Positions 1 through 64,000 of a DNA stretch of 64,000 nucleotides are shown one piece after another. Numbering within the stretch: the first letter of the stretch is position 1; every line of letters begins with the position of its first letter. A model generated the notes under the pieces. It saw only the letters and a program-made list of their open reading frames with translations. It was not told the origin of the DNA and searched no databases. The DNA lies in NCBI RefSeq assembly GCF_030252425.1, contig NZ_CP126994.1:248001-312000 (forward strand). The letters run 5' to 3'. The position numbers and the translations under genes were made by a program. The stretch is from Acidisoma sp. PAMC 29798 (lineage in GTDB: Bacteria; Pseudomonadota; Alphaproteobacteria; Acetobacterales; Acetobacteraceae).

Positions 1-528
1 GATATCGGTATTGGGCACCAGGGTGCCGGTCGGGTTGTTCGGATTGGCGAGGAACACAAGGCGCGTGGCCGGTGTGACCGCGCCGAGAATGGCATCGACA
101 TCGGCCACCAGATCGCGCTCCGGCAGCTTGCGCACCGTGCCGCCGGCGAGCGTGCCTGCGATTTCATAGATCGAGAAGCCATGCGCCGACATCAGCAGCT
201 CGGTGCCGGGGCCGCCGTAACCCTGGATCAGCAGGCTGATGATCTCATCCGAGCCATTGCCACAAACGATGCGCGCGGGGTCGAGCCCGAAGCGCGCGCC
301 GATTGCCTGCCGTAAGGCCAGGGCACCGCCGTCCGGATAGCGGTGCATCGCCTCGGCGCCTTGCGCGATGGCGGCCTGGGCCGCCGGCGGTGGCCCGAAG
401 GCGCCCTCGTTAGAGGAGAGTTTGATCACGCGGCTGACGCCGGGCAGCTTCGATTCGCCACCGACATAGGGGGCGATGGCCATGATCTCGGGACGCGGAC
501 GCGGACTCTTGCTCGGCGGGGCGTTCAT
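1..528 (-). CDS. hisC: Histidinol-phosphate aminotransferase, N-terminal part (cut by window edge)
   Basis: PLP-dependent class I/II aminotransferase that transaminates imidazole-acetol phosphate in histidine synthesis; in many alphaproteobacteria it also serves tyrosine and phenylalanine synthesis. About 176 residues are visible from the ATG at 528. They include the substrate-loop region [29 protein letters not shown] and the cofactor-binding ANPNNPTGT motif near the window edge. The PLP lysine lies beyond position 1. The start overlaps the stop of the upstream chorismate mutase gene as ATGA, so the two are co-transcribed and probably co-translated. That pairing favours a role in aromatic amino acids as well as histidine. 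Family assignment is secure; truncation is due only to the window. Confidence 0.93.
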
Positions 529-1430
529 GACGACGCAGTCTCCTCGCCGATCGCCACGGCATAGGCGCCGACCAGCAGGGGCGATGCCTGCAAGCCGCGA
601 ATTTGGGACAGGCGGGGGTCGTCCAACGCCACGAAGCCCATGACCTCGACCAGGATCAGCGCCACCGGCCCGCCGGGCGGGCGATAGAGCAGGATGGAGA
701 CCGGCTTGAAGCCGGCGGCGGTCATGGCGTTGGAGAGGGTGGCCCGGCTGATCTGCGCCTCCATCTCCAGCGCGATCAAGGACATGTCATCGCCTGAGGG
801 GTCGGCGGGGGAGGCCGCGACGACCAGCGCCTGAACGCTGGGCGCGCCGTCCGGCCGCACACCCCAGAAGGGGAGCTTGGCCACGACGTGGATGCGGCCC
901 TTCTGGTGCTGCTGCAACAAGCCTGGCCACCAACCTGGGCCGCTGCCCTCGGCCGGGGCTTCGCTGGGCAGAGGCAGGATGGCGGCGCTGGCGCGGCCTT
1001 CCGAGACTTCGCCGATTGCTTGCGCACTGCTGCGATAGACCCGCAGGGGTGTCAGCGCGCCCAGATGCTCACGCGCGGCGGCGGGGAAGCGGCCATCCAT
1101 CGCGGGGTCACAGACGGCGACCGAAAAATTCTGCTGCTGCGCGATGGAGGAAGCGAAGATTTCGCGCCAGATGCGGACCACGGCGGCCCGCGGCAGGGCG
1201 CCGCGATGCTGCGATAGAAGCCGGCGGAGGATTGCGGCCTCCCGCCCTGGGCGCAAAGGCCCCCCGGTTTTAATGGCGGCGACCCGCTCCACGACGGCGG
1301 CGCGTTCCATGAGCAGGCCGAGAATGCGGTCGTCCAGCGCATCGAGCGCCTGACGAAGCGCAGGAAGATTATCGGAGGGCAGATTGGGGGGGGCGTCTGC
1401 GCCTGGCGCAACCTCGACAGAACTCGACAT
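525..1430 (-). CDS. Chorismate mutase (AroQ class) with degenerate prephenate-dehydratase-like C-terminus
   Basis: Converts chorismate to prephenate. Residues about 20-105 form an AroQ all-helical mutase domain, with the pattern [19 protein letters not shown] followed by RVAAIK. Residues about 105-300 look like a diverged prephenate-dehydratase/periplasmic-binding-like region ([20 protein letters not shown]). I do not see the TRF catalytic motif of active prephenate dehydratases, so dehydratase activity is doubtful. The ATG at 1430 faces metX across 129 bp. The stop overlaps hisC by four bases, giving a two-gene aromatic/histidine unit that probably continues past the left edge. The mutase call is secure; the role of the C-terminal half is not known. 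Confidence 0.85.
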
Positions 1431-1559
1431 CTTTGGCTGACCGCATCCTTAGGAAGGCCAGACTGATAGCCGAACCGCCCCGCGCTGCAAACATCCGTGC
1501 ATTCCCGCCAGGGCGGTCCGCCGATCATTGCGGGCCGAAGGCGGCGGCCTTATCAGACG

Positions 1560-2720
1560 ATGATGGATCAGATCGAGACTCTTGCCGAGATCGCGCATGA
1601 GAAGGTCGTTTTCCCCGAGGGGTTGACGCTCGATTGCGGTCGGACGCTCCGCAGTGTCACCGTCGCGTTCCGCACCTACGGCACCCTTGATGCGGCACGG
1701 GCCAATGCCATCCTCGTTTGCCATGCCCTGACGGCTGACCAATATGTCGCGGACACGCATCCGCTGACCGGCAGGGCCGGCTGGTGGTCTAATGTCGTGG
1801 GTCCTGGCCTGACGATCGACACCGACCGCTATTTCGTCATTTGTGCCAATGTCCTGGGCGGCTGCATGGGCTCTACCGGGCCGCGCAGCCCGCATGACGA
1901 TCGGCCGAACGAGCCCTGGGGTCATGATTTCCCACCTGTCACCATGCGCGACATGGTGCGGGCGCAGAAGAAGCTGGTCGATCACTTCGGCATCCGCCAG
2001 CTTTTCGCCGTGGTCGGCGGGTCCATGGGCGGCATGCAAGTGCTGGAATGGGCATCGACCTATCCCGAGCAGGTCTTCGCCGCCGTTCCGATCGCGACCG
2101 CCGCGCATCATTCGGCGCAGAACATCGCCTTCAACGAAGTCGGGCGGCAGGCGGTTTTCGCCGATCCAGACTGGCATGACGGCGAATACTGGCGGCGTGG
2201 CGCGACGCCGGCACGGGGCTTGGCGGTCGCGCGCATGGTCGCGCACATCACCTATCTCAGTGAACAGGCGCTCACCCGTAAGTTCGGCCGCCGCCTGCGC
2301 GATGCCGGCAGCCTGACCCTGCTAGACGACCGCTTCGAGGTGGAGAGCTACCTGCAATACCAGGGCAGCGCCTTCGTGCGGCGGTTCGATGCCAATTCCT
2401 ATTTGAGCATCACGCGCGCGATGGATTTCTTCGATCTCGCGGCAGAGCATGACGGTGACCTGGCGCGCGCTTTCGCGGGCACCCGGACGCGCTTCTGCCT
2501 GGTGTCCTTCAGCTCGGACTGGCTATTCCCGACATCGGCCAGCCGGCAGGTCGTCAACGCCCTTATTCGCGGCGCCGCCAATGTGAGTTTCGTCGAAATC
2601 CCGAGCGACAAGGGGCATGACGCCTTCCTGCTCGACGAGCCCGATTTCCATCGCACCCTGGCGGGCTTCATCGCCGGCTGCGCTGAACATCGCGGCTTGC
2701 GCACGCGGGCGATTTCCTAA
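1560..2720 (+). CDS. metX: Homoserine O-acetyltransferase
   Basis: Alpha/beta-hydrolase-fold enzyme that acylates homoserine with acetyl-CoA at the entry to methionine synthesis (some family members use succinyl-CoA). 386 residues from the ATG at 1560, the family's usual length. The nucleophile elbow [12 protein letters not shown] places Ser about residue 155; the Asp lies in SSDWLFP and the His in KGHDAFLL near the C-terminus. ATG codons at 1560 and 1563 are both possible; an upstream in-frame extension to 1497 encodes low-complexity residues and is not favoured. The stop overlaps the metW start by one base, the usual metX-metW arrangement. No SAM riboswitch is recognisable in the 129-bp leader. 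Confidence 0.95.
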
Positions 2721-3370
2721 TGCCGGACGGCGCGCAGCGGGCGGAGCGGCTTGGTGGCGGCACGCGCAGCATGCGCGTCGATCTACAACTCATCGCCGGG
2801 CTGGTGGCGCCGAAATCCCGCGTGCTGGATATCGGCTGCGGCGATGGAGCCTTGATCGATCATCTGTTTCGCACCCAGGGCTGTGACGCGCGGGGCATTG
2901 AACTCGACATGGCGCTGGTGACGCGCGCGGTGGCGCATGGTCTGCCAGTGATGCAAGGCGATGCCGATACCGATCTGGTGCATTACCCCGATCAGGCCTT
3001 CGATTACGTGGTGTTGTCCCGCACCTTGCAGGCGGTGGAACGGCCGTTGGAAGTGCTGCGCCAGATGCTGCGCATCGGCGCCCATGCGGTGGTGAGCTTT
3101 CCCAATTTCGGTCATTGGTATTTGCGTGCGCAACTGCTGCTCAAGGGCCGCATGCCGATGACCAATAGCTGGAATCGGATGTGGTACGAGACACCGAACA
3201 TCCATCCCTGCACCATTCAAGACTTTTTCGATCTCTGCGCGGCCGAGGGCTATGTTGTGGAGCAATGGCTGGCGGTGGATGACGAAGGCCATCGCGCGCC
3301 CTGGCGGCGCTTCCCCAAATTCGCCAATCTTTTCGGCGAGCAAGGATTGTTCGTCCTCAGACGGGGGTGA
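2720..3370 (+). CDS. metW: Methionine biosynthesis protein MetW
   Basis: SAM-methyltransferase-fold protein that partners MetX in proteobacteria; known work assigns it a role in MetX function, not a methyl transfer. 216 residues. Motif I is VLDIGCGDGALIDHL near residues 33-47, followed by the MetW-typical GIELD and QGDADTDL segments and the NxWYxTPNIH-like stretch (WNRMWYETPNIHPCT). The start overlaps the metX stop (TAATG), so expression is coupled. The 3' end overlaps the convergent glycosyltransferase gene by 14 bases, leaving no room for a separate terminator. Confidence 0.94.
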   Translation: MPDGAQRAERLGGGTRSMRVDLQLIAGLVAPKSRVLDIGCGDGALIDHLFRTQGCDARGIELDMALVTRAVAHGLPVMQGDADTDLVHYPDQAFDYVVLSRTLQAVERPLEVLRQMLRIGAHAVVSFPNFGHWYLRAQLLLKGRMPMTNSWNRMWYETPNIHPCTIQDFFDLCAAEGYVVEQWLAVDDEGHRAPWRRFPKFANLFGEQGLFVLRRG

Positions 3371-5195
3371 TGTCTCGCCGGAGCATGGCGAGGAACGTCT
3401 CTCCCGCGGCGCCGGTCTCACGAATGGCGGCGCTGTCTTCCGCAAGGCGCAGGATGCTGGGGATCTGGCGCGCATATGTCTGCTTGCAGGCCTCCGCCGC
3501 CGTGCGCACACCGGGCAGATCAAGCAAAGCCGTGATCCGAGCATCGACCTCGGTAGCCCAATGGTCCATCAGAGTCGGTTCCCCCGGCTCGTCGAAACTG
3601 TTGACGAGCCCGATCATGAAGCCGGGGTTGAACGCGACAAGTCCGACATCATTAGACACCGCATAATCGCCGCGATTGCGTGACGCCTTCCACAGAAATT
3701 CGGCGGCCGATTTATAGAAGAAATGAACGATCCGCGCCGCCGTGAAATCCGGATCGAGCGAAAGCGCGCGGCGGGAGGCATCGGGATTATGAACATGGAG
3801 CCCGCCGCGGCTATTGCGGAAGATCCATGGCTCGTCGCGGTAGGAGACCGGATCATGCGGAAAGCTGTGAATGAAGCGGGCCGGGCGCATCATCGTCTTG
3901 ATATGTGCATCCGCAGCGTTCGGGCCGGTCGGGAAGCGGCGGCGCATGACATCGTCCCGCCACTGGGTCTGTCCATTGGCGCCGACCATCATCCAGTTGA
4001 TGGCAATGGCATCGACGTCTCGCCGCTCATGATCGTCAAGGAAAGCACCCAGCGAGGAGTATAGCGCGGGGTTCGGCACGAAGAACTCATCAAGGTCGAT
4101 GAACAAGGCCCAGTCATAGTCGAGCAGGTCCGGCATCACCCGCAGCGCATGACCATAGGCCTTCCATTGTGCGCGGCGGCCGGCGCCCACATGATTGTCG
4201 ATCCAGGTGATTTCGCCGGCGTCCGCCAGGGCGCGGAGCAGATCGTCCGACCCATCCGTATTGCCATTGCTGTAGATGAACAGGTGATCGAAGCCCAAGA
4301 CCTTGTGGTGCGCGATCCATTCCAGAAAATACAGACCCTCGTTCCGCGCCGTCGCGACGACGCAGGCGCGGCGGCGGGGCTTGGCCATGCGCCGCCATGC
4401 GGTGTTGCACGCAAAGGGGATGGAGACGAAGGCGCCATTGATGCCGTCCTGATCAAGCTGATCGAGGTCGGGTCCGAGTGTGCGCAGGCGGGGCGGCGGT
4501 TGTCGGTGCGTGAGCCACTCCGCCATCGCCGGCAATGCGTGGGTGGCTGACAGATCATCGGGGTAGGTGGCGCGAAGATGGGCGAGGGCGGCCGGTCCCT
4601 TTTCCAAGATCGCGGCGGCGAAGATCGCGATATCGCCGGCACTGAAACGCGAGGCTGCGGCATCCAAAGCAGGTGCCAAGATCGGGTCAGGGGCTTGGGT
4701 GTCGAACTGCGCGGCGAGCGCAACCGGATCGACATTCGGCACACATACACGCGTCAAGACCTGCGCCCAGGCCAGAAGTTGCGCCGGGATTTCAGGCTTG
4801 CTGAGCGTTTTGAAACTCACCTGTTCATAAGCTTGGGCGCGCGTCGCGACAAAGCTTACTGTGCCTGTCCCCGTCCTGGGGTCGAGGGGGGCGATGGTCA
4901 GGAACCGGCCGTCTGCCACGGCCTGGAGCGTGGTGCCTTTTTCGTTCGCGATCACCGGCATCACAGCGCCGTAGCCTTGGCCGCCATGAACGGAAAGCGT
5001 GACCCCGGCAGGGAAGTTCGGGGCCATCAGGAACCACAGTTGGCTTTCAGGATGGGGCCTGAAGGCCAGCAAGGGGGTGTAGCCCGGTGGGCGCGCTGTC
5101 GGTGATATGCTCGCAACTGCGCCATTGCGCGCCGCCGCGAGCACCGTGAAATGCGATGAGACGACGCGAAAGAACGTCGGGGCAGTTCCACTCAA
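3357..5195 (-). CDS. Glycosyltransferase family 2-like protein (Glyco_tranf_2_4 type)
   Basis: About 612 residues with an N-terminal half of unknown function and a GT-A glycosyltransferase domain in the C-terminal half. The domain is visible as ACVVATARNEGLYFLEW, the DHLFIYSNGNTDGSDDL nucleotide-binding region and the DXD-like metal site FIDLDEFF. The acceptor is unknown; proteins of this type usually act on surface polysaccharide. The start is uncertain. The longest frame opens at 5318 inside the SDR gene, before that gene's terminator-like hairpin. A TTG at 5195 has AGGA eight bases upstream and is preferred; a GTG at 5144 has no ribosome-binding site. Convergent with and overlapping metW. 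Confidence 0.72.
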   Translation of the reverse strand: MSGTAPTFFRVVSSHFTVLAAARNGAVASISPTARPPGYTPLLAFRPHPESQLWFLMAPNFPAGVTLSVHGGQGYGAVMPVIANEKGTTLQAVADGRFLTIAPLDPRTGTGTVSFVATRAQAYEQVSFKTLSKPEIPAQLLAWAQVLTRVCVPNVDPVALAAQFDTQAPDPILAPALDAAASRFSAGDIAIFAAAILEKGPAALAHLRATYPDDLSATHALPAMAEWLTHRQPPPRLRTLGPDLDQLDQDGINGAFVSIPFACNTAWRRMAKPRRRACVVATARNEGLYFLEWIAHHKVLGFDHLFIYSNGNTDGSDDLLRALADAGEITWIDNHVGAGRRAQWKAYGHALRVMPDLLDYDWALFIDLDEFFVPNPALYSSLGAFLDDHERRDVDAIAINWMMVGANGQTQWRDDVMRRRFPTGPNAADAHIKTMMRPARFIHSFPHDPVSYRDEPWIFRNSRGGLHVHNPDASRRALSLDPDFTAARIVHFFYKSAAEFLWKASRNRGDYAVSNDVGLVAFNPGFMIGLVNSFDEPGEPTLMDHWATEVDARITALLDLPGVRTAAEACKQTYARQIPSILRLAEDSAAIRETGAAGETFLAMLRRDITPV

Positions 5196-5236
5196 TCCGT
5201 ATGTCCTGGGATGTTCACCAAACCAGGATGCCCGGT

Positions 5237-5263
5237 TTCGGCGTGGCGGGAAACCACGCCGAA
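5237..5263 (-). terminator. Hairpin just downstream of the SDR gene
   Basis: Perfect 10-base inverted repeat (TTCGGCGTGG at 5237-5246, CCACGCCGAA at 5254-5263) with a 7-base loop, starting ten bases after the SDR stop codon on the minus strand. There is no strong U-run. It separates SDR transcription from the following glycosyltransferase, which supports a glycosyltransferase start downstream of it. Confidence 0.5.
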
Positions 5264-5272
5264 GAGGTGCGT

Positions 5273-6022
5273 TTAGCGGAGGCCGCCAGAGGCGGTCAGA
5301 ATTTCGCCCGTCATCCAACCCGAATCCTCGGACGCCAGGAACACCGCGACGGTTGCGATATCATTCGGCTGGCCGATGCGCCCGAGCGGGGTGATGGACA
5401 CGAAATGCTTTTCGAAGTCGCTGCCAATGAAGCCCTGATCGACCGTGCCCTCGGTCACGATCATGCCGGGGTTGATCGCGTTCACGCGGATCTTTCGGCC
5501 ACCGAGGTCCTTGGCGAGCACATGGGTCGCGGAATCGACCGCGCCTTTGGTCGCGGTATAGACCACCGAACCCGGCGGATTGATCGACGTGACGGCCGAG
5601 CTGATGTTGATGATGCTTCCGCCCGCCTCAGGAAATTGCTTCACCGCAGCCTGGGTGGCGAGCAGAAGGCCGAGCACGTTGGTGTTGAACTGGCGATAGA
5701 ACTCTTCTTCCGTCAGCTCCTCGATCGTTCCGAAGGCATAGACGCCGGCATTGTTCACGAGGATGTCGACGGCGCCATAGGCGGCGTTCGCTTCGGCGAA
5801 GAGCCGCGTCACATCGGCGGTCTTGGCAACGCTCGCCTGAACGGCGGTGGCGCGACCGCCCGCGGCGGTGATGTCGGCCACGACCTTATCCGCGCCTTCG
5901 CGGCTGGATGCGTAGTTCACGACAACGGCGGCGCCTTCGGCCGCCAAAGCCTTGGCGATGGCGGCGCCGATGCCCTTGGAGGCACCGGTCACGACGGCAA
6001 CCTTACCGGTCAATTTGCTCAT
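5273..6022 (-). CDS. SDR-family NAD(P)-dependent oxidoreductase
   Basis: Classical short-chain dehydrogenase/reductase of 249 residues. Cofactor motif VTGASKGIGAAIAKAL is at residues 11-26, followed by NNAG (about 88-91), catalytic Ser in NISSAVTS (about 138) and the YxxxK pair in YTATKGAVD (about 154-158). The C-terminus resembles 3-oxoacyl-ACP reductase and glucose-1-dehydrogenase-like enzymes; substrate unknown. It lies 155 bp downstream of an ArsR-type regulator on the same strand, with a REP-like inverted repeat between them. This suggests the regulator controls it. Confidence 0.88.
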   Translation of the reverse strand: MSKLTGKVAVVTGASKGIGAAIAKALAAEGAAVVVNYASSREGADKVVADITAAGGRATAVQASVAKTADVTRLFAEANAAYGAVDILVNNAGVYAFGTIEELTEEEFYRQFNTNVLGLLLATQAAVKQFPEAGGSIINISSAVTSINPPGSVVYTATKGAVDSATHVLAKDLGGRKIRVNAINPGMIVTEGTVDQGFIGSDFEKHFVSITPLGRIGQPNDIATVAVFLASEDSGWMTGEILTASGGLR

Positions 6023-6101
6023 GTCACATCTCCTGTTGAAGCCTGTCCATTAGACATTTAGATGATTGTCTAATCGTTGGCAAGAGGAGCGGTGGGTTGG
6101 C

Positions 6102-6168
6102 GGATGACGCTGCGCTTATCCGCCCTACAAGTCTGCCACGCGTAGGGTGGATGAGCGCAGCGTCATCC
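6102..6168. repeat. REP-like inverted repeat
   Basis: Two 26-27 base arms (6102-6127 and 6142-6168) are complementary except for about two mismatches, around a 14-base loop. The arm sequence (GTAGGGTGGATGAGCGCAGC and its complement) matches from memory a repeat seen scattered between genes of many proteobacteria. The right side runs up to the ArsR stop codon at 6178-6180. As RNA it would form a strong stem-loop between arsR and the SDR gene. Confidence 0.7.
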
Positions 6169-6177
6169 ACCGCCACC

Positions 6178-6471
6178 CTAAATCTCTGCCATCTGCTCCA
6201 AATAGGCGCGGAGCACGTCGCGCTGGAGGATGAGGTTCGCGAACTTCCCTTCGCGCTGGATTTGGATCAGCCCAGCCGCTTCCAGTTCTTTGATGTGATG
6301 GGAGATGGTCGCTGCGCTGACGCAATGCGCCTCGCTGAGGACGCTGCAGGGCATGGACTTGTCGCAGCCGCCGATCTGCTTGAGGATTTCATACCGTCGC
6401 GGTTCCGCCAGGGCCTTGCCGATCAAGGTGAACTGACGGTCGGACAGGCGAATCTTTTCAGCAGTTGTCAT
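6178..6471 (-). CDS. ArsR-family winged-helix transcriptional regulator
   Basis: 97-residue regulator. The helix-turn-helix is in [20 protein letters not shown] (about residues 50-69), followed by the beta-wing [14 protein letters not shown]. The opening [21 protein letters not shown] is typical of the ArsR/SmtB fold. Cysteines sit in [11 protein letters not shown] (about 35-43), but the canonical CxC metal site of helix 3 is not evident, so metal sensing is not supported. Same strand as the downstream SDR gene, which is the most likely target. Confidence 0.86.
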
Positions 6472-6523
6472 GATCTATCCAGGCAGGATGGCGGGCGGCC
6501 GAAGCCGCCCGCGCGGGCAAGCT

Positions 6524-7612
6524 CTAGCCGAGCTTACCTTCTACACCCTGCACGAGCCAGTCCATGCTCAGGATGTCGTCATCCGACAGTTTGGCGCCCG
6601 ATGCGACCTTCACCGCGCCCGACTGATCCTTGATCGGTCCCTGGAAGGGGGAGAAGACGCCGGACGCAATGGCGGCCTTCTTCGCCTCCACCATCTGCAC
6701 GACGTGATCGGGAATCGCCTTGTTATATGGCGTCATCTTGACCATCCCGGCCTGGATGCCGCCCCAGACATTGTCGCTCGTCCAGGTGCCGTCCATCACC
6801 GCCTTGACGCGGGAGATGTAATAGTCGGACCAGTCGTTGGTGACCGAGGTCAGGCAGGTCTTCGGCGCGAAGGGCGCCATGTCGGAATTGTAGCCGATGT
6901 TCCACACGCCCTTTTCGTCGGCCGCCTGGTTGGTCGCCGTCGAATCGCAATGGTCGGAGATGACGTCGCAGCCCTGGCCGATTAGGGTGTCGGTGGCTTC
7001 CTTCTCCTTGCCCGGATCGAACCAGGACGAGGTCCAGACCAGCTTGACCTTGATGTTCGGGTTCACCGCCTGCGCGCCGAGGATCAGTGCATTGATGCCC
7101 TGGGCGACTTCTGGAATCGGGAAGGGCACGACATGGCCGAGCACGCCGGACTTGCTCATCGCGCCGGCGATCATGCCGGACAGATAACGGCCCTCGTAGA
7201 AGCGGGCATTGTAGATGCCGACGTTCTTGGCGGTCTTGAAGCCCGTGCAATGCTCGTATTTCACGCCGGGGAACTGCTTCGCGGCCTTGATGGTCGGCTC
7301 CATATAGCCGAATGAGGTCGTGAACAGCAGCTTGTTGGTCTGCGAAAGCTGGCTGATGACGCGCTGGGAATCGGCGCCCTCGGGCACGCTTTCGACATAG
7401 GCGGTCTTCACCTTGTCGCCGAATTCCTTCTCCACCGCGAGGCGGCCGAGATTGTGTTGATAGGTCCAGCCCGCATTGCTGATCGGTCCGACATAGATGA
7501 AGCCGATGCCCAGCGGATCGGCGGCGAAGGCGCGGCGGCCACCCAGGCCGAGGCTCAAAGCGGCGCCACCACCAAGGGCTCCCAGCATTACGGTACGACG
7601 AGAAGCTGTCAT
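6524..7612 (-). CDS. BMP-family ABC transporter substrate-binding protein (nucleoside/purine type)
   Basis: Periplasmic lipoprotein-like receptor of the basic-membrane-protein family, which binds purine nucleosides or bases. 362 residues from the ATG at 7612, which has GGAGAA about ten bases upstream; a longer frame to 7654 lacks support. The N-terminus TASRRTVMLGALGGG is a twin-arginine-like signal peptide. The body has the BMP pattern GIGFIYVGPISNAGWTYQHN and CDVISDHCDSTATNQ. It is the last gene of an operon with two permeases, a double ATPase and xanthine dehydrogenase, which points to purine uptake. Confidence 0.9.
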   Translation of the reverse strand: MTASRRTVMLGALGGGAALSLGLGGRRAFAADPLGIGFIYVGPISNAGWTYQHNLGRLAVEKEFGDKVKTAYVESVPEGADSQRVISQLSQTNKLLFTTSFGYMEPTIKAAKQFPGVKYEHCTGFKTAKNVGIYNARFYEGRYLSGMIAGAMSKSGVLGHVVPFPIPEVAQGINALILGAQAVNPNIKVKLVWTSSWFDPGKEKEATDTLIGQGCDVISDHCDSTATNQAADEKGVWNIGYNSDMAPFAPKTCLTSVTNDWSDYYISRVKAVMDGTWTSDNVWGGIQAGMVKMTPYNKAIPDHVVQMVEAKKAAIASGVFSPFQGPIKDQSGAVKVASGAKLSDDDILSMDWLVQGVEGKLG

Positions 7613-7654
7613 GTCACGGTGTTCTCCGGTGAGGGGATTGGCGAGTGCCTGCAA

Positions 7655-8584
7655 TCAAGCCGTCGCATGGAAGGTGCGGCCCAGCGCGGCTGGGGCATTG
7701 AGCTTGAGCCGCGTGGAATCGCGTGAGATCAGCACCAGCACGACGACGGTTGCAAGATAGGGAAGCATGGCGAGCAGATTGCCCGAGACCTGCAAGCCGA
7801 AGGCCTCGGCCTGGAACTGGGCGATGGTGACAAAGCCGAACAGCAGCGCGCCGAGCACGAGATAGCCCGGCTTCCAGGTTGAGAAGGTAACCAGGGCGAG
7901 GGCAATCCAGCCGCGCCCCGATGTCATGCCCTGGTTCCACAGCGGCGTGTAGACCATGCTGAGATAGGCACCGGCCAGGCCGCTCATGGCGCCCCCGAAA
8001 CAAAGCGCGCCATAGCGCACCGTCAGCACCGAATGACCCAACGCATGGGCGACGTCATGGCTTTCCCCGACCGCGCGCAGAATCAGGCCGGCGCGGCTGC
8101 GGTTGAGAAAGCGATAGACGGCAAAGGCGATGACGAAGGCGACGATCACCAGCGGATCGATCTGCAAGATCTGCTGCCACAGCGGCGGCATGGTGGACAG
8201 GCCGGGGATCAGCGTGTTTTGAAACCCCGGGAGCGTCTGGCTCTCATAGGCATTGCCGACCAGCGTGCTGAGGCCGGAGCCGAAGATCGTCAGCGCCAAT
8301 CCGCTGGCGGTCTGGTTGGCCAGCAACGTCAGGGTCAGGAAGCCGAACAGCAGGGACATCATCACGCCGGTGATCATGGCGAAGATGAAGCCGCCGATCA
8401 GGCTATGGGTGGTGACCGTGCCGATGAAGCCGGTGACGGCGCCCATCAGCATGGTGCCCTCGACACCGAGATTGAGGACGCCGCTTTTTTCGGTGATGAG
8501 TTCGCCGCAGCCCGCCAAAATGAGGGGCGTCGCCGCGCGCAGCGTCGCGACCAGGATCGCGACCATCAGGATGACGTCATGCAT
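7655..8584 (-). CDS. ABC transporter permease, nucleoside type (YufQ/NupQ-like)
   Basis: 309-residue inner-membrane permease of the branched-chain amino acid/nucleoside class, with about eight hydrophobic segments. Early residues LVATLRAATPLILAGCGEL and the EKSGVLNLGVEGTMLMGA motif are the signature of BMP-dependent permeases. The start lies inside the upstream permease gene (8-base overlap), and the binding-protein gene starts 42 bases after its stop. Forms the second half of the heterodimeric channel. Confidence 0.92.
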   Translation of the reverse strand: MHDVILMVAILVATLRAATPLILAGCGELITEKSGVLNLGVEGTMLMGAVTGFIGTVTTHSLIGGFIFAMITGVMMSLLFGFLTLTLLANQTASGLALTIFGSGLSTLVGNAYESQTLPGFQNTLIPGLSTMPPLWQQILQIDPLVIVAFVIAFAVYRFLNRSRAGLILRAVGESHDVAHALGHSVLTVRYGALCFGGAMSGLAGAYLSMVYTPLWNQGMTSGRGWIALALVTFSTWKPGYLVLGALLFGFVTIAQFQAEAFGLQVSGNLLAMLPYLATVVVLVLISRDSTRLKLNAPAALGRTFHATA

Positions 8585-9695
8585 CGGACAATGCCCCTGC
8601 GGTGACGGCGGTGCCGGGTGTCGGCACGCCGCGCGGCGTCGGTGACAGGCGCGGGCGGAAACCGATGAAGAGGTCCATGCCGAGCAGGAAGAACAGCAGC
8701 ATGCCCTGGATCACCCCAGCGGTCGCATCCGGCATCTGGAGAGAAACCTGCAGCGTGTCGCCGCCGAGATAGACCAGCGCCATCAGCAGGCTCGCGAGCA
8801 GGATGCCGAAGGGGTTCAGCCGACCCAGGTAAGCCACGATGATCGCCGCGAAACCATAACCGGGGGAGATCACAGGCTGGAGCTGGCCGAGCGGCCCCGC
8901 CACCTCGCCGATGCCGGCGAAGCCCGCCAGCCCGCCGCTGACCAGGAGGCAGAACCACACGGTGCGTTTCTCGCTGAAGCCCGCGTAGCGCGCGGCGCCG
9001 GGCGCCAGACCCACGACGCGGACATGGTAGCCGATCAGGCTGCGGCGCATCAGGATCTCCGCCACCGGCACGCAGATCAGGGCGATCACGGCGCCCATAT
9101 GCAGGCGCGTATTGGCGATCAGGATCGGCATGGTCACGTCATCGGCGAATTCCTTGCTCTGCGGGAAATTGAAACCTGCCGGATCGCGCCAGGGGCCGCG
9201 CACCAAGAAGTTCAGCAGTTGGATGGCGACATAGCTCAGCATGAGCGTCGTCAGGATTTCATGCGCGTTGAAGCGGGTTCGCAGGAAGGCCGGGATGGCC
9301 GCCCAGGCGGCGCCGCCGACCACGCCTGCGATCATCATCAGCGGCAGCGCCCAGACATGGCCGGCACCGCCGAAGCGCAAGGCGACCCAGGAGCCTGCGA
9401 GGGCGCCGAGGGTGAGCTGACCCTCCGCGCCGATGTTCCACACGCTCGCCCGGCAACCGATGGCAATGCCGATGGCACACAGCAGCAGCGGCGTCGCCTT
9501 CAGGCCGAGTTCGGCGAGGTTGTTCAAGCCAATCAACGGCGAGATGAACATGATCTCCAGCGCCTTGATCGGCGGCTTGCCCATCAGTGCGAAAATGACG
9601 CCGCTGCCGATGATGGCGAACACCACGGCCAGCAACGGTGACAGGTAATACATGGTCCGCGACGGTTGCGGACGAGCGATCAATCTAAGCTGCAA
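8577..9695 (-). CDS. ABC transporter permease, nucleoside type (YufP/NupP-like)
   Basis: 372-residue inner-membrane permease. The stretch GCRASVWNIGAEGQLTLGA is the equivalent of the NxGxEGQ motif found in this family and probably contacts the ATPase. About nine to ten hydrophobic segments are visible. Its ATG at 9695 overlaps the end of the ATPase gene by 11 bases. It pairs with the downstream permease in the nucleoside transporter. Confidence 0.92.
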   Translation of the reverse strand: MQLRLIARPQPSRTMYYLSPLLAVVFAIIGSGVIFALMGKPPIKALEIMFISPLIGLNNLAELGLKATPLLLCAIGIAIGCRASVWNIGAEGQLTLGALAGSWVALRFGGAGHVWALPLMMIAGVVGGAAWAAIPAFLRTRFNAHEILTTLMLSYVAIQLLNFLVRGPWRDPAGFNFPQSKEFADDVTMPILIANTRLHMGAVIALICVPVAEILMRRSLIGYHVRVVGLAPGAARYAGFSEKRTVWFCLLVSGGLAGFAGIGEVAGPLGQLQPVISPGYGFAAIIVAYLGRLNPFGILLASLLMALVYLGGDTLQVSLQMPDATAGVIQGMLLFFLLGMDLFIGFRPRLSPTPRGVPTPGTAVTAGALSDA

Positions 9696-11244
9696 CGGGC
9701 GTCTCCCCGTCTTGCATGCTGTCCTGCATGCCGCCCATCAGGCGGCCGATCTCCTCGATGCCGGTCAGGCGCGTGGGCGTCGGCCGGGACAGCCGCCCTT
9801 CGGACAGCACGGCGATGCTGTCGGTGATTTCGAACAGCTCGCCCAGATCCTCCGACACGATCAGGACGCCAGCACCGCTGCTGGCCAGATCCATGATCGC
9901 TTGCCGGATGGCGAGTGCCGCGCCGATATCGACGCCCCAGGTCGGGTGTGCGGCGAGCAGCACCAGCGGCGCCGCGCCCATTTCCCGGCCGACGATGAAC
10001 TTTTGCATATTGCCGCCCGAGAGGCTGGAAGCGAGCGCCTCGCTGCCCGAAGCTTTGACCTTCAAGCGCGCGATGATCGCAGTCGCGCGGCGGCGCAGGG
10101 CGGCGGGGGAGATGAAGCCGCGCGTGACGACCGCATCCTTCTCCCTCCGCGCGCCTTCGGCGGTCAGCAGCAGATTATCCGACAGCGACAGCTCGGCCAC
10201 CGCGCCGCGCCCCAGCCGTTCCTCGGGGATGAAGCTGAGGCCGAGGCGGCGCCGACCGATTGGGCCGAGATCGCCGCAGGCTTTTCCGTCGATAGCGATG
10301 GTCGCGGCCGGCGTCACCTGCCGCTCACCGGACAGGGCCGCGAGCAGCTCCTTCTGGCCATTGCCGGCGACGCCCGCGATGCCGAGGATTTCGCCCCGGC
10401 GCAACGCGATGGAAATGTCTTTGAGCGCGGTGCCGAAGGGCTCGTCTGATGGCAGGGACAGGGACTTGGCTTCCAGGCAGACCGGCCCGAACTCCGTCGT
10501 TATTGCCCGCCGGCATTCGGGCAGGGTCGACCCCACCATCATTTCCGCCAGCGCCGTGGGGGTGACCTCACGCGGGTCGCAGGCAGCGACGCGCCGGCCG
10601 CCGCGCAGCACGGTCGCGGCTTCGCACAGCGCCGTCACTTCCTCCAACTTGTGGGAGATATAAAGGATGCTGCAGCCCTCGGCCGCCAGCCGGCGCAGCA
10701 TGACGGCGAGATTGTCGGCCTCCTGCGGCGTCAGCACAGAGGTCGGTTCATCGAGGATGAGCAGCTTCGGGTTCTGCAGCAGGCAACGCAAAATCTCGAT
10801 CCGCTGGCGCTCACCGACTGACAGATGATGCACGTGGCGATGGGGATCGACCGCCATGCCATAGCGCTCGGAAACCTCCCGCAGGCTTGCCACCAACTCG
10901 CGCAGCGGCGGTGGATCGTCGAGCCCGAGGGAGATGTTCTCGGCGACCGTCAGGCTCTCGAACAGCGAGAAGTGCTGGAAAACCATGCCGATGCCCAAGG
11001 ACCGCGCGGCACGGGGGCTCGGGATGCGCACGGGCTTGCCCTGCCAAAGGATCTCGCCCTCATCGGGGGCGATGACGCCGTAGATGATTTTCACCAACGT
11101 GCTTTTGCCGGCGCCGTTCTCACCCAGCAGGGCGTGGATTTGACGCTGCCCGATCTCCAGGTCGATGGCGTTATTGGCCACATTCGCACTGTAGCGCTTG
11201 GTGATGCCGCGCAGCTGAAGGCAAAGGGGTGGGGTAATCGCCAT
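9685..11244 (-). CDS. ABC transporter double ATP-binding protein (nucleoside/sugar type)
   Basis: 519 residues with two ABC modules. The first has Walker A GENGAGKSTLV (about 41-51), signature LSVGERQR and Walker B LLILDEPTS. The second has a changed P-loop, GVAGNGQKELL, with signature LSGGNMQK. A hydrolysis-poor second site is normal for the RbsA/MglA/YufO group. It energises the two permeases encoded downstream. Located between xdhC (6 bp away) and the permease genes, it links purine uptake with purine oxidation. Confidence 0.94.
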   Translation of the reverse strand: MAITPPLCLQLRGITKRYSANVANNAIDLEIGQRQIHALLGENGAGKSTLVKIIYGVIAPDEGEILWQGKPVRIPSPRAARSLGIGMVFQHFSLFESLTVAENISLGLDDPPPLRELVASLREVSERYGMAVDPHRHVHHLSVGERQRIEILRCLLQNPKLLILDEPTSVLTPQEADNLAVMLRRLAAEGCSILYISHKLEEVTALCEAATVLRGGRRVAACDPREVTPTALAEMMVGSTLPECRRAITTEFGPVCLEAKSLSLPSDEPFGTALKDISIALRRGEILGIAGVAGNGQKELLAALSGERQVTPAATIAIDGKACGDLGPIGRRRLGLSFIPEERLGRGAVAELSLSDNLLLTAEGARREKDAVVTRGFISPAALRRRATAIIARLKVKASGSEALASSLSGGNMQKFIVGREMGAAPLVLLAAHPTWGVDIGAALAIRQAIMDLASSGAGVLIVSEDLGELFEITDSIAVLSEGRLSRPTPTRLTGIEEIGRLMGGMQDSMQDGETPVAA

Positions 11245-11250
11245 CCGGTA

Positions 11251-12141
11251 TCAGTGCGCCTCGGCGGCCACGGGTATGGCGGCGGCGCAGGCGTCGCATC
11301 CGGTCTGCCCGCAGCCGGTTTGCGTCTCGGCGCGCAGTGTCGGCGCTTCCGTCATTCGCGTTTCCTTTTCCCCCGTCTTTCCTGTCGGTCTAACGAGCAA
11401 GATCTGGGCCGCGACGGCGATGGCGATCTCGGCGGGCAGCTTGCTGCCGACGCCGGGCAGGCCCACGGGGCAGATCAACCGGTCGAGGGCCGTCTCGTCC
11501 AGGCCCGCGCGGCGCAGCCGACTGCGAAAACGTGCCTCTTTCGTGTGCGAACCGATCGTGCCGATAAAGCCGAGATCGGTGCGGTGCAAGGCGGCCTCGG
11601 TCAGCGTGAAGTCGGTGCCATGGTCATGGGTCATGATCAGCACGGTCGCCCCGGCGGGGAGTGCCAGGATATCGCTCGCCGCTGTCGTCCGGCGCAGGCG
11701 GGTATTGGACGCGACCGTTTCGGGGAAGGCGTCGTTGCGGCTGTCGAACCACAGCAGCCGACAGGGCAGGTCGCCCATGAGCTTCGCGATCGCCCGGCCG
11801 ACATGGCCGGCGCCGAACAGCGCCACCGTCCAGTCCGGCGGGCGGACCGGCTCGAACAGGATAGTGGTCGCGCCGCCGCAGCACTGGCCGAGCGCGGGGC
11901 CGAGCGGAAAATCCCGTTGCGAGGGCTTGGTTTCGCCCGCCGCGAGCATCGCGCGGGCGTCCAGGATGCTCTGATATTCCAAGTTGCCGCCGCCGATGGT
12001 GTCGAAGCTGCGTGCGGCCGAGACCACCATTTTGGCGCCGGCATCCCGGGGTGCCGAGCCGCGAATGGCGATGACGCTGACCAGCACCGCCGGCGCCCCG
12101 TCACGGTCGAGCGCGGCCAAGGCATCGAGCCAGGCGGCCAT
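11251..12141 (-). CDS. xdhC: Xanthine dehydrogenase accessory protein XdhC
   Basis: 296 residues. Binds molybdenum cofactor, supports its sulfuration and inserts it into XdhB. The XdhC signature is present: ATIRG-like AIRGSAPRDAGAKM near residue 28, GGGNLEYQSI, the GQCCGG motif (about 101-106) and the C-terminal Rossmann segment VALFGAGHVGRAIAKL. An unusual cysteine-containing tail (TGCGQTGCDACAAA) follows the XdhC domain. The start overlaps the xdhB stop by one base, so it is part of the xdh unit. Confidence 0.93.
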   Translation of the reverse strand: MAAWLDALAALDRDGAPAVLVSVIAIRGSAPRDAGAKMVVSAARSFDTIGGGNLEYQSILDARAMLAAGETKPSQRDFPLGPALGQCCGGATTILFEPVRPPDWTVALFGAGHVGRAIAKLMGDLPCRLLWFDSRNDAFPETVASNTRLRRTTAASDILALPAGATVLIMTHDHGTDFTLTEAALHRTDLGFIGTIGSHTKEARFRSRLRRAGLDETALDRLICPVGLPGVGSKLPAEIAIAVAAQILLVRPTGKTGEKETRMTEAPTLRAETQTGCGQTGCDACAAAIPVAAEAH

Positions 12142-14474
12142 TACTCGGCCGCCTCCGCGGCCTCGGAACGCGGCACGGCTTCGGCCTGGCGCAGGGCTTC
12201 GATTGCCAGCAGCACACGCTCCGGTGTCGCGGGTGCGTCGAGCACGGGTGACAGGCCGACCGCGCTGAAGGCGGCGACCGCATCCTTGAGCGCCTGGAAC
12301 ACCGAAATGCCCAGGTTAAGCGGCGGTTCGCCCACGGCCTTTGACCGGAAGATGGAATTCTCGCGGTTGCGCCCGCCTTCGTAGAGTCGGCAATGGAAGG
12401 ACGGTGCGAGATCGCCCGCCGTGGGAATCTTGTATGTGGAGGGGGCATGGGTCCGAAGCTGGCCGGCACCGTCCCACCACAGCTCCTCGGTCGTCAGCCA
12501 GCCGGCCCCCTGCACAAAGCCGCCCTCGACTTGGCCGATATCGATCGCCGGATTCAGGGACTTGCCGCAGTCATGCAGGATGTCCACGCGGCGCTGGCGA
12601 TATTCGCCGGTCAGGCCATCGACCTCGACCTCACTCACCGCCGCGCCATAGGCGAAGTAGTAGAAGGCACGACCGGTCTGCGTCGCGGAATCGAAATTGA
12701 TCTTGGGCGTCGCGTAAAAGCCTGTGGAGGACAGCGACACGCGCTGCATCCGTGCCATCTTGGCAAGGTCCGCGAAGCTCATGCGCCGCCGCCCGCCGAT
12801 TACTTCGCCGTCCGCGAAGATCACGGCGGTTGCAGGCACACCGAACTCCGTCGCTGCGACATGGGCCAGCCGCTGCTTGATCGTATGGGCCGCCACCTGT
12901 GCCGCCTTCGCGTTCAGGTCGGTGCCGGCCGAGGCGGCGGTCGGCGAGGTATTGGGTACCTTCGATGTATTGGTCGCACTGACCCGCACACGCGCCACCG
13001 GAATGCCGAATTCCTCCGCCACGACCTGCGCGACTTTGATGAACAGGCCCTGACCCATTTCGGTGCCGCCGTGGTTCAGCAACACGCTGCCATCGGTGTA
13101 GAGCTGTACCAGCGCACCGGCCTGATTGAGGTGGATTGCGGTGAAGGAGATGCCGAACTTGACTGGCGTCAGCGCCAGGCCACGCTTGATCCAGCGGCTG
13201 CCAGCATTGAAACCTTCGATCTCCTTCCGGCGTTCCTTATACCGCGCCGTGGTTGCGAGTTCGGTCACCAATTCTTGGATGATGTTATCCTCGACCATCA
13301 TGCCGTAATGGGTGACGTTGCGTTGCGTCACGCCGTAGAAGTTGCGGCGCCGAATCTCCAGCGCGTCGCGCTTCAGGTGGCGCGCGATTTCATCGATGAC
13401 GGTCTCGATGCCCATGATGCCCTGCGGGCCTCCGAAGCCACGAAACGCGGTATGCGACACCGTATTCGTCTTGCAGCGATGCGAGACGACGGTGACGTTT
13501 TCCAGAAAGTAGCAGTTGTCGGCATGCAGCATCGCACGGTCGTTGATGCCGTGCGATAGATCAGGCGAGTAGCCGCAGTCGCCCGCGAACATGAAGTTCA
13601 GGCCGCCGATCAGCCCTGTGTCGTCAAAGCCCACGTCATAGTCGATGCGGAATGGGTGGCGCTTTCCGGTCAGCACCATGTCATCGTCGCGATCGAGTCT
13701 GAGCTTCACCGGGCGATGCGTTTTCGCGGCGAGGAGTGCCGAGATCGCGGCGGGGATGGTTGCCTGGCTTTCCTTGCCGCCGAAGCCGCCGCCCATACGG
13801 CGCGTCTCACACGTTACGCAGTGATCGGGCACGGTCAGCGCCCGCGCGACGAGGTGCTGCACTTCGGACGGATTCTGCGTCGAGCTATAGATCAGCATTT
13901 CGCCGCCCTCGCCGGGGATCGACATCGCGATCTGGCCTTCGAGGTAGAAATGATCCTGGCCGCCGATGTTCAGGGTGCCGCGCAGCCGATGTGACGCAGC
14001 AGCGAGGGCCGCATCCGCATCGCCGCGCCGCATGATGCGTGTCGGCAGCACGCGCTGATCCTCCCGCGCCAGGGCCTCATCCAGTGTCAGAATCGCTTCG
14101 AGCGGTTCGTAGACGATATGGGCGAGCGCGGCGGCGGCGCGCGCGGCGGCAAGGCTTGTCGCGGCCACGGCGAACAGCGCCTGTCCATAATATTCGCAGA
14201 CCTTATCTGCGAAGATCGGGTCGCCAAGCATCGTCGGTCCGATGTCGTTCACGCCCGGAACGTCCGCCGCCGCGATCACGGCGACAACACCTGGCGCGGC
14301 ACGGACGGCTGCGAGGTCGAGTGTGGCGATACGCGCATGGGCCTGCGTGCTCAAGCCGATATAGGCATGGAGCAGCGCCCGCGGCTCGGGCATGTCGTCG
14401 ATGTAGATCGCTTCGCCGCTGACATGCAGCAATGCACTGTCATGGGGAACCGAGATGCCGATGCTGGTGTTCAC
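12141..14474 (-). CDS. xdhB: Xanthine dehydrogenase, molybdopterin-binding subunit
   Basis: 777-residue large subunit that hydroxylates hypoxanthine and xanthine to urate at a Mo centre. Seen in order: GEAIYIDDMPEP near the N-terminus, the Moco region GGGFGGKE (about 227-234), AFRGFGGPQG, GGTEMGQGL (about 480) and the catalytic Glu in AVGEPPLNLG near the C-terminus. Length and motif order match bacterial XdhB. It overlaps xdhA by four bases upstream and xdhC by one base downstream. Confidence 0.95.
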   Translation of the reverse strand: MNTSIGISVPHDSALLHVSGEAIYIDDMPEPRALLHAYIGLSTQAHARIATLDLAAVRAAPGVVAVIAAADVPGVNDIGPTMLGDPIFADKVCEYYGQALFAVAATSLAAARAAAALAHIVYEPLEAILTLDEALAREDQRVLPTRIMRRGDADAALAAASHRLRGTLNIGGQDHFYLEGQIAMSIPGEGGEMLIYSSTQNPSEVQHLVARALTVPDHCVTCETRRMGGGFGGKESQATIPAAISALLAAKTHRPVKLRLDRDDDMVLTGKRHPFRIDYDVGFDDTGLIGGLNFMFAGDCGYSPDLSHGINDRAMLHADNCYFLENVTVVSHRCKTNTVSHTAFRGFGGPQGIMGIETVIDEIARHLKRDALEIRRRNFYGVTQRNVTHYGMMVEDNIIQELVTELATTARYKERRKEIEGFNAGSRWIKRGLALTPVKFGISFTAIHLNQAGALVQLYTDGSVLLNHGGTEMGQGLFIKVAQVVAEEFGIPVARVRVSATNTSKVPNTSPTAASAGTDLNAKAAQVAAHTIKQRLAHVAATEFGVPATAVIFADGEVIGGRRRMSFADLAKMARMQRVSLSSTGFYATPKINFDSATQTGRAFYYFAYGAAVSEVEVDGLTGEYRQRRVDILHDCGKSLNPAIDIGQVEGGFVQGAGWLTTEELWWDGAGQLRTHAPSTYKIPTAGDLAPSFHCRLYEGGRNRENSIFRSKAVGEPPLNLGISVFQALKDAVAAFSAVGLSPVLDAPATPERVLLAIEALRQAEAVPRSEAAEAAE

Positions 14475-15910
14475 GCGGCGGCACCGAGCCCGGATGACAC
14501 CGGATGCTCCAGGTGGAATTTCAACAACAGATTGCGAGCGACCAGGCTGCGGTAATGGGCGGTCGCGCGCATATCGCTGAGCGGCCTGAACGCCGTGTCA
14601 ATCGCGGCCATGGCCGTGTGAACCGTATCCTCGGTCCAGGCCTTGCCCATCAGGGCGGCTTCCGCCGCCGTCGCGCGGAGGGGAATGGCGGCCATGCCGC
14701 CATAAGCGATGCGGATGCGCGCGACCTTCTGACCATCGACCTGGAGTGCGAAGACGGCGCAGACGGCGGAAATGTCCTGGTCGAATCGTTTGGCAACCTT
14801 GTAGGCCCCGAAGCGAATATCGGCCGCCGGTCGGAGAATCTCGATGGCGACCAGAACCTCCCCGGCCGCGAGCGCGGTCTGGCGATAGGCTTGGAAAAAA
14901 TCGTCGAGGGGCAGTCTGCGCTCGCCTTTGGCGCTTGCCAGGATCAGCGTCGCGTCCAGCGCCAGCAGAAGCGGTGGCATATCCCCGATGGGGGAGGCAT
15001 TGGCGATATTGCCGCCGATGGTTCCGCGTTCGCGGATCTGGCGGGAGCCGATCCGCCGCAGCCATGCGCCCATGCCGGAATGCAGGGCGGCCAGGCTGTC
15101 CATCGCATCCGCATAAGTCACCGCCGCACCGATCGTGAGGTGGGTGTCTGAGACCACCAGCTGCCGCAGTTTCGTCACATGCTCCGTCGCGACGAGCAGC
15201 GGCAGATCACGATGTTGCTTGGTAACCCAGAGGCCGACATCCGTGCCGCCGCCCAGAATCAGCGCCGTGGGCTCGGCGGCCAGGATGGCAGTCAGTTCGG
15301 CAAGCGAGCGCGGGGCGATGAAGCGGCGCCCAGCGCCCGCGGTGTTCAGGGTTTCGGCATCCGTGTTCAACATATCCAGGCTGTGGCGCAATGCCGGGAC
15401 ATGGCTGCTCGGGCGCGTATTGGACAATGCGGCGCGGCCAGCATCCAGGATGGGCCTATAGCCGGTGCATCGGCACAGATTGCCGGCCAAAGCTTCCGCC
15501 AATTCGTGCCGCTCAGGCGCATGCCCGGCTATGTGAAGGGCCGTCAGGGACATGACGAAGCCGGGCGTGCAGAAGCCGCATTGGGAGGCATGATGATCGA
15601 CCATGGCTTTCTGCACGGGATGCAATGTGCCGTTGGGCGCGCGCACATGCTCGACCGCGAGCAATTGCTTTCCATCCAGCGCCGGCATGAACATGATGCA
15701 GCTGTTCACGGGCCGGTAACGGATGCCGCCTGTCTCGTCCCGTTCGGCGAGGATGACCGTACAAGCGCCGCAATCGCCTTCGGCGCAGCCTTCCTTGGTC
15801 CCAGGCAGACCGGCATCCTCGCGGAGATATTGGAGAACGGTTCGGGTCGGGTCGACGCCAACGAGATCCTGTCGTTCGTCGCCGAGCAGAAACCGAATCT
15901 CACTGCGCAA
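14471..15910 (-). CDS. xdhA: Xanthine dehydrogenase, FeS/FAD small subunit
   Basis: 479 residues from a TTG at 15910 that has AGGA eight bases upstream and gives the usual N-terminus (IRFLLGDERQDL). An in-frame ATG at 16000 would add a basic, unrelated extension and overlap the neighbouring gene. Two [2Fe-2S] clusters are visible: CAEGDCGAC with a later Cys, then GQCGFC and CRC. The FAD domain has ILGGGTDVGL and IGGNIANASPIGDMPP. It passes electrons from the Mo centre of XdhB to NAD. First gene of the seven-gene purine operon. Confidence 0.94.
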   Translation of the reverse strand: MRSEIRFLLGDERQDLVGVDPTRTVLQYLREDAGLPGTKEGCAEGDCGACTVILAERDETGGIRYRPVNSCIMFMPALDGKQLLAVEHVRAPNGTLHPVQKAMVDHHASQCGFCTPGFVMSLTALHIAGHAPERHELAEALAGNLCRCTGYRPILDAGRAALSNTRPSSHVPALRHSLDMLNTDAETLNTAGAGRRFIAPRSLAELTAILAAEPTALILGGGTDVGLWVTKQHRDLPLLVATEHVTKLRQLVVSDTHLTIGAAVTYADAMDSLAALHSGMGAWLRRIGSRQIRERGTIGGNIANASPIGDMPPLLLALDATLILASAKGERRLPLDDFFQAYRQTALAAGEVLVAIEILRPAADIRFGAYKVAKRFDQDISAVCAVFALQVDGQKVARIRIAYGGMAAIPLRATAAEAALMGKAWTEDTVHTAMAAIDTAFRPLSDMRATAHYRSLVARNLLLKFHLEHPVSSGLGAAA

Positions 15911-15968
15911 ATTTTGATGTCCTGCCCAAACGCGATCGATGAAGCGTAGAAGCCGTCGCTGCAATGCG

Positions 15969-17402
15969 TCAACGAATTTGGTTACCGCAGCGCAGCGCAA
16001 TCTCTAGCATGGGACGCGTGGCGATGCTCGCGCGATCCACCGCAAGGAGCGCCGCCGTTACCTTCGGCCAATCATCCAGCCGGTCGCAGATCGTGATCAT
16101 CGACGTCTCAGGTCGGACGATCAGAACATGGAGCCGGTCCGGCGCGGCGTCGAGAAATGCCGAGACGAGGCCGACGCCATCATTCCCGCGCGGGAGAAGG
16201 ACGAGGCCGGTATCGCCCACGGCCGCGAAGGCCGCGCGTGCGGCGGCGCCCTCGGGCTGCATGGTGGCGGGCTGCGTCATCAGTCCGAGGATCGCGGCGG
16301 TTTGGACCGCCAGGGGTATGACCGCCAGCCAGGGGGACGGCAGGCTGCCGGCGATCAGCAGCATGACCGGCGGCAGGGCGAAGGCGAGATATCGCATCTC
16401 CACAGGCACGGAATGGGCGGCGAGGCCCAGGAGCAGGAGGCCGACTGGCGCCGCCAGTGCGGCCATGGCCAGGAGGGATCGGGCGCCTTCGCCGCCGATA
16501 TGTCGCCAGCGCAGGATCGGCAGCGCCAGCAGCGCCAGAAGAAACAGGGCGAGCAGGCCCGAGGCCAGGTTCCGCGTTGCGCCTGCCGGCACGTAGAGCG
16601 GCAATCCACCCAGCGTCGCGCTGCCCAGGGCGTGGCTGAGGGCGTTGGCCATGCGGTCCCAGGCGAAAGGATCGAACTGGCCGATCCGGCTGCTGCGCTG
16701 GGCGGCGAAGAAGCTGGCATCGGCGAGCAGGAAGGGCAGCATTCCGGCCAACATCGGCACGGCGATGCGGCGGCGATGGATCAGCAGCCAGACGAGCGCG
16801 GCGGCACCCTGGAAGGCGGTCAGGTAATTGGTGAAGGACGCGGCGCCCAGAACCAGCCCCGCCGCCAATGCGAACCGCTCGCCGCGTGGCGCCCGCGCGG
16901 CGCGGAGCGTCAGCAATACGCCGGCGACGGTCAGGCATTGCGCCATCGCGAAGCCGCGCGCCACGATTCCGGTTTCGACGAAGCCGTAGCACCCCAGGGT
17001 GAGCAGCACCGCCGGCACGACCGGGATGGCGGCCTCGGTCGCCAAAGCGGCCACCAGTGCCAGCGCGCCGAGGCTGAAGGCGACCGACAGCAGGCGCGTG
17101 CCGATCAGGCTTGGCCCCAGGCAGCGACGCCAGGCCCAGGCGAGCCAGAAATACAGCGGCGGATGCACATCCGTGCGGCGGAGATTGCCCCCAATCGCCC
17201 AGGGGGTGGGGGCCGGCGCGAAGGCGGCGCGTGCTTCCCCGACGCGGAAGGGCCTGTCGGGCCAGATCGGCCGTGCGGCCAGGCTGGTGACGGTGGCGGT
17301 ATAGCCTTCGTCATATTCAGGGTCGCGCAGGACTGCCGCCGTCACCAGCACAATGGCGGCCAGAGGCAGCACGAGCGCGATGGCGGGGCGGAAGCGGGGC
17401 AT
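15969..17402 (-). CDS. Membrane glycosyltransferase-like protein (GT-C fold, PMT/ArnT-like)
   Basis: 477-residue polytopic membrane protein with roughly ten to twelve hydrophobic segments. The first loop after the N-terminal helix has an acidic motif (DPEYDEGYTA, residues 27-36) and then DVHPPLYFWLAW. This layout is typical of GT-C enzymes that use polyprenyl-phosphate sugars. Donor and acceptor are unknown; the adjacent lipid A/Kdo genes suggest an envelope glycan. The ATG at 17402 is divergent from the DUF374 gene, 95 bp away. Confidence 0.75.
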   Translation of the reverse strand: MPRFRPAIALVLPLAAIVLVTAAVLRDPEYDEGYTATVTSLAARPIWPDRPFRVGEARAAFAPAPTPWAIGGNLRRTDVHPPLYFWLAWAWRRCLGPSLIGTRLLSVAFSLGALALVAALATEAAIPVVPAVLLTLGCYGFVETGIVARGFAMAQCLTVAGVLLTLRAARAPRGERFALAAGLVLGAASFTNYLTAFQGAAALVWLLIHRRRIAVPMLAGMLPFLLADASFFAAQRSSRIGQFDPFAWDRMANALSHALGSATLGGLPLYVPAGATRNLASGLLALFLLALLALPILRWRHIGGEGARSLLAMAALAAPVGLLLLGLAAHSVPVEMRYLAFALPPVMLLIAGSLPSPWLAVIPLAVQTAAILGLMTQPATMQPEGAAARAAFAAVGDTGLVLLPRGNDGVGLVSAFLDAAPDRLHVLIVRPETSMITICDRLDDWPKVTAALLAVDRASIATRPMLEIALRCGNQIR

Positions 17403-17497
17403 TGCCCCTTATCGTGCATCCCCCGGAGTAAGTGCAATATCGAAACGATTATCGGTTTGTTTGCCGGAGGGGCGGGGGCGTGCTACCGGCCCCGCCT

Positions 17498-18232
17498 ATG
17501 GCTGAGAGCCGAACCCGAAAATTCCGCACCCCGAAAACGTTCAAGTGGCTTGTGCGGCATCCCCGCCTCAAGGACAGCTTCGCGCGCCTGGTCGGCTGGT
17601 ATCTTGGGCTCACTATGCGCACCACGCGCTGGACCTTCGTCGGCCTGGAGAACATCGCGCCGACGACCAAGGAGGGCCAGGCAGGCCTCGTATGCTTCTG
17701 GCACGAGCGTCTGCCGATGATGCCGCTGCTGGCCGTTCGCGCGCGGGAGGAGGGGGCGATGATGCGCACCCATGTTCTCGTCAGCCGCCACAATGACGGG
17801 CGTTTCATCGGCCAGGCCGTGGGCCGGTTCGGATTGGATACCGTCGTCGGCTCCTCCTCCAAAGGCGCCGCAGCCAGCCTGCGGAACATGCTACGGCTGC
17901 TGCATGAAGGCCATAACATCGCCATTACGCCCGATGGCCCGCGCGGCCCGGCGCGTGTCGCGGCCGGCGGCATCGCGCAGCTCGCGGCCGCCACCGGCAT
18001 GCGTATCTATCCGGTTTCGGCCCAGTGCCGCCCGCATCTCCGCGCGCCGAGCTGGGACCGCATGATCGTGCCGCTGCCCTTCGGACGCGGCGCCGTGGTC
18101 TGCGGGCCGCCGATCAGCGTGCCGCGCGCCGAATGGGCCGCCTATCTGCCGATCATCGTCGCGGCTCTCGATGACGCCTGCGACGAGGCCGACCGCCTGT
18201 GCGGCATCGCCGTGACGCCTCGATCGTCATGA
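17498..18232 (+). CDS. DUF374-type lysophospholipid acyltransferase-like protein
   Basis: 244 residues from the ATG at 17498. It has the LPLAT/DUF374 pattern: FVGLENIAP, CFWHERLPMMPLL (residues about 66-78), the LVSRHNDGRFIG segment, then AITPDGPRGPARVA. The usual HX4D acyltransferase motif appears as HNDGRF-like residues, as is normal for this subfamily. It heads an envelope operon with waaA (10 bp gap), lpxK and cobD. A role in lipid A or phospholipid acylation is inferred from family and context. Confidence 0.82.
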   Translation: MAESRTRKFRTPKTFKWLVRHPRLKDSFARLVGWYLGLTMRTTRWTFVGLENIAPTTKEGQAGLVCFWHERLPMMPLLAVRAREEGAMMRTHVLVSRHNDGRFIGQAVGRFGLDTVVGSSSKGAAASLRNMLRLLHEGHNIAITPDGPRGPARVAAGGIAQLAAATGMRIYPVSAQCRPHLRAPSWDRMIVPLPFGRGAVVCGPPISVPRAEWAAYLPIIVAALDDACDEADRLCGIAVTPRSS

Positions 18233-18242
18233 CAAGACCGTC

Positions 18243-19529
18243 ATGACCTTGCCCCTCGCCGCCTGGGCCGGGCTCACCCGGGTCTCGGCCCCGGCGCTGC
18301 GCGCCATGCTGCGGCGGAGGGTGACGCGCGGTAAGGAAATCGCCACCCGCCTGCCCGAGCGTGAGGCGATCGAAACCATGGCGCGCCCGGCGGGCCGGCT
18401 GATTTGGCTGCATGCCGCGAGCCTGGGCGAAACCATCTCCATCCTGCCCGTGCTCTGTGCCCTGGCGCGGCAGCCGGGCACAGTTCTGCTCACGACCGGC
18501 ACGGTCACGGCGCAGCGGCTGCTCGCCCAGCGGCTGCCCGACCTGGGCCTCACCGGCCGGGTGATCCAGCGCTTCGTGCCGCTGGATGTGCCGGCCTGGG
18601 TGGCGCGCTTCCTCGATCATTGGAAGCCCGATGTCGCGGGTTTCGTGGAAAGCGAGATCTGGCCGAACACGCTCAGCGCCGCCTCGCGCCGGGGCATTCC
18701 GCTGATGCTGATCAATGCCCGCCTGTCCGCCCGCAGCCTCGCCCGCTGGCAGATGGCGCCAAAATCCGCGCGTACGATCCTGGGCTGGTTCGCGATGATC
18801 CATCCCCAAAGCACGGTCGATGGGGACCGTTTTTCGTCCCTCAGTCCGGTGCGCGTCCTGCCCGCCGGCAATCTCAAGCTCGCGGCGCCGCCGCTGCCGG
18901 CCGACGGGCGGGAACTCAATCATCTGTCCAGCCTCATCGGCGGTCCCACCTGGGTCGCGGCCAGCCTGCATCGCGGTGAGGATGAGATCGTGCTGGCCGC
19001 GCATAGGCGTCTCGCGGCCACGCATCCCGGCCTGCTGACCATCATCGTGCCGCGTCATCCCGAGCGGGGGGAGGCTATCGCCGCCCTCGCGGGCGGTGCG
19101 CCGCGCCGGTCTATGGGCCAGCCGCCACCCCGCAGCGGCGGCGTTTGGATCGCCGATACGGTGGGGGAGCTGGGTCTGATCTACCGGTTGGCGCCTGTCG
19201 CCTTCGTCGGCGGCAGCCTGGTGCGGCACGGTGGGCAAAACCCGGCGGAGGCCGCGCGCCTCGGCCGCGCCGTCGCGGTGGGGCCCTTCACCACGAATTT
19301 CGCCGACACGGTCGCGTTGCTGCGCGACGGCGGTGCCCTCATCGAAATCGCGGATGGGGAAGCGCTGACGACCTGGATCGATGCACGGTTGCGCGACCCC
19401 TGGGGCACCACGGCGATGGGCGACAAGGGGGTCAGGCTGCTGGACGGCTTTTCGTCATTGCCAACGGAAATCGCCGATATGCTGGCGGGTCTCGCCGAGA
19501 AGGGTGCGGCGTCCCGGGGCCAGGAATGA
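18243..19529 (+). CDS. waaA: 3-deoxy-D-manno-octulosonic acid transferase (Kdo transferase)
   Basis: GT-B glycosyltransferase that adds Kdo from CMP-Kdo to lipid IVA at the inner membrane. 428 residues, the usual length. Signatures include IWLHAASLGETISILP near residue 56, the acceptor Glu in FVESEIWPN (about 136), VFVGGSL-like AFVGGSLVRHGGQNPAE near residue 320 and PAEAARLGRAVAVGP. The stop overlaps the lpxK ATG (ATGA), a common lipid A gene order. Confidence 0.95.
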   Translation: MTLPLAAWAGLTRVSAPALRAMLRRRVTRGKEIATRLPEREAIETMARPAGRLIWLHAASLGETISILPVLCALARQPGTVLLTTGTVTAQRLLAQRLPDLGLTGRVIQRFVPLDVPAWVARFLDHWKPDVAGFVESEIWPNTLSAASRRGIPLMLINARLSARSLARWQMAPKSARTILGWFAMIHPQSTVDGDRFSSLSPVRVLPAGNLKLAAPPLPADGRELNHLSSLIGGPTWVAASLHRGEDEIVLAAHRRLAATHPGLLTIIVPRHPERGEAIAALAGGAPRRSMGQPPPRSGGVWIADTVGELGLIYRLAPVAFVGGSLVRHGGQNPAEAARLGRAVAVGPFTTNFADTVALLRDGGALIEIADGEALTTWIDARLRDPWGTTAMGDKGVRLLDGFSSLPTEIADMLAGLAEKGAASRGQE

Positions 19530-20494
19530 CGATGCGGGCGCCCGCCTTCTGGGCGGAGGACGGCCTGCTGCCCCGCCTGATGGCGCCGCTGGGCGGCGTG
19601 ACCGCTTGGCTGACGGCACGGCGCATCGCCAAACCCGGCTTCCGGGCGCCGGTGCCGGTGTTCTGCTGCGGCAATCCGGGCGTGGGCGGGGCCGGTAAGA
19701 CCACACTTGCCCTCGATCTGCTGCGCCGCCTGCAAGACCGGGGCGCTTCGCCGCATGCGTTGCTGCGCGGCTATGGCGGCACTGAGCGCGGCCCGCTGCG
19801 CGTCCAGCCCACCCTCCACGATGCCCGACTGGTCGGCGATGAGGCGCTGTTGCTCGCCGCAGTCGCGCCGACCTGGGTTTCGGCCGATCGGGCCACGGGG
19901 GCGCGTGCGGCGACCGAAGCCGGTGCCGGGGCGATCGTCATGGATGACGGGTTGCAGAATCCGGGCCTGGTGAAGGATTGCAGCTTCCTTGTCATTGATG
20001 GCGGCGCGGGCTTCGGCAATGGCCATCTTCTCCCCGCCGGACCGCTGCGCGAGCCGGTGGCTCTGGCAGCCGGGCGCTGTCAGGCGGCCGTGCTGATCGG
20101 CGCGGACGCGCATGATGCGCTGTGCCATTTGCCGCCAGGGCTGCCGGTGCTGCGGGCGAGTTTGGTGCCCGAGGTCGGGCATCTCGATCTCAGCGGGCAG
20201 TATGTTGCCTTCGCCGGGATCGGCCGACCCGAAAAATTCTTCACCGGACTGCGCGCGGCGGGGCTGGTGCTGAGCGAGACGCGCGCCTTTCCGGATCATC
20301 ACCGGCTGTCGTTGGCGGAGCTTGCCAGCCTACGCGCGGCCGCCGCCGCGCGCGGCGCGACGCTGCTCACGACCCCCAAGGACCAGGTGCGGCTGCCGCT
20401 GGCCGACCGCGCGGGCATCGCCGTCGCGGGTGTCGCCCTGGCCTGGGAGGATGAGGTCGCGCTGGACGCTCTGCTCGGCCGTTTCCTGCCATGA
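19526..20494 (+). CDS. lpxK: Tetraacyldisaccharide 4'-kinase
   Basis: Phosphorylates the 4' position of the lipid A precursor at the cytoplasmic membrane. 322 residues from the ATG overlapping the waaA stop; a second ATG at 19532 is also possible. Features: PVPVFCCGNPGVGGAGKTT (P-loop), then the LpxK-typical LLRGYGG, VGDEALLLA, DDGLQNPGLVKD (catalytic Asp region) and LPAGPLREP, and FPDHHRLS near the C-terminus. Its stop overlaps the cobD start by four bases. Confidence 0.95.
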   Translation: MTMRAPAFWAEDGLLPRLMAPLGGVTAWLTARRIAKPGFRAPVPVFCCGNPGVGGAGKTTLALDLLRRLQDRGASPHALLRGYGGTERGPLRVQPTLHDARLVGDEALLLAAVAPTWVSADRATGARAATEAGAGAIVMDDGLQNPGLVKDCSFLVIDGGAGFGNGHLLPAGPLREPVALAAGRCQAAVLIGADAHDALCHLPPGLPVLRASLVPEVGHLDLSGQYVAFAGIGRPEKFFTGLRAAGLVLSETRAFPDHHRLSLAELASLRAAAAARGATLLTTPKDQVRLPLADRAGIAVAGVALAWEDEVALDALLGRFLP

Positions 20495-21468
20495 TGGCCC
20501 CGCTGCTGACGACCCTCGTCGCCCTGCTCGTGGAGGCGGCGCTCGGCTATCCCGATTGGCTGTTTCGCATCCTCAGCCATCCCGTCGTCTGGATCGGCGC
20601 GCTGATCGGTTGGCTCGACCGGCGACTGAACCTTGCGGCTCTATCCGACAGGCATCGCCGGCTGCGGGGAATCATCGCGCTCGTGTTCCTCATCGGCGTG
20701 GTGTTTCTGGTCTGCACGCTGATCCAGATCGCCGCCCTGATCTGGTTCGGCCGTGTCGTCGCCATGGTGATTTTGGCGATCCTGGCATCGAGTCTGCTCG
20801 CCCAACGCAGCCTTTACATCCATGTCGCGGCGGTCGCCGAAGGGCTGGAGCAGCGGGGCCTTGCCGGGGGTCGCGCCGCCGTCTCGCAGATCGTCGGCCG
20901 CAATCCCGCAAACCTCGACAAGGCGGGGGTCGCCCGCGCCGCGATCGAAAGTCTGGCGGAGAACTTCTCCGACGGTGTGGTGGCGCCCGCCTTCTGGGGC
21001 GCGCTGCTGGGCCTGCCGGGCATGGCCGCCTACAAGGCCGCGAATACGGCGGACAGCATGATCGGCCACCGCACGCCGCGCCATCAGGCCTTCGGCTGGG
21101 CCGCCGCGCGCTTCGACGATGTCATCAACCTGCCGGCCTCACGCCTCGCGGCGCTGTTCATTCTTGTCGCGGCCGCCCTTCGCCGTGAGGATTGGCGCGG
21201 CGCCGCGCGGGCAATTCGTCGCGACGCAGGTCATCACCGTTCCCCCAATGCCGGCTGGCCGGAGGCCGCGATGGCCGGTGCGCTGGGCCTGCGGCTGGCC
21301 GGCCCGCGCGTCTATGGTGAGACCCGCGTCGAGGACGGCTGGATGGGCAATGGCCGCGCCGAGGCGACGGCCGCCGATATCCGCCGCGCGCTGGGGTTGT
21401 ATCGGCTCGCCTGCGGTGTGGAACTGGCGGTGATCGCCCTCGCGGCCTCGGTCAGCTATTTCCGATGA
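20491..21468 (+). CDS. cobD: Adenosylcobinamide-phosphate synthase (CobD/CbiB)
   Basis: Integral membrane enzyme that attaches aminopropanol phosphate to adenosylcobyric acid in cobalamin synthesis. 325 residues with about five hydrophobic helices. Typical motifs are HPVVWIGALIGWLDRRLN near the N-terminus, IESLAENFSDGVVAPAFW (about 152-169) and GHHRSPNAGWPEAAMAGAL in the C-terminal third. No other cobalamin gene lies in the window; the gene is translationally coupled to lpxK. The last 17 bases overlap the convergent mbfA. Confidence 0.92.
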   Translation: MMAPLLTTLVALLVEAALGYPDWLFRILSHPVVWIGALIGWLDRRLNLAALSDRHRRLRGIIALVFLIGVVFLVCTLIQIAALIWFGRVVAMVILAILASSLLAQRSLYIHVAAVAEGLEQRGLAGGRAAVSQIVGRNPANLDKAGVARAAIESLAENFSDGVVAPAFWGALLGLPGMAAYKAANTADSMIGHRTPRHQAFGWAAARFDDVINLPASRLAALFILVAAALRREDWRGAARAIRRDAGHHRSPNAGWPEAAMAGALGLRLAGPRVYGETRVEDGWMGNGRAEATAADIRRALGLYRLACGVELAVIALAASVSYFR

Positions 21469-22408
21469 GGACGCCGGTCGCGAAGACCAGGGCGCCGCCG
21501 AAGGCCACCTGAAGCGTCGCGGCCAAGGGCGGCGTGTCCATGTATTTCCAGCGGATCCAGCTGATTGCCGCCAGTTCCACCAGCACGACGCAAATGGCCA
21601 CGGCGACTGCCGTGCGGAAATCGTGGATGAGAAACGGCAGGCTGTGACCGAGGCCGCCGATCGTCGTCATCAATCCGCAGACCAGGCCGCGCACCACCGG
21701 CGAGCCGCGGCCAGTGAGGCTGCCATTGTCCGACAGGGCTTCGGCAAACGCCATCGAGATGCCGGCGCCGAGGGAGGCGGAGATGCCGACGAGGAAGGCG
21801 TCCCAACTATGGCCCGTCGCAAAGGCCGAGGCGAAGAGCGGCGCCAGTGTTGAGACCGAGCCATCCATCAATCCCGCGAGACCGGGCTGGACGAAGCGCA
21901 GCAGCAGGTTGCGGCGCCCGGTCTCCGCCTCGTCCAGCAACTCATGTGCGCCGAGGTTCTTTTCGACCAGTTGATCGGCCTTATTCTCATGCGTGCTCTC
22001 GGCAAGCGCGAGATCGCCAAGGAGCTTGCGGATGGAGGCGTCCTGGCTGCGCGCGGCGGCGCGGCTGTAGAACTGCTCCGCCTCGATTTCCATCGCCTGC
22101 ATATGCTGCCGCGCCGTGGCGACACTGAGCGGGCGGATTTGCCAGACCGGCTTGCGCGTCATGAATCCGCGCACATCCTGTCGGCGCACCAGCGGAATAT
22201 GTTCGCCGAATTTCTCTTGATACAGTGTTAGAAGATCGCGCCTGTGGCCGCTTTCCTCCTCCGCCATCTCCATGAAGACGCGGGCGCTGGCGGGAAAATC
22301 CTGCCTCAGGCCTTCAGCGAAGTCGATATAGATGCGCCCGTCTTCCTCCTCGTTGCCAATCGCCAAGGCGAGGATTTCGCGTTCCGTCAGATCAGAAAAG
22401 TTCCGCAT
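21452..22408 (-). CDS. mbfA: Membrane-bound ferritin-like iron exporter (erythrin-VIT1 fusion)
   Basis: 318 residues. The N-terminal half is a rubrerythrin/ferritin-like domain with di-iron ligands in GNEEEDGRIYIDFAE (about 14-28), AEEESGHRRDL (about 50-60), EIEAEQFYSRAA and AESTHENKAD. The C-terminal half is a VIT1/CCC1-type iron transporter with about four to five membrane segments (GLMDGSVSTLAPLFASAF). MbfA proteins of rhizobia and Agrobacterium export iron and protect against peroxide, usually under Irr control; I did not find an obvious Irr box. Convergent with cobD. Confidence 0.9.
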   Translation of the reverse strand: MRNFSDLTEREILALAIGNEEEDGRIYIDFAEGLRQDFPASARVFMEMAEEESGHRRDLLTLYQEKFGEHIPLVRRQDVRGFMTRKPVWQIRPLSVATARQHMQAMEIEAEQFYSRAAARSQDASIRKLLGDLALAESTHENKADQLVEKNLGAHELLDEAETGRRNLLLRFVQPGLAGLMDGSVSTLAPLFASAFATGHSWDAFLVGISASLGAGISMAFAEALSDNGSLTGRGSPVVRGLVCGLMTTIGGLGHSLPFLIHDFRTAVAVAICVVLVELAAISWIRWKYMDTPPLAATLQVAFGGALVFATGVLIGNS

Positions 22409-22521
22409 GTCCTTATTTTGACGATCGGAAGCGGAACGATCAAGTCGGTTTCGTAACGATGCGACTGGGTCGCAATTGCATCGGCTTGAGCAGACAACTC
22501 AACCGATGGCAGGCTGAGCGA

Positions 22522-24093
<1,572 letters not shown>

Positions 24094-24217
24094 GGCGGGC
24101 TCTCCAGCGGATGGGGCGGAGATAGGGCGCCCTCGCACGGCGCGTCCAGAGCGAAGGACGTGGAATTTGGGCGTGGAGAAGCATACAAGAGTTGTCTAGT
24201 AGCGATGGGGGCCCGGT

Positions 24218-24448
24218 ATGCACGTTCGAAAATCCGCCGGTGGGCTTGCGGTTGATCTGCCGGTGAGCGTCGTCGAAAGACTTGGCCTCAAAGAAGGTGA
24301 TGCCGTCGAGATTGAGGTCGGCGACGACCAAACCCTCCGCGTCTCGCTTCAGGACGAACGTGGCCTAGCCATAGCGGAATTACGCGCGCGCGCGACACCG
24401 CTTCCTCCTGACTATAGGTTCAATCGTGACGAGGCGAATGAGCGCTGA
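24218..24448 (+). CDS. AbrB/MazE-type antitoxin
   Basis: 76 residues. An N-terminal swapped-hairpin AbrB-like DNA-binding domain is seen in HVRKSAGGLAVDLP, LGLKEGDAVEIEVGDD. The C-terminal tail (RGLAIAELRARATPLPPDY, then RFNRDEANER) would bind and neutralise the PIN-domain toxin. A G-rich stretch (GGGGG) lies about seven bases before the ATG. The end overlaps the toxin gene by 11 to 23 bases depending on its start, the usual antitoxin-first order. AT-richer than its neighbours by eye. Confidence 0.85.
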   Translation: MHVRKSAGGLAVDLPVSVVERLGLKEGDAVEIEVGDDQTLRVSLQDERGLAIAELRARATPLPPDYRFNRDEANER

Positions 24449-24842
24449 GGTCTTCTTCGACACCAACATACTCGTTTACGCGACAACCATTGACGATCCT
24501 CGGGCGGGCTTAGCCCTCGCTTGGCTTCGGCGTGGCGGTGTTATCAGCGCGCAGGTGCTCAATGAGTTCACGAACGTCTCCCATCGTAAGTTAGCTCGGC
24601 CTTGGTCACGAATTCGAGCCGATCTGGCTTCTTTTGATACAATTGTGCCCGGAGCGAGGCCGGTCGGCTTTTCGACCCATCGTTTGGCGCTGACCATCGC
24701 GGAGCGAGACGGAGTTGCATTCTACGACGCGCTGATCATCGCGGCGGCCCTTGAAGCCGAGTGCTCGACATTACTGTCAGAGGATATGCAACATGGTCGC
24801 GTTATCGAGGGGAACCTAACGATCCTCAACCCGTTCCGTTAA
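24438..24842 (+). CDS. PIN-domain RNase toxin (VapC-like)
   Basis: 134 residues from the ATG at 24438; an ATG four codons upstream at 24426 is equally possible. PIN-domain acidic residues are visible: FFDTNILVYA (first Asp), VLNEFTN (Glu), and the paired acids in FYDALIIAAALEAECSTLLSEDM near the C-terminus. Family members cleave RNA, often initiator tRNA. Directly follows and overlaps its AbrB-type antitoxin. Its 3' end overlaps the convergent glycosyltransferase gene by 17 bases. Confidence 0.87.
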   Translation: MSAEVFFDTNILVYATTIDDPRAGLALAWLRRGGVISAQVLNEFTNVSHRKLARPWSRIRADLASFDTIVPGARPVGFSTHRLALTIAERDGVAFYDALIIAAALEAECSTLLSEDMQHGRVIEGNLTILNPFR

Positions 24843-25944
24843 GGGCTGTCAGCAGATCCAGCGTTCGGGCAATGATGCGCGGCTCGTCGAAGCGAACCCT
24901 CGCACGCGCCATGCCGGCGGCGCCCATCGCCGCACGGAGCGCGGGATCGCGGACAAGCGTGGTCAACGCATCGCCAAGGGGTTCAATCGAACGCGGCGGC
25001 ACCAGAAAGCCCGTCTCGCCCTGCACCACCTGCTCGCGCGGGCCGCGAATGTCGGTCGCGACCACCGGCAGGCCGGTCAGCATCGCCTCAATGACCGACA
25101 TCGGCAGCCCCTCGAAATGGCTTGGCAACGCAAAGATATCGGCCGCCGCCAGAACCGCCGCCGTATCCTCCCGATAGCCCAGCCGCCGCAGACGGGGCCC
25201 GAGGCCACTCGCGACAAAATAGGTTTCGAGATCTTCGCCGTGATCGGAGGCGAGGCGGTCCCCCACCACCCATAGCTCCGCGTCCGGCACGGCCGCCATG
25301 GCGGCCAGCAATTCGGGATGGCCTTTGTGACGGACTAGGCGCGAGACGATGACGACCACCACACGATCGTCTGGCACGCCGAGAGTTGCGCGCATGCGCG
25401 CGCGCGCTTCCGGATCGGGGTGAAACAGTGCAGGGTCACGGCCATTGCCGATGGCGATCGGGTTGCGGGCGATGTGAAGGCGCTTGGCGTCGGCCGCCTC
25501 TTCCTCCGACACCGTCATGAACAGGTCGGTGATCTGGCCGGCCGATAGCTCCATCGCCAGGGACGCCGCGCGGCGCGGCCAGGGGCTCGGCTGGTTGAAC
25601 AGGAAGCCGTGGCAGGTATAGGCGACGCGGGGCACGCCGGCGGCCTTCGCCGCCATCCGGCCGAGGAAGCCGCTGATCGGCATATGAGCATGGACGAGAT
25701 CGGGTTTTTCGGTTCGCAGAAAGCGCACGAGGCCCGCGAAGGCCCGCGCCTGGGCAACCGGGGAGGCACTGCGCGGCAGCGGCAGCGTCACGATGCGAAA
25801 CCCTTCCGCCCTCAAGGGCGCCAGCAATGGGCCTTCGGGGCAGACGCCGACCATCTCATGGCCACGGGCACGGCCTTCCCGCAGCAGCGGCGCCAGGAAA
25901 TGGCGCATCGCGAAGTCGGTGTTCGTGATTTCGACTATTTTCAA
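24826..25944 (-). CDS. Glycosyltransferase family 4 (GT-B)
   Basis: 372 residues. The N-terminal domain has VHAHMPISGFLGRMAAKAAG (about 100-119). The C-terminal GT4/WecB-type donor domain has VVVIVSRLVRHKGHPELLAA and the EX7E-like region FALPSHFEGLPMSVIEAML. Likely adds a sugar to a surface polysaccharide; donor and acceptor unknown. The start is 46 bp downstream of the heparinase-like gene on the same strand, so co-transcription is likely. Confidence 0.88.
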   Translation of the reverse strand: MKIVEITNTDFAMRHFLAPLLREGRARGHEMVGVCPEGPLLAPLRAEGFRIVTLPLPRSASPVAQARAFAGLVRFLRTEKPDLVHAHMPISGFLGRMAAKAAGVPRVAYTCHGFLFNQPSPWPRRAASLAMELSAGQITDLFMTVSEEEAADAKRLHIARNPIAIGNGRDPALFHPDPEARARMRATLGVPDDRVVVVIVSRLVRHKGHPELLAAMAAVPDAELWVVGDRLASDHGEDLETYFVASGLGPRLRRLGYREDTAAVLAAADIFALPSHFEGLPMSVIEAMLTGLPVVATDIRGPREQVVQGETGFLVPPRSIEPLGDALTTLVRDPALRAAMGAAGMARARVRFDEPRIIARTLDLLTALNGTG

Positions 25945-25990
25945 CCGCTACACGAACTGTGATTGGACGACACCACCATAGCCGGCAGCG

Positions 25991-27592
25991 TCAGCCGACC
26001 TTGGTGATCGCCCATTTGACCTGCTGCACCTCACCGGCATCGCAGGACAGCACGATCTGCTCGGTCCGGCGCGGCTCGGTGCCGCCCATGTAGATGCTTT
26101 CCTCCAGCGTGACCTGCGCGCCCTCGGCCCGAAAGCGCCAGCCGGCGCCGCCCGGAAGACGCAGCAACGCCGCCTCTCCGTCCTGCTGCAAGCTCGCCTG
26201 CACGGTCGGGTGGAGATGGAACCGGATCGTGAAGGCCTGCGGCGTCGCCGCCTCCACCACATCCTCACCGCGAATATCGTCCCCGCTTTCGGCGACATAG
26301 AGGCGCCGGCGATGCAGGGCGCCGAGCGGCTTCAGCCAGCCGTCATGGCTCGCTTCCAGCCAATGGGCACCACTGGCTTCCTGGCGCTGCACCTCGACCC
26401 GCTCCGGCCGGCGACCCAGGCCCTCGGGCTTGATCTCGGACGAACTCATATCGCCAATGATGAGCGTCGAGTGGGCGGCCGTGGCGCGCAGGGCATCGCG
26501 CCACTCGCTCATCGCCGCTGGTGCCGCGCCGCAATTGACGATCAGCCGGTCACGCCCGATCGACAGCTCGAACGAGAGCGTTCCGGCATGGGCATTGGCA
26601 TCGAGCCCGGGCGGCGGTGGCGCGCCGGTATCCAGCAACAGCACGCTGCGCCCGGCCTGAAGGCGGTGGAACCCACCCTCGACCAATTGGCTCGGCGCGC
26701 GGGCGGCGCGGCCCGCCTGGGTCAGGACGAGATCGACGAGGCTGGAGGTTTCTTCCTTGGTGCCGTTGAACAACGCGAGGCCGCCATCGCCATGGCGCAG
26801 CATCCGCAATGCGACAGCGAGCTTTTCGATCGACGGCCCAAGGCCCGCCGGCGGGGTTGCCTGCGCCGCCTGGAGCAAGGCGCGGATCTCCGTCAAGTCC
26901 TGCAAGGCGGCGAGGTGGCTCGCGGGGCTGCGCTCGATATGGCTGCCGTCGGGCAGAATCTGCCGGTTCAGTTCCTGCGGCAGGAAACGCAGCGCGCGGG
27001 TGAGGAAAGACCCCTGGTCGGGGAGCGCCACGGCCGCCGCGACGAGACCCTTGAGCGCGGTGAGGGCGCGGGCCTGGCCTTCCTCGGCGGGAAGGGCCGC
27101 CGCGAGGGCGCGCGCATCCCCCACCAGCCGGCCCATGAGGCGCTGACGAAAGGCGTCATCGGCGCTGGCGGCGAAGAAATCGTAATGGCCGAGCCAGGCG
27201 GCGATTCGCGCGCCCATGACATCCGGGCGCGAGGCGACGGCATCGAGCTGAGAGGCGGCGATCCATTCCGACACCAGCATCCGCGCCCGCTGCCGGGCGG
27301 CATCGGTGCCGAGGGCGCGCAGGTCGCGCAGCCAGGTGAAACTATGGGCGGCGGCGCGCAGCACGGCGGAGCCCGAGGAGTCGTTCCAGCCCCCCGGCTG
27401 CAAAACCCGCACCGAGTTGCCGGCTGTCAACTCACCCTTGAGGAGCCGCGCACCGAGGGTGGGATCGCCGGGCCAGAGGTCACGCACCGGCAGCGTGGGC
27501 GCATCCGGCACCCGCGACATCCGCAGACTGGGCAGCCGTGCGAAGGTCTGGCGGACGCCGCGCATCCAGCCGCCGGACTCACGTCCGCTCAT
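25991..27592 (-). CDS. Heparinase II/III-family protein
   Basis: 533 residues with an N-terminal alpha-helical toroid part and a C-terminal beta-sandwich of the heparinase II/III type (SFELSIGRDRLIVNCGAAP, RATAAHSTLIIGDMSSSE near residues 340-390). Family members are uronate-containing glycan lyases. Alphaproteobacterial homologues commonly sit near purH, as here, but their substrate is not established. No signal peptide is seen in the first 30 residues (basic, RMSRVPDAPTLPVRDLWPG). Precedes the GT4 gene. Confidence 0.85.
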   Translation of the reverse strand: MSGRESGGWMRGVRQTFARLPSLRMSRVPDAPTLPVRDLWPGDPTLGARLLKGELTAGNSVRVLQPGGWNDSSGSAVLRAAAHSFTWLRDLRALGTDAARQRARMLVSEWIAASQLDAVASRPDVMGARIAAWLGHYDFFAASADDAFRQRLMGRLVGDARALAAALPAEEGQARALTALKGLVAAAVALPDQGSFLTRALRFLPQELNRQILPDGSHIERSPASHLAALQDLTEIRALLQAAQATPPAGLGPSIEKLAVALRMLRHGDGGLALFNGTKEETSSLVDLVLTQAGRAARAPSQLVEGGFHRLQAGRSVLLLDTGAPPPPGLDANAHAGTLSFELSIGRDRLIVNCGAAPAAMSEWRDALRATAAHSTLIIGDMSSSEIKPEGLGRRPERVEVQRQEASGAHWLEASHDGWLKPLGALHRRRLYVAESGDDIRGEDVVEAATPQAFTIRFHLHPTVQASLQQDGEAALLRLPGGAGWRFRAEGAQVTLEESIYMGGTEPRRTEQIVLSCDAGEVQQVKWAITKVG

Positions 27593-27732
27593 AGACCCGC
27601 TCGCGGATCACAGGCGTGGCAGGGCACCGCGAGGGCGGACTCGGACGACAAACGAATGCGGGAGGCGCGAACAGGCATGAAGCCTTCTAGACAGCGTGAT
27701 GCCCGTTGCACAAGCGTTGGAAAACACTTGCA

Positions 27733-28266
27733 TCAGGATAAGGCGTACTCGCTTTCCGCCGTATAGACGGAACCATCATGACCAAGCTGCGAACTAAAGA
27801 GCGTAAAATGCTCGACCTGGAACGGCTCCGCCCGCAGCAGATTGTTCGTCTGAATGAAGCTGGCGATTTTCTCGTTCGCCGGCTGGTCCGTGCGGGCGAG
27901 CGTGATGTGCGGTACGAATCGCCGCCGCTCTGGCTCCAGCCCGGCGCGTTGCAGCGCGGTTTCGATCTTGGCTTGAAGATGATCGAGTTGGGGGTTGCGC
28001 TCGACACCCGCCCAGAGGGCGGTGACGCGGCCGGCTTTCTCGAAGAGCCCGACGCCCGCGATCGTCAGCGGAAAGCTGCGTGCCTTGACCGCGAGCAAGG
28101 CGAGATCGACGTCTTCTGCGCGAAACGGAGGGATTTCGCCGATGAAGCGCAGCGTCAGATGGAGATTCTCGCGGCGCATCCAGCGCATGCCATAGAGGCC
28201 GGTGGTGAGGCCGGCGAGCCGGTCCCGCAGCGACCAGGGAAGGTCGATGGCCGCGAAGAGTCTCAT
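27733..28266 (-). CDS. thpR: RNA 2',3'-cyclic phosphodiesterase (2H/LigT family)
   Basis: 177 residues with the two HxT/Sx motifs of the 2H phosphoesterase superfamily: HLTLRFIGE (about 40-43) and PHITLARTD (about 124-127). Length matches ThpR/LigT. Known members hydrolyse 2',3'-cyclic phosphates at RNA ends. The ATG overlaps the stop of the upstream tesA-like gene by four bases, so they form an operon. Confidence 0.92.
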   Translation of the reverse strand: MRLFAAIDLPWSLRDRLAGLTTGLYGMRWMRRENLHLTLRFIGEIPPFRAEDVDLALLAVKARSFPLTIAGVGLFEKAGRVTALWAGVERNPQLDHLQAKIETALQRAGLEPERRRFVPHITLARTDQPANEKIASFIQTNNLLRAEPFQVEHFTLFSSQLGHDGSVYTAESEYALS

Positions 28267-28913
28267 CCCTGCCCGGCCTTCGGCAGATCTTTCATCTGGG
28301 CTTGGGCTTGGGCCACGAGCGTGAGAATGATCGGGGTCAGCCGCGCGACTTCGATATCGACGCCCGCCGCATTGGGATGCAGGCCGTCCGCCTGGGCGAG
28401 ATCGGGGTGGCCGACGAGTCCCTCCAAAAAGAAGGGGTCGTAGATCAGGCCAGGGCGCCGTCCGAGATCGGTGAAAACTGCCGTGAACTGGTCACCGTAT
28501 TCCGTGCCTAGGTTCGGCGGCGCGATCATGCCGCTCAACAGAACCGGAATATGCTTGGCCTGAAAGGTGTCGAGGATATGCGTGAGATTAGCCCGCATCT
28601 GCTTCGGGTCCAGGGCGCGCAGACCGTCATTGCCGCCGAGTTCGACCAGCGCCGCATCGACCTCTCCGCCGCCGAGCGCCCAGTCGAGCCGGGCGGCGGC
28701 ATCCGCCGTCGTATCGCCCGAGACGGCGGCATCGACCAGCACCACATCGGCGCCCTTGGCCTTGAGCGCGGCGGCAAGCTTGGCCTGAAAGCCCTCCTCG
28801 GCCGGCAGCCCGTAGCCCGCCGTGAGAGAATCGCCGAGCACAAGCAGACGGACGGGTGCGGCGACGGCATGCCTCATGAAAAAAGAAACCCCGGCAATGA
28901 GGGTGAGTGTCAT
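28263..28913 (-). CDS. tesA: SGNH/GDSL arylesterase / acyl-CoA thioesterase I (TesA-like)
   Basis: 216 residues from the ATG at 28913, which gives a signal peptide (MTLTLIAGVSFF...HAVAA). A shorter ATG at 28877 would lose it, and the longer open frame upstream overlaps the divergent ABC gene. SGNH blocks: LVLGDSLTAGYGL (Ser), VSGDTTA (Gly), ELGGNDGL (Asn), and DGLHPNAAG (Asp and His). Predicted periplasmic esterase/lysophospholipase. Divergent from the YbbA/YbbP-type genes across 49 bp, the same arrangement as tesA-ybbAP in enterobacteria. Confidence 0.92.
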   Translation of the reverse strand: MTLTLIAGVSFFMRHAVAAPVRLLVLGDSLTAGYGLPAEEGFQAKLAAALKAKGADVVLVDAAVSGDTTADAAARLDWALGGGEVDAALVELGGNDGLRALDPKQMRANLTHILDTFQAKHIPVLLSGMIAPPNLGTEYGDQFTAVFTDLGRRPGLIYDPFFLEGLVGHPDLAQADGLHPNAAGVDIEVARLTPIILTLVAQAQAQMKDLPKAGQG

Positions 28914-28962
28914 GAGAAACGCGCGGTGCCTATGCCTCACGCCATCCCTATATGTGCGCTGC

Positions 28963-29661
28963 ATGACCGACGATCTCCCCCAGGCTGCGGCGCCGCGCGC
29001 GCCGATCATCAGGATACGCGATCTCACACTTAGCATTCCCGCCGCCGCAGGTCCGGTCAATATCCTCCGGGGCATCGATCTGGACGTCGAAGCCGGGGAG
29101 CGGATCGGCATCGTGGGTCCCTCGGGCTCGGGCAAGACCAGCCTGCTCATGCTGCTGGCGGGGCTGGAGCGGGCGAGTTCCGGCAGCATCACCGTCGCGG
29201 GCGAGGACCTCGGCCCGATGGACGAGGACGCGCGGGCGAGGTTCCGCAGGCGGAACCTTGGCATCGTGTTCCAGTCCTTCCACCTGATCCCGACGATGAC
29301 GGCGCAGGAGAACGTCGCCGTGCCGCTGGAACTGGCGGCGCGCGCGGATGCGGCGCGAGTGGCGGCCGAGGCGCTGGGCCGTGTCGGCCTCGGGCATCGG
29401 TTGACGCATCGGCCATCCCAGCTGTCCGGCGGCGAGCAACAGCGTGTGGCCCTCGCGCGCGCCTTCGCCCCAGCGCCGCGCCTGCTGCTGGCGGATGAGC
29501 CGACCGGCAATCTGGACGGTGACACTGGCCGGCTGGTGATGGATCTACTGTTCGATCTCTGCGGCCAGGGCGGCGCCACGCTACTGCTGATCACCCATGA
29601 TCCGGCGCTCGCGGCGCGCTGCGATCGCGGCGTGACGATCAAGAACGGCTTGCTCGTTTGA
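28963..29661 (+). CDS. ABC transporter ATP-binding protein (YbbA/LolD type)
   Basis: 232 residues from the ATG at 28963. Walker A GPSGSGKTSLL (about 51-61), Q-loop FQSFHLIPTMTAQEN, signature QLSGGEQQRVALARAF, Walker B LLLADEPTGNLD. This is the MacB/LolD-like group that powers FtsX-type permeases. The stop overlaps the start of the permease gene (TGATG). Together with the divergent tesA-like gene it matches the ybbA-ybbP locus. Confidence 0.93.
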   Translation: MTDDLPQAAAPRAPIIRIRDLTLSIPAAAGPVNILRGIDLDVEAGERIGIVGPSGSGKTSLLMLLAGLERASSGSITVAGEDLGPMDEDARARFRRRNLGIVFQSFHLIPTMTAQENVAVPLELAARADAARVAAEALGRVGLGHRLTHRPSQLSGGEQQRVALARAFAPAPRLLLADEPTGNLDGDTGRLVMDLLFDLCGQGGATLLLITHDPALAARCDRGVTIKNGLLV

Positions 29662-32171
29662 TGCGTCTCGCCTGGCGGCTGGCGCTGCGGGATCTGCGCG
29701 GCGGCACCCGCGGCCTGATCATCGTGCTGCTGTGCCTCGGTGTCGGCGTCGCCTCCATCGCCGGCATCGGTTCCCTGCGCGCCTCTTTGGGCCAGGGGCT
29801 GGCCGAGCATAGCAGGGCCATCCTCGGCGGCGATCTCGCCCTGTCCACCAGTCTTGGGCCCTTTCCGCCCGCGCTGCGGGACTGGTTCATGGCGCGGGGC
29901 GCGCGGGTGTCGGAAACCGTGGAGACACGATCGATCCTGGTGGCGCCGTCCGGCCGCCGGTTGCTGGCCGCCGCCAAGGCGGTGAGCCCGAACTGGCCGC
30001 TATTGGGCACGGTTACTAGCGCGCCGGCCGGGCAATTCCCGACGCTCGGCCAAGGGCGTGGATTGTTGCTGGACCCGACTGCGGCGCAGACGCTGAAGCT
30101 GGTGCCGGGCGATGCCATCACACTCGGCGGCACCAAGCTGGTCTATCGCGGCACCATCATCGATTCGCCCGACAGCATCGGCGACAGCCGGCTGTTCGGC
30201 GTGAAGGCCTTCGTGGCTCTGCCGGCTCTGGCGGGCACGCCGCTCATCATGCCGGGCGGGTTGGTGACCTTCAATCTGCAGGCGGCCTTGGCGCCCGGCG
30301 CTTCCGTGCCCGCGACCATCGCTGCACTCAAGGTAAAATTCCCGCAAGCGGTGTGGCGGGTCCGCACGACGGGGGAGGCAGCGCCGGATCTGTCCCGCTT
30401 CGTCGATCAGGCGGCACTGTTCATGACGCTGCTCGGCCTTGCCGCGCTGCTGGTCGGCGGCATCGGCGTCGCCAATGGCGTCGAGGCCTGGCTCGCCGGG
30501 CGCGCGCGGAGCATCGCGACGCTGCGCTGCCTCGGCGCCTCCGCCCGGATGGTCACGACTGTCCACGCTCTGCAACTGGCCATCCTCGGCATTCCCGGCA
30601 TCGGGATCGGTCTGGCGATTGGCGCGGTCTTGCCGGTGCTGGTTCTGCCGATCTTGCGGGGCAAGCTGCCGGTGCCCGACCACATCGGGCTCTATGCGCA
30701 GCCGTTGGTGCTGGCGGCTGGCTTCGGCCTGTTGGTGGGGGTGGTCTTCGCCATGCGGCCGCTGCGCCGGGCGGCGGCCATTTCAGGCGCCGCGCTATTC
30801 CGCGCCGCCGCCTTGCCGGGCCGCGTCCCCTGGAGTTTGGGCGCCGCCTTCGCGGAACTGCTGTGCATCGCGGCCCTGATCGCCCTCGCGGCGGCGTCCG
30901 TGCCGCGCCCCTCCCTCGCCATCGGATTCTGTCTCGGGTCGATCGGCACGCTGCTGCTGTTGCGCGGCATCGCCTGGCTGGTGCAGCGCGCCTTGCCATG
31001 GCTGCCGGCCTCGGGAAACGTGGCCATATCGCTCGCTCTGAGACGCCTGCACGGTCCCGGTTCGCCCTTGCCGCTGATGCTGATGTCGGCGGGGGCAGGG
31101 CTCACGGTGCTGGTGGCGGTGGCTGAAATCCGCGCCAATCTGCTCGCCGAATTCACCAGCCAATTGCCCAGCGCGGCGCCCAGCTTCTACTTCATCGACA
31201 TCCAGCCGCCCGATCTTCCGAAGTTCGAGGCGGTGGTGAAATCCTCGGGCGCGGCCCATGACCTGCACGAACTGCCAAGCCTGCGGGCGCGGATCGTGGC
31301 AGTGAATGGCGTGCCGACGGCAGATTTTCATGCCGAGGGCCAGAACGGTTGGCCGCTGCGGGGCGATACCGGCCTCACCTATGCCGCCACGCCGCCGCCG
31401 GGCACCAAATTGACCGCCGGCACCTGGTGGCCCGCCGATTACCGTGGGCCGCCGGAAGTGTCCTTCGACGCGCGCATCGCCAAGGCCTGGGGGCTGAAAC
31501 TCGGTGACAGCCTCAGCGTCAGCGTTTTGGGGCGGCGGTTCGACCTGCGCATTGCCAATCTGCGCGATATCCGCTGGCAGTCGCTGCAACTGAACTTCCT
31601 GCTCATTGGCACGCCCGATCCCTTTGCCGGCGCACCGCATACGGTGATCGCGACGGTGAAGGCCGATCCGGGCCACGAGGGCACTGTCCTGGCAGCGGTG
31701 ACCGATGCGCTGCCCGGCGTGACCGGCATCGATGTCGGTCAGGTCTTGGCGGCGTTGAGCCGGCTGCTCGGCCAGATCGGCACGGCGGTCAGCCTCGTCG
31801 GGCTGGTGGCTTTGCTTGCGGGCGGTTTGGTGCTGGTGAGCGCCATCGCCGCAGAGCGCGAGCGGCGCATTGCCGAGGCGGTGGTGCTGAAGACGCTGGG
31901 CGCGACCCGCGCGCAGATCCGGCTCGCCTGGCTGACGGAATTCGCTGTCGCCGGCGGTATTGCGGGTCTCGCGGCCGCCATCCTAGGCGATGTGGCGGCG
32001 GCCTTGGCCATCCGGCAGGTCTTTCATACCGATTGGCAGTTTCTGCCGGGGATCATGCTGCTGACGGTGGCACTGAGCATTCTGGGCATGATCGCGCTGG
32101 GCTTCGTCTCGACCGAGCGGGCGTTGCGCCAGCCGGCGGCGCCACGCCTGCGGCTGGAGAATGGGACGTAA
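29661..32171 (+). CDS. FtsX-like ABC transporter permease (YbbP type)
   Basis: 836 residues. It has one N-terminal helix, a periplasmic region, a first FtsX block near residues 250-380 (ALLVGGIGVANGVEAWL, TLRCLGASARMV), further helices, a second periplasmic region, and a second FtsX block at the C-terminus (KTLGATRAQIRLAWLTEF). This duplicated layout is YbbP's. The ATG at 29661 shares one base with the ATPase stop. Substrate is not known for the family. Ends seven bases before the convergent molybdoenzyme gene. Confidence 0.91.
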   Translation: MRLAWRLALRDLRGGTRGLIIVLLCLGVGVASIAGIGSLRASLGQGLAEHSRAILGGDLALSTSLGPFPPALRDWFMARGARVSETVETRSILVAPSGRRLLAAAKAVSPNWPLLGTVTSAPAGQFPTLGQGRGLLLDPTAAQTLKLVPGDAITLGGTKLVYRGTIIDSPDSIGDSRLFGVKAFVALPALAGTPLIMPGGLVTFNLQAALAPGASVPATIAALKVKFPQAVWRVRTTGEAAPDLSRFVDQAALFMTLLGLAALLVGGIGVANGVEAWLAGRARSIATLRCLGASARMVTTVHALQLAILGIPGIGIGLAIGAVLPVLVLPILRGKLPVPDHIGLYAQPLVLAAGFGLLVGVVFAMRPLRRAAAISGAALFRAAALPGRVPWSLGAAFAELLCIAALIALAAASVPRPSLAIGFCLGSIGTLLLLRGIAWLVQRALPWLPASGNVAISLALRRLHGPGSPLPLMLMSAGAGLTVLVAVAEIRANLLAEFTSQLPSAAPSFYFIDIQPPDLPKFEAVVKSSGAAHDLHELPSLRARIVAVNGVPTADFHAEGQNGWPLRGDTGLTYAATPPPGTKLTAGTWWPADYRGPPEVSFDARIAKAWGLKLGDSLSVSVLGRRFDLRIANLRDIRWQSLQLNFLLIGTPDPFAGAPHTVIATVKADPGHEGTVLAAVTDALPGVTGIDVGQVLAALSRLLGQIGTAVSLVGLVALLAGGLVLVSAIAAERERRIAEAVVLKTLGATRAQIRLAWLTEFAVAGGIAGLAAAILGDVAAALAIRQVFHTDWQFLPGIMLLTVALSILGMIALGFVSTERALRQPAAPRLRLENGT

Positions 32172-32178
32172 TCCTCAA

Positions 32179-32841
32179 TCAGCCGTAACGTTCCTCGCGC
32201 CAGGGGTCGCCACGGTTGTGGTAGCCGCGATCTTCCCAGAAGCCGGCTTCGTCCTCAGCCATGAATTCGATCGCCCGCAGCCACTTGGCGCTCTTCCACA
32301 AATACAAATGCGGCAGGATGAGCCGGACGGGGCCGCCATGCTCCCGCGTGAGAGGCAGTTCCTCCCAGGCATGGGCGAGAAGCGCGCCGGGCGCCGCGAA
32401 ATCCTCGATTGCCAGGTTCGTGGTGTAGCCGTCCGAGGCGTAGAGCATCACAAATCGTGCCGTCGTTTCGGGCGCAACGACGTCGAGCAGATGCCGCGTC
32501 GAGACGCCTCGGAAGCTGTTGTCGTAGCGGGACCATGTGGTGACGCAATGGATGTCGGACACCTCATCCGTTTGCGGCGCGTTTTGAAACGCTGCCCAAT
32601 CCCAGACGATCGGATGTGCGACGAGGCCGGTGACGCGCAGGGTCCAGGTGCGAGGATCGATCTCGGGCTGCTCACCGAGATCGAGAACCGGCCAGTCCTT
32701 GACCAGATGCTGGCCGGGCGGTAGGCGGCTTCGTGCAGGATCTGACACTTGCCCGACGAGGCCACGACCGTCCTTCGCCCAGCGCTGCTTGGTCCGCGTT
32801 AGCTTGCTGTCTTCGGGTGGGTCTTGCGGCGGATCCTGCAT
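32179..32841 (-). CDS. Sulfite-oxidase-like molybdopterin oxidoreductase
   Basis: 220-residue soluble protein of the oxidoreductase molybdopterin-binding family (YedY/YuiH-like, without the dimerisation domain). The Mo-ligand cysteine is in DIHCVTTWSRYD (about residue 98). LTREHGGPVRLILPHLYLWKSAKW and FWEDRGYHNRGDPW are typical. There is no twin-arginine signal, so it is probably cytoplasmic; substrate unknown. It starts five bases after the tumA-like antitoxin gene on the same strand, an unexpected operon partner. Confidence 0.88.
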   Translation of the reverse strand: MQDPPQDPPEDSKLTRTKQRWAKDGRGLVGQVSDPARSRLPPGQHLVKDWPVLDLGEQPEIDPRTWTLRVTGLVAHPIVWDWAAFQNAPQTDEVSDIHCVTTWSRYDNSFRGVSTRHLLDVVAPETTARFVMLYASDGYTTNLAIEDFAAPGALLAHAWEELPLTREHGGPVRLILPHLYLWKSAKWLRAIEFMAEDEAGFWEDRGYHNRGDPWREERYG

Positions 32842-32846
32842 GGCGC

Positions 32847-33203
32847 CTAAAGCGCCATTCGCATCTGAACGTCGAAGGCGTCGTAGTCAGCGCGGAGACC
32901 GTCCTTGTCGCGGTCTAGAAGCCCGGCTGCCTCCAGAGCTTCCACATCCTCGTGGACGCGCCGATAATCACGGCCGAGCGCCTGGGCGAGCATTCGGATG
33001 TTCTTCGCAGGCGTCCGGTGAAGGTGCTTCAGAAGCTCGACTCGCTTCGGGGACAAGACCCGCACCATCGTGTCCCAGCTTTCGAAGGAGATGTGCTTTT
33101 CATCGACGGCCTGGCCGCGTCCCATCCGGTTCCAGGCGTCGATCGCCCGGGCGCCAACATCCTCCAGACTGTCACCGACGTGGATTTGAAGATCCTTGGT
33201 CAT
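32847..33203 (-). CDS. HTH antitoxin of the TumA/HVO_A0114 type
   Basis: 118 residues with a winged-helix domain in the C-terminal two-thirds: MVRVLSPKRVELLKHLHRTP, then IRMLAQALGRDYRRVHEDV and EALEAAGLLDRD. Such proteins pair with TumE-like toxins and probably both neutralise the toxin and repress the operon. Its ATG overlaps the upstream toxin gene stop by four bases. The toxin-first order is characteristic of TumE/TumA. Confidence 0.82.
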   Translation of the reverse strand: MTKDLQIHVGDSLEDVGARAIDAWNRMGRGQAVDEKHISFESWDTMVRVLSPKRVELLKHLHRTPAKNIRMLAQALGRDYRRVHEDVEALEAAGLLDRDKDGLRADYDAFDVQMRMAL

Positions 33204-33493
33204 GCTCGGTCTCCTCTCAGCCTTCGGACATCCGACAGAAAGTCGGCGATCAAAGTCTCGATATCCTCGAACGCGTAGGTCTCTTCTCGCTCGCCGTAAT
33301 GCCGATGATCGCCTTTGCCGCGCTCATTGTCATAAAGCACAAGGCGTTCGCCAGGGCGGCCGTAGAAGCAGCTGTATTTGAAGCGATGCTCCGAAGGCGG
33401 AACGGGTTCCGGAACCTCAAAAACGCGAATGCGCAGAATATGGCCATCCTCGAAAAGGCGGATCGTATCCGATGCCCTTTTCGCCTTCGGCAC
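33200..33493 (-). CDS. TumE-family toxin
   Basis: 97 residues. The TumE/DUF6516 core is clear: IRLFEDGHILRIRVFEVPEP, HRFKYSCFYGRPGERLVLYD, NERGKGDHRHYGEREETY and ETLIADFLSDVRRL. The target is not established to my knowledge. Gene order toxin then antitoxin, with a 4-base overlap. The 80-bp gap to the next gene probably holds the promoter. Confidence 0.83.
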   Translation of the reverse strand: MPKAKRASDTIRLFEDGHILRIRVFEVPEPVPPSEHRFKYSCFYGRPGERLVLYDNERGKGDHRHYGEREETYAFEDIETLIADFLSDVRRLRGDRA

Positions 33494-33573
33494 GCTCGGT
33501 CACCGCGATGCTATCGTAAAATGGTACAATGTCGGATGAGTCGCGTCCAGAGATTTATGGCTTCAAATGCCAT

Positions 33574-34755
33574 TTATGCCCCAAGCTCGCGTTCCAGCAC
33601 CCGGATGCGGGAGCGCAACTCATCCCGATCGACATAGACGCCCTGAAGATGGCGGTTGCCACTCATGGGGTCGAAGGCGCGGCGGGCATGCAGCACACGC
33701 CGATTGTCGAAAACCCACATGTCCCCGGGTGCGAGCTTGCGCTCGACCCGAAAGCGCGCGTCGCGGCTCATGCTTTGGAACAGCCGCAGCGCGCGATACA
33801 GCCCCGGCATGATGTCTGTCGGCGCGTCGATCGGACCACGCAGGAAATTTGCGAAACGCACTTCGCTGAAATGCCCCTCGCCGTCTCGCGAAATGAGCGG
33901 GCCGGACCACCGATAATCGGTGCGGCTGTCGCGATTCCAGAACTCCATGGGCGTATCGGTCAGCATCGCGAGTTCGGCCGGCGCTTCCTGCGCCATGGCA
34001 TCGGCGATGGCGAATCCATCGACGAAGATGCTTTCCCCTCCGGTCGTCTCATTGACCAGGCAATGCAGAAATTGCACCCCCGGCTGCAATTCACGGGTGG
34101 GCAGATCTGTATGCGGCGGCAGGTTGACGGCGGTGTAGGCGGAACTGTCCGGGTTCGGCTTCGAGGCGACGTTGAAGACGGTGCCGAAATTCGTCTCCCG
34201 AATATGGGAGATGCGATGTGCAACACCCAGCAGCGTCTTCGGCTCCGTCGGCACGCCCTGGATAAGGGTCAGGCCGATGTCGCGGACCGCGACCAGCCAG
34301 CGCAATAGTTCGCCGTCATCTGACATGACGCTGTCATAGGCGAAGGTGGGCAGCACATCCGCCCGCGCCGCGCCCCATAGCACGGGGCTGGGACTGGCGC
34401 TGCGACGCTCGGCGCGCCTTGCGTCATCATAGGCATTGATGCGCAGCCAACCGGAGTCATAGCGGCTGCGATGACCATCCGACCACAGCACGAGGAGCGC
34501 CTTTTCGGCGTCGAGTTCCGTTTCCTGCACCGCGAGGGTGTCGGGTGCATCGACGATTTCAAAAGTCTGCTCGCGTGTGCTGGCAAGATAACAGGCGGCA
34601 CAACTGCAATTGTCGCGCAGCCAGAAGCGATCATAGGGGCTTTGCCGCCCGTCGCTCCAGGTGAGGTGGATGGTATCCGCTGTCGATGACACGGTGGCGA
34701 TCGTTTCGGCGGTTTGGAAGATTCGCCAATCGGCAATCTGCTCCACAGCGCTCAT
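33574..34755 (-). CDS. Gamma-butyrobetaine-hydroxylase-like Fe(II)/2-oxoglutarate dioxygenase with Zn N-domain
   Basis: 393 residues. The N-terminal GBBH/DUF971 domain has WLRDNCSCAACYLAS with three Zn cysteines and a later His in WSDGHRSRYD. The C-terminal TauD/TfdA domain has the Fe triad: HTD in LPPHTDLP (about residue 217) and His in NRRVLHARRAF (about 362), followed by an Arg for 2-oxoglutarate. Candidate substrates by family are trimethylammonium compounds such as gamma-butyrobetaine, or 2-trimethylaminoethylphosphonate. Its start overlaps the stop of the second dioxygenase gene by four bases. Confidence 0.87.
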   Translation of the reverse strand: MSAVEQIADWRIFQTAETIATVSSTADTIHLTWSDGRQSPYDRFWLRDNCSCAACYLASTREQTFEIVDAPDTLAVQETELDAEKALLVLWSDGHRSRYDSGWLRINAYDDARRAERRSASPSPVLWGAARADVLPTFAYDSVMSDDGELLRWLVAVRDIGLTLIQGVPTEPKTLLGVAHRISHIRETNFGTVFNVASKPNPDSSAYTAVNLPPHTDLPTRELQPGVQFLHCLVNETTGGESIFVDGFAIADAMAQEAPAELAMLTDTPMEFWNRDSRTDYRWSGPLISRDGEGHFSEVRFANFLRGPIDAPTDIMPGLYRALRLFQSMSRDARFRVERKLAPGDMWVFDNRRVLHARRAFDPMSGNRHLQGVYVDRDELRSRIRVLERELGA

Positions 34756-35900
34756 GATGCCAGTTCCTTCGATGTGGTCTGCGTGCGTAGGACGCTGCGA
34801 CGGCTTTGTACGACGTCACGGTCCATGTAGCATTGGCGCATATGGCGCGAACCCGTTTCCAGCCGATAGGCGGTGCGGCCGTGGAACAGCCGGTAGTTGT
34901 CCATCATCATGAGGTCACCCGGTTCCAGCTTGAAGGTGAGCGTCAGGGCTGAGTCTTTTTGAATGAGGCTGTAGAACGCCTGTCTGGCGCGATAGAAGGC
35001 ATCGAGTTCGGCGACCGGCGCGGGCGCGACATTTTCGGTGCGATTCGAGTAGCGCGTCCGAACGATGCGGCCGAGATCATCCAGCTCGATCAGGCTGCCG
35101 CGATTTTCGAGTACGGTATCGGCATCCGCATAGCGGAATTTCACCTCCGTGCGCGTTAGGGATGCGAAAGCAGCAGGGTCCTGTTCCTTGAGGTGTTTCG
35201 CGGCATGGAAACCATCGACAACTGTTGATGAGCCACCCACCGCATCGTTGATCAGGCAGTGCAAAAGAATGTAGCCGGGGATCGGATTGCGATAGGGATT
35301 GTCACTGTGCGGCTCCAGATGGCGCGGCGTCATTGTCAGGTCATAGGCATTGGCGATGGCCTTCACATCCGCGAGGCCGCCCCAATTGGTCTGCCGGATC
35401 GGTCCGATGAGGGCAGCGAAATCGAGTGCGCCATCCATCTCAACCGGGACGCCGCGCACCACCGCGAAGCCATGGGCATGCAGCGTGTCCAGGAACGCGG
35501 CCAAAGCCGTGTCGGAGCGGCGCAGAGTGTCGAAGTCCATGAACGGCAGCGGGTTGAGGCCGCTATCCCAGAGGATGATGTCATCGGTGAAATCGTCCTC
35601 CGCGCGGTCTTGTGACCCCGCAAACCAGGCCAGTGGCACGGCCGCCTCAAACCCATCGGAGAAGACGAGCGATACCTGCCCATCGGCGAGGTGGGCATCC
35701 GTGATCGTGAGGTCGAGCGGCAGCTCCGCCGCCTCTATCAACCGCTGCCCCGTCGTCGGATCGGTGATCCGGGGGTCGGGCAGGCGCTCGCGTAGCCAAA
35801 TCGGATGACGCGTCAGGCGCTGACCGTCCGGCAAGACAAGATCGAGCGACCCGCCCGCGCAACTCAACATCTCCGCGTTCTCCCGATCGATCGACGCCAT
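34752..35900 (-). CDS. Second GBBH-like Fe(II)/2-oxoglutarate dioxygenase, Zn-site cysteines absent
   Basis: 382 residues from the ATG at 35900; a longer frame to 36137 runs over the acetyltransferase gene and is rejected. The N-terminal domain keeps the fold motif (HPIWLRERLPDP, TGQRLIE) but lacks the three Zn cysteines of its neighbour. The catalytic domain has HSD in LEPHSDNPY (about residue 190) and His in NYRLFHGRTAY (about 340). Co-transcribed with the other dioxygenase (ATGA overlap). The pair may act on successive or related quaternary-amine substrates. Confidence 0.87.
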   Translation of the reverse strand: MASIDRENAEMLSCAGGSLDLVLPDGQRLTRHPIWLRERLPDPRITDPTTGQRLIEAAELPLDLTITDAHLADGQVSLVFSDGFEAAVPLAWFAGSQDRAEDDFTDDIILWDSGLNPLPFMDFDTLRRSDTALAAFLDTLHAHGFAVVRGVPVEMDGALDFAALIGPIRQTNWGGLADVKAIANAYDLTMTPRHLEPHSDNPYRNPIPGYILLHCLINDAVGGSSTVVDGFHAAKHLKEQDPAAFASLTRTEVKFRYADADTVLENRGSLIELDDLGRIVRTRYSNRTENVAPAPVAELDAFYRARQAFYSLIQKDSALTLTFKLEPGDLMMMDNYRLFHGRTAYRLETGSRHMRQCYMDRDVVQSRRSVLRTQTTSKELAS

Positions 35901-35943
35901 GATCGGGAGGATGGCAGTTTCCGATGCGCGCCGCGAGAGGGGT

Positions 35944-36582
35944 TTAGGCGGCGGTGTCCCAGCGGGCGCAGAAGGCCTCGATATCGCCGGACTGGAAGTC
36001 GGGGAGGCGCGCCATGATGGTCTCGAAAGGCCAGTCCCACCAGGCAATCCGCAGCAGCCGCGCCGTGATCTCGCGGCTGAAGCGTTCGCGGATCGGGCGT
36101 CCAGGCACGCCGCCGACGATCGTATAGGGTGCCACATCCCGTGTGACGACGGCGCCGGCGGCGAGCACCGCGCCGGTGCCGACGGTGACGCCGGGCAACA
36201 CGATCACGGCATGGCCGATCCAGACATCATGACCGATGATCACGCGGTCCCCGCGCCGGTTCGCGAAAAATGTCTCATCGCGATGCGCGTCGGCGGAATA
36301 ATATTCCGGGCAATAGGTGAAGCGGTGCAGGCTCGGCCGATCCATCGGATGGTTGGGCGGCCCGATGCGCACTTGCGCCGCGATGGCCGAAAATTTTCCG
36401 ATTTCGGTGTCGGCAACGCTGCAATTGGGGCCGAGATAGGAATAGTCGCCAAGCGCTGCATATTCGATGGCTGTCCCCTCAAGCACCTCGCAGGAGGTTC
36501 CGATCCGCGCTTCCCTCAGCGTAACACTTGGATGGATGAAGGTTTCGGCGAGTTTCGGCTTCGGCCGATCATGCATATCCAC
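35944..36582 (-). CDS. Left-handed beta-helix acyltransferase, phosphonate-metabolism type
   Basis: 212 residues with hexapeptide repeats from about 30 to 160 ([45 protein letters not shown]-type turns). The insertion [20 protein letters not shown] and the C-terminus [19 protein letters not shown] match the transferase family linked to phosphonate (phn) loci. The acyl acceptor is unknown. It lies 43 bp upstream of the two dioxygenase genes on the same strand, so one unit is likely, although no C-P lyase gene is visible here. Confidence 0.83.
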
Positions 36583-36748
36583 GGTGTCGGCCTCTGTCGT
36601 TCAGCACGGACAAAGACTTAGCACAAGGCGGTCTCAGCCGTAAGACGGATGCCCAGGCCATGCTCCTTGTTCGGCCTGACGAGGCTCCCATATTTTGGTC
36701 TCAATTCATTCTAGCGTCATTGGAAATCCATCAGTGTCGAGCACAACC

Positions 36749-38866
36749 ATGCCGCGTCTTCGCGAAGGCCTTCCGCACCCGCGTGGTGCAACCTGGACGG
36801 GGGAAGGCGTCAATTTCTGCTTGTTCTCAGCCAATGCGACGAAGGTCGAGGTCTGCCTTTTCGATTCCGATGGCAAGACCGAATTAGAACGCATCGAACT
36901 GCCCGAATATACAGATCAAATCTTTCATGGCTGGATCGAAGGCATTGGGCCAGGACAGGTTTATGGCTACCGCGTTCACGGTCCGTACGAGCCGGAAAAC
37001 GGCCACCGCTTCAATCCCAATAAACTGCTGCTCGACCCCTATGCGAAGGCGCATATCGGCGAGTTGGAGTGGAATCCGGCGATCTTCGGCTATCAAATGG
37101 AAACCGGCGACGACACCACCTATGACGAGCGCGATAGTGCGCCCTTCATGCCGAAATGCGTCGTCATCGATCCCAATTTCGATTGGAAGGGTGAGCCCAA
37201 TCGCAACCCGGTCGCATGGGATCATACCATCCTGTACGAAACGCATGTGAAGGGCTTCACCATGAAGCACCCGAAGGTGCCGGAAAAACTCCGCGGCACC
37301 TATGCCGGTCTGGGTCAGAAGCCCGTCGTCGACTATATCAAATCCCTCGGCGTGACCTCGGTAGAATTGCTGCCGATTCATAGCTTCATCAATGACAGTC
37401 AGCTTTTGGAGCGTGGCCTCAAGAACTATTGGGGTTACAACAGCATCGGCTTTTTCGCCCCCACGCCCCGCTATGCCTCCGACCGCGCGAACAGTCTGCG
37501 CGAGTTCAAGGAGATGGTGGCGAGCATCCATGATGGCGGTCTCGAAGTCATTCTCGACGTGGTCTATAATCATACCGCCGAAGGCAATGAACTCGGCCCA
37601 ACCCTGTCCTTCAAGGGTATCGACAATGCCAATTACTATCGTCTCCTGCCGGACCAGAAACGCTATTACATCAACGATACCGGCACCGGAAACACGGTCA
37701 ATCTCAGTCACCCGAAGGTCATTCAACTGGTGACCGACAGCCTGCGCTACTGGGTGACGGAGACGCATGTCGATGGCTTCCGCTTCGACCTTGGCACCAT
37801 TCTGGCCCGTGAACCGAACGGTTTCGATGACCAGAGCGGCTTTCTCAAGGCCTGCGGACAGGACCCTTTGCTTAACTCGGTGAAGCTGATCGCCGAGCCT
37901 TGGGATATTGGGCCGGGTGGCTATCAGGTCGGTCAATTCCCGCCCGGATGGGCTGAGTGGAATGACAAGTTCCGCGATACTGTGCGCGACTTCTGGAAAG
38001 GCGAGGCCTCCGCCAACGCCTTGGCGCCGCGCCTTTGCGGCTCCGGCGATATGTTCGATCATGACGGGCGTCGCCCCTGGGCCTGCGTCAACTTCATCAC
38101 CGCTCATGACGGCTTCACGCTGAACGACATCGTCACGTACAACGAGAAGCACAACGAGGCGAATGGCGAGGACGGTCGTGACGGAAGTTCCGACAACCGA
38201 TCCTGGAATATGGGTGTGGAAGGTCCGACCGACGATGCGGACATCAATGCGCAGCGGGATCGCCAGATTCGGAATATGCTGACGACGCTGTTGCTGTCGC
38301 AAGGCACGCCGATGCTACTGGCCGGGGACGAGTTCGGTCGGACCCAGAATGGCAATAACAATGCCTATTGCCAGGACAGCGATATCAGCTGGGTCAATTG
38401 GGATATCGAGGAAAAAGGCCAGTCCCTGATTGCCTTCGTGCAGAAGCTGACCAAGCTGCGGCATGGCCATGCGATTCTGCGCCGCAACCTGTTCCTGCGT
38501 GGCGGCCATAATGAGGCGCTCGACCTCAAGGACGTCACCTGGATCAACGCTGCCGGCATCGAAATGGAAGATGAGCAGTGGCATGATGAGGGCATGCGCT
38601 GCTTCGGCATGCTGATCGATGGTCGCGCGCAGCCGTCCGGCATCAAAAAGCGCGGTGGCGATTCCACCATGCTGCTGGTCTTTAACGCTGCGGCAGACGG
38701 GGTGAATTTCACGCTACCGGAAAGCCCTGGCAGCGATGACTGGACCCTGCTGATCGACACCAATCAGCCGGAGCTTGATGAGGCCCCCTTCAAGACGGGT
38801 GAAGTGTATTTGGCGACGGGGCGGTCTGTTCTGCTCTTCGCCCATCCTCATCCAAACGAGGGTTAG
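36749..38866 (+). CDS. glgX: Glycogen debranching enzyme GlgX
   Basis: 705 residues; hydrolyses alpha-1,6 branches of phosphorylase-trimmed glycogen. N-terminal CBM48/isoamylase domain (TWTGEGVNFCLFSANA), then a GH13 barrel: LDVVYNHTAEG (region I), DGFRFDLGTI with the nucleophile Asp (about 346), KLIAEPWDIG with the acid Glu (about 381) and NFITAHDGFTL (about 450). Start chosen at the ATG at 36749, where similarity to the family begins; ribosome-binding site weak. Alone here, without glgA/B/C/P. Followed by a strong hairpin. Confidence 0.94.
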   Translation: MPRLREGLPHPRGATWTGEGVNFCLFSANATKVEVCLFDSDGKTELERIELPEYTDQIFHGWIEGIGPGQVYGYRVHGPYEPENGHRFNPNKLLLDPYAKAHIGELEWNPAIFGYQMETGDDTTYDERDSAPFMPKCVVIDPNFDWKGEPNRNPVAWDHTILYETHVKGFTMKHPKVPEKLRGTYAGLGQKPVVDYIKSLGVTSVELLPIHSFINDSQLLERGLKNYWGYNSIGFFAPTPRYASDRANSLREFKEMVASIHDGGLEVILDVVYNHTAEGNELGPTLSFKGIDNANYYRLLPDQKRYYINDTGTGNTVNLSHPKVIQLVTDSLRYWVTETHVDGFRFDLGTILAREPNGFDDQSGFLKACGQDPLLNSVKLIAEPWDIGPGGYQVGQFPPGWAEWNDKFRDTVRDFWKGEASANALAPRLCGSGDMFDHDGRRPWACVNFITAHDGFTLNDIVTYNEKHNEANGEDGRDGSSDNRSWNMGVEGPTDDADINAQRDRQIRNMLTTLLLSQGTPMLLAGDEFGRTQNGNNNAYCQDSDISWVNWDIEEKGQSLIAFVQKLTKLRHGHAILRRNLFLRGGHNEALDLKDVTWINAAGIEMEDEQWHDEGMRCFGMLIDGRAQPSGIKKRGGDSTMLLVFNAAADGVNFTLPESPGSDDWTLLIDTNQPELDEAPFKTGEVYLATGRSVLLFAHPHPNEG

Positions 38867-38870
38867 GACC

Positions 38871-38905
38871 TTCACCGGTGGTCGCGCTCCGCGACCACCG
38901 GTGAA
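38871..38905 (+). terminator. Terminator-like hairpin after glgX
   Basis: Perfect 16-bp inverted repeat (38871-38886 and 38890-38905) with a 3-base loop, beginning four bases after the glgX stop codon. There is no long U-run. It also stands at the end of the convergent small membrane protein gene (stop at 38933), so it may serve both directions. Confidence 0.75.
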
Positions 38906-38932
38906 CCATAAACTTCGTCGCGAGAGCAGCGG

Positions 38933-39298
38933 TCAATGTCCGCCGCCGCCATCGCCGCCATCACTGCTATCTCCGCCACCGATATCGCTGTCGTCGCCAT
39001 CAGGCCCAAACCCTGTGCGGAAGACGCCCCTCGGGCCGGATACGAGCTGCCCGATGCCTAAGCCCAGCAAGGTCGCGCCGCCGATATCGCCTTCCAGTGC
39101 GGGCAGGCAAGAATGAATCACCACACCTTCAAGATAAAGCAGCCCGATCGTCAATCCGATCAGGGGCAGCATTGCCAAGCCTGTCGTCGGAAGATGAAAC
39201 TTTCGTTTCAAAATTACGGCGAAACGCAAAATGAACTTGAAATATAGCGCGGCGATCAGCGCCGCCCCGGCGCAATAGAGGCTTGCTTGCGTTATCAT
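38933..39298 (-). CDS. Small membrane protein with Gly/Asp-rich tail, unknown function
   Basis: 121 residues from the ATG at 39298; upstream in-frame GTG at 39409 adds a non-hydrophobic stretch and is less likely. Two hydrophobic segments (SLYCAGAALIAALYFKFIL at about 6-24 and TGLAMLPLIGLTIGLLYLEG at about 40-59), then a soluble part ending in an acidic, glycine-rich tail (GDDSDIGGGDSSDGGDGGGG) and a final His. I do not recognise a family. Predicted inner-membrane protein; convergent with glgX across its hairpin. Confidence 0.6.
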   Translation of the reverse strand: MITQASLYCAGAALIAALYFKFILRFAVILKRKFHLPTTGLAMLPLIGLTIGLLYLEGVVIHSCLPALEGDIGGATLLGLGIGQLVSGPRGVFRTGFGPDGDDSDIGGGDSSDGGDGGGGH

Positions 39299-39517
39299 TG
39301 CGTCACGATCATCGTCATCCAAAGGTCGATGGCATGGCTGCCGAAGGCGACAGTAGGCCGTGCGTACGGCCGCCAAGAAGCCGCTTTCGGTAAAGCGTCC
39401 TATAACCACAAATCGTCGCCTCTCAGTCGATTGGCTCTATGACGATATAGGGCGCCGCCGGCCAAGGATGGGGGACAGAGGCTCCAAATCGGGCAGAAAC
39501 GGCTGCGATAGCGCAAA

Positions 39518-39527
39518 ATGTATACAA
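39518..39527. promoter_or_regulatory. Predicted GntR operator A1
   Basis: ATGTATACAA with palindromic core TGTATACA. It fits the TNGT-N2-ACNA half-site rule of FCD-type GntR regulators. Centre is 84 bp upstream of operator A2. Confidence 0.6.
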
Positions 39528-39601
39528 AATATCGCCGCGATACCCGGAGCTCTCCGATTCCTAGGATGGCATGAACTATGCATCGGAAGCATTCAGGAAT
39601 T

Positions 39602-39611
39602 TTGTATGCAT
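39602..39611. promoter_or_regulatory. Predicted GntR operator A2
   Basis: TTGTATGCAT with core TGTATGCA, one base from the perfect palindrome. It lies about 75 bp before the first gene of operon A. Confidence 0.5.
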
Positions 39612-39685
39612 GGCGGCAGCGGTGCATCGGTGTAGTGGATGGAGGATTGCCTTTTTGATGCGGACATCGGCCCGAGACCCGCGGC

Positions 39686-40477
39686 GTGGATAGTGTCATC
39701 CAGCCGATCAGCAAGAAGACGGGCGCGTTCTCGGATGCGCCGCCGCTCGTCTGCCCGGGCATCATTATCGAGAATTTGACGCTGCGCTTCGGCACGCGGC
39801 CGATCTTCGAGAACCTTTCCCTCGAAATCATCGGCGGCCAGTTTGTTGCCCTGCTCGGCACCAGTGGCGTCGGGAAAAGCAGCCTGCTGAAGATTCTCGC
39901 AGGGCTGTCCAAACCCAGCGCCGGCACCGTGCGCGCCAGCGATGGCGGGCCGATCAAGGGCCGCATCGCCTATATGGGCCAGCAAGACCTGCTCTATCCC
40001 TGGCTGCGCGTGATCGAAAACGTCATGCTCGGCAGCCGGCTGCGCGGCGAGAAACCGGACCGTGACCGGGCGATGCATATCCTGGAGCGTGTCGGCCTCG
40101 CCGACCGCGCCCTTGCCTTGCCGATGGAGCTGTCGGGCGGCATGCGCCAACGCAGCGCCCTCGCCCGTACCCTCTATGAGGACCGGCCGATCGTGCTCAT
40201 GGACGAGCCGTTTTCGGCGCTCGACACCTTCACCCGCGCCAAGGTTCAGGACCTCGCCGCCGAGATGCTGCAGGGCCGCACGGCGCTGCTCATCACCCAT
40301 GACCCGCTGGAAGCCTGCCGCCTCGGCCATCACCTTGTGGTCCTGTCCGGCCATCCGGCGACGCTCGGGCCGCCGATCTTCGTGCCCGGCACGATTCCGC
40401 GTGCCCCCGATGACCCCGATTTGCTGACCACCCAGGGCCATTTGATGCGCGTGTTGACGGAGCTCGAAACCGAATGA
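39686..40477 (+). CDS. thiZ: ABC transporter ATP-binding protein, ThiZ/SsuB-like
   Basis: 263 residues from a GTG. Walker A LLGTSGVGKSSLLK (about 57-67), signature ELSGGMRQRSALARTL, Walker B IVLMDEPFSALD, H-loop THDPLEA. This class powers uptake of nitrate, sulfonates, taurine or thiamine-pyrimidine precursors. The last fits best because a ThiY-like receptor and TenA are encoded in the same predicted regulon 10 kb away; the substrate remains inferred. First gene of an eight-gene operon. Ribosome-binding site not obvious; translation may be coupled to the short leader frame ending at 39693. Confidence 0.85.
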   Translation: MDSVIQPISKKTGAFSDAPPLVCPGIIIENLTLRFGTRPIFENLSLEIIGGQFVALLGTSGVGKSSLLKILAGLSKPSAGTVRASDGGPIKGRIAYMGQQDLLYPWLRVIENVMLGSRLRGEKPDRDRAMHILERVGLADRALALPMELSGGMRQRSALARTLYEDRPIVLMDEPFSALDTFTRAKVQDLAAEMLQGRTALLITHDPLEACRLGHHLVVLSGHPATLGPPIFVPGTIPRAPDDPDLLTTQGHLMRVLTELETE

Positions 40478-41238
40478 CCCACTTCAGGACTCTCTCCCGC
40501 CCCATCGTGACGCTGGTCGGCCTGATCGTGGTCTGGTGGTGCATCACGCGCTTCACCGGCATTCCGTCCTTCATGCTGCCTGACCCCAGCGCCGTCGCGA
40601 AGGCTCTTGTCTCGCAATGGCAGTTGCTGTTTTGGAGCACGCTGACGACCCTGCTGGAGATCATGCTCGGCCTCGTCATTGGCACCGTCCTGGGCGCGGG
40701 CCTCGCCTTGGTCATGGTGTTCTCGCCGTTGTTGCAGCGTTGGCTTATGCCGCTGCTGCTGCTCAGCCAGGCGATCCCGGTCTTCGCCCTGGCGCCGTTG
40801 CTGGTGCTTTGGTTCGGCTTCGGCATCAGCTCCAAGGTGGTGATGGCCGTGCTGGTGATCTTCTTCCCGATAACCGCCTCCTTCTTCGATGGGCTGCGCC
40901 GCACCGATATCGGCTGGCTCGACCTGTCGCGGACCATGGGGGCGTCGCCCTGGGCGATGTTGCGCCATGTCCGGTTGATGGCGGCGCTGCCCTCCTTCGG
41001 GGCGGGCCTGCGCGTCGCCGCCGCCATCGCGCCGATCGGCGCCATCCTCGGCGAATGGGTCGGGTCCTCAGCGGGCCTCGGCTACGTCATGATGAACTCC
41101 AACGCGCGTATTCAGACGGATGTCATGTTCGCAGCGCTGTTCGTGCTGTCGGTAGTCGCGATCCTGCTGTGGGTGATCGTCGACCGCGTGCTCAAGCGGC
41201 TGCTCTACTGGGCGCCCGATACGATGACGACGCACTGA
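40474..41238 (+). CDS. thiX: ABC transporter permease, ThiX/SsuC-like
   Basis: 254 residues with six hydrophobic segments. The BPD_transp_1 EAA-like loop reads DGLRRTDIGWLDLSRTMGAS (about 145-164), and an upstream segment LSQAIPVFALAPLLVLWFGFG is typical of this family. Its ATG overlaps the ATPase stop by four bases, and its stop overlaps the next gene. The binding protein is not adjacent; the ThiY-like gene at 50086 is the likely partner. Confidence 0.88.
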   Translation: MTHFRTLSRPIVTLVGLIVVWWCITRFTGIPSFMLPDPSAVAKALVSQWQLLFWSTLTTLLEIMLGLVIGTVLGAGLALVMVFSPLLQRWLMPLLLLSQAIPVFALAPLLVLWFGFGISSKVVMAVLVIFFPITASFFDGLRRTDIGWLDLSRTMGASPWAMLRHVRLMAALPSFGAGLRVAAAIAPIGAILGEWVGSSAGLGYVMMNSNARIQTDVMFAALFVLSVVAILLWVIVDRVLKRLLYWAPDTMTTH

Positions 41239-42053
41239 TGACCTGGAACCAGCATCCTGCGGAGATCGACGGCATTTCCTTCGCCCACAAGACGCAGGGG
41301 GAGGGGCCACCGCTGCTCCTCATCCACGGTGTCGGGCCGGGCACCATGGGCCTCGCGAATTTCGGCCCGATCGTGGATAGGCTCGCGGCGCATTTCACCC
41401 TGCATATGATCGACCTGATCGGTTTCGGCGCCTCCGGCCGCAAGCCGGTGGGGCCCTATTTCGACGTGGCCCTCTGGCTGCGGCAGATCGGCGTCGTGCT
41501 GAACGCCATCGGCCAACCTGCCTTCGTGCTCGGCAATTCCATCGGCGCCGCACTGGCGTTGAAGGCGGCATCCGGCAACCCGCGCGTGCGCGCCGTGGTC
41601 GCGGTCGGCGGCCCGATCGCGCCGTTTGAGATGCCGGCGGCACTGCGCGCCTTCTGGTCCGTACCGCAGGACGAGGCGGGCCTGGCCGCCGCCATGCGAC
41701 CGATGACCGCGGCGCAGAAGGAGCCTGACCCGGCGCTGGTCGCGCAGCGCTTCGCTTTGTTCGCCGATGCGGCCTTCAGCGCGCATTTCGGGGCCTTGGT
41801 GGCGGAGGGCCGCGCCGGCCTCGGTCACGCGGTGCTGACAGAGGCCGAGGCTGCGGCCATCATCTGCCCTGTTACCCTGGTCTATGGGCGTGACGATCGT
41901 GCCTGCCCGCCCGACCTCATCCTGCCGCAGGTGACACCGCTGCTGCCGGGCGCGGATGCCGTGCTGCTGGGCAGTTGCGGCCACAACGTCGCCTTCGAGC
42001 GTGGGGACGCGCTCATTACCCTTGTGAACCTCCGATTTGGAGCGAAGCCATGA
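41238..42053 (+). CDS. Alpha/beta hydrolase (MhpC-like)
   Basis: 271 residues. Oxyanion HGVGPGTMG near residue 31, nucleophile elbow VLGNSIGAALAL with Ser about 96, acid Asp in YGRDDRACPP and His in SCGHNVAFE. Enzymes of this group hydrolyse C-C bonds after ring cleavage, carbamates or esters. The start shares one base with the permease stop and the end overlaps the amidohydrolase, so it is an integral operon member. Probable role: hydrolysis of a ring-opened or acylated intermediate. Confidence 0.85.
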   Translation: MTWNQHPAEIDGISFAHKTQGEGPPLLLIHGVGPGTMGLANFGPIVDRLAAHFTLHMIDLIGFGASGRKPVGPYFDVALWLRQIGVVLNAIGQPAFVLGNSIGAALALKAASGNPRVRAVVAVGGPIAPFEMPAALRAFWSVPQDEAGLAAAMRPMTAAQKEPDPALVAQRFALFADAAFSAHFGALVAEGRAGLGHAVLTEAEAAAIICPVTLVYGRDDRACPPDLILPQVTPLLPGADAVLLGSCGHNVAFERGDALITLVNLRFGAKP

Positions 42054-43450
42054 AAACCATCATCCGTTGCGGGAAACTCTTTACGGGCCTCGCGGATACG
42101 GCCGAGGCCGACCAGGCCCTGGTCATTGAAGGCGGTCGGATCGTGTGGACCGGCGCTTATGCCGCCGCGCCCAATCCCGAAGCGGGCGATCGCTTCGTCG
42201 ATCATGCGGCGCGCTTCGTGATGCCCGGCCTCAGCGATTTGCACACGCATCTGAGTTACGGCAATGCGCGGTCGGAGGAGGAGGTTGATCTCTATGCCAG
42301 CCTCGAATACCGCGCCATCCGCTCGCTTGCTGCCGCCCAGCGCATGCTCAAAGCCGGCTATACCGCCATTCTTGACCCGGCAACCGCCGGCCATGTGACG
42401 CCGGCGCTGCGTGATGCCCTGTTCACCGGCATGTTCGCCGGTCCTCGTATCACTGCCGCCGGACAATCCCTGACCTCGCGCCAGGGGCTTTACGATTACT
42501 ACCCGAGTTGGATCGGCTGCCCCTCGGTCTCCACCGGCGCGCTGGTGCGGTCACCCACTGAAGCCATCGAGGAAATTCGCCGCCAGACGAAAGAGGGCGT
42601 GGACGTCATCAAACTTGCGATGGATGGCATTCAGGGCGACCGCAAAAGCGGTCTCTATGCCGGCTTCACGCAAGAGGAAACCACGGCCATGGTGCGGGAG
42701 GCGAAGCGCCTCGGCCGCAAGGTGGTCGTGCATGTGCGCGGGCGCGAGGGTGCCATGTATGCCGCCCGCGCCGGCGTGGACATTCTGTATCATGCGTCGC
42801 GGATCGATAATGAAGGCATTCGCGCCGCCAAGGATATGGGCGTGTCGATCTGCCCCTCGCTATTGCTGCTCGTCAACAATATCGAATACGCGCAGCCGGA
42901 CGATCCGTCATATGACTGGTGGCCGGGCATCAACCGCCGCGAATTGGCGGACGCCAAGATCAATCTGCGGAAGGCCTATGACGCCGGAATTCCTTTCCTC
43001 ACTGGCTCCGAGACCGGTTTCGGCATCACACCTTACGGCGAGTGGTCGGCCAAGGAGTTCGAGATCATGGTCAATCATCTCGGCATGTCCACCGCAGAGG
43101 TGTTGCGCATGGCGACCCATGGTAACCGCGCCATGCTGCGTGATGGCGATGAGCATGATTCGTTGGTGGCCGGTAAACGTGCCGATTTCATCGTCGTGGA
43201 TGGCGATCCGCTCGCAGATATCACAGTCTTGCAGGAACGCAGCCAAATCACCGATGTCTGGATGGATGGCGCGCGTATCGACCTGCCGGAGACGCCGGTT
43301 GAAATCCCGCGCCATCAGCGCGAGGCGAGCCAGGGCTTCTGGAACCGCACCTATACGCGTGAGGTCGCGCGTGGATATACGCCGAATCCACTCGGCATGG
43401 ACGGCATGAGCAAAGTCGAAAGCACCATCATTTCGGAGGCCGCAGAATGA
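42050..43450 (+). CDS. Metal-dependent amidohydrolase (imidazolonepropionase/prolidase-like)
   Basis: 466 residues. Urease-superfamily features: MPGLSDLHTHLSYG with the HxH metal pair (about 64-66), a likely carboxylated Lys in GVDVIKLAMDG, VVVHVRG, ILYHASRI, and a final acidic position in LTGSETGFG where Glu replaces the more usual Asp. The C-terminal beta-sandwich ends KRADFIVVDGDPLADI. Such enzymes hydrolyse cyclic amides, guanidines or dipeptides. In this operon a deaminase or ring hydrolase acting on a nitrogen heterocycle is plausible. Overlaps the Rieske gene by four bases. Confidence 0.87.
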   Translation: MKTIIRCGKLFTGLADTAEADQALVIEGGRIVWTGAYAAAPNPEAGDRFVDHAARFVMPGLSDLHTHLSYGNARSEEEVDLYASLEYRAIRSLAAAQRMLKAGYTAILDPATAGHVTPALRDALFTGMFAGPRITAAGQSLTSRQGLYDYYPSWIGCPSVSTGALVRSPTEAIEEIRRQTKEGVDVIKLAMDGIQGDRKSGLYAGFTQEETTAMVREAKRLGRKVVVHVRGREGAMYAARAGVDILYHASRIDNEGIRAAKDMGVSICPSLLLLVNNIEYAQPDDPSYDWWPGINRRELADAKINLRKAYDAGIPFLTGSETGFGITPYGEWSAKEFEIMVNHLGMSTAEVLRMATHGNRAMLRDGDEHDSLVAGKRADFIVVDGDPLADITVLQERSQITDVWMDGARIDLPETPVEIPRHQREASQGFWNRTYTREVARGYTPNPLGMDGMSKVESTIISEAAE

Positions 43451-44745
43451 GCGCCCTGGTCACGCAAGAACCCGCGGCGGATCTGCTCCATCGCTATAGT
43501 TTTCCGCAAAGCGATTGCAGCCAGATCCCCTATGGCATGTATCGCGATCCCGACATCTACGCTCTGGAGCAGGAGAAGATTTTTCGCGGGCCAGTTTGGA
43601 ACTACCTCGCTCTGGAATGCGAAGTGCCCAAGCCGGGTGATTTTCGGGTCATCGCCGTGGGGGACACGCCGGTCATCGTCAATCGCGCGAAAGACGGGTC
43701 GATCCATGCTGTGGTCAATCGCTGCGCCCATCGCGGTGCGACGGTGCAGCGGCAGTTGCACGGCAATACCAAGGTCCATACCTGCTGTTATCATCAATGG
43801 TCCTTCGATCTGACCGGAAAGCTGGTCGGCATTCCCTTTCAGCGCGGCGTCAATGGCATCGGCGGCCTGCCCGCCGATTTCGACAAATCCTGTCACTCGC
43901 TGCAGCGTCTGCGGATCGAGACGCTCAATGGCGTCATCTTCGGCACCTTCTCCGATGAGACCGCGCCTTTAGTCGAATTTCTCGATGTGCCCTTCGTCAC
44001 TCAGTTGAAGCGCTTGTTCCATAAGCCGGTGCGCGTGCTCGGCTATCAGCGCCAGCGCATCTTCGGCAATTGGAAGCTCTATTCTGAAAATCTGCGCGAC
44101 CCTAATCACGGCGGATTGCTGCATATGTTCCAGATCACCTTCGGTATCGCGCGGCTCAATGGCAAAGGCGGTGCGACTTTGGACAGTGAAGGCAAGCACA
44201 ATATGTCCTGGGCGGCGCAGGGTGGCCGCAAGGACGGCGAGCCCGAACCCGCCAAGGATGCGGGCTATGGCGATACTGGGCGCGGCGACATGAACATCAA
44301 GCTGCGCGACCCGTCCCTCCTCACCTATCGGCATGAATATCCCGATGATCTGACACTGACCATCGCCTCCATCTTTCCCAATTGCTGCTTTCAGCAGATC
44401 GGCAATACCCTGGCTATCCGCCAGTTCCGCACGACATCGGCCGATGAATGCGAAGTGGTGTCGACCTTCTATGGCTATGAGGATGATGACGAGGGCATGG
44501 CGCGGCACCGGTTGCGCATGGCGAATCTCGCCGGTCCCGCCGGCCTCGTCTCCATGGAAGACGGTGAGGCGGTGGAACTCGTTCACCGTGCCATCGTGCG
44601 TGACACGGACAAGCATTCCGTCGTGGCCTTCGGCGGCGTGGGTGCGGTGAAGGATCAGGAAAACCTGGTGACAGACGTGCCGATGCGCGGGTTCTGGATT
44701 CATTACTGCAAGCTCATGGGCATCGAAACGGGAGCATCCGCATGA
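43447..44745 (+). CDS. Rieske non-haem iron oxygenase, alpha subunit
   Basis: 432 residues. Rieske [2Fe-2S] ligands are NRCAHRG (C93, H95) and CCYHQW (C113, H116). The catalytic iron site matches E-N-x2-D-x2-H-x4-H exactly as ENLRDPNHGGLLH (E214, D218, H221, H226). This is a ring-hydroxylating dioxygenase of the alpha/beta type, with its beta subunit encoded next (4-base overlap). No ferredoxin or reductase is encoded in the window. In this context the substrate is likely a nitrogen heterocycle; hydroxylation or N-dealkylation are both possible. Confidence 0.93.
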   Translation: MSALVTQEPAADLLHRYSFPQSDCSQIPYGMYRDPDIYALEQEKIFRGPVWNYLALECEVPKPGDFRVIAVGDTPVIVNRAKDGSIHAVVNRCAHRGATVQRQLHGNTKVHTCCYHQWSFDLTGKLVGIPFQRGVNGIGGLPADFDKSCHSLQRLRIETLNGVIFGTFSDETAPLVEFLDVPFVTQLKRLFHKPVRVLGYQRQRIFGNWKLYSENLRDPNHGGLLHMFQITFGIARLNGKGGATLDSEGKHNMSWAAQGGRKDGEPEPAKDAGYGDTGRGDMNIKLRDPSLLTYRHEYPDDLTLTIASIFPNCCFQQIGNTLAIRQFRTTSADECEVVSTFYGYEDDDEGMARHRLRMANLAGPAGLVSMEDGEAVELVHRAIVRDTDKHSVVAFGGVGAVKDQENLVTDVPMRGFWIHYCKLMGIETGASA

Positions 44746-45242
44746 TGGATGTAACCGCCGCACCCCGCACATTGTCCCTCGAACGCTATTATGACGTCGT
44801 CATGCTGCTCGAATCCTATGGCCGGCTCTTGGACGAAGACAGGCTCGAAGACTGGATCGAGCTTTTTGACACTCAGGCCCATTACGAAATCCTCAGTCGC
44901 GAGAATGTGGAGCAGGGTCTGCTGCTGGCCCTGATGCTGTGCGACAACAAGGATATGATCTACGATCGTATCTTCTCGCTCCGCGAAGCGAATATCTACA
45001 ATCTTCATTACGATTGCCACATTCTCGGCCTGCCGCGCGCCGCACCTTTGGAGACTGGCGAGATTCAGGTGAGCTGCGCCTATTCGCTGTATCAGAGCAC
45101 GCCTGAGGGCGTGTCCCGCCTGTTCAGCGTCGGCCGCTACAGCATGCTGCTCGTCGAGAGCGACGGGCGGCTAAAGATTCGCAAGCAGGTTGTGACCGTC
45201 GATACCAGCGCCATTCTGACACTGTTGGCGACGCCTATATGA
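44742..45242 (+). CDS. Ring-hydroxylating dioxygenase, beta subunit (NTF2-like)
   Basis: 166 residues with the SnoaL/NTF2-like fold of small dioxygenase subunits: YYDVVMLLESYGRLLDEDRL, EDWIELF, LCDNKDMIYDRIFSLREANI and RKQVVTVDTSAIL. The ATG at 44742 overlaps the alpha-subunit stop; its own stop overlaps the RidA-like gene. It should assemble as alpha3beta3 with the preceding product and is structural. Confidence 0.9.
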   Translation: MMDVTAAPRTLSLERYYDVVMLLESYGRLLDEDRLEDWIELFDTQAHYEILSRENVEQGLLLALMLCDNKDMIYDRIFSLREANIYNLHYDCHILGLPRAAPLETGEIQVSCAYSLYQSTPEGVSRLFSVGRYSMLLVESDGRLKIRKQVVTVDTSAILTLLATPI

Positions 45243-45637
45243 ACACGGTCACGCCGCTGCTGGTGCCGGGATTGCCGCCGCCGGTCAGCCATTATGCCGA
45301 TGCCACCATCGCCAACGGCTTTCTGTTCGTGTCCGGCATGATCGCGGCCGATGCGAAGGGTGAGTTGGTCGGCGCGGGTGATGCCGGCGCGCAAGCTGCC
45401 TTCATCTTCGACCTCATCGCCAAGGCCTTGGCGGCAGTCGGCGCCAGTTTCGTCGATGTCGCGAAGGTGACGGTGTTCTTGACCGATATCGAGGATCGTC
45501 GTGCGGTCAACGAAATCCGCAAAGCGGTCTTCGGCGCGCATAAGCCGGCGAGCAGCCTGGTCGAGATCAGCCGCCTGGTGATCCCCGGCGCCCTCGTCGA
45601 GGTCGAAGCCATCGCCGTCATTCCTTCCGCCTCATAA
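45239..45637 (+). CDS. RidA/YjgF-family protein, catalytic Arg replaced
   Basis: 132 residues, trimer-forming RidA fold. ANGFLFVSGMIAADAKGELV and VAKVTVFLTDIEDRRAVNEI are typical. At the position where imine/enamine deaminase RidA has the essential Arg (PARSxVEV) this protein reads KPASSLVEISRL, so the classical 2-aminoacrylate deaminase activity is not expected. It resembles other Rid subfamilies found in catabolic operons, such as RutC in uracil breakdown. ATGA-coupled to the oxygenase genes. Confidence 0.86.
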   Translation: MNTVTPLLVPGLPPPVSHYADATIANGFLFVSGMIAADAKGELVGAGDAGAQAAFIFDLIAKALAAVGASFVDVAKVTVFLTDIEDRRAVNEIRKAVFGAHKPASSLVEISRLVIPGALVEVEAIAVIPSAS

Positions 45638-45650
45638 AGACGAGACTGTC

Positions 45651-46469
45651 ATGCAAGTCATAACCTATCCGCTCGCCGTTGCCGGGCAGATCACACGCGT
45701 CATCGAAGCGGGCGATGGGCCGGCGATCCTGTTTCTGCACGGCCTCGGCGCGCGCGCCGACCGTTGGCACGGAACGGTCGCGCGCTTTGCGGCTCTCGGC
45801 TATCGCGCCGTGGCTTTCGATCTTCCCGGTCATGGTCTTGCGACAAAGGGCGCCGGTGTTCCCAACACCGTGCCGAAGATCGCCGATTTCGTGCTGGCGG
45901 TCTTAAGTGAACTTGGCATCGAGACGGTCGTGCTTGTCGGCACATCACTCGGTGCGCATATCGTCGCAACCGTCGCTTGCAAAAAACCCGCGATGGTGCC
46001 GGGCCTCGTGCTCGTCGGCGCCCTCGGCATCGCGCCTCTGGCGCAGGAGGTTGCCGAGTCGATCCGCATCAATGTGAAGGCGCAGGACAAGGTGCGTATT
46101 CGCGCCAAACTGTCTTTCGTCATTGCCGATCCCGCGCTCATCACGCCTGCTTTGGTTGAGGAAGAGTGGCGCATGAACGGATCGCCGGGCGCATTGGAGA
46201 GTTTCACCGTCATCGGCGATTATCTCGCCGACGGCATCGCGAATGACTATGTCGCGGAGCAGCTTTCGGCGCTGTATCCGCCCGAGAAACTGCTGCTGGT
46301 CTGGGGTAGTGAGGACAAGGCGGTGCCTGTGAGCGTTGGGCACGCCTGTCAGCAGGCGCTGGGCGGCCCGGATCTGGTGTTGATCGATGGCGCCGCCCAC
46401 GCGCCCTATTTCGAACAGCCGGCGGCTTTCGACGCGCCGGTCGTGGCCTTCATCGCCTCTCTCCTTTAG
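45651..46469 (+). CDS. Alpha/beta hydrolase
   Basis: 272 residues. HGLGARADRW (oxyanion region, about 30-39), nucleophile LVGTSLGAHIV with Ser about 99, acid Asp in WGSEDKAVPV, His in DGAAHAPYFEQP. Eighth and last gene of operon A, 13 bases after the RidA-like gene. By position it could hydrolyse an amide or carbamate released by ring opening, by analogy with RutD after RutA/RutC; this is inference. Its stop overlaps the convergent alcohol dehydrogenase gene by four bases. Confidence 0.85.
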   Translation: MQVITYPLAVAGQITRVIEAGDGPAILFLHGLGARADRWHGTVARFAALGYRAVAFDLPGHGLATKGAGVPNTVPKIADFVLAVLSELGIETVVLVGTSLGAHIVATVACKKPAMVPGLVLVGALGIAPLAQEVAESIRINVKAQDKVRIRAKLSFVIADPALITPALVEEEWRMNGSPGALESFTVIGDYLADGIANDYVAEQLSALYPPEKLLLVWGSEDKAVPVSVGHACQQALGGPDLVLIDGAAHAPYFEQPAAFDAPVVAFIASLL

Positions 46470-47491
46470 GGAACCAAGACGATCCGGCCAAGGATGCTCT
46501 GTGCTTCCATGGCCGAGAAGCCTTCCGCGAAAGCGGTGAGCGGCAGGGTGCGGTCGATCAACGGCCGCACCACGCCCTTTGCCACCAGATCGACGATTTC
46601 GTGGAGATCGGTCAACGTCGCGCCGACAGAGCCGATGACATGGGCTTCCCGCACGATGATGCCGATGGGATGGACGCGAAACTCATCGGTGGAATAACCG
46701 ATCAGCACCAAACGACCGCGCCGTCGCAGCATCGCGACGGAGGTCCGCATCGTGCTCTCCTTCCCGACGAGTTCAAAGACGACATCGGCGCCTTCGCCGG
46801 TCACGCGCATGACTTCGGCGGCGGGATCGGCGATTGCGGCAGCATCGATCGTCGCCTCTGCACCGAGAGACATCGCGAGGGCCAAACGCTCCGCGCCCAG
46901 GCCGATGGCAATGACACGCCCGCCGAGATGTCGCGCATATTGCAACACCGCGAGACCGACGCCACCGGCGCCATGGACGACGACCCAGTCGCCAGGCGTG
47001 ATATCGGCAAGCTTGCCGGCGTGAACCGCCGTGGTGCCGGCACAACCCATCGGCGCGATATCGGTGAGGGAGACGTGATCGGGAACCGTCACGCAGTTGC
47101 GGGCGCGCACAACCATATACTCGGCGTAACCGCCATCACTGATGAAACCTGGCTGCGCCGCGACTTGCGGGCAAAGATGCTCGTCCCCCGCCGCGCAATA
47201 GGCGCAGTGCATGCAACCCTCGTAGTAATAGACCACCACACGCTCACCGATTCGCGTTGCATCCACATCCTCGCCGACGGCGTCGATGACGCCGGCGACC
47301 TCATGGCCGATGGTAAAGTCGCGGCGCCCGAGATCGAGCAATCCGTCACGCAGATGCAATTCCGTGTGGCACATGCCGCAAGCGGCGACGCGAATGCGCA
47401 CCTGCCCAGGACCAGGCTCGGGGATTGCCACCGCACTGAGCACGAAGGCCTCGCCCGGCCCGCGATAGCGCACCGCTGACATTGTTTTCAT
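46466..47491 (-). CDS. Zinc-dependent alcohol dehydrogenase (MDR family)
   Basis: 341 residues. Catalytic zinc ligands CGMCHTE (C37) and GHEVAG (H62-E63); structural zinc motif CMHCAYCAAGDEHLC with four Cys; Rossmann VHGAGGVGLAVLQYA. Starts could be the ATG at 47491 or three codons later. It is divergent from the aldehyde dehydrogenase gene, and the shared 233-bp region has two GntR-type operators. Together they could oxidise a hydroxymethyl group to a carboxylate, for example on a hydroxymethylpyrimidine. Confidence 0.9.
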   Translation of the reverse strand: MKTMSAVRYRGPGEAFVLSAVAIPEPGPGQVRIRVAACGMCHTELHLRDGLLDLGRRDFTIGHEVAGVIDAVGEDVDATRIGERVVVYYYEGCMHCAYCAAGDEHLCPQVAAQPGFISDGGYAEYMVVRARNCVTVPDHVSLTDIAPMGCAGTTAVHAGKLADITPGDWVVVHGAGGVGLAVLQYARHLGGRVIAIGLGAERLALAMSLGAEATIDAAAIADPAAEVMRVTGEGADVVFELVGKESTMRTSVAMLRRRGRLVLIGYSTDEFRVHPIGIIVREAHVIGSVGATLTDLHEIVDLVAKGVVRPLIDRTLPLTAFAEGFSAMEAQSILGRIVLVP

Positions 47492-47585
47492 TTCGCAATA
47501 CCGCCTTCGATCGTTTCGTCATGCATAAGCGGTGCAAAGACGGTGCCGAGGAAATTGCCTCAAAACCCGACTCGTGCCGGAGGAA

Positions 47586-47595
47586 TTGCATGCAA
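47586..47595. promoter_or_regulatory. Predicted GntR operator B1
   Basis: Perfect palindrome TTGCATGCAA, a TGYATRCA variant, 95 bp upstream of the alcohol dehydrogenase ATG and 52 bp from operator B2. Confidence 0.5.
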
Positions 47596-47615
47596 AAACG
47601 GCATAATATGATTCC

Positions 47616-47647
47616 TTGACACTGTTTGGGGGCAAATATGTATACAA
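47616..47647 (+). promoter_or_regulatory. Aldehyde dehydrogenase promoter with overlapping GntR operator B2
   Basis: TTGACA (47616-47621) is a full -35 consensus. After 17 bases the sequence TGTATA serves as a possible -10. The palindrome ATGTATACAA (47638-47647) covers that -10, which would let the regulator block RNA polymerase directly. The ATG is about 75 bp further on. Confidence 0.55.
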
Positions 47648-47724
47648 AACTTTAGCGTGTGGGTGAGGCCCGGGGTATCATCGCTGGCCGGTTGCGACCC
47701 GACTGATTTTGGAAAGACGCCATC

Positions 47725-49224
47725 ATGCTGATCCCCGATCCTAAGACCTTGATGAGCGAAGCGGCGTTCCGCTTCGTCAATGAGAGTCACAAGCTGCTCA
47801 TCGGCGATCGCTGGTTGGATGCGCAAAGCGGCGCAACCGTCGATGTCATCGACCCCGGCACGGGCCGGGTGATCGCCAAAGTGCCGGCAGCCGACAGCGC
47901 CGATGTCGATCTTGCCGTGGCGGCCGCACGCGAGGCCTTCGACAACGGTCCCTGGAGCAGGATGACGGCCTCCGCGCGGGGCAAGCTGATCTGGCAATTC
48001 GCCGATTTGATCGAGGCGAATGCGCGATCACTCGCCGAAGTCGAATCGCTCGACACCGGCCGCGCGCTGTATGAATGCCAGATTGTGGACGTGCCAGGCT
48101 CGGTCGAGATGCTGCGCTACATGGCGGGCTGGGCGAGCAAGATCAACGGCGAGACGATGAATGTCGCCATGCCGTGCGACTTCCATACCTATACGGTGCG
48201 GGAAGCGGTCGGCGTCGTCGCCATCATCGTGCCCTGGAACTATCCGCTGGAACTCGCGGTCTGGCGGATGGCACCGGCACTCGCCGCCGGTTGCACCATC
48301 ATCCTCAAGCCGGCCGAGCAGACACCGCTCAATGCCATCCGTCTGGGACAATTGGCGCAGGAATGCGGCTTCCCGCCCGGCGTCATCAATGTCGTGACGG
48401 GCTACGGGGAGACGGCCGGTGCCGCGCTGTCCGCGCATATGGATGTGGACGCAATCTCCTTCACGGGCTCGACCGAGACCGGCCGCCTCATCGTCAAGGC
48501 CGCCGCCGGCAATATGAAGCGAGTGTTCCTCGAACTCGGCGGCAAATCCCCGGCCATCGTCTTTGCGGATGCCGATCTCACTGCCGCTATTCCCGGTGTT
48601 GCGGGATCGATCTTCTTCAGCGCCGGCCAGGTTTGTACAGCGGGCTCGCGTTTGTTGGTGCATGCCTCGATCTTCGACCGCGTGGTCGCGGGTGTCGCGG
48701 AGATTGCCGCCACTATGACGCTCGGCCACGGCCTTGCGGCTGGCACGCAGCTCGGGCCGCTCGTCTCCTCCGATCAGATGGACCGTGTCAGCGGCTATCT
48801 CGATGCGGGACGGCGCGACGGCGTCACCATCGTCACGGGCGGCCATCGGGTCGGCACCGAAGGCTATTACATGCAGCCGACGGTGATCACCAATACCTCA
48901 GCGCAGATGTCGATCTATCGCGAGGAGGTGTTCGGACCCGTGCTCTGCGCGGTACCTTTCGACGATGATGATATGGACCGCGTTGCTGCCATGGCGAATG
49001 ATACGGTCTATGGCCTCCATGCCAGCATATGGACGCAGAATCTGCGCCTTGCCCATATGATGGCACGCAAGGTCAAGGCCGGGAATGTCTGCATCAATAC
49101 GCATAACTTCTTCGATCCGGCTTTCCCGATGGGCGGATACAAGCAATCCGGCTGGGGCCGCGCGTCTGGCTTCCAGGCGATCGAGCATTACACGGAAGTG
49201 AAGGGTGTGGTGGCGAAACTCTAG
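47725..49224 (+). CDS. NAD(P)-dependent aldehyde dehydrogenase
   Basis: 499 residues of the ALDH superfamily. VVAIIVPWNYPLELAVW (about 160-176), ILKPAEQTP, FTGSTETGR (cofactor), catalytic Glu in LELGGKSP (about 268) and catalytic Cys in SAGQVCTAGSR (about 303), then EVFGPVL and GGYKQSGWG. Betaine/gamma-aminobutyraldehyde-like in overall sequence. First gene of operon B, followed after 54 bp by the GntR regulator. Probably acts after the divergent alcohol dehydrogenase. Confidence 0.94.
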   Translation: MLIPDPKTLMSEAAFRFVNESHKLLIGDRWLDAQSGATVDVIDPGTGRVIAKVPAADSADVDLAVAAAREAFDNGPWSRMTASARGKLIWQFADLIEANARSLAEVESLDTGRALYECQIVDVPGSVEMLRYMAGWASKINGETMNVAMPCDFHTYTVREAVGVVAIIVPWNYPLELAVWRMAPALAAGCTIILKPAEQTPLNAIRLGQLAQECGFPPGVINVVTGYGETAGAALSAHMDVDAISFTGSTETGRLIVKAAAGNMKRVFLELGGKSPAIVFADADLTAAIPGVAGSIFFSAGQVCTAGSRLLVHASIFDRVVAGVAEIAATMTLGHGLAAGTQLGPLVSSDQMDRVSGYLDAGRRDGVTIVTGGHRVGTEGYYMQPTVITNTSAQMSIYREEVFGPVLCAVPFDDDDMDRVAAMANDTVYGLHASIWTQNLRLAHMMARKVKAGNVCINTHNFFDPAFPMGGYKQSGWGRASGFQAIEHYTEVKGVVAKL

Positions 49225-49278
49225 GCATCAGGCTCTGGCCCGATTTCGCTTTGACGCGGATCGGGCTAGCATCGCGCC

Positions 49279-49959
49279 ATGAGCACTCACGATTCCAAGC
49301 CCAGTCCGGCCTCTGCCCCGACATTGGCGGTCTCTCTTTATAACGAGATCATCAGCGAGATTCATTCCGGCAAAATCGTGCCGGGTGCGCGGCTGGAGGA
49401 GATCGAACTGGCAAGCCGCTACAACGTGTCGCGTACGCCGGTGCGGGAGGCGCTGAGAAATCTCGCTGTGACTGGTGTGGTGGAAATCCGGCCACGTCGC
49501 GGCGCGATTGTCGTCGATCTCAGTAAAGCGCATCTGCGCGACATTCTCGAAGTCGTCGCGGATCTGGAGGCGATGGCCGCGCGCTATGCCGCGCTGCGCA
49601 TGAATGCAGACGCGCGGCAGGCCTTGCGGACGGTGCATGAAAGCATGGGCGCCATCGTTAAAGCAGATGACGTGCATGAGTTCGACCGACTGAACGTCAC
49701 CTTCCATAAGCTTGTCCATCAAGGATCACAGAATCTGGTTTTGCGAGAGCAGATCGAGAATATGCGGCTTCGCACAATTCCCTACACGCGCATGGAATTC
49801 ATCAGCAGCCACGATCGTGCGGCGGCGTCCTTTTCCGAGCATGACACCATCGTGCGGGCGATTGTACGCGGGGACGCCGAAATGGCTTTTCACGCCATGC
49901 GTGCCCATGTCGTGCAGGCCGGCTCCGTGCAGGAAGACATTACGCCTGTCGAATCCTGA
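49279..49959 (+). CDS. GntR-family transcriptional regulator with FCD domain
   Basis: 226 residues. N-terminal winged helix: LYNEIISEIHSGKIVPGARL and ELASRYNVSRTPVREALRNL (about 41-60). C-terminal FCD ligand domain with metal-binding residues in HEFDRLNVTFHKLVH, SFSEHDTIV and MRAHVVQ. FadR/VanR-type relatives bind TNGT-Nx-ACNA palindromes. Three intergenic regions nearby, including the one just downstream of this gene, each have two TGYATRCA sites, so this protein is the likely local repressor. Effector presumably an acidic pathway intermediate. Confidence 0.92.
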   Translation: MSTHDSKPSPASAPTLAVSLYNEIISEIHSGKIVPGARLEEIELASRYNVSRTPVREALRNLAVTGVVEIRPRRGAIVVDLSKAHLRDILEVVADLEAMAARYAALRMNADARQALRTVHESMGAIVKADDVHEFDRLNVTFHKLVHQGSQNLVLREQIENMRLRTIPYTRMEFISSHDRAAASFSEHDTIVRAIVRGDAEMAFHAMRAHVVQAGSVQEDITPVES

Positions 49960-49969
49960 AGACTGACGA

Positions 49970-49979
49970 GTGTATGCAA
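49970..49979. promoter_or_regulatory. Predicted GntR operator C1
   Basis: GTGTATGCAA with core TGTATGCA, eleven bases after the GntR stop codon and 62 bp from operator C2. Confidence 0.5.
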
Positions 49980-50031
49980 AAGTCTCGCTAAACGCGACCG
50001 AACCAGTATGGCATGCTTCCTGCATCGTTCT

Positions 50032-50041
50032 TTGTATACAA
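50032..50041. promoter_or_regulatory. Predicted GntR operator C2
   Basis: Perfect palindrome TTGTATACAA, 45 bp before the GTG start of the ThiY-like binding-protein gene. Confidence 0.62.
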
Positions 50042-50085
50042 CATTGTGGTGTTGTGGCGATCAACTCAAACCTAAGGATGGTTCC

Positions 50086-51042
50086 GTGCTGCGGAAATTC
50101 GGTCTCATAGTCGCGCTGCTGCTCGGTGTCGCCCCCTTGGCTTCGGGAGCGGCCCGCGCTGATGACAAGCTGACGGTTTTGCTGGATTGGTTCGTCAACC
50201 CAGACCACGCCCCGCTCTTCGTGGCGCAGTATATCGGCGCCTACAAGGCAGAGGGCTTGGACGTAAAGTTTATCGCCCCCGCCGATCCGTCCATGCCGCC
50301 GCGCCAGATCGCGGCCGGGCAGGGTGACATCGCCCTCAGCTACCAGGCGCAGCTGTCGCTTCTGGCGGCGCAGGGCCTGCCCGTCATTCGCATCGGCACG
50401 CTGATCGACATGCCGCTGAATACGCTGACGGCAACGTCCACGACCGGCATCAAGACGATGGCCGATTTCAAGGGCAAGAAGATCGGCTTCTCGGTGAGCG
50501 GCGTCGAAGATGCCGAAGTCGGCGCCATGCTGGAGCATGCCGGCCTGAAGCTTTCGGACGTGACGATGGTCAACGTGAACTTCGCTCTGGTGACGGCGTT
50601 GATGTCCCATCAGGTCGATGGCGTCATCGGCGCCTATCGCAACTTCGAGGTCAATGAGTTGAAGGAGAAGGGCTTCACGCCCGTCGTCTTCTACCCCGAA
50701 GAAAACGGCCTGCCGATGAATGACGAGTTGATCCTCATTGCCAACAAGAAGAACGTCAACGATCCGCGTATCGAACGCTTCCTCTCGGCCGTGCAGATCG
50801 GCACGCGCTATCTCATTGATCACCCGCAGGAAATGTGGGATCGGTTTGCCAAGGATCACCCCGATCTCAATAACGACTTGAACAAGAAGGCATGGTTCCA
50901 GACCATTCCGATGTTCGCCAAGAACCCCTTCCTGCTCGACGAATATCGCTACAAGACCTACGAGACCTTCATGTTTAAGAGCCATCTCGTCGACAAGGAT
51001 CTGCCGCTCGCCGACTACGCCACGCAGATCGAGCAGAAGTAG
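50086..51042 (+). CDS. thiY: ABC transporter substrate-binding protein, ThiY/NMT1-like
   Basis: 318 residues from a GTG that has AAGGA seven bases upstream. It begins with a clear signal peptide (LRKFGLIVALLLGVAPLASG, cleavage after ARA). The NMT1/THI5-like fold opens LTVLLDWFVNPDHAPLFVAQ, the Trp/Asn/His region typical of pyrimidine-precursor receptors, and has the GQGDIALSYQAQLSL phosphate-loop-like turn. Family members bind N-formyl-aminomethyl-methylpyrimidine or HMP. The ATPase and permease are 10 kb upstream. The neighbouring formamidase-like and TenA genes support a pyrimidine ligand. Confidence 0.85.
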   Translation: MLRKFGLIVALLLGVAPLASGAARADDKLTVLLDWFVNPDHAPLFVAQYIGAYKAEGLDVKFIAPADPSMPPRQIAAGQGDIALSYQAQLSLLAAQGLPVIRIGTLIDMPLNTLTATSTTGIKTMADFKGKKIGFSVSGVEDAEVGAMLEHAGLKLSDVTMVNVNFALVTALMSHQVDGVIGAYRNFEVNELKEKGFTPVVFYPEENGLPMNDELILIANKKNVNDPRIERFLSAVQIGTRYLIDHPQEMWDRFAKDHPDLNNDLNKKAWFQTIPMFAKNPFLLDEYRYKTYETFMFKSHLVDKDLPLADYATQIEQK

Positions 51043-51049
51043 GCTTTCC

Positions 51050-51361
51050 ATGTATCGGATCGACCCCAAGGCCCTGCATCTTGCGCGTGAGTTCCGCGAC
51101 AACCCGATCGGGCATCACAGCCCCGATCTGGAACTGGTGCTCAATGTGTTGCGGGCTGGGTCGATCCAGGGAAAGTATTGTCTTGTTTGCACCAAGCCTT
51201 TTCAGGAATGGCGTCTCGCGCGGCTTTCGGGCACGCGCGGGGTACCGCCCGAGATCCTGCACAATCGGGTCTATCATTCCATCGTTGAAGCCGAGTGGGA
51301 CGTTTTTAAGCGTCGCTGGTTTGACGCCACGGGCCATACCATCGACGATGCGGAGCTTTGA
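51050..51361 (+). CDS. N,N-dimethylformamidase-like small (alpha) subunit
   Basis: 103 residues. Resembles the small subunit of bacterial dimethylformamidase in the NPIGHHSPDLELVLNVLRAG, IQGKYCLVCTKPFQEWRLAR and FKRRW segments; the known subunit is about 130 residues. It starts seven bases after the thiY-like stop, and the large subunit starts three bases after its own stop. No independent catalytic residues are expected. Assignment rests on remembered sequence similarity plus the adjacent large subunit. Confidence 0.78.
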   Translation: MYRIDPKALHLAREFRDNPIGHHSPDLELVLNVLRAGSIQGKYCLVCTKPFQEWRLARLSGTRGVPPEILHNRVYHSIVEAEWDVFKRRWFDATGHTIDDAEL

Positions 51362-51364
51362 GGC

Positions 51365-53521
51365 GTGAAGACAATTCTGGGCTATAGCGACCGCTTCACC
51401 GTCGGGGCGGGTGACAGCATCGCCTTCAAGATCAGTAGCGAGCGCGAGGAGCCTTTCGACCTCGATATCCGCCGCATCATTCATGGCGACGTCAATCCGG
51501 CGGGGCCGGGTTACCAGGATGAGGCGGTGCCAAGCGCCGTTGCGGGCCGCTATCCGGGTCGGCGGCAGACCGTTCAGGCGGGGTCCTTCATTCGTATTCC
51601 ACGACACAAGGCCTTCGATGGACTGGCCAGCTTTCGACTTGACCTGTCTCTCTGGCCGACCACGGTCGAGAAGCCGGGCCAGGCCATTGCGAGCCTCTGG
51701 GATGCGCCTCGGTCGGCGGGCTTTGTCCTGTTGCTCGATGCTGGGCTGCTCCGCTTGCGGCTAGGGGACGGCACCGGCGCGATGGCTGAGCTGACATTTC
51801 CGAGCGCTGTCGCGGCGCGGACCTGGTGCCACATCACCGCGCGCTTTGATGCCGCAAACGGAACCGCATCTCTTTGCGTGGCGGAACACCCAGCAGAGGA
51901 GAAGGTGGCGTTGCGTAGCCTCGGCGATCCTGCTGCAGACCTGCTGTTTGCCGCGATGCCACGGACCTCAGGTGGCGGTGAGACCGGCTTCTACAACGGC
52001 AAGATCGAAGCGCCACGCCTCTACGGCACCCGCGATGCCTCAATCGGCGCCTGGGACTTTTCGCAGCAAATGTCATGCGAAACCATTGTCGACACCTCAC
52101 CCAACGCTTGCCACGGCACCATCGTGCAACTGCCCTCGCGCGCCGTCACCGGGTCGAACTGGCGTACGGAGACGCGCGCCTGGACCGATGCGCCCTCCCT
52201 CTATGGCGCCATTCATTTTCACGATGATGACATCGCCGATGCCGGCTGGACGGAGTCCGCTGTCTGGACCGTGCCGGCAGGTTTGCGCAGCGGTCTCTAT
52301 GTCGCGCGGCTGACGACCGGGACGGATGAGGATGCAATTCCCTTCGTCATTCGCCCCACACCGACGGCAGGCCTCTCCGACAGGCTGCTGCTGGTCCTGC
52401 CCAGTGCTAGCTACATCGCCTATGCCAATGAACATCTTGCGATGGATGCGGCCCTTGCGGAACGCATTCACGATCATCTGCCGGTCTTCACGCCTGAGGA
52501 TATCTATCTCGCTGAACACAGGGAGCTTGGCGGTTCGCTGTATGACCGCCACTCGGACGGCAGCGGCATCATGACGTCGTCGCGTCTACGACCGGTGCTG
52601 AACATGCGGGCAAAATATCAGTCCTGGCTCGGCGGGGGCGTCGGTTCCTCACTGTGGCAGCTCAACGCCGATACCCATATCATCGGTTGGCTCGAACAGC
52701 AGGGCATCGCCTATGATGTGGTGACGGATGAGGATCTGCATGAGGACGGCGATGCCATTCTAGCACGCTATCGCTGCGTTATGACGGGCACTCATCCGGA
52801 ATACATTTCGACCGCGATGCTCGATTCCATCAATACCTTTCAGGGGCGTGGCGGCCGCTTGATCTATATGGGCGGTAATGGATTCTATTGGCGGATCGCC
52901 TTCCATCCCACGATCCGTGGCATCATCGAAGTGCGGCGCTGCGAAGTCGGCAATGGATGGATCACGCCGCCGGGCGAATCCTACCATGCTTTCAACGGCG
53001 AATATGGCGGCTTGTGGCGACGGATTGGGCGGCCGCCACAAATGACTCTGGGCATCGGCTTCATTGGCCAGGGCTTTGATATCTGCTCCCATTACAGACG
53101 AATGCCAGGCAGCCACGATCCGCGCGCCGCCTTCATCTTCGACGGCGTAACGGAGGAGATCATTGGCGATTTCGGCCTCATCGGCGGCGGGGCTGCCGGC
53201 ATCGAGCTGGACAGCGCCGATCCTGAGCGCGGCACGCCGCCCCATGTGCTGGTGCTTGCGCAATCCGAGAACCATACGAACACCTATTTGCCGACAGTCG
53301 AAGCTCTGCTCATCAACTATCCCGGCCAGGGCGCGCAGCAGAACACCATGGTCCATGCCGACATGGTGTTCTTTGAAACACCCTCTGGGGGCGCGGTCTT
53401 CTCCACCGGATCCATTGCCTGGGCCGGCAGCCTGTCGCATGAGGGCGGCGTCAATGCGGTGTCCAGAATCACCGCCAATGTCGTGCGCCGATTCCTTCAT
53501 CCGCACATCTTCGAGGTCTAG
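51365..53521 (+). CDS. N,N-dimethylformamidase-like large (beta) subunit
   Basis: 718 residues from a GTG just after the small-subunit stop. N-terminal part contains a LamG-like beta-sandwich (about 70-230). The C-terminal catalytic region has CVMTGTHPEYISTAM with His477 and Glu479, equal in spacing to the Fe ligands His519/Glu521 of dimethylformamidase, then RLIYMGGNGFYWRI. A Tyr in SLYDRHSDGSG (Y393) is the likely third ligand. The family hydrolyses an N-formyl amide to formate and amine. Here, between a ThiY-like receptor and TenA, deformylation of N-formylaminopyrimidine is an attractive inferred role. Confidence 0.85.
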   Translation: MKTILGYSDRFTVGAGDSIAFKISSEREEPFDLDIRRIIHGDVNPAGPGYQDEAVPSAVAGRYPGRRQTVQAGSFIRIPRHKAFDGLASFRLDLSLWPTTVEKPGQAIASLWDAPRSAGFVLLLDAGLLRLRLGDGTGAMAELTFPSAVAARTWCHITARFDAANGTASLCVAEHPAEEKVALRSLGDPAADLLFAAMPRTSGGGETGFYNGKIEAPRLYGTRDASIGAWDFSQQMSCETIVDTSPNACHGTIVQLPSRAVTGSNWRTETRAWTDAPSLYGAIHFHDDDIADAGWTESAVWTVPAGLRSGLYVARLTTGTDEDAIPFVIRPTPTAGLSDRLLLVLPSASYIAYANEHLAMDAALAERIHDHLPVFTPEDIYLAEHRELGGSLYDRHSDGSGIMTSSRLRPVLNMRAKYQSWLGGGVGSSLWQLNADTHIIGWLEQQGIAYDVVTDEDLHEDGDAILARYRCVMTGTHPEYISTAMLDSINTFQGRGGRLIYMGGNGFYWRIAFHPTIRGIIEVRRCEVGNGWITPPGESYHAFNGEYGGLWRRIGRPPQMTLGIGFIGQGFDICSHYRRMPGSHDPRAAFIFDGVTEEIIGDFGLIGGGAAGIELDSADPERGTPPHVLVLAQSENHTNTYLPTVEALLINYPGQGAQQNTMVHADMVFFETPSGGAVFSTGSIAWAGSLSHEGGVNAVSRITANVVRRFLHPHIFEV

Positions 53522-54244
53522 ATGATGAACCAATCCTCCCCCGATGGGACACCCGTGATCGACTTAGACTTCGGTTTGTTCGGCCGACTGCGCCGTGAGT
53601 CTGGGGATGCTTGGCAGCGTTATGTGCGCCACCCTTTCCTCACAGCCTTGGGCGCGGGCACTTTGCCACTTGAACAGTTCAAGAACTTCCTCGTGCAGGA
53701 CTACCTCTATCTCATTCAATATGCGCGGGGTTATGCCCTGGGTGGCTATAAGAGTGAGAGCCTTGCCGAGCTGCGCGGGGCCGGACGTATGATGACGGCG
53801 ATCCTCGATGTCGAAATGCCGCTTCATGTCAGCTATTGCGCCGAATGGGGTCTGACCGAGGCGGAGATGGCGGCCGCGCCTGAAGATATGCGCATGATTG
53901 CCTATACAAGCTTCTTCCTGGAGCGCGGCATGGCGGGTGACAAGCTCGACCTCGACGTCGCGCTCATCCCATGCATCGTCGGCTACGCCGAAATCGCCGC
54001 ACGGCTTTTGGCGGATCCCCAGACGGTGCTGGAGGGCAATCCCTACCGACCCTGGATCGAGGCCTATACGGGCCACGAGTACCTCCAAGCCGTGCAGGCT
54101 TCGATCGAGGCATTGGACGTGCTGGGTGCGCGTCGCGGTGCGGAGGCGCGCTATCCGTCCCTGCTCAAGACCTTCCGCACCGCATCGCTGCTGGAAGCGG
54201 ATTTCTGGGATATCGGTTGGCCCGACGCCGTGATCGCGGACTGA
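53522..54244 (+). CDS. tenA: TenA-family thiaminase II / aminopyrimidine aminohydrolase
   Basis: 240 residues, all-helical TenA fold. Compared with Bacillus TenA, every active-site position is kept: D60 and Y63 in VQDYLYL (D44, Y47), Y128 in IAYTSFF (Y112), nucleophile C151 in ALIPCIVGYAE (C135), Y182 in WIEAYTGHEY (Y163) and E225 in LLEADFWD (E205). It therefore should hydrolyse 4-amino-5-aminomethyl-2-methylpyrimidine to HMP. The gene starts directly after the formamidase-like stop and ends two bases before the flavin monooxygenase gene. Confidence 0.93.
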   Translation: MMNQSSPDGTPVIDLDFGLFGRLRRESGDAWQRYVRHPFLTALGAGTLPLEQFKNFLVQDYLYLIQYARGYALGGYKSESLAELRGAGRMMTAILDVEMPLHVSYCAEWGLTEAEMAAAPEDMRMIAYTSFFLERGMAGDKLDLDVALIPCIVGYAEIAARLLADPQTVLEGNPYRPWIEAYTGHEYLQAVQASIEALDVLGARRGAEARYPSLLKTFRTASLLEADFWDIGWPDAVIAD

Positions 54245-54246
54245 TC

Positions 54247-55578
54247 ATGTCGCCGACACCGCAGATGCATCTTTGCGCATTCCTGTTCTCAACAGGGCAC
54301 CATGTGGCGAGTTGGCGCCATCCTGACGTGCCGCTGCAGAACGGAACCGACTTCCAGTATTGGAAGGATCTGGCGCAGCTCTGCGAGCGCGGTAAACTCG
54401 ATGCGTTGTTTCTCTATGACGGCGCGGCACTTCCGGCCATGGACCTTGAGCCGATGAGCCGCATGGACCGCGTGACCTTCTTCGATCCGATGACATTGCT
54501 TCCGGCGCTCGCGGTGGTGACTGACCGCATCGGCCTCGTCTCCACCAGCAGCACCACCTATGACCAGCCCTATTACGTGGCGCGACGCTACCTGTCGCTC
54601 GATCATCTCAGCGGCGGTCGCGCGGCCTGGAACATGGTGACGGGCGTGAACACAGCGGAAGCGCTCAACTTCGGCGCACCGTTGATGGCGCATGCCGATC
54701 GCTACGCGCGTGCGCGCGAATTCGCCGAAGTCGTGCGCGGCTTGTGGGACAGTTGGAGTGACGACGCCTTCGTTATGCAAAAGGACACGGGCCGCTTCTT
54801 CGACCCCGCCGGTGTCCAGATGCTCGATCATCAGGGTGCGCATTTTTCCGTGCGCAGCCCGATGTGCGTGCCGCGCTCGCCTCAGGGCCAGCCGGTCATG
54901 GTGCAAGCCGGCGGATCGGAGGCCGGGCGCGAACTCGCAGCCGAAACGGCCGACATGATCTATTCCGTGCAGGACGACCTGGAGGAGGCGAAGGCCTTCT
55001 ATGCGGATGTGAAGGGCCGCATGGCGACCTACGGCAGACACCCCGATTCCTTGAAGATCATGCCTGGCGTCTACACAATTGTTGGAAGCACGGTCCAGGA
55101 GGCGGAGGACAAATACGGCGCCCTCAATGAACTGGTCGATGGCGGCGTTGCCATGTCATTGCTCTCCTGGTGCATGGGCGGACACGATCTGAGCGGCTAC
55201 GATCCCGACGGGCCAGTGCCGCAGGACCTCACGACGAATGCAGGCACGACGCATCTAAAGCAGATGGCGTCAATCGCGCGGGCTCGCAATCTGACCTTGC
55301 GTCAACTCGGAACACACGTCGCGGCCGGCGGCTATGGTCATTGGTCTGTGCGCGGCACGCCGACGCAGGTCGCTGACCAGTTGGAGGAGCGATTTACCGG
55401 CAAGGCGGCGGACGGCTTCAACCTGATGCCTGCGACCTATCCGGGCGGCCTGGTCGATATCATCGACGGCGTGATACCGGAGTTGCAGCGACGCGGCTTG
55501 TTTCGCACCGAGTATACCGGTCGCACCTTGCGCGATCATCTCGGCCTCGCGGTCCCGAAACGGCAGGTGCGGGCATAA
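54247..55578 (+). CDS. LLM-class flavin-dependent monooxygenase (NtaA/SnaA/DszA type), first copy
   Basis: 443 residues. TIM-barrel features of the FMNH2-dependent group: LSLDHLSGGRAAWNMVTG (about 120-137), LWDSWSDDAFV, VPRSPQGQPVMVQAGGS and the C-terminal PELQRRGLFRTEY. Relatives oxidise nitrilotriacetate, EDTA, pristinamycin or dibenzothiophene sulfone, often with C-N or C-S cleavage. A separate NADH:FMN reductase is required and none is seen here. Last gene of operon B, so it could open a hydroxylated pyrimidine ring, by analogy with RutA, which is only a distant relative. Confidence 0.9.
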   Translation: MSPTPQMHLCAFLFSTGHHVASWRHPDVPLQNGTDFQYWKDLAQLCERGKLDALFLYDGAALPAMDLEPMSRMDRVTFFDPMTLLPALAVVTDRIGLVSTSSTTYDQPYYVARRYLSLDHLSGGRAAWNMVTGVNTAEALNFGAPLMAHADRYARAREFAEVVRGLWDSWSDDAFVMQKDTGRFFDPAGVQMLDHQGAHFSVRSPMCVPRSPQGQPVMVQAGGSEAGRELAAETADMIYSVQDDLEEAKAFYADVKGRMATYGRHPDSLKIMPGVYTIVGSTVQEAEDKYGALNELVDGGVAMSLLSWCMGGHDLSGYDPDGPVPQDLTTNAGTTHLKQMASIARARNLTLRQLGTHVAAGGYGHWSVRGTPTQVADQLEERFTGKAADGFNLMPATYPGGLVDIIDGVIPELQRRGLFRTEYTGRTLRDHLGLAVPKRQVRA

Positions 55579-55620
55579 CGGTGTTCGCCTGCTACGCCTG
55601 AACTCTTATGCAACGGCCTA

Positions 55621-55639
55621 TGCGCGAGATGATCGCGCA
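55621..55639. terminator. Small hairpin between convergent operons B and C
   Basis: Seven-base stem TGCGCGA/TCGCGCA around a 5-base loop, in the 71-bp gap between the monooxygenase and amidase stop codons. No U-run; could act in both directions. Confidence 0.4.
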
Positions 55640-55649
55640 AAGCGCAGGC

Positions 55650-57047
55650 TCATAGCGACACGATCGGATAGGCGATGTCGAAACCGCGCGCTGCTTCAAG
55701 CAACCGCATCACCTGCAGCACGCCGGCATCGTCGAAGCGCTGACCGGCGATTTGCACGCTGACCGGGCAGCCACCGTGGCGAGCGGCGAGAACAGGCACG
55801 GTGCCCGCGGGCCAGCCAAGCTGATTGAACCAGCAGGCGAAACCCATATGCCCCATTGGGCCCCCCGCCTTCGACGGGCGGATATCGGTGGCGGCGAAGG
55901 CGCGCATCGGAAGCGCGGGCGACAGGATGTAATCGAAGGGAGCGAGTTGCTGGCGGACAGCCTCCGTGCCGAGGGCCAGCCTCTTGCCTACCTGTGCTGC
56001 GAAAAGCGCCGATTGCTGAAGCGTTTGATCCATCATGGCGCCGATCTCAGGCAGAATGCGTTCCCTGGCGGCGCTATCGGCGGCATAGAAATCGGCTATG
56101 CCCTTATAGACCATGAACCAGTAGATCGCGTCATAGTCTGCAGTTTTAGCTGCGAGATCGTCGATGTCCGTGATCGCGGCCCCTAAATCCGCGAGGCGAC
56201 TCGCTTGCAGATCCACGGCCGCAGCTGTGTCGTCATCGACAGTGTCGCCAAAACTGAGTGCCCGGAGGACGCCGACCGTCTTGCCTGAAAGAGACGTAAA
56301 GTGAGCACCCGGCATGTAGCGACCGTCCAGCGCGACGTGATCGGCGGCGTCCGTCTGGCCGAGGACGCGCAAAGCCTGCTCGACATCATCGACACTTTTG
56401 GCCATCGGACCGGCGCTACGATAATTGCCCGCAGGGTCATAGGCGATCCGCCCTTGCGTCGGTTTGATCGAGGCAAGACCGCTCAACGCGGCCGGCAGGC
56501 GCACGGATCCAACCATATCGGTGCCGACGGCGATGGGGGCGACGCCCGCCGTGACAGACGGTCCGGCCCCTGCGCTTGATCCACCCGGATTCGTGTCCAG
56601 GTCCCAGGCGTTGCGAATAATGCCGTGTTGCGAACTGACGCCCGACATGATCAGCGCATAATCCGGCATCGTCGTTTTCGCGATAACGATCATGCCCTCG
56701 TCCCGTGCGCGCCGCACCGGCGCCGCGTCAATTGTAGAGACCACGCCGGCATTCACGGCGGTGCCGAGCCAACGCGGCAGACCTATAACGTGAAAACTGT
56801 CCTTGAAGGTGATCGGCACGCCGTCGAGCGGCCCGAGCGGCGCGTGGGCGCGCCAGCGCGCCGCACTCAAGGCCGCATCGGCCCGGGCACGGTCGGCATC
56901 CAGACTCGCGATCGCATTCAGCCGCTCGCTGACCCAAGCCGCCGCCGCCAAGGATGCATCGACAACCTCCACGGGGCTGATATCCCCGTGCGCGAAGCCA
57001 GCACTCATCTCTGTTGCGGTCATCGCGAGCATGTCGCGCTTGGTCAT
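55650..57047 (-). CDS. Amidase (amidase-signature family)
   Basis: 465 residues from the ATG at 57047. Ser-cisSer-Lys triad: Lys in VPITFKDSFHV (about 80), cis-Ser in NPGGSSAGAG (about 157) and nucleophile Ser in GTDMVGSVRLPA (about 181). The family hydrolyses amides, carbamates and ureides. Third gene of operon C, 13 bp after the rhodanese gene. The target is unknown; an amide released after ring opening is a reasonable guess. Confidence 0.9.
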   Translation of the reverse strand: MTKRDMLAMTATEMSAGFAHGDISPVEVVDASLAAAAWVSERLNAIASLDADRARADAALSAARWRAHAPLGPLDGVPITFKDSFHVIGLPRWLGTAVNAGVVSTIDAAPVRRARDEGMIVIAKTTMPDYALIMSGVSSQHGIIRNAWDLDTNPGGSSAGAGPSVTAGVAPIAVGTDMVGSVRLPAALSGLASIKPTQGRIAYDPAGNYRSAGPMAKSVDDVEQALRVLGQTDAADHVALDGRYMPGAHFTSLSGKTVGVLRALSFGDTVDDDTAAAVDLQASRLADLGAAITDIDDLAAKTADYDAIYWFMVYKGIADFYAADSAARERILPEIGAMMDQTLQQSALFAAQVGKRLALGTEAVRQQLAPFDYILSPALPMRAFAATDIRPSKAGGPMGHMGFACWFNQLGWPAGTVPVLAARHGGCPVSVQIAGQRFDDAGVLQVMRLLEAARGFDIAYPIVSL

Positions 57048-57060
57048 GATGGTGTCATTC

Positions 57061-57930
57061 CTACTCGCCCGTCGCCATCGGCAAGGTTGCGTCGGCACGC
57101 CACTCATTGAGTGACCCGTCAAAGATCGTCATGCCCTCAAAGCCTGCGGCCGTGAGAACCAGGGCGAGGCCCGCCGCATTGATGCCGCCGCCGCAATAGA
57201 GGATCGGCCGGGATTTGTCCGCGCAACCGAGTGCGCGCCAGGCGTCGCGGCCCTTGGCCGCGTCCACGCAGCCCTCCGCGTCTAGCAGATCCGAATAGGG
57301 CAGATTGACGCTGCCCGGAATATGCCCGGCGCGCGTACCGTCACTTGCCTGGCCCAGGAACTCAACCCGGCGCGTCGCACAAACCAGCGGGTCGCCGCTG
57401 GCCTGCGATGCCAAGGCAATCCCGCGAACTTCGGACAGATCGACGAAGAATCCGTCTTGAGTATCCGCCACGAAATCCCCTTCCAGCCAGGACATTGTGG
57501 CGCCGCCCGTCTCCAGCGGTCGGCCGCTGCGTGTCCAGGCGTTCAGGCCACCATCCAGCACATAGACCGATTGGCACCCGAAAGACCGGAGCACCCACCA
57601 GACGCGGGCGGCCCAAGCACCGCTCAACCCATCATAAACGACGACGATCGTGTCACGGTGTATGCCCAGGCTGCGCGCCGCCGCCTGCAATTGGCCGGGT
57701 GAGGGACGGGTAAACAGGAACGGTGCGTCAGGGTCTGAGAAGCCGTCGAACAGATCGGCGAATCGCGCACCGGGAATATGGCCGGCCTCATAAAGGCTTT
57801 GCCCTTTCTGAAATGTCGTCTTGCCGATGGCATCGATACCGCGGTCGATCGTGGCATCCAGCACCACGATCCCCCCGGTTTGCGCGGCCAGCCAATCGGC
57901 GGTGACGAGCGGTGATCGCACAACTCTCAT
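57061..57930 (-). CDS. Two-domain sulfurtransferase (rhodanese, SseA-like)
   Basis: 289 residues from the ATG at 57930. Inactive N-terminal rhodanese domain (YEAGHIPGARF, VVVYDGLSGAWAARVWW), C-terminal catalytic domain with AGHIPGSVNLP and active-site Cys in ILYCGGGINAAGLAL (about 241). The loop CGGGIN differs from the CGSGVTA of 3-mercaptopyruvate sulfurtransferases, so the donor is uncertain. Its start overlaps the stop of a DszA-like monooxygenase gene by four bases, suggesting handling of sulfur freed from a substrate. Confidence 0.88.
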   Translation of the reverse strand: MRVVRSPLVTADWLAAQTGGIVVLDATIDRGIDAIGKTTFQKGQSLYEAGHIPGARFADLFDGFSDPDAPFLFTRPSPGQLQAAARSLGIHRDTIVVVYDGLSGAWAARVWWVLRSFGCQSVYVLDGGLNAWTRSGRPLETGGATMSWLEGDFVADTQDGFFVDLSEVRGIALASQASGDPLVCATRRVEFLGQASDGTRAGHIPGSVNLPYSDLLDAEGCVDAAKGRDAWRALGCADKSRPILYCGGGINAAGLALVLTAAGFEGMTIFDGSLNEWRADATLPMATGE

Positions 57931-59285
57931 GATCCCACCGCCATCTTGCGCACGCGGTGGCGCCACTCACCGCGCTCAGGACGTTTGATGCCGAGATTTT
58001 CGCGCGTCGTGCGACCCTCATACGACGTACGGAACAGCCCGCGCCGCTGCAATTCCGGCACCACCTCGCGGGCAAAATCCTCGAAGGCGGCGGGCACATG
58101 CGTCGCCTGAATCATGAAACCATCGGCGGCGCCCTGGTCCATCCAACGCTCCATATTGTCAGCGATGTCGCGCGCCGAGCCGATCATGCTGCCTTCCGTG
58201 CGTGCGCCATACCATTTGCCGATGTCGCGAATGCTGAGCTTTTCGCGTTCGGCAAATTCGACGACTTCGCGGTAGTGGCCTTCGACGCCGACGACGTCCA
58301 AGGGCGGCAGCGGTCCATCAAGGTCGTATTGCGTCAGATCGACGTTGACGTGATAGGCGAGACGCGAAAGCCCGGCTTCGTAATCCACGAGATCGGCGAA
58401 GGCCTCATGCTTGGCCATGGCATCGCGGTAATCGCGCCCGACGACGGTCGTGGCGGCGGGCAGGATCTTTACCTGATCTGGGTCGCGGCCGTGCGCGGCC
58501 ACCCGTGTCTTCATATCGGCGTAGAAATCGATCGCGGAGGCGAGCGATTCATGGCTGCAGAAGATGAGATCGGCCCAGCGCGCCGCAAAATCCCGCCCTG
58601 TGGGTGAAGCACCGGCCTGGATGATCAGCGGATAGCCTTGCGGCGAGCGCGGCACACTGAGCGGCCCCTGCACGCTAAGATACTGGCCTTTGAAATCGAC
58701 CGCCTCCACGTCTTCGGGGCGGCCGAAGATGCCGCTCTCCTTATCGGCGATGATCGCGTCGTCGGACCAGCTATCCCAAAGCCGTGTCGTGGCCTCCAGA
58801 AACTCTTCCGCGCGGGCGTAGCGCGTGGTTCGATCGGGCAGCTTTTCCTGGCCGAAATTCTGCGCCTCCGCATCCTGGAAGCTGGTCACGACGTTCCATC
58901 CCGCCCGGCCGCCGGTTAGATGATCGAGCGTCGCGAAAGCGCGTGCGAGATGATACGGCTCCTGATAGCCCGTGGAGATGGTCGCGGCCACGCCCAAATG
59001 CGTCGTCGCCTCCGCCATCAGCGAAAGCACCGGCATCGGGTCGAGACGCGGCGTGCCCGAGCCGAATTTCACCGCGGGTGCAAAGGAGCCGCCGAGGCTG
59101 CGCGGAACGGAGAGCGCATCCGGGATGAAGGCGAGTTCGAAGCAGGCGGCTTCCAGAACGCGCGCGATATGTTTGTAATGCGCCGCCGTCAGCATCCCGG
59201 GACTCGCATCCGCGTGGCGCCAGCCGACCGCGCCCTGCGGGCCCGCATTCATGAAGGCCGCAAGGCGCATCATCTTCTTTGCCAT
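57927..59285 (-). CDS. LLM-class flavin-dependent monooxygenase (NtaA/SnaA/DszA type), second copy
   Basis: 452 residues from the ATG at 59285; upstream in-frame codons to 59396 are not convincing. Shares with the first copy the blocks LDHLTGGRAGWNVVTSF, LWDSWSDDAII, VPRSPQGYPLIIQAGAS and PELQRRGLFRTSY, so the two are paralogues. Closer by eye to DszA/SnaA-type enzymes, which act on sulfur heterocycles among other substrates. Head of operon C with rhodanese and amidase. Flavin reductase absent here. Confidence 0.9.
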   Translation of the reverse strand: MAKKMMRLAAFMNAGPQGAVGWRHADASPGMLTAAHYKHIARVLEAACFELAFIPDALSVPRSLGGSFAPAVKFGSGTPRLDPMPVLSLMAEATTHLGVAATISTGYQEPYHLARAFATLDHLTGGRAGWNVVTSFQDAEAQNFGQEKLPDRTTRYARAEEFLEATTRLWDSWSDDAIIADKESGIFGRPEDVEAVDFKGQYLSVQGPLSVPRSPQGYPLIIQAGASPTGRDFAARWADLIFCSHESLASAIDFYADMKTRVAAHGRDPDQVKILPAATTVVGRDYRDAMAKHEAFADLVDYEAGLSRLAYHVNVDLTQYDLDGPLPPLDVVGVEGHYREVVEFAEREKLSIRDIGKWYGARTEGSMIGSARDIADNMERWMDQGAADGFMIQATHVPAAFEDFAREVVPELQRRGLFRTSYEGRTTRENLGIKRPERGEWRHRVRKMAVGS

Positions 59286-59415
59286 ATAACTCTTTCCGTC
59301 AATCGTCGGTCCTGACGCCTGGTGCCGGCCCGCCTCGGGTTGAACAGGCAAAGTCGCGCCGCTGCGGACAGGACATCGTCCCGCCCGCGCAAGCATCGTC
59401 GCCGTAAACGGCTAG

Positions 59416-60210
59416 TTATTCGGCAGGATCGAGAAGCGAGAGTTCATCGACCAGAGCCGCACCGAAAGACGCTGTGCCCTTCGTCATGGCACCGGCCCGT
59501 TCGGCGGCCACTGCGTAGATGGCATGGGCCGCGCATGTCGCCGCCAGAGGTGACGACCCCGCCGCCAGCATCGCGGCGATCAGCGCGCCGAGGCTGCAAC
59601 CCGCGCCCGTGACCTTCGTCAGCCGGACATCGCCGCCCGGAACGGAAAAGACCTCGACGCCATCGGTGATATAGTCAATTGGGCCACTCACCGCGACAAT
59701 GGACTTGGTGGTCGTCGCCAGCGACTTGATGAAGTCGATGGCCTCGGCCGCATTGGCCGTTGTCTCGACGCCTTTGCCGCCGGCGCCGCCGCCTGAAAGG
59801 GCGATCAGCTCACTGGCATTGCCGCGAATGACCGTTGGGTGGAAGGCGAGCAACGCGTGGACGACATCGTCATAGGCAGTCGCCCCGGCCCCCACGGCCA
59901 CGGGATCGAGCACCCAGGGCGTTCCGGCCGCATTGGCGGATCGCGCGGCCTCAAGCAAGGTTTCGGGGCTGCTGCTCATCAGGGCGGCGGTGTTGATCCA
60001 CATCGCCCCAGCGCCAGCGGCAAAGGCTGTCGGCCAACCGGGTGCGGCGCCGATGGCAGGTCCGGCGCCGACGGCGAGCAGGACATTCGCACTCAGATTA
60101 GCCGCGACATAATTCGTCAGGCCGTAGACGAAGGGCCCCGCTTTCTTCAGTGCCGCCAGTTCTTGCCGAACACTCTGATCCGCCCAGGTTACGTCACGCA
60201 CCCACATCAT
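59416..60210 (-). CDS. thiM: Hydroxyethylthiazole kinase
   Basis: 264 residues; phosphorylates 4-methyl-5-(2-hydroxyethyl)thiazole for thiamine salvage. ThiM motifs: VYGLTNYVAANLSANVLLAV near residue 29, VLDPVAVGAG (about 100), GNASELIAL (about 130) and KVTGAGCSLGALIAA with the conserved Cys (about 206). Start: GGAG directly abuts the ATGATG at 60210, which leaves too little space; a GTG four codons in (60201) has nine bases and may be the true start. No TPP riboswitch is visible upstream. Solitary gene, not next to thiD/thiE. Confidence 0.92.
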   Translation of the reverse strand: MMWVRDVTWADQSVRQELAALKKAGPFVYGLTNYVAANLSANVLLAVGAGPAIGAAPGWPTAFAAGAGAMWINTAALMSSSPETLLEAARSANAAGTPWVLDPVAVGAGATAYDDVVHALLAFHPTVIRGNASELIALSGGGAGGKGVETTANAAEAIDFIKSLATTTKSIVAVSGPIDYITDGVEVFSVPGGDVRLTKVTGAGCSLGALIAAMLAAGSSPLAATCAAHAIYAVAAERAGAMTKGTASFGAALVDELSLLDPAE

Positions 60211-60435
60211 CTCCTACGAAATCGCTCGTTATTTCACGCGCGCGGCTGCGAGCCTCGCTGTCGCGCACCAGTGCAGAAGACTTATCATCTCAGCCCGTTG
60301 ATAGCTATTGTGTGTCTCATAGGGCCGGCGCGTTTTTGATGGTTGATCAAAGTCCGGAGATGCCTTCGTATGGCGCTCACTCGCCTGTCACCAAGACCGG
60401 GCGCACACGGGATCTGAACAGGAACCACAGGCAGT

Positions 60436-60861
60436 ATGGTGGACGACACGAGTATTCGGGCGGGTCAATGCCATTGCGGTGCGGTGCATTTGGAGGTGAC
60501 GCTCAGCGACGGCTTCAATACGATCCGCCGCTGCACCTGCTCGTACTGCTGCATGCGCGGTGCCGTCGTTGTCATGGCGGAAATGGGTGCGGTCAGGATC
60601 GTGCAGGGCGAGGATGCGTTGACAAGCTACCGCTTCCATACCGGATCGGCGCTGCATTTCTTCTGTTCTCACTGCGGCATATACACGCACCATCAACGAC
60701 GCTCTGACCAGAGTCTCTATGCCGTCAACGTAGCCTGCCTGGACGGGGTAAGCCCATTCGACTTTCCAGAAGTGCCTGTCATGGACGGGGTCAATCATAC
60801 GAATGATACCGGCAGGCCAACGCGCCGCGCAGGTACCCTTCGCTTCATCCCAGCTGATTAA
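60436..60861 (+). CDS. GFA-domain zinc protein (Gfa/CENP-V family)
   Basis: 141 residues. Zinc cysteines in GQCHCGAVHLEV (about 12-15), RRCTCSYCCMRG (about 33-39) and FFCSHCGIYTHH (about 77-80), the layout of the glutathione-dependent formaldehyde-activating fold. The family is heterogeneous and many members have no known activity; formaldehyde handling cannot be claimed from the sequence. Divergent from thiM (225-bp gap) and convergent with the NCS1 permease. Confidence 0.88.
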   Translation: MVDDTSIRAGQCHCGAVHLEVTLSDGFNTIRRCTCSYCCMRGAVVVMAEMGAVRIVQGEDALTSYRFHTGSALHFFCSHCGIYTHHQRRSDQSLYAVNVACLDGVSPFDFPEVPVMDGVNHTNDTGRPTRRAGTLRFIPAD

Positions 60862-60901
60862 CGATCGCTACTGCCGCTCGCGCCGCCTGACTCCATCGGT
60901 G

Positions 60902-60933
60902 GACGAGACAATGCCTGCAGGCATTGTCTCGTC
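60902..60933. repeat. Perfect 32-bp palindrome between convergent genes
   Basis: 16-base arms with no spacer, centred on CTGCAG between 60917 and 60918. It lies 40 bp after the GFA-gene stop and 28 bp before the NCS1 stop. As RNA it folds into a hairpin in either direction, so a bidirectional terminator is the simplest reading; a dimeric protein site is the alternative. Confidence 0.7.
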
Positions 60934-60961
60934 TCGACAGCAGTGGGCTGATCTTCCGACT

Positions 60962-62440
60962 TTAGTCGCCGGCGTGCAAGGCGGCCGGTGACCTTTGGCT
61001 CGACGACAATGCAACATAGACGAGAGCGCCGGCGGTGGCGCCGATCAGCCAACCCCAGTCACCCACATTGAAGATGACCTTGTAGGCACCAAGCAGCGCC
61101 AAGCCGATCGAAAGCGCGCCAGCCAGGGCCAGTGAGAGGACCGCGCGCAGGTTCCAGCCGCCGTCGTAGTGGAAGTCGCCATTCTCCGACATCGTGTAGA
61201 GATCCGCCACCTTAATGTTTTGGCGCTTCACGAGATAGTAGTCCGCCACGATGATGCCGAACATGGGCCCGAGGACAGCGCCGAAGATGCTGACGAACAG
61301 GGTGATGGCCGATGGGCTCGCAACAAAGAGCCAAGGGCAAACCAAGACGGATAGAATGGAGGTGATCAACCCGCCACGGCGGAAGTCGATCTTTTCCGGA
61401 TAGAGGTTGGCGATGTCATAGGCAGGCGACACGAAATTGGCGACGATGTTGATGCCCATCGTGGCGACGATGAAGGTGATGGAGCCGACGATGACGATGA
61501 TGGGATTGCCGATCTTCTGCACGATCAGGACAGGGTCCATAATCGCCGCTCCAAAAACCTTGAGCGTCCCGGCCGTCACGATGACGGTAATGATCGAGAA
61601 AACAAGGAAGTTGACCGGCAGGCCAAGAAAGTTCCCCTTCTTCATGGTCGCCTCGTCCTTGCCGAAGCGGGCAAAATCGCCAAAGTTCAAAAGCAAGGCG
61701 GCGAAATACGCGACGATGAGCATCGCGGCGTTCGCCATGACACCGATGGTGGCACCGGTCGAGGCGGCTGGCGGGCTGAGTTGCAGAGCCAGGCTCGAGA
61801 ATCCGGTTTTCGATAGCATCCAGATCGCCAGTGCGAACATGACGACGTAAACGACGGGGCCACAAAAATCGATGAATTTGCGAATCCGCTCCATGCCGCT
61901 CAGGAAGATGAGAAGTTGGAAGATCCACATGAAGAGGAAGCTGAACCAGCCGAGGGTCGACAAGCCGAGGACATTATTATGCGTCAACCCGACCGAGGAG
62001 GGCAGCAGGGTAATGACGAGAACCTCCACCGCCTTCGATGCGAAGTAGGTCTGAACACCATACCAGACGATGCCGACGATCCCGCGGACGACGGCCGCGA
62101 GATTTGCGCCCATCACTCCGAAGGAAATACGGGCGACGACGGGATAGGGGATGCCATATTTCAAGGATGGCCGGCCTATCAGGTTCATCAGGAAGTAAAC
62201 GGCCAGGATGCCGACGAGCATGGAGATAAGAACCTGCCACCCCGTCAGGCCGAGAAAGAACAGGCTCGCCGCGAAGGTATATCCGCCGACGGAATGCACG
62301 TCCGACATCCACATGGCGAAGAGACTGAACACACCCCACGTCCGCCCCTCCGGCGCGGTGGGAGACAGATCGTGATTGTAGAGCTGGGGATGAGCCCCGG
62401 TTATAACGAGCGTCGTGACGTGGTCGCTATTGGATGACAT
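60962..62440 (-). CDS. NCS1-family nucleobase/allantoin/thiamine-type permease
   Basis: 492 residues, about twelve membrane segments. The N-terminus LYNHDLSPTAPEGRTWGVFS and MWMSDVHSVGGYTFAASLF are characteristic of the nucleobase:cation symporter-1 family (uracil, cytosine, allantoin, hydantoin, pyridoxine or thiamine). GANLAAVVRGIVGIVWYGVQ is also typical. Specificity cannot be read from sequence. A palindrome overlapping its promoter and a RutR-like regulator gene upstream suggest regulated uptake of a pyrimidine-like compound. Confidence 0.92.
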   Translation of the reverse strand: MSSNSDHVTTLVITGAHPQLYNHDLSPTAPEGRTWGVFSLFAMWMSDVHSVGGYTFAASLFFLGLTGWQVLISMLVGILAVYFLMNLIGRPSLKYGIPYPVVARISFGVMGANLAAVVRGIVGIVWYGVQTYFASKAVEVLVITLLPSSVGLTHNNVLGLSTLGWFSFLFMWIFQLLIFLSGMERIRKFIDFCGPVVYVVMFALAIWMLSKTGFSSLALQLSPPAASTGATIGVMANAAMLIVAYFAALLLNFGDFARFGKDEATMKKGNFLGLPVNFLVFSIITVIVTAGTLKVFGAAIMDPVLIVQKIGNPIIVIVGSITFIVATMGINIVANFVSPAYDIANLYPEKIDFRRGGLITSILSVLVCPWLFVASPSAITLFVSIFGAVLGPMFGIIVADYYLVKRQNIKVADLYTMSENGDFHYDGGWNLRAVLSLALAGALSIGLALLGAYKVIFNVGDWGWLIGATAGALVYVALSSSQRSPAALHAGD

Positions 62441-62757
62441 GTCTATCCCGTCTCAAATGTCACTGGTCGCCGCGCCGCGACAGCCTGTTGAGGGCAAATT
62501 CGGCCGGGCGTTGCCAGACAGCGTGCCCGGCTGCTGGTGCCGCGCACCATGCGAGGCGATCGTTACTGAGCAAGTGGCGTGCCAATTTATAACGATCGGT
62601 AAAACTATTTTACAGATCGGCGTTGGCGACTGCGGCAAACTCCCATCGCGCCATTCACCCCGTCGCAATGCCAAATAAAGAGGCATTCTCAGTCTAGAAA
62701 CAGGTCGGTGGTCAAAAATAGGGCATTGTATTAAGCGTGTTGTGCTTCAGCACTCTT
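62441..62757. other. 317-bp region between regulator and permease genes
   Basis: No gene supported. It holds the permease promoter and a 27-bp palindrome (62593-62619). The rest shows no recognisable element. No thiamine-pyrophosphate riboswitch consensus is present on the minus strand. Confidence 0.5.
62586..62619 (-). promoter_or_regulatory. NCS1 permease promoter with palindromic operator
   Basis: Arms CGATCGGTAAAA (62593-62604) and TTTTACAGATCG (62608-62619) are inverted with one mismatch around CTA. On the minus strand a TATAAA -10 (62586-62591) lies 17 bp from a weak TGTAAA -35 inside the palindrome. A dimeric TetR-type repressor, most simply the adjacent one, could bind here. It does not match the E. 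coli RutR box. Confidence 0.55.
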
Positions 62758-63504
62758 CTACCGACTGCTAGTCGGCGGCCGCCTTCCCGCTGGTTTCGAT
62801 GCGCCGCGGGACTGGGCCGCCGTGACGGAGTGTTCCTTACCGTTGAGGCCGAGCCCGCCAAGGACCAGCTGGACAATCGTCGCTTTGGCCGAGTCGTAAT
62901 CCGCTTCCTCCAAGACCCTTTTCTTCTTCATAATGGTCATCTGGCTGGAAAAATCGGCATAGGCCTGGGTCATGGCCCAAATACAGAAGAATAGATCCGG
63001 GGCGCTGATCGGCCTGACCATGCCTTGGGCAGCCCATTCATCAACAAGTCTCATCTTATTAAGCAGCAGGGGCGTCGAGACCTTCTCAATGAAGGTTCCA
63101 ATGTATTGCGCGCCGCTGATGATCTCATTTGCGTATATCCGGGACAAATCCGGATGATCTCTTGAGAAATCGACCTTCCTATGGATGTAATTCGTGAGAA
63201 TTTCCACAATATTGGTCGTAAGATCGAGATTTTCGATATCTCTTGCCCACATGTTCATGGCTCGCTCCAAGATGGCGCGATACAAATCTTCCTTGTCCTC
63301 GAAGTAATAATAGATGTGGGGTTTTGCGATAGACGCCTTTTTGGCGATCAGCGCCGTCGTCGCGCCCCGGAAGCCGAAATGCCCAAAGACAAATTCTGCC
63401 GCATCAAGAATTTTACCTTCGATATCTGGTCCAGGTGCCGCCTTTCGGCCGCCGCTCGAGGGCCGGCGGATGCGAAATAGCTTCAGCAGATCATCGTCTG
63501 ACAT
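62758..63504 (-). CDS. TetR-family regulator, RutR-like
   Basis: 248 residues from the ATG at 63504; an in-frame ATG at 63639 would add a poorly conserved leader. DNA-binding domain: ILDAAEFVFGHFGFRGATTA, IAKKASIAKPHIYYYFEDKE (about 45-82). The ligand domain resembles RutR (YcdC-type C-terminus): DFSRDHPDLSRIYANEIISG and FFCIWAMTQAYADFSSQ. RutR binds uracil or thymine and controls pyrimidine breakdown. A basic, Pro/Ser-rich N- and C-terminal extension is present. Same strand and upstream of the NCS1 permease. Confidence 0.88.
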   Translation of the reverse strand: MSDDDLLKLFRIRRPSSGGRKAAPGPDIEGKILDAAEFVFGHFGFRGATTALIAKKASIAKPHIYYYFEDKEDLYRAILERAMNMWARDIENLDLTTNIVEILTNYIHRKVDFSRDHPDLSRIYANEIISGAQYIGTFIEKVSTPLLLNKMRLVDEWAAQGMVRPISAPDLFFCIWAMTQAYADFSSQMTIMKKKRVLEEADYDSAKATIVQLVLGGLGLNGKEHSVTAAQSRGASKPAGRRPPTSSR

Positions 63505-64000
63505 CGCGGGCGGCCGCTCCCTGGAGGCTTCGTCCTTTGCGCCGGGCGCGAAAGAACCCACTACTCCTGCCTGATACGGGTGAGCCCAGCAAGTCGAGGG
63601 AGCCGTCGCCACGAGACTTGGACGGACGTGCATGGTCATAAGCCCATGGTTCGGCAGTCTATTCGACGTCCTCTTTCATCACGCCTGGCAGACTCGTCCC
63701 GGCAGTGGTGCGCGGATAAGACGATCTTAACTCGAAATCAAAACAGAATTCGGATGAACCCTATCGTTATGCCGCAGTCAATTCATTGTGATGCCGACCG
63801 CGCAACAGCCTGTGCCGATGCAGCAGACAGATCTGCCACATCGCGAGATAGACATGCGAGGGGTGGTAGACATGCGAGATTGGTATTCACACGTATCGGC
63901 ATGAACGCGGGGAAGCGAGATTACGCAATCAAAACGCCAACCGATGACAGAACAAGAAACATCGAGACACTCGATTGACAGGTCGCCAATCCTGCGCCAG
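63505..64000. other. Right-edge region without a supported gene
   Basis: Open frames here are low-complexity or lack family features. A 12-base direct repeat TAGACATGCGAG occurs at 63849-63860 and 63867-63878, 18 bp apart. The promoter of the TetR gene is expected near 63505-63700, but no clear boxes are seen. Confidence 0.4.

Follow-up and report, generated by a model that had tools for sequence, protein, structure and literature searches.

Why should genes for the salvage of thiamine (vitamin B1) be intermingled with genes for the oxidation of aromatic rings? The question is raised by a 64,000-nucleotide stretch of Acidisoma sp. PAMC 29798 (NZ_CP126994.1, positions 248,001-312,000), called the window here, in which both kinds of gene share an island of ~24 kb (~39686-63639; coordinates are window positions, on the plus strand unless marked minus). 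All the gene classes that a sequence-only reading had named in it are open frames with Pfam support; that list left out a small gene upstream of the "formamidase-like" enzyme, a rhodanese gene and a GFA-family gene, and the enzyme itself belongs to the large-subunit family of dimethylformamidase (DMFase). Judging from these genes and their neighbours, we lean towards reading the island as a catabolic route, and not just a salvage pathway, for both halves of thiamine. Gene families, catalytic residues, linkage and an interchange with Rut-like genes were computed. The window holds no tRNA, and an Rfam scan of it at gathering thresholds gave no match, so that no TPP riboswitch is recognised there.

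Proposed uptake and deformylation, and TenA

Bacillus-type salvage of N-formyl-aminopyrimidine (FAMP) employs ThiXYZ, YlmB and TenA. As that system is presented in the available text of PMC12815266 and PMC10470507, the island shares with it an ABC transporter whose receptor is related to a FAMP-binding protein, a TenA-family protein and a putative formamide-cleaving hydrolase; it differs in that its putative deformylase is of the DMFase and not the M20 type, and in that ring-oxidising genes are nested within the transporter genes.

The transporter comprises a thiZ-like ATPase (39686-40477; PF00005), 71% identical to the ATPase adjoining TenA on a Rhizobium plasmid and 81% to that of a same-genus genome (G004), and a thiX-like permease (40474-41238; PF00528), which overlaps thiZ by 4 bases and is 63-80% identical to TenA-linked permeases (63-81% for both proteins together against transporters adjoining TenA). 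The thiY-like substrate-binding protein (50008-51042; PF09084, NMT1/THI5) has the formylaminopyrimidine-binding protein 3ix1 as its nearest solved relative in the PDB (E 2.4e-31), its ligand being predicted. ThiXYZ would import a thiamine-derived pyrimidine, such as FAMP or HMP. The GntR/FCD regulator (49279-49959; PF00392/PF07729) is 51% identical to those of two sister islands, found in two other genera of the same family (genomes G204 and G076).

The formyl group would be stripped by a two-subunit DMFase-type enzyme. The large subunit (51365-53521; PF20254, 315.6 bits), a putative formylaminopyrimidine deformylase, has N-acetyl-beta-phenylalanine acylase and DMFase among its PDB relatives and keeps the equivalents of six catalytic DMFase residues (Y399, Y440, H519, E521, N547 and E657), read by eye from an alignment against PMC7686228, the motifs then being located; the Fe(Tyr)2(Glu) site of the family thus appears to be present. 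The small upstream gene (51050-51361) encodes 103 amino acids with no match in Pfam or NCBIfam and is tentatively assigned as the small subunit by position and conservation: homologues adjoin the large subunit in Acidocella (61%) and G204 (50%) and share a locus with it in many further cases. The large subunits of the window, Acidocella and G204 form one clade (SH-aLRT 100), and a second copy in the window genome falls outside it. The island has no M20-family (YlmB-type) deformylase. Such a gene adjoins TenA/ThiXYZ in the same-genus genomes G003 and G004; the best match of the G004 protein in the window genome (G000) is just 34%, and searches of G204, G076 and the Acidocella genome gave none at 1e-20.

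TenA (53522-54244), an aminopyrimidine aminohydrolase/thiaminase II family member, scores above the cut-off of PF03070 (142 bits) and below that of TIGR04306 (114.9 of 130 bits). It is the sole PF03070 match in its genome, and its active-site residues are presumably complete, as judged by eye. It would convert aminomethylpyrimidine to HMP and, as a thiaminase II, might additionally cleave thiamine to give HMP and hydroxyethylthiazole. TenA is missing from G076, where the single PF03070 match is PqqC, and the stretches examined of that genome contain no DMFase; what ties G076 to thiamine is therefore ThiXYZ together with a separate thiM cluster.

Proposed opening of the pyrimidine and thiazole rings

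How might the pyrimidine be dismantled? The oxygenase genes sit between thiX and thiY, in frames that overlap or abut, and belong to a putative pyrimidine module, type O, in which alcohol and aldehyde dehydrogenases are joined by a Rieske oxygenase resembling anthranilate dioxygenase, a flavin monooxygenase, RidA and hydrolases. In the proposed route, whose substrates and sequence of reactions we infer throughout, a zinc alcohol dehydrogenase (46466-47491, minus; PF08240/PF00107; 60-67% in the sister islands) and an aldehyde dehydrogenase (47725-49224; PF00171; 61% in G076, with a G204 match of a 110-residue stretch only), putatively acting on HMP and HMP-aldehyde, would oxidise the 5-hydroxymethyl group to yield 4-amino-2-methylpyrimidine-5-carboxylate. 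This product would be an aza-analogue of anthranilate, its amino group lying ortho to the carboxylate, and the Rieske oxygenase would dihydroxylate it, releasing CO2 and ammonia.

The best NCBIfam models for the Rieske alpha (43447-44745; PF00355/PF00848) and beta (44742-45242; PF00866) subunits are AndAc and AndAd of anthranilate 1,2-dioxygenase, at 435.6 of 750 and 130.2 of 230 bits, both below the equivalog cut-offs. The alpha subunit is 75-77% identical to those of G204 and G076, and its gene has no match at 1e-60 in the four same-genus genomes listed. Alignment to TPADO positions given in the available part of PMC9060491 shows that it keeps the 2-His-1-Asp iron ligands as well as residues equivalent to Arg309 (the aryl-carboxylate arginine) and Ile290, whereas Asn224 and Arg390 are not conserved; it also carries a serine at the position of Ser243, described there as TPADO-specific. 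The carboxylate arginine, the iron ligands and the ortho-amino carboxylate logic are thus common to AndAc/AndAd and the island, which departs from them in its scores, its proposed pyrimidine substrate and its electron transfer: no Rieske ferredoxin or reductase and no LLM flavin reductase was recognised in the island, nor among the proteins examined in the partly scanned G204 and G076 stretches.

Opening and hydrolysis of the ring would fall to five further proteins. LLM1 (54247-55578; 69-75% in the sister islands) is a YtnJ/MoxC-like flavin monooxygenase of the NtaA/DmoA family (TIGR03860, 532 bits against a cut-off of 279.7) with relatives in the PDB, as has the amidohydrolase of Xaa-Pro dipeptidase/ochratoxinase type (42050-43450; PF01979; 65-68% in both sister islands). 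The RidA-family imine/enamine deaminase (45239-45637; PF01042) is 52% identical to that of G076 and was not recognised in the G204 island. Alpha/beta hydrolase 1 (41238-42053; PF00561), the start codon of which overlaps the thiX stop, has a 43% homologue in the G076 island and none found in that of G204; alpha/beta hydrolase 2 (45651-46469; PF00561) is shared with the sister islands at 59-60%.

The sequence-only reading had likened this set to the Rut uracil pathway, and the island does group RidA, an alpha/beta hydrolase, an LLM monooxygenase and a RutR-like regulator as Rut does. However, its LLMs belong to the NtaA/DmoA family and not to RutA, reaching 54.8 and 55.4 of 498.3 bits, short of the RutA equivalog, and the TetR regulator (62758-63639, minus; PF08362) reaches 136.6 of 368 bits for RutR. 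The analogy therefore holds just in part for the window, and the Rut-like version is found in relatives; the chemistry of the window looks closer to anthranilate dioxygenation than to the Rut route. Island membership is uncertain for this regulator, for a relative of the Mhp1 hydantoin permease of the NCS1 family (60962-62440, minus; PF02133), which may import thiamine or some part of it, and for the GFA-family protein (60436-60861; PF04828); none of the three was found in the sister islands.

The thiazole half would be served by a module of ThiM, LLM2, rhodanese and usually an amidase, all on the minus strand. ThiM (59416-60210; PF02110), which scores 215 bits against 180 for NF006830 and 200.2 of 256.4, below cut-off, for TIGR00694, would phosphorylate hydroxyethylthiazole. 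LLM2 (57927-59396, the true start probably ~110 bases inward) is another NtaA/DmoA-family monooxygenase (TIGR03860, 503.9 bits against 279.7), shared at 67-73% with four other family genomes; its top PDB relative is DszA, and among the solved relatives of both LLMs is riboflavin lyase. In the desulfurisation of dibenzothiophene, DszA works on a sulfur heterocycle. LLM2, in contrast, adjoins ThiM and a sulfurtransferase, and its expected substrate is the thiazole, whose ring it would open via C-S oxidation. The rhodanese (57061-57966; PF00581), similar to 3-mercaptopyruvate sulfurtransferase (NF008557, 138.5 of 250 bits), would accept the sulfur, and the amidase (55650-57122, the true start probably further in; PF01425; 56-59% in the thiazole modules of G204, G003, G004 and La 6) would cleave the leftover amide. 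The split to hydroxyethylthiazole and the ThiM step recall the Burkholderia thiaminase I/ThiM degradation, which, in the available text of PMC4475313, stops at the phosphorylated thiazole and includes no ring-opening genes.

Conservation and the Rut-like variant

With sharing defined as at least 40% identity over at least 60% of length, 17 of the 23 island proteins tested recur within 40 kb in G204 (C101) and 13 of 23 in G076 (C74), against 0-4 in each of 63 other loci of at least 19 kb, some of them kin. Since it is conserved in other genomes, the gene set is not a product of chance. A search for co-occurrence finds Rieske matches below 1e-200 in 3 of 299 family genomes, all within the five with an LLM2 match below 1e-200 (Fisher p 2.3e-6, a value that ignores phylogeny and the physical linkage of the genes in two of the three). 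The remaining two carry a different pyrimidine module, type R.

In type R, the same TenA/ThiXYZ entry lies beside a Rut-like ring-opening set. Its loci are in G003 and G004, on two Rhizobium plasmids and on a plasmid of a Paracoccaceae strain, with RutA- and RutD-like proteins in G004 and a RutF-like one in Rhizobium, all below the Rut cut-offs; plasmids of Pantoea and Cupriavidus also carry a RutA-like enzyme of this type, there in the absence of TenA. The earlier claim of a wiring between salvage and ring-degrading genes thus appears to hold, through the sister islands and through this second coupling. Its more tentative thiazole idea also gains substance as a seemingly conserved module: ThiM, LLM2 and rhodanese occur together in six further organisms, namely G204, G076 (on a different contig from the rest of its island), G003, G004, La 6 and the actinomycete Pseudonocardia, there on a plasmid. 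LLM2 homologues at 48-50% without a nearby thiM, in four further family genomes, were left out of this count, and no close LLM2 exists in the Acidocella genome or on the Rhizobium daejeonense plasmid (best 39-40%).

We give roughly even odds to a modular picture of B1 catabolism, in which a shared TenA/ThiXYZ entry, interchangeable pyrimidine modules O and R and one thiazole module have moved between alphaproteobacterial orders, the thiazole part reaching actinomycetes, and in which the Rieske step is a deaminating, decarboxylating dioxygenation of aza-anthranilate. That picture would pair type O with the DMFase-type deformylase and type R with a deaminase and the M20 deformylase.

Catabolism, salvage or another substrate

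Could the island merely recycle B1 fragments through ThiXYZ, DMFase, TenA and ThiM, with an aromatic-acid cluster inside it by chance? ThiM is an ordinary salvage kinase, TenA lacks catabolic neighbours at three plasmid loci (two of Azospirillum, one of Pantoea with ThiXYZ), and an Acidocella MAG has tenA, thiY and both DMFase genes in a row with no oxygenase genes beside them, on a contig that ends ~180 bases past DMFase. We nevertheless consider salvage alone unlikely, given the nesting of the oxygenase genes in overlapping or abutting frames, the maintenance of the combination in two other genera and the second ring-opening set beside the same entry genes; moreover, the window genome encodes ThiC, so that salvage is probably not essential. 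Alternatively, ThiXYZ and TenA relatives may have been recruited to another N-heteroaromatic or amino-aryl acid (anthranilate-like, a pyrimidine antimetabolite or a pesticide), which the AndAc-like alpha subunit would suit, as would loci with AndAc-like Rieske, RidA and ABC transporter genes and no TenA match in their stretches (Thioclava L106; G379 L175), the two diverged thiY copies in each of G204 and G076 and the absence of TenA from the latter. This seems equally improbable, for TenA, ThiM and ThiY jointly indicate thiamine and anthranilate breakdown leaves the thiazole module without a role. Least probable by far is that the island detoxifies analogues of thiamine, for instance oxidised thiamine or pyrimidines of the bacimethrin type: Microcystis releases such compounds (according to the text available of PMC12345177) and the enzymes might accept their rings, but dedicated uptake and the ammonium-transporter-family gene within the G003 and G004 loci would fit nutrition better.

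If the catabolic reading is right, what would it add? Our literature search found no gene set described for breakdown of the thiamine pyrimidine or thiazole ring. The portion consulted of a 2025 paper (PMC12746152) counts only pyridoxal phosphate (B6), NAD+ and riboflavin as B vitamins with well-characterised catabolism and calls the scarcity of such studies a significant gap; the riboflavin pathway it covers (RcaE/Lum) dismantles a vitamin heterocycle by means of enzymes that include a flavin monooxygenase and a Rieske dioxygenase, as the island would, although the vitamin, the genes and the chemistry of the ring are different. No clear YlmB for FAMP deformylation is present in several phytoplankton and marine bacteria (PMC10470507, 2023, as far as its available text goes), and a deformylase of the DMFase type would offer one candidate enzyme for this gap. 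The island further points to substrates of a new class for Rieske oxygenases of the AndAc type, and ThiM, a DszA-like LLM and rhodanese together may serve as markers for thiazole degraders. A route of thiamine breakdown would help to trace the fate of environmental B1, and the island offers concrete genes for testing it.

Gene content and order of the island

The candidate thiamine (vitamin B1) catabolic gene set lies at 39686-63639 of the window (G000:C1:248001-312000, in a genome of 4.99 Mb), and every gene listed in the sequence-only reading is present there as an open frame. On the plus strand, the genes from 39686 to 46469 overlap or are separated by no more than 13 bases, in the order thiZ, thiX, hydrolase 1, amidohydrolase, Rieske alpha, Rieske beta, RidA and hydrolase 2. 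A zinc alcohol dehydrogenase (ADH) in the opposite orientation comes next, then an aldehyde dehydrogenase (ALDH) and GntR, and finally a nearly abutting run of thiY, a small gene (51050-51361) absent from the earlier list, the large subunit of a dimethylformamidase-type enzyme (DMFase), TenA and the flavin monooxygenase LLM1. Given this order, a single transporter has its permease and receptor genes on either side of the ring-oxidising genes. The minus strand carries thiM, a second flavin monooxygenase (LLM2), a rhodanese and an amidase; NCS1 and a RutR-like TetR lie to the right of these.

The G+C content of the island is 0.617, compared with 0.654 in the first 39 kb of the window. The island contains no recognisable gene for a ferredoxin, ferredoxin reductase or flavin reductase. 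Its left neighbour (36695-38866) encodes an apparently ordinary CBM48/alpha-amylase-family protein. A TPP-riboswitch-controlled salvage operon was rejected, Rfam giving no match at gathering thresholds in the window, and curated-model scores led to rejection of RutA or RutR as the identity of window proteins.

Entry genes and the proposed Rieske-type pyrimidine module

Among solved structures, ThiY is closest to the formylaminopyrimidine-binding protein 3ix1 and next to THI5/THI13; ThiZ and ThiX are 63-81% identical to TenA-adjoining transporters in Rhizobium, Paracoccaceae and same-genus loci. TenA is the sole PF03070 match in the window's genome; its score falls just short of the curated cut-off for thiaminase II. 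The DMFase large subunit retains the equivalents of Y399, Y440, H519, E521, N547 and E657 of the Paracoccus enzyme, as judged by eye from an alignment with the motifs located and with reference residues from PMC7686228. Its closest named relative (60%) belongs to an Acidocella MAG, where tenA, thiY and the small and large subunits stand in a row. The DMFases of the window, Acidocella and G204 (a genome from another genus of Acetobacteraceae) form one clade (SH-aLRT 100, quick tree method) that excludes the second copy of the window's genome, in a tree from which sequences shorter than 600 aa and duplicates of the window gene were removed, and then 26 of the 100 rows that were left (loci above L072 except L079, L083, L096, L097 and L138; mostly Pelagibacteraceae). 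In two same-genus genomes, G003 and G004, an M20 deformylase sits beside TenA/ThiXYZ; its best match in the window's genome reaches 34%, and none was found at 1e-20 in G204, in G076 (also from another genus of the family) or in the Acidocella genome. We infer that DMFase replaces YlmB as the formylaminopyrimidine deformylase.

A DMFase homologue as such was rejected as a pathway marker. Among 80 loci kept of 512 relatives, most of those of at least 19 kb share with the island, at 40% identity or more, the small subunit only or nothing. The second large subunit of the window's genome (49%; L145, about 9208-11720, G000:C1:1347213-1349393) has its own small-subunit homologue, and many loci in the range L072-L101 come from marine bacteria, Pelagibacteraceae among them, whose DMFase-family large subunits share about 41-43% identity with that of the window. 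One marine alphaproteobacterial MAG (L069, 8997-12250) has a TenA gene and a DMFase large-subunit gene standing back to back. This pair was rejected as a sister island: its neighbours are hydantoinase B, an aminotransferase and peptide-transporter genes, and its position in the tree is separate.

How might the pyrimidine be oxidised? ADH and ALDH would oxidise HMP to 4-amino-2-methylpyrimidine-5-carboxylate. This compound shares the ortho-amino carboxylate pattern of anthranilate and would suit an AndAc-like Rieske oxygenase. The two Rieske subunits score best against the anthranilate dioxygenase models AndAc and AndAd, though neither reaches its cut-off. Alignment by eye of the alpha subunit with terephthalate dioxygenase, as described in PMC9060491, shows conservation of the iron ligands H210, H215 and D356 and of the carboxylate-binding R309, and also of I290 and S243; N224 and R390 are not conserved. 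According to the same paper, AndAc acts on anthranilate, an ortho-amino aryl carboxylate, to yield CO2, ammonia and catechol (PMC9060491). Ring opening could follow through LLM1, amidohydrolase, RidA and the hydrolases, a step more speculative than the fit of the carboxylate.

An AndAc-like Rieske gene alone was likewise rejected as a pathway marker. Twenty further places are listed in 10 genomes (46-59% identity); eight stretches of up to 20 kb showed other gene contexts, and the remaining places were covered with about 1.5 kb on each side. Three loci from other alphaproteobacteria (L106, L175 and L180) combine an AndAc-like Rieske with RidA and ABC transporter genes, with no TenA match in the stretch; they are perhaps catabolic clusters for other amino-aryl acids.

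Recurrence of the island and of its proposed thiazole module

The island gene set is more than a chance assembly. Three of 299 family genomes, namely the window's own, G204 and G076, contain a close match to Rieske alpha (75-77%, E <1e-200). Counting matches of 40% identity or more that cover 60% or more of the query, G204 (C101) shares 17 of 23 island proteins and G076 (C74) shares 13, against 0 to 4 in 63 other loci of at least 19 kb, the stretches compared being 40 kb for the two sisters and 19-25 kb for the controls, with dmfA counted in G204 and left out of the count in the controls. The controls are an imperfect set: they had been retrieved for different purposes, a large share as carriers of DMFase homologues and a large share of Pelagibacteraceae origin, and they include kin (L104, with the ring-opening pyrimidine module), a TenA/ThiXYZ cluster (L224) and a stretch with the window's own tetR (L144). 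Gene order is rearranged among the three genomes, which suggests that the set has been retained and does not stem from a single recent copying event.

The sisters are not complete replicas. G076 is without TenA, its PF03070 match being PqqC; in G204, ridA and hydrolase 1 are not recognisable and the ALDH match is a stretch of 110 residues only. The PF03070 matches in G076 C93 and G204 C84 were rejected as extra TenA, both being PqqC. Since the GFA, NCS1 and TetR genes were not found in the sister islands, their membership is uncertain. The G204 island also contains a TonB-dependent receptor (L138, 12166-14649), possibly an outer-membrane importer for the substrate.

The island is rare and patchy. 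The Rieske gene was not found at 1e-60 in four listed same-genus genomes and occurs in one of three genomes of the genus of G204. Among 385 class genomes, its best match outside the window's genome reaches 59% identity, and LLM2 has no match at 1e-140 except the window's own.

ThiM, LLM2 and rhodanese recur together in G204, G076 (at the end of a contig separate from C74), G003 and G004. The same trio is present on two plasmids, pLA6_001 of the Paracoccaceae strain La 6 and one from Pseudonocardia. LLM2 identity is 67-73%. An amidase accompanies them in G204, G003, G004 and La 6; in Pseudonocardia none of the annotated neighbours is an amidase, and in G076 the contig breaks off at this cluster. 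The modules of G003, G004 and La 6 further contain a RidA gene and a HAD-type gene (assigned by Pfam in G003 and G004 and by a 65% homologue in La 6). Of 594 plasmid records with an LLM2 match (E limit 1e-80), three exceed 60% identity, La 6 and two Pseudonocardia plasmids, and in all three thiM adjoins LLM2 or shares its gene run (from the listing for the second Pseudonocardia). One run of thiM, DszA-like LLM and rhodanese spans 8995-14522 of the marine Paracoccaceae locus (L218); another spans 11257-14183 of L219, from a Pseudonocardia plasmid whose source is given as Apterostigma dentigerum. Four other family genomes have LLM2 homologues of 48-50% with no thiM in the stretches fetched, and are not counted as modules. 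The best solved relative of LLM2 is DszA, which cleaves C-S bonds; the putative order would be kinase, ring opening, sulfur transfer and amide hydrolysis.

A proposed ring-opening alternative and the coupling of modules

Other loci carry a Rut-like set as a candidate alternative to the Rieske-type module. In G004 (L206 and L201) the order is RidA, RutA-like LLM, LysR, RutD-like hydrolase, thiY, tenA, thiZ, thiX, TRZ/ATZ-type deaminase, M20 deformylase, ammonium-transporter-family gene, thiM, RidA, HAD, amidase, rhodanese and LLM2. In G003 the pyrimidine half (L216) and the thiazole half are on separate contigs. The pyrimidine half is also present on two Rhizobium plasmids (L103 and L104) and on La 6 pLA6_003 (L105), the RutA-like protein being 76-82% identical.

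All six alphaproteobacteria found with the thiazole module (the window, G204, G076, G003, G004 and La 6) also have one or the other pyrimidine module. Five of the 299 family genomes have LLM2 below 1e-200, and they include all three with the Rieske match (Fisher p 2.3e-6, treating genomes as independent and ignoring phylogeny and physical linkage). Against a strict pathway, LLM2 lacks a close match in the Acidocella genome and on the R. daejeonense plasmid (best 39-40%), Pantoea and Cupriavidus plasmids carry the RutA-like protein without TenA, and some TenA loci include no catabolic genes.

Thiamine oxidation by soil bacteria is known from older whole-cell work. The open-licence full-text literature, to which our search was confined, yielded no account of a gene cluster for degrading the rings of thiamine and no description of the Rut-like island. 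A 2025 paper on riboflavin catabolism regards the catabolic pathways of B6, NAD+ and riboflavin as the only well-characterised ones (PMC12746152). Thiaminase I and ThiM of Burkholderia have been termed a thiamine degradation pathway (2015, PMC4475313), but the part available takes it only as far as the phosphorylated thiazole and describes no ring opening.

The conserved Rut-like island, which combines TenA/ThiXYZ, a TRZ/ATZ-type deaminase and an M20 deformylase with RutA-, RutD- and RidA-like proteins, is apparently a second route for the thiamine pyrimidine. In G004 (L201, 3402-4775) and G003 (L200, 3842-5215) the ammonium-transporter-family gene adjoins thiM, a position that would fit nitrogen release or capture.
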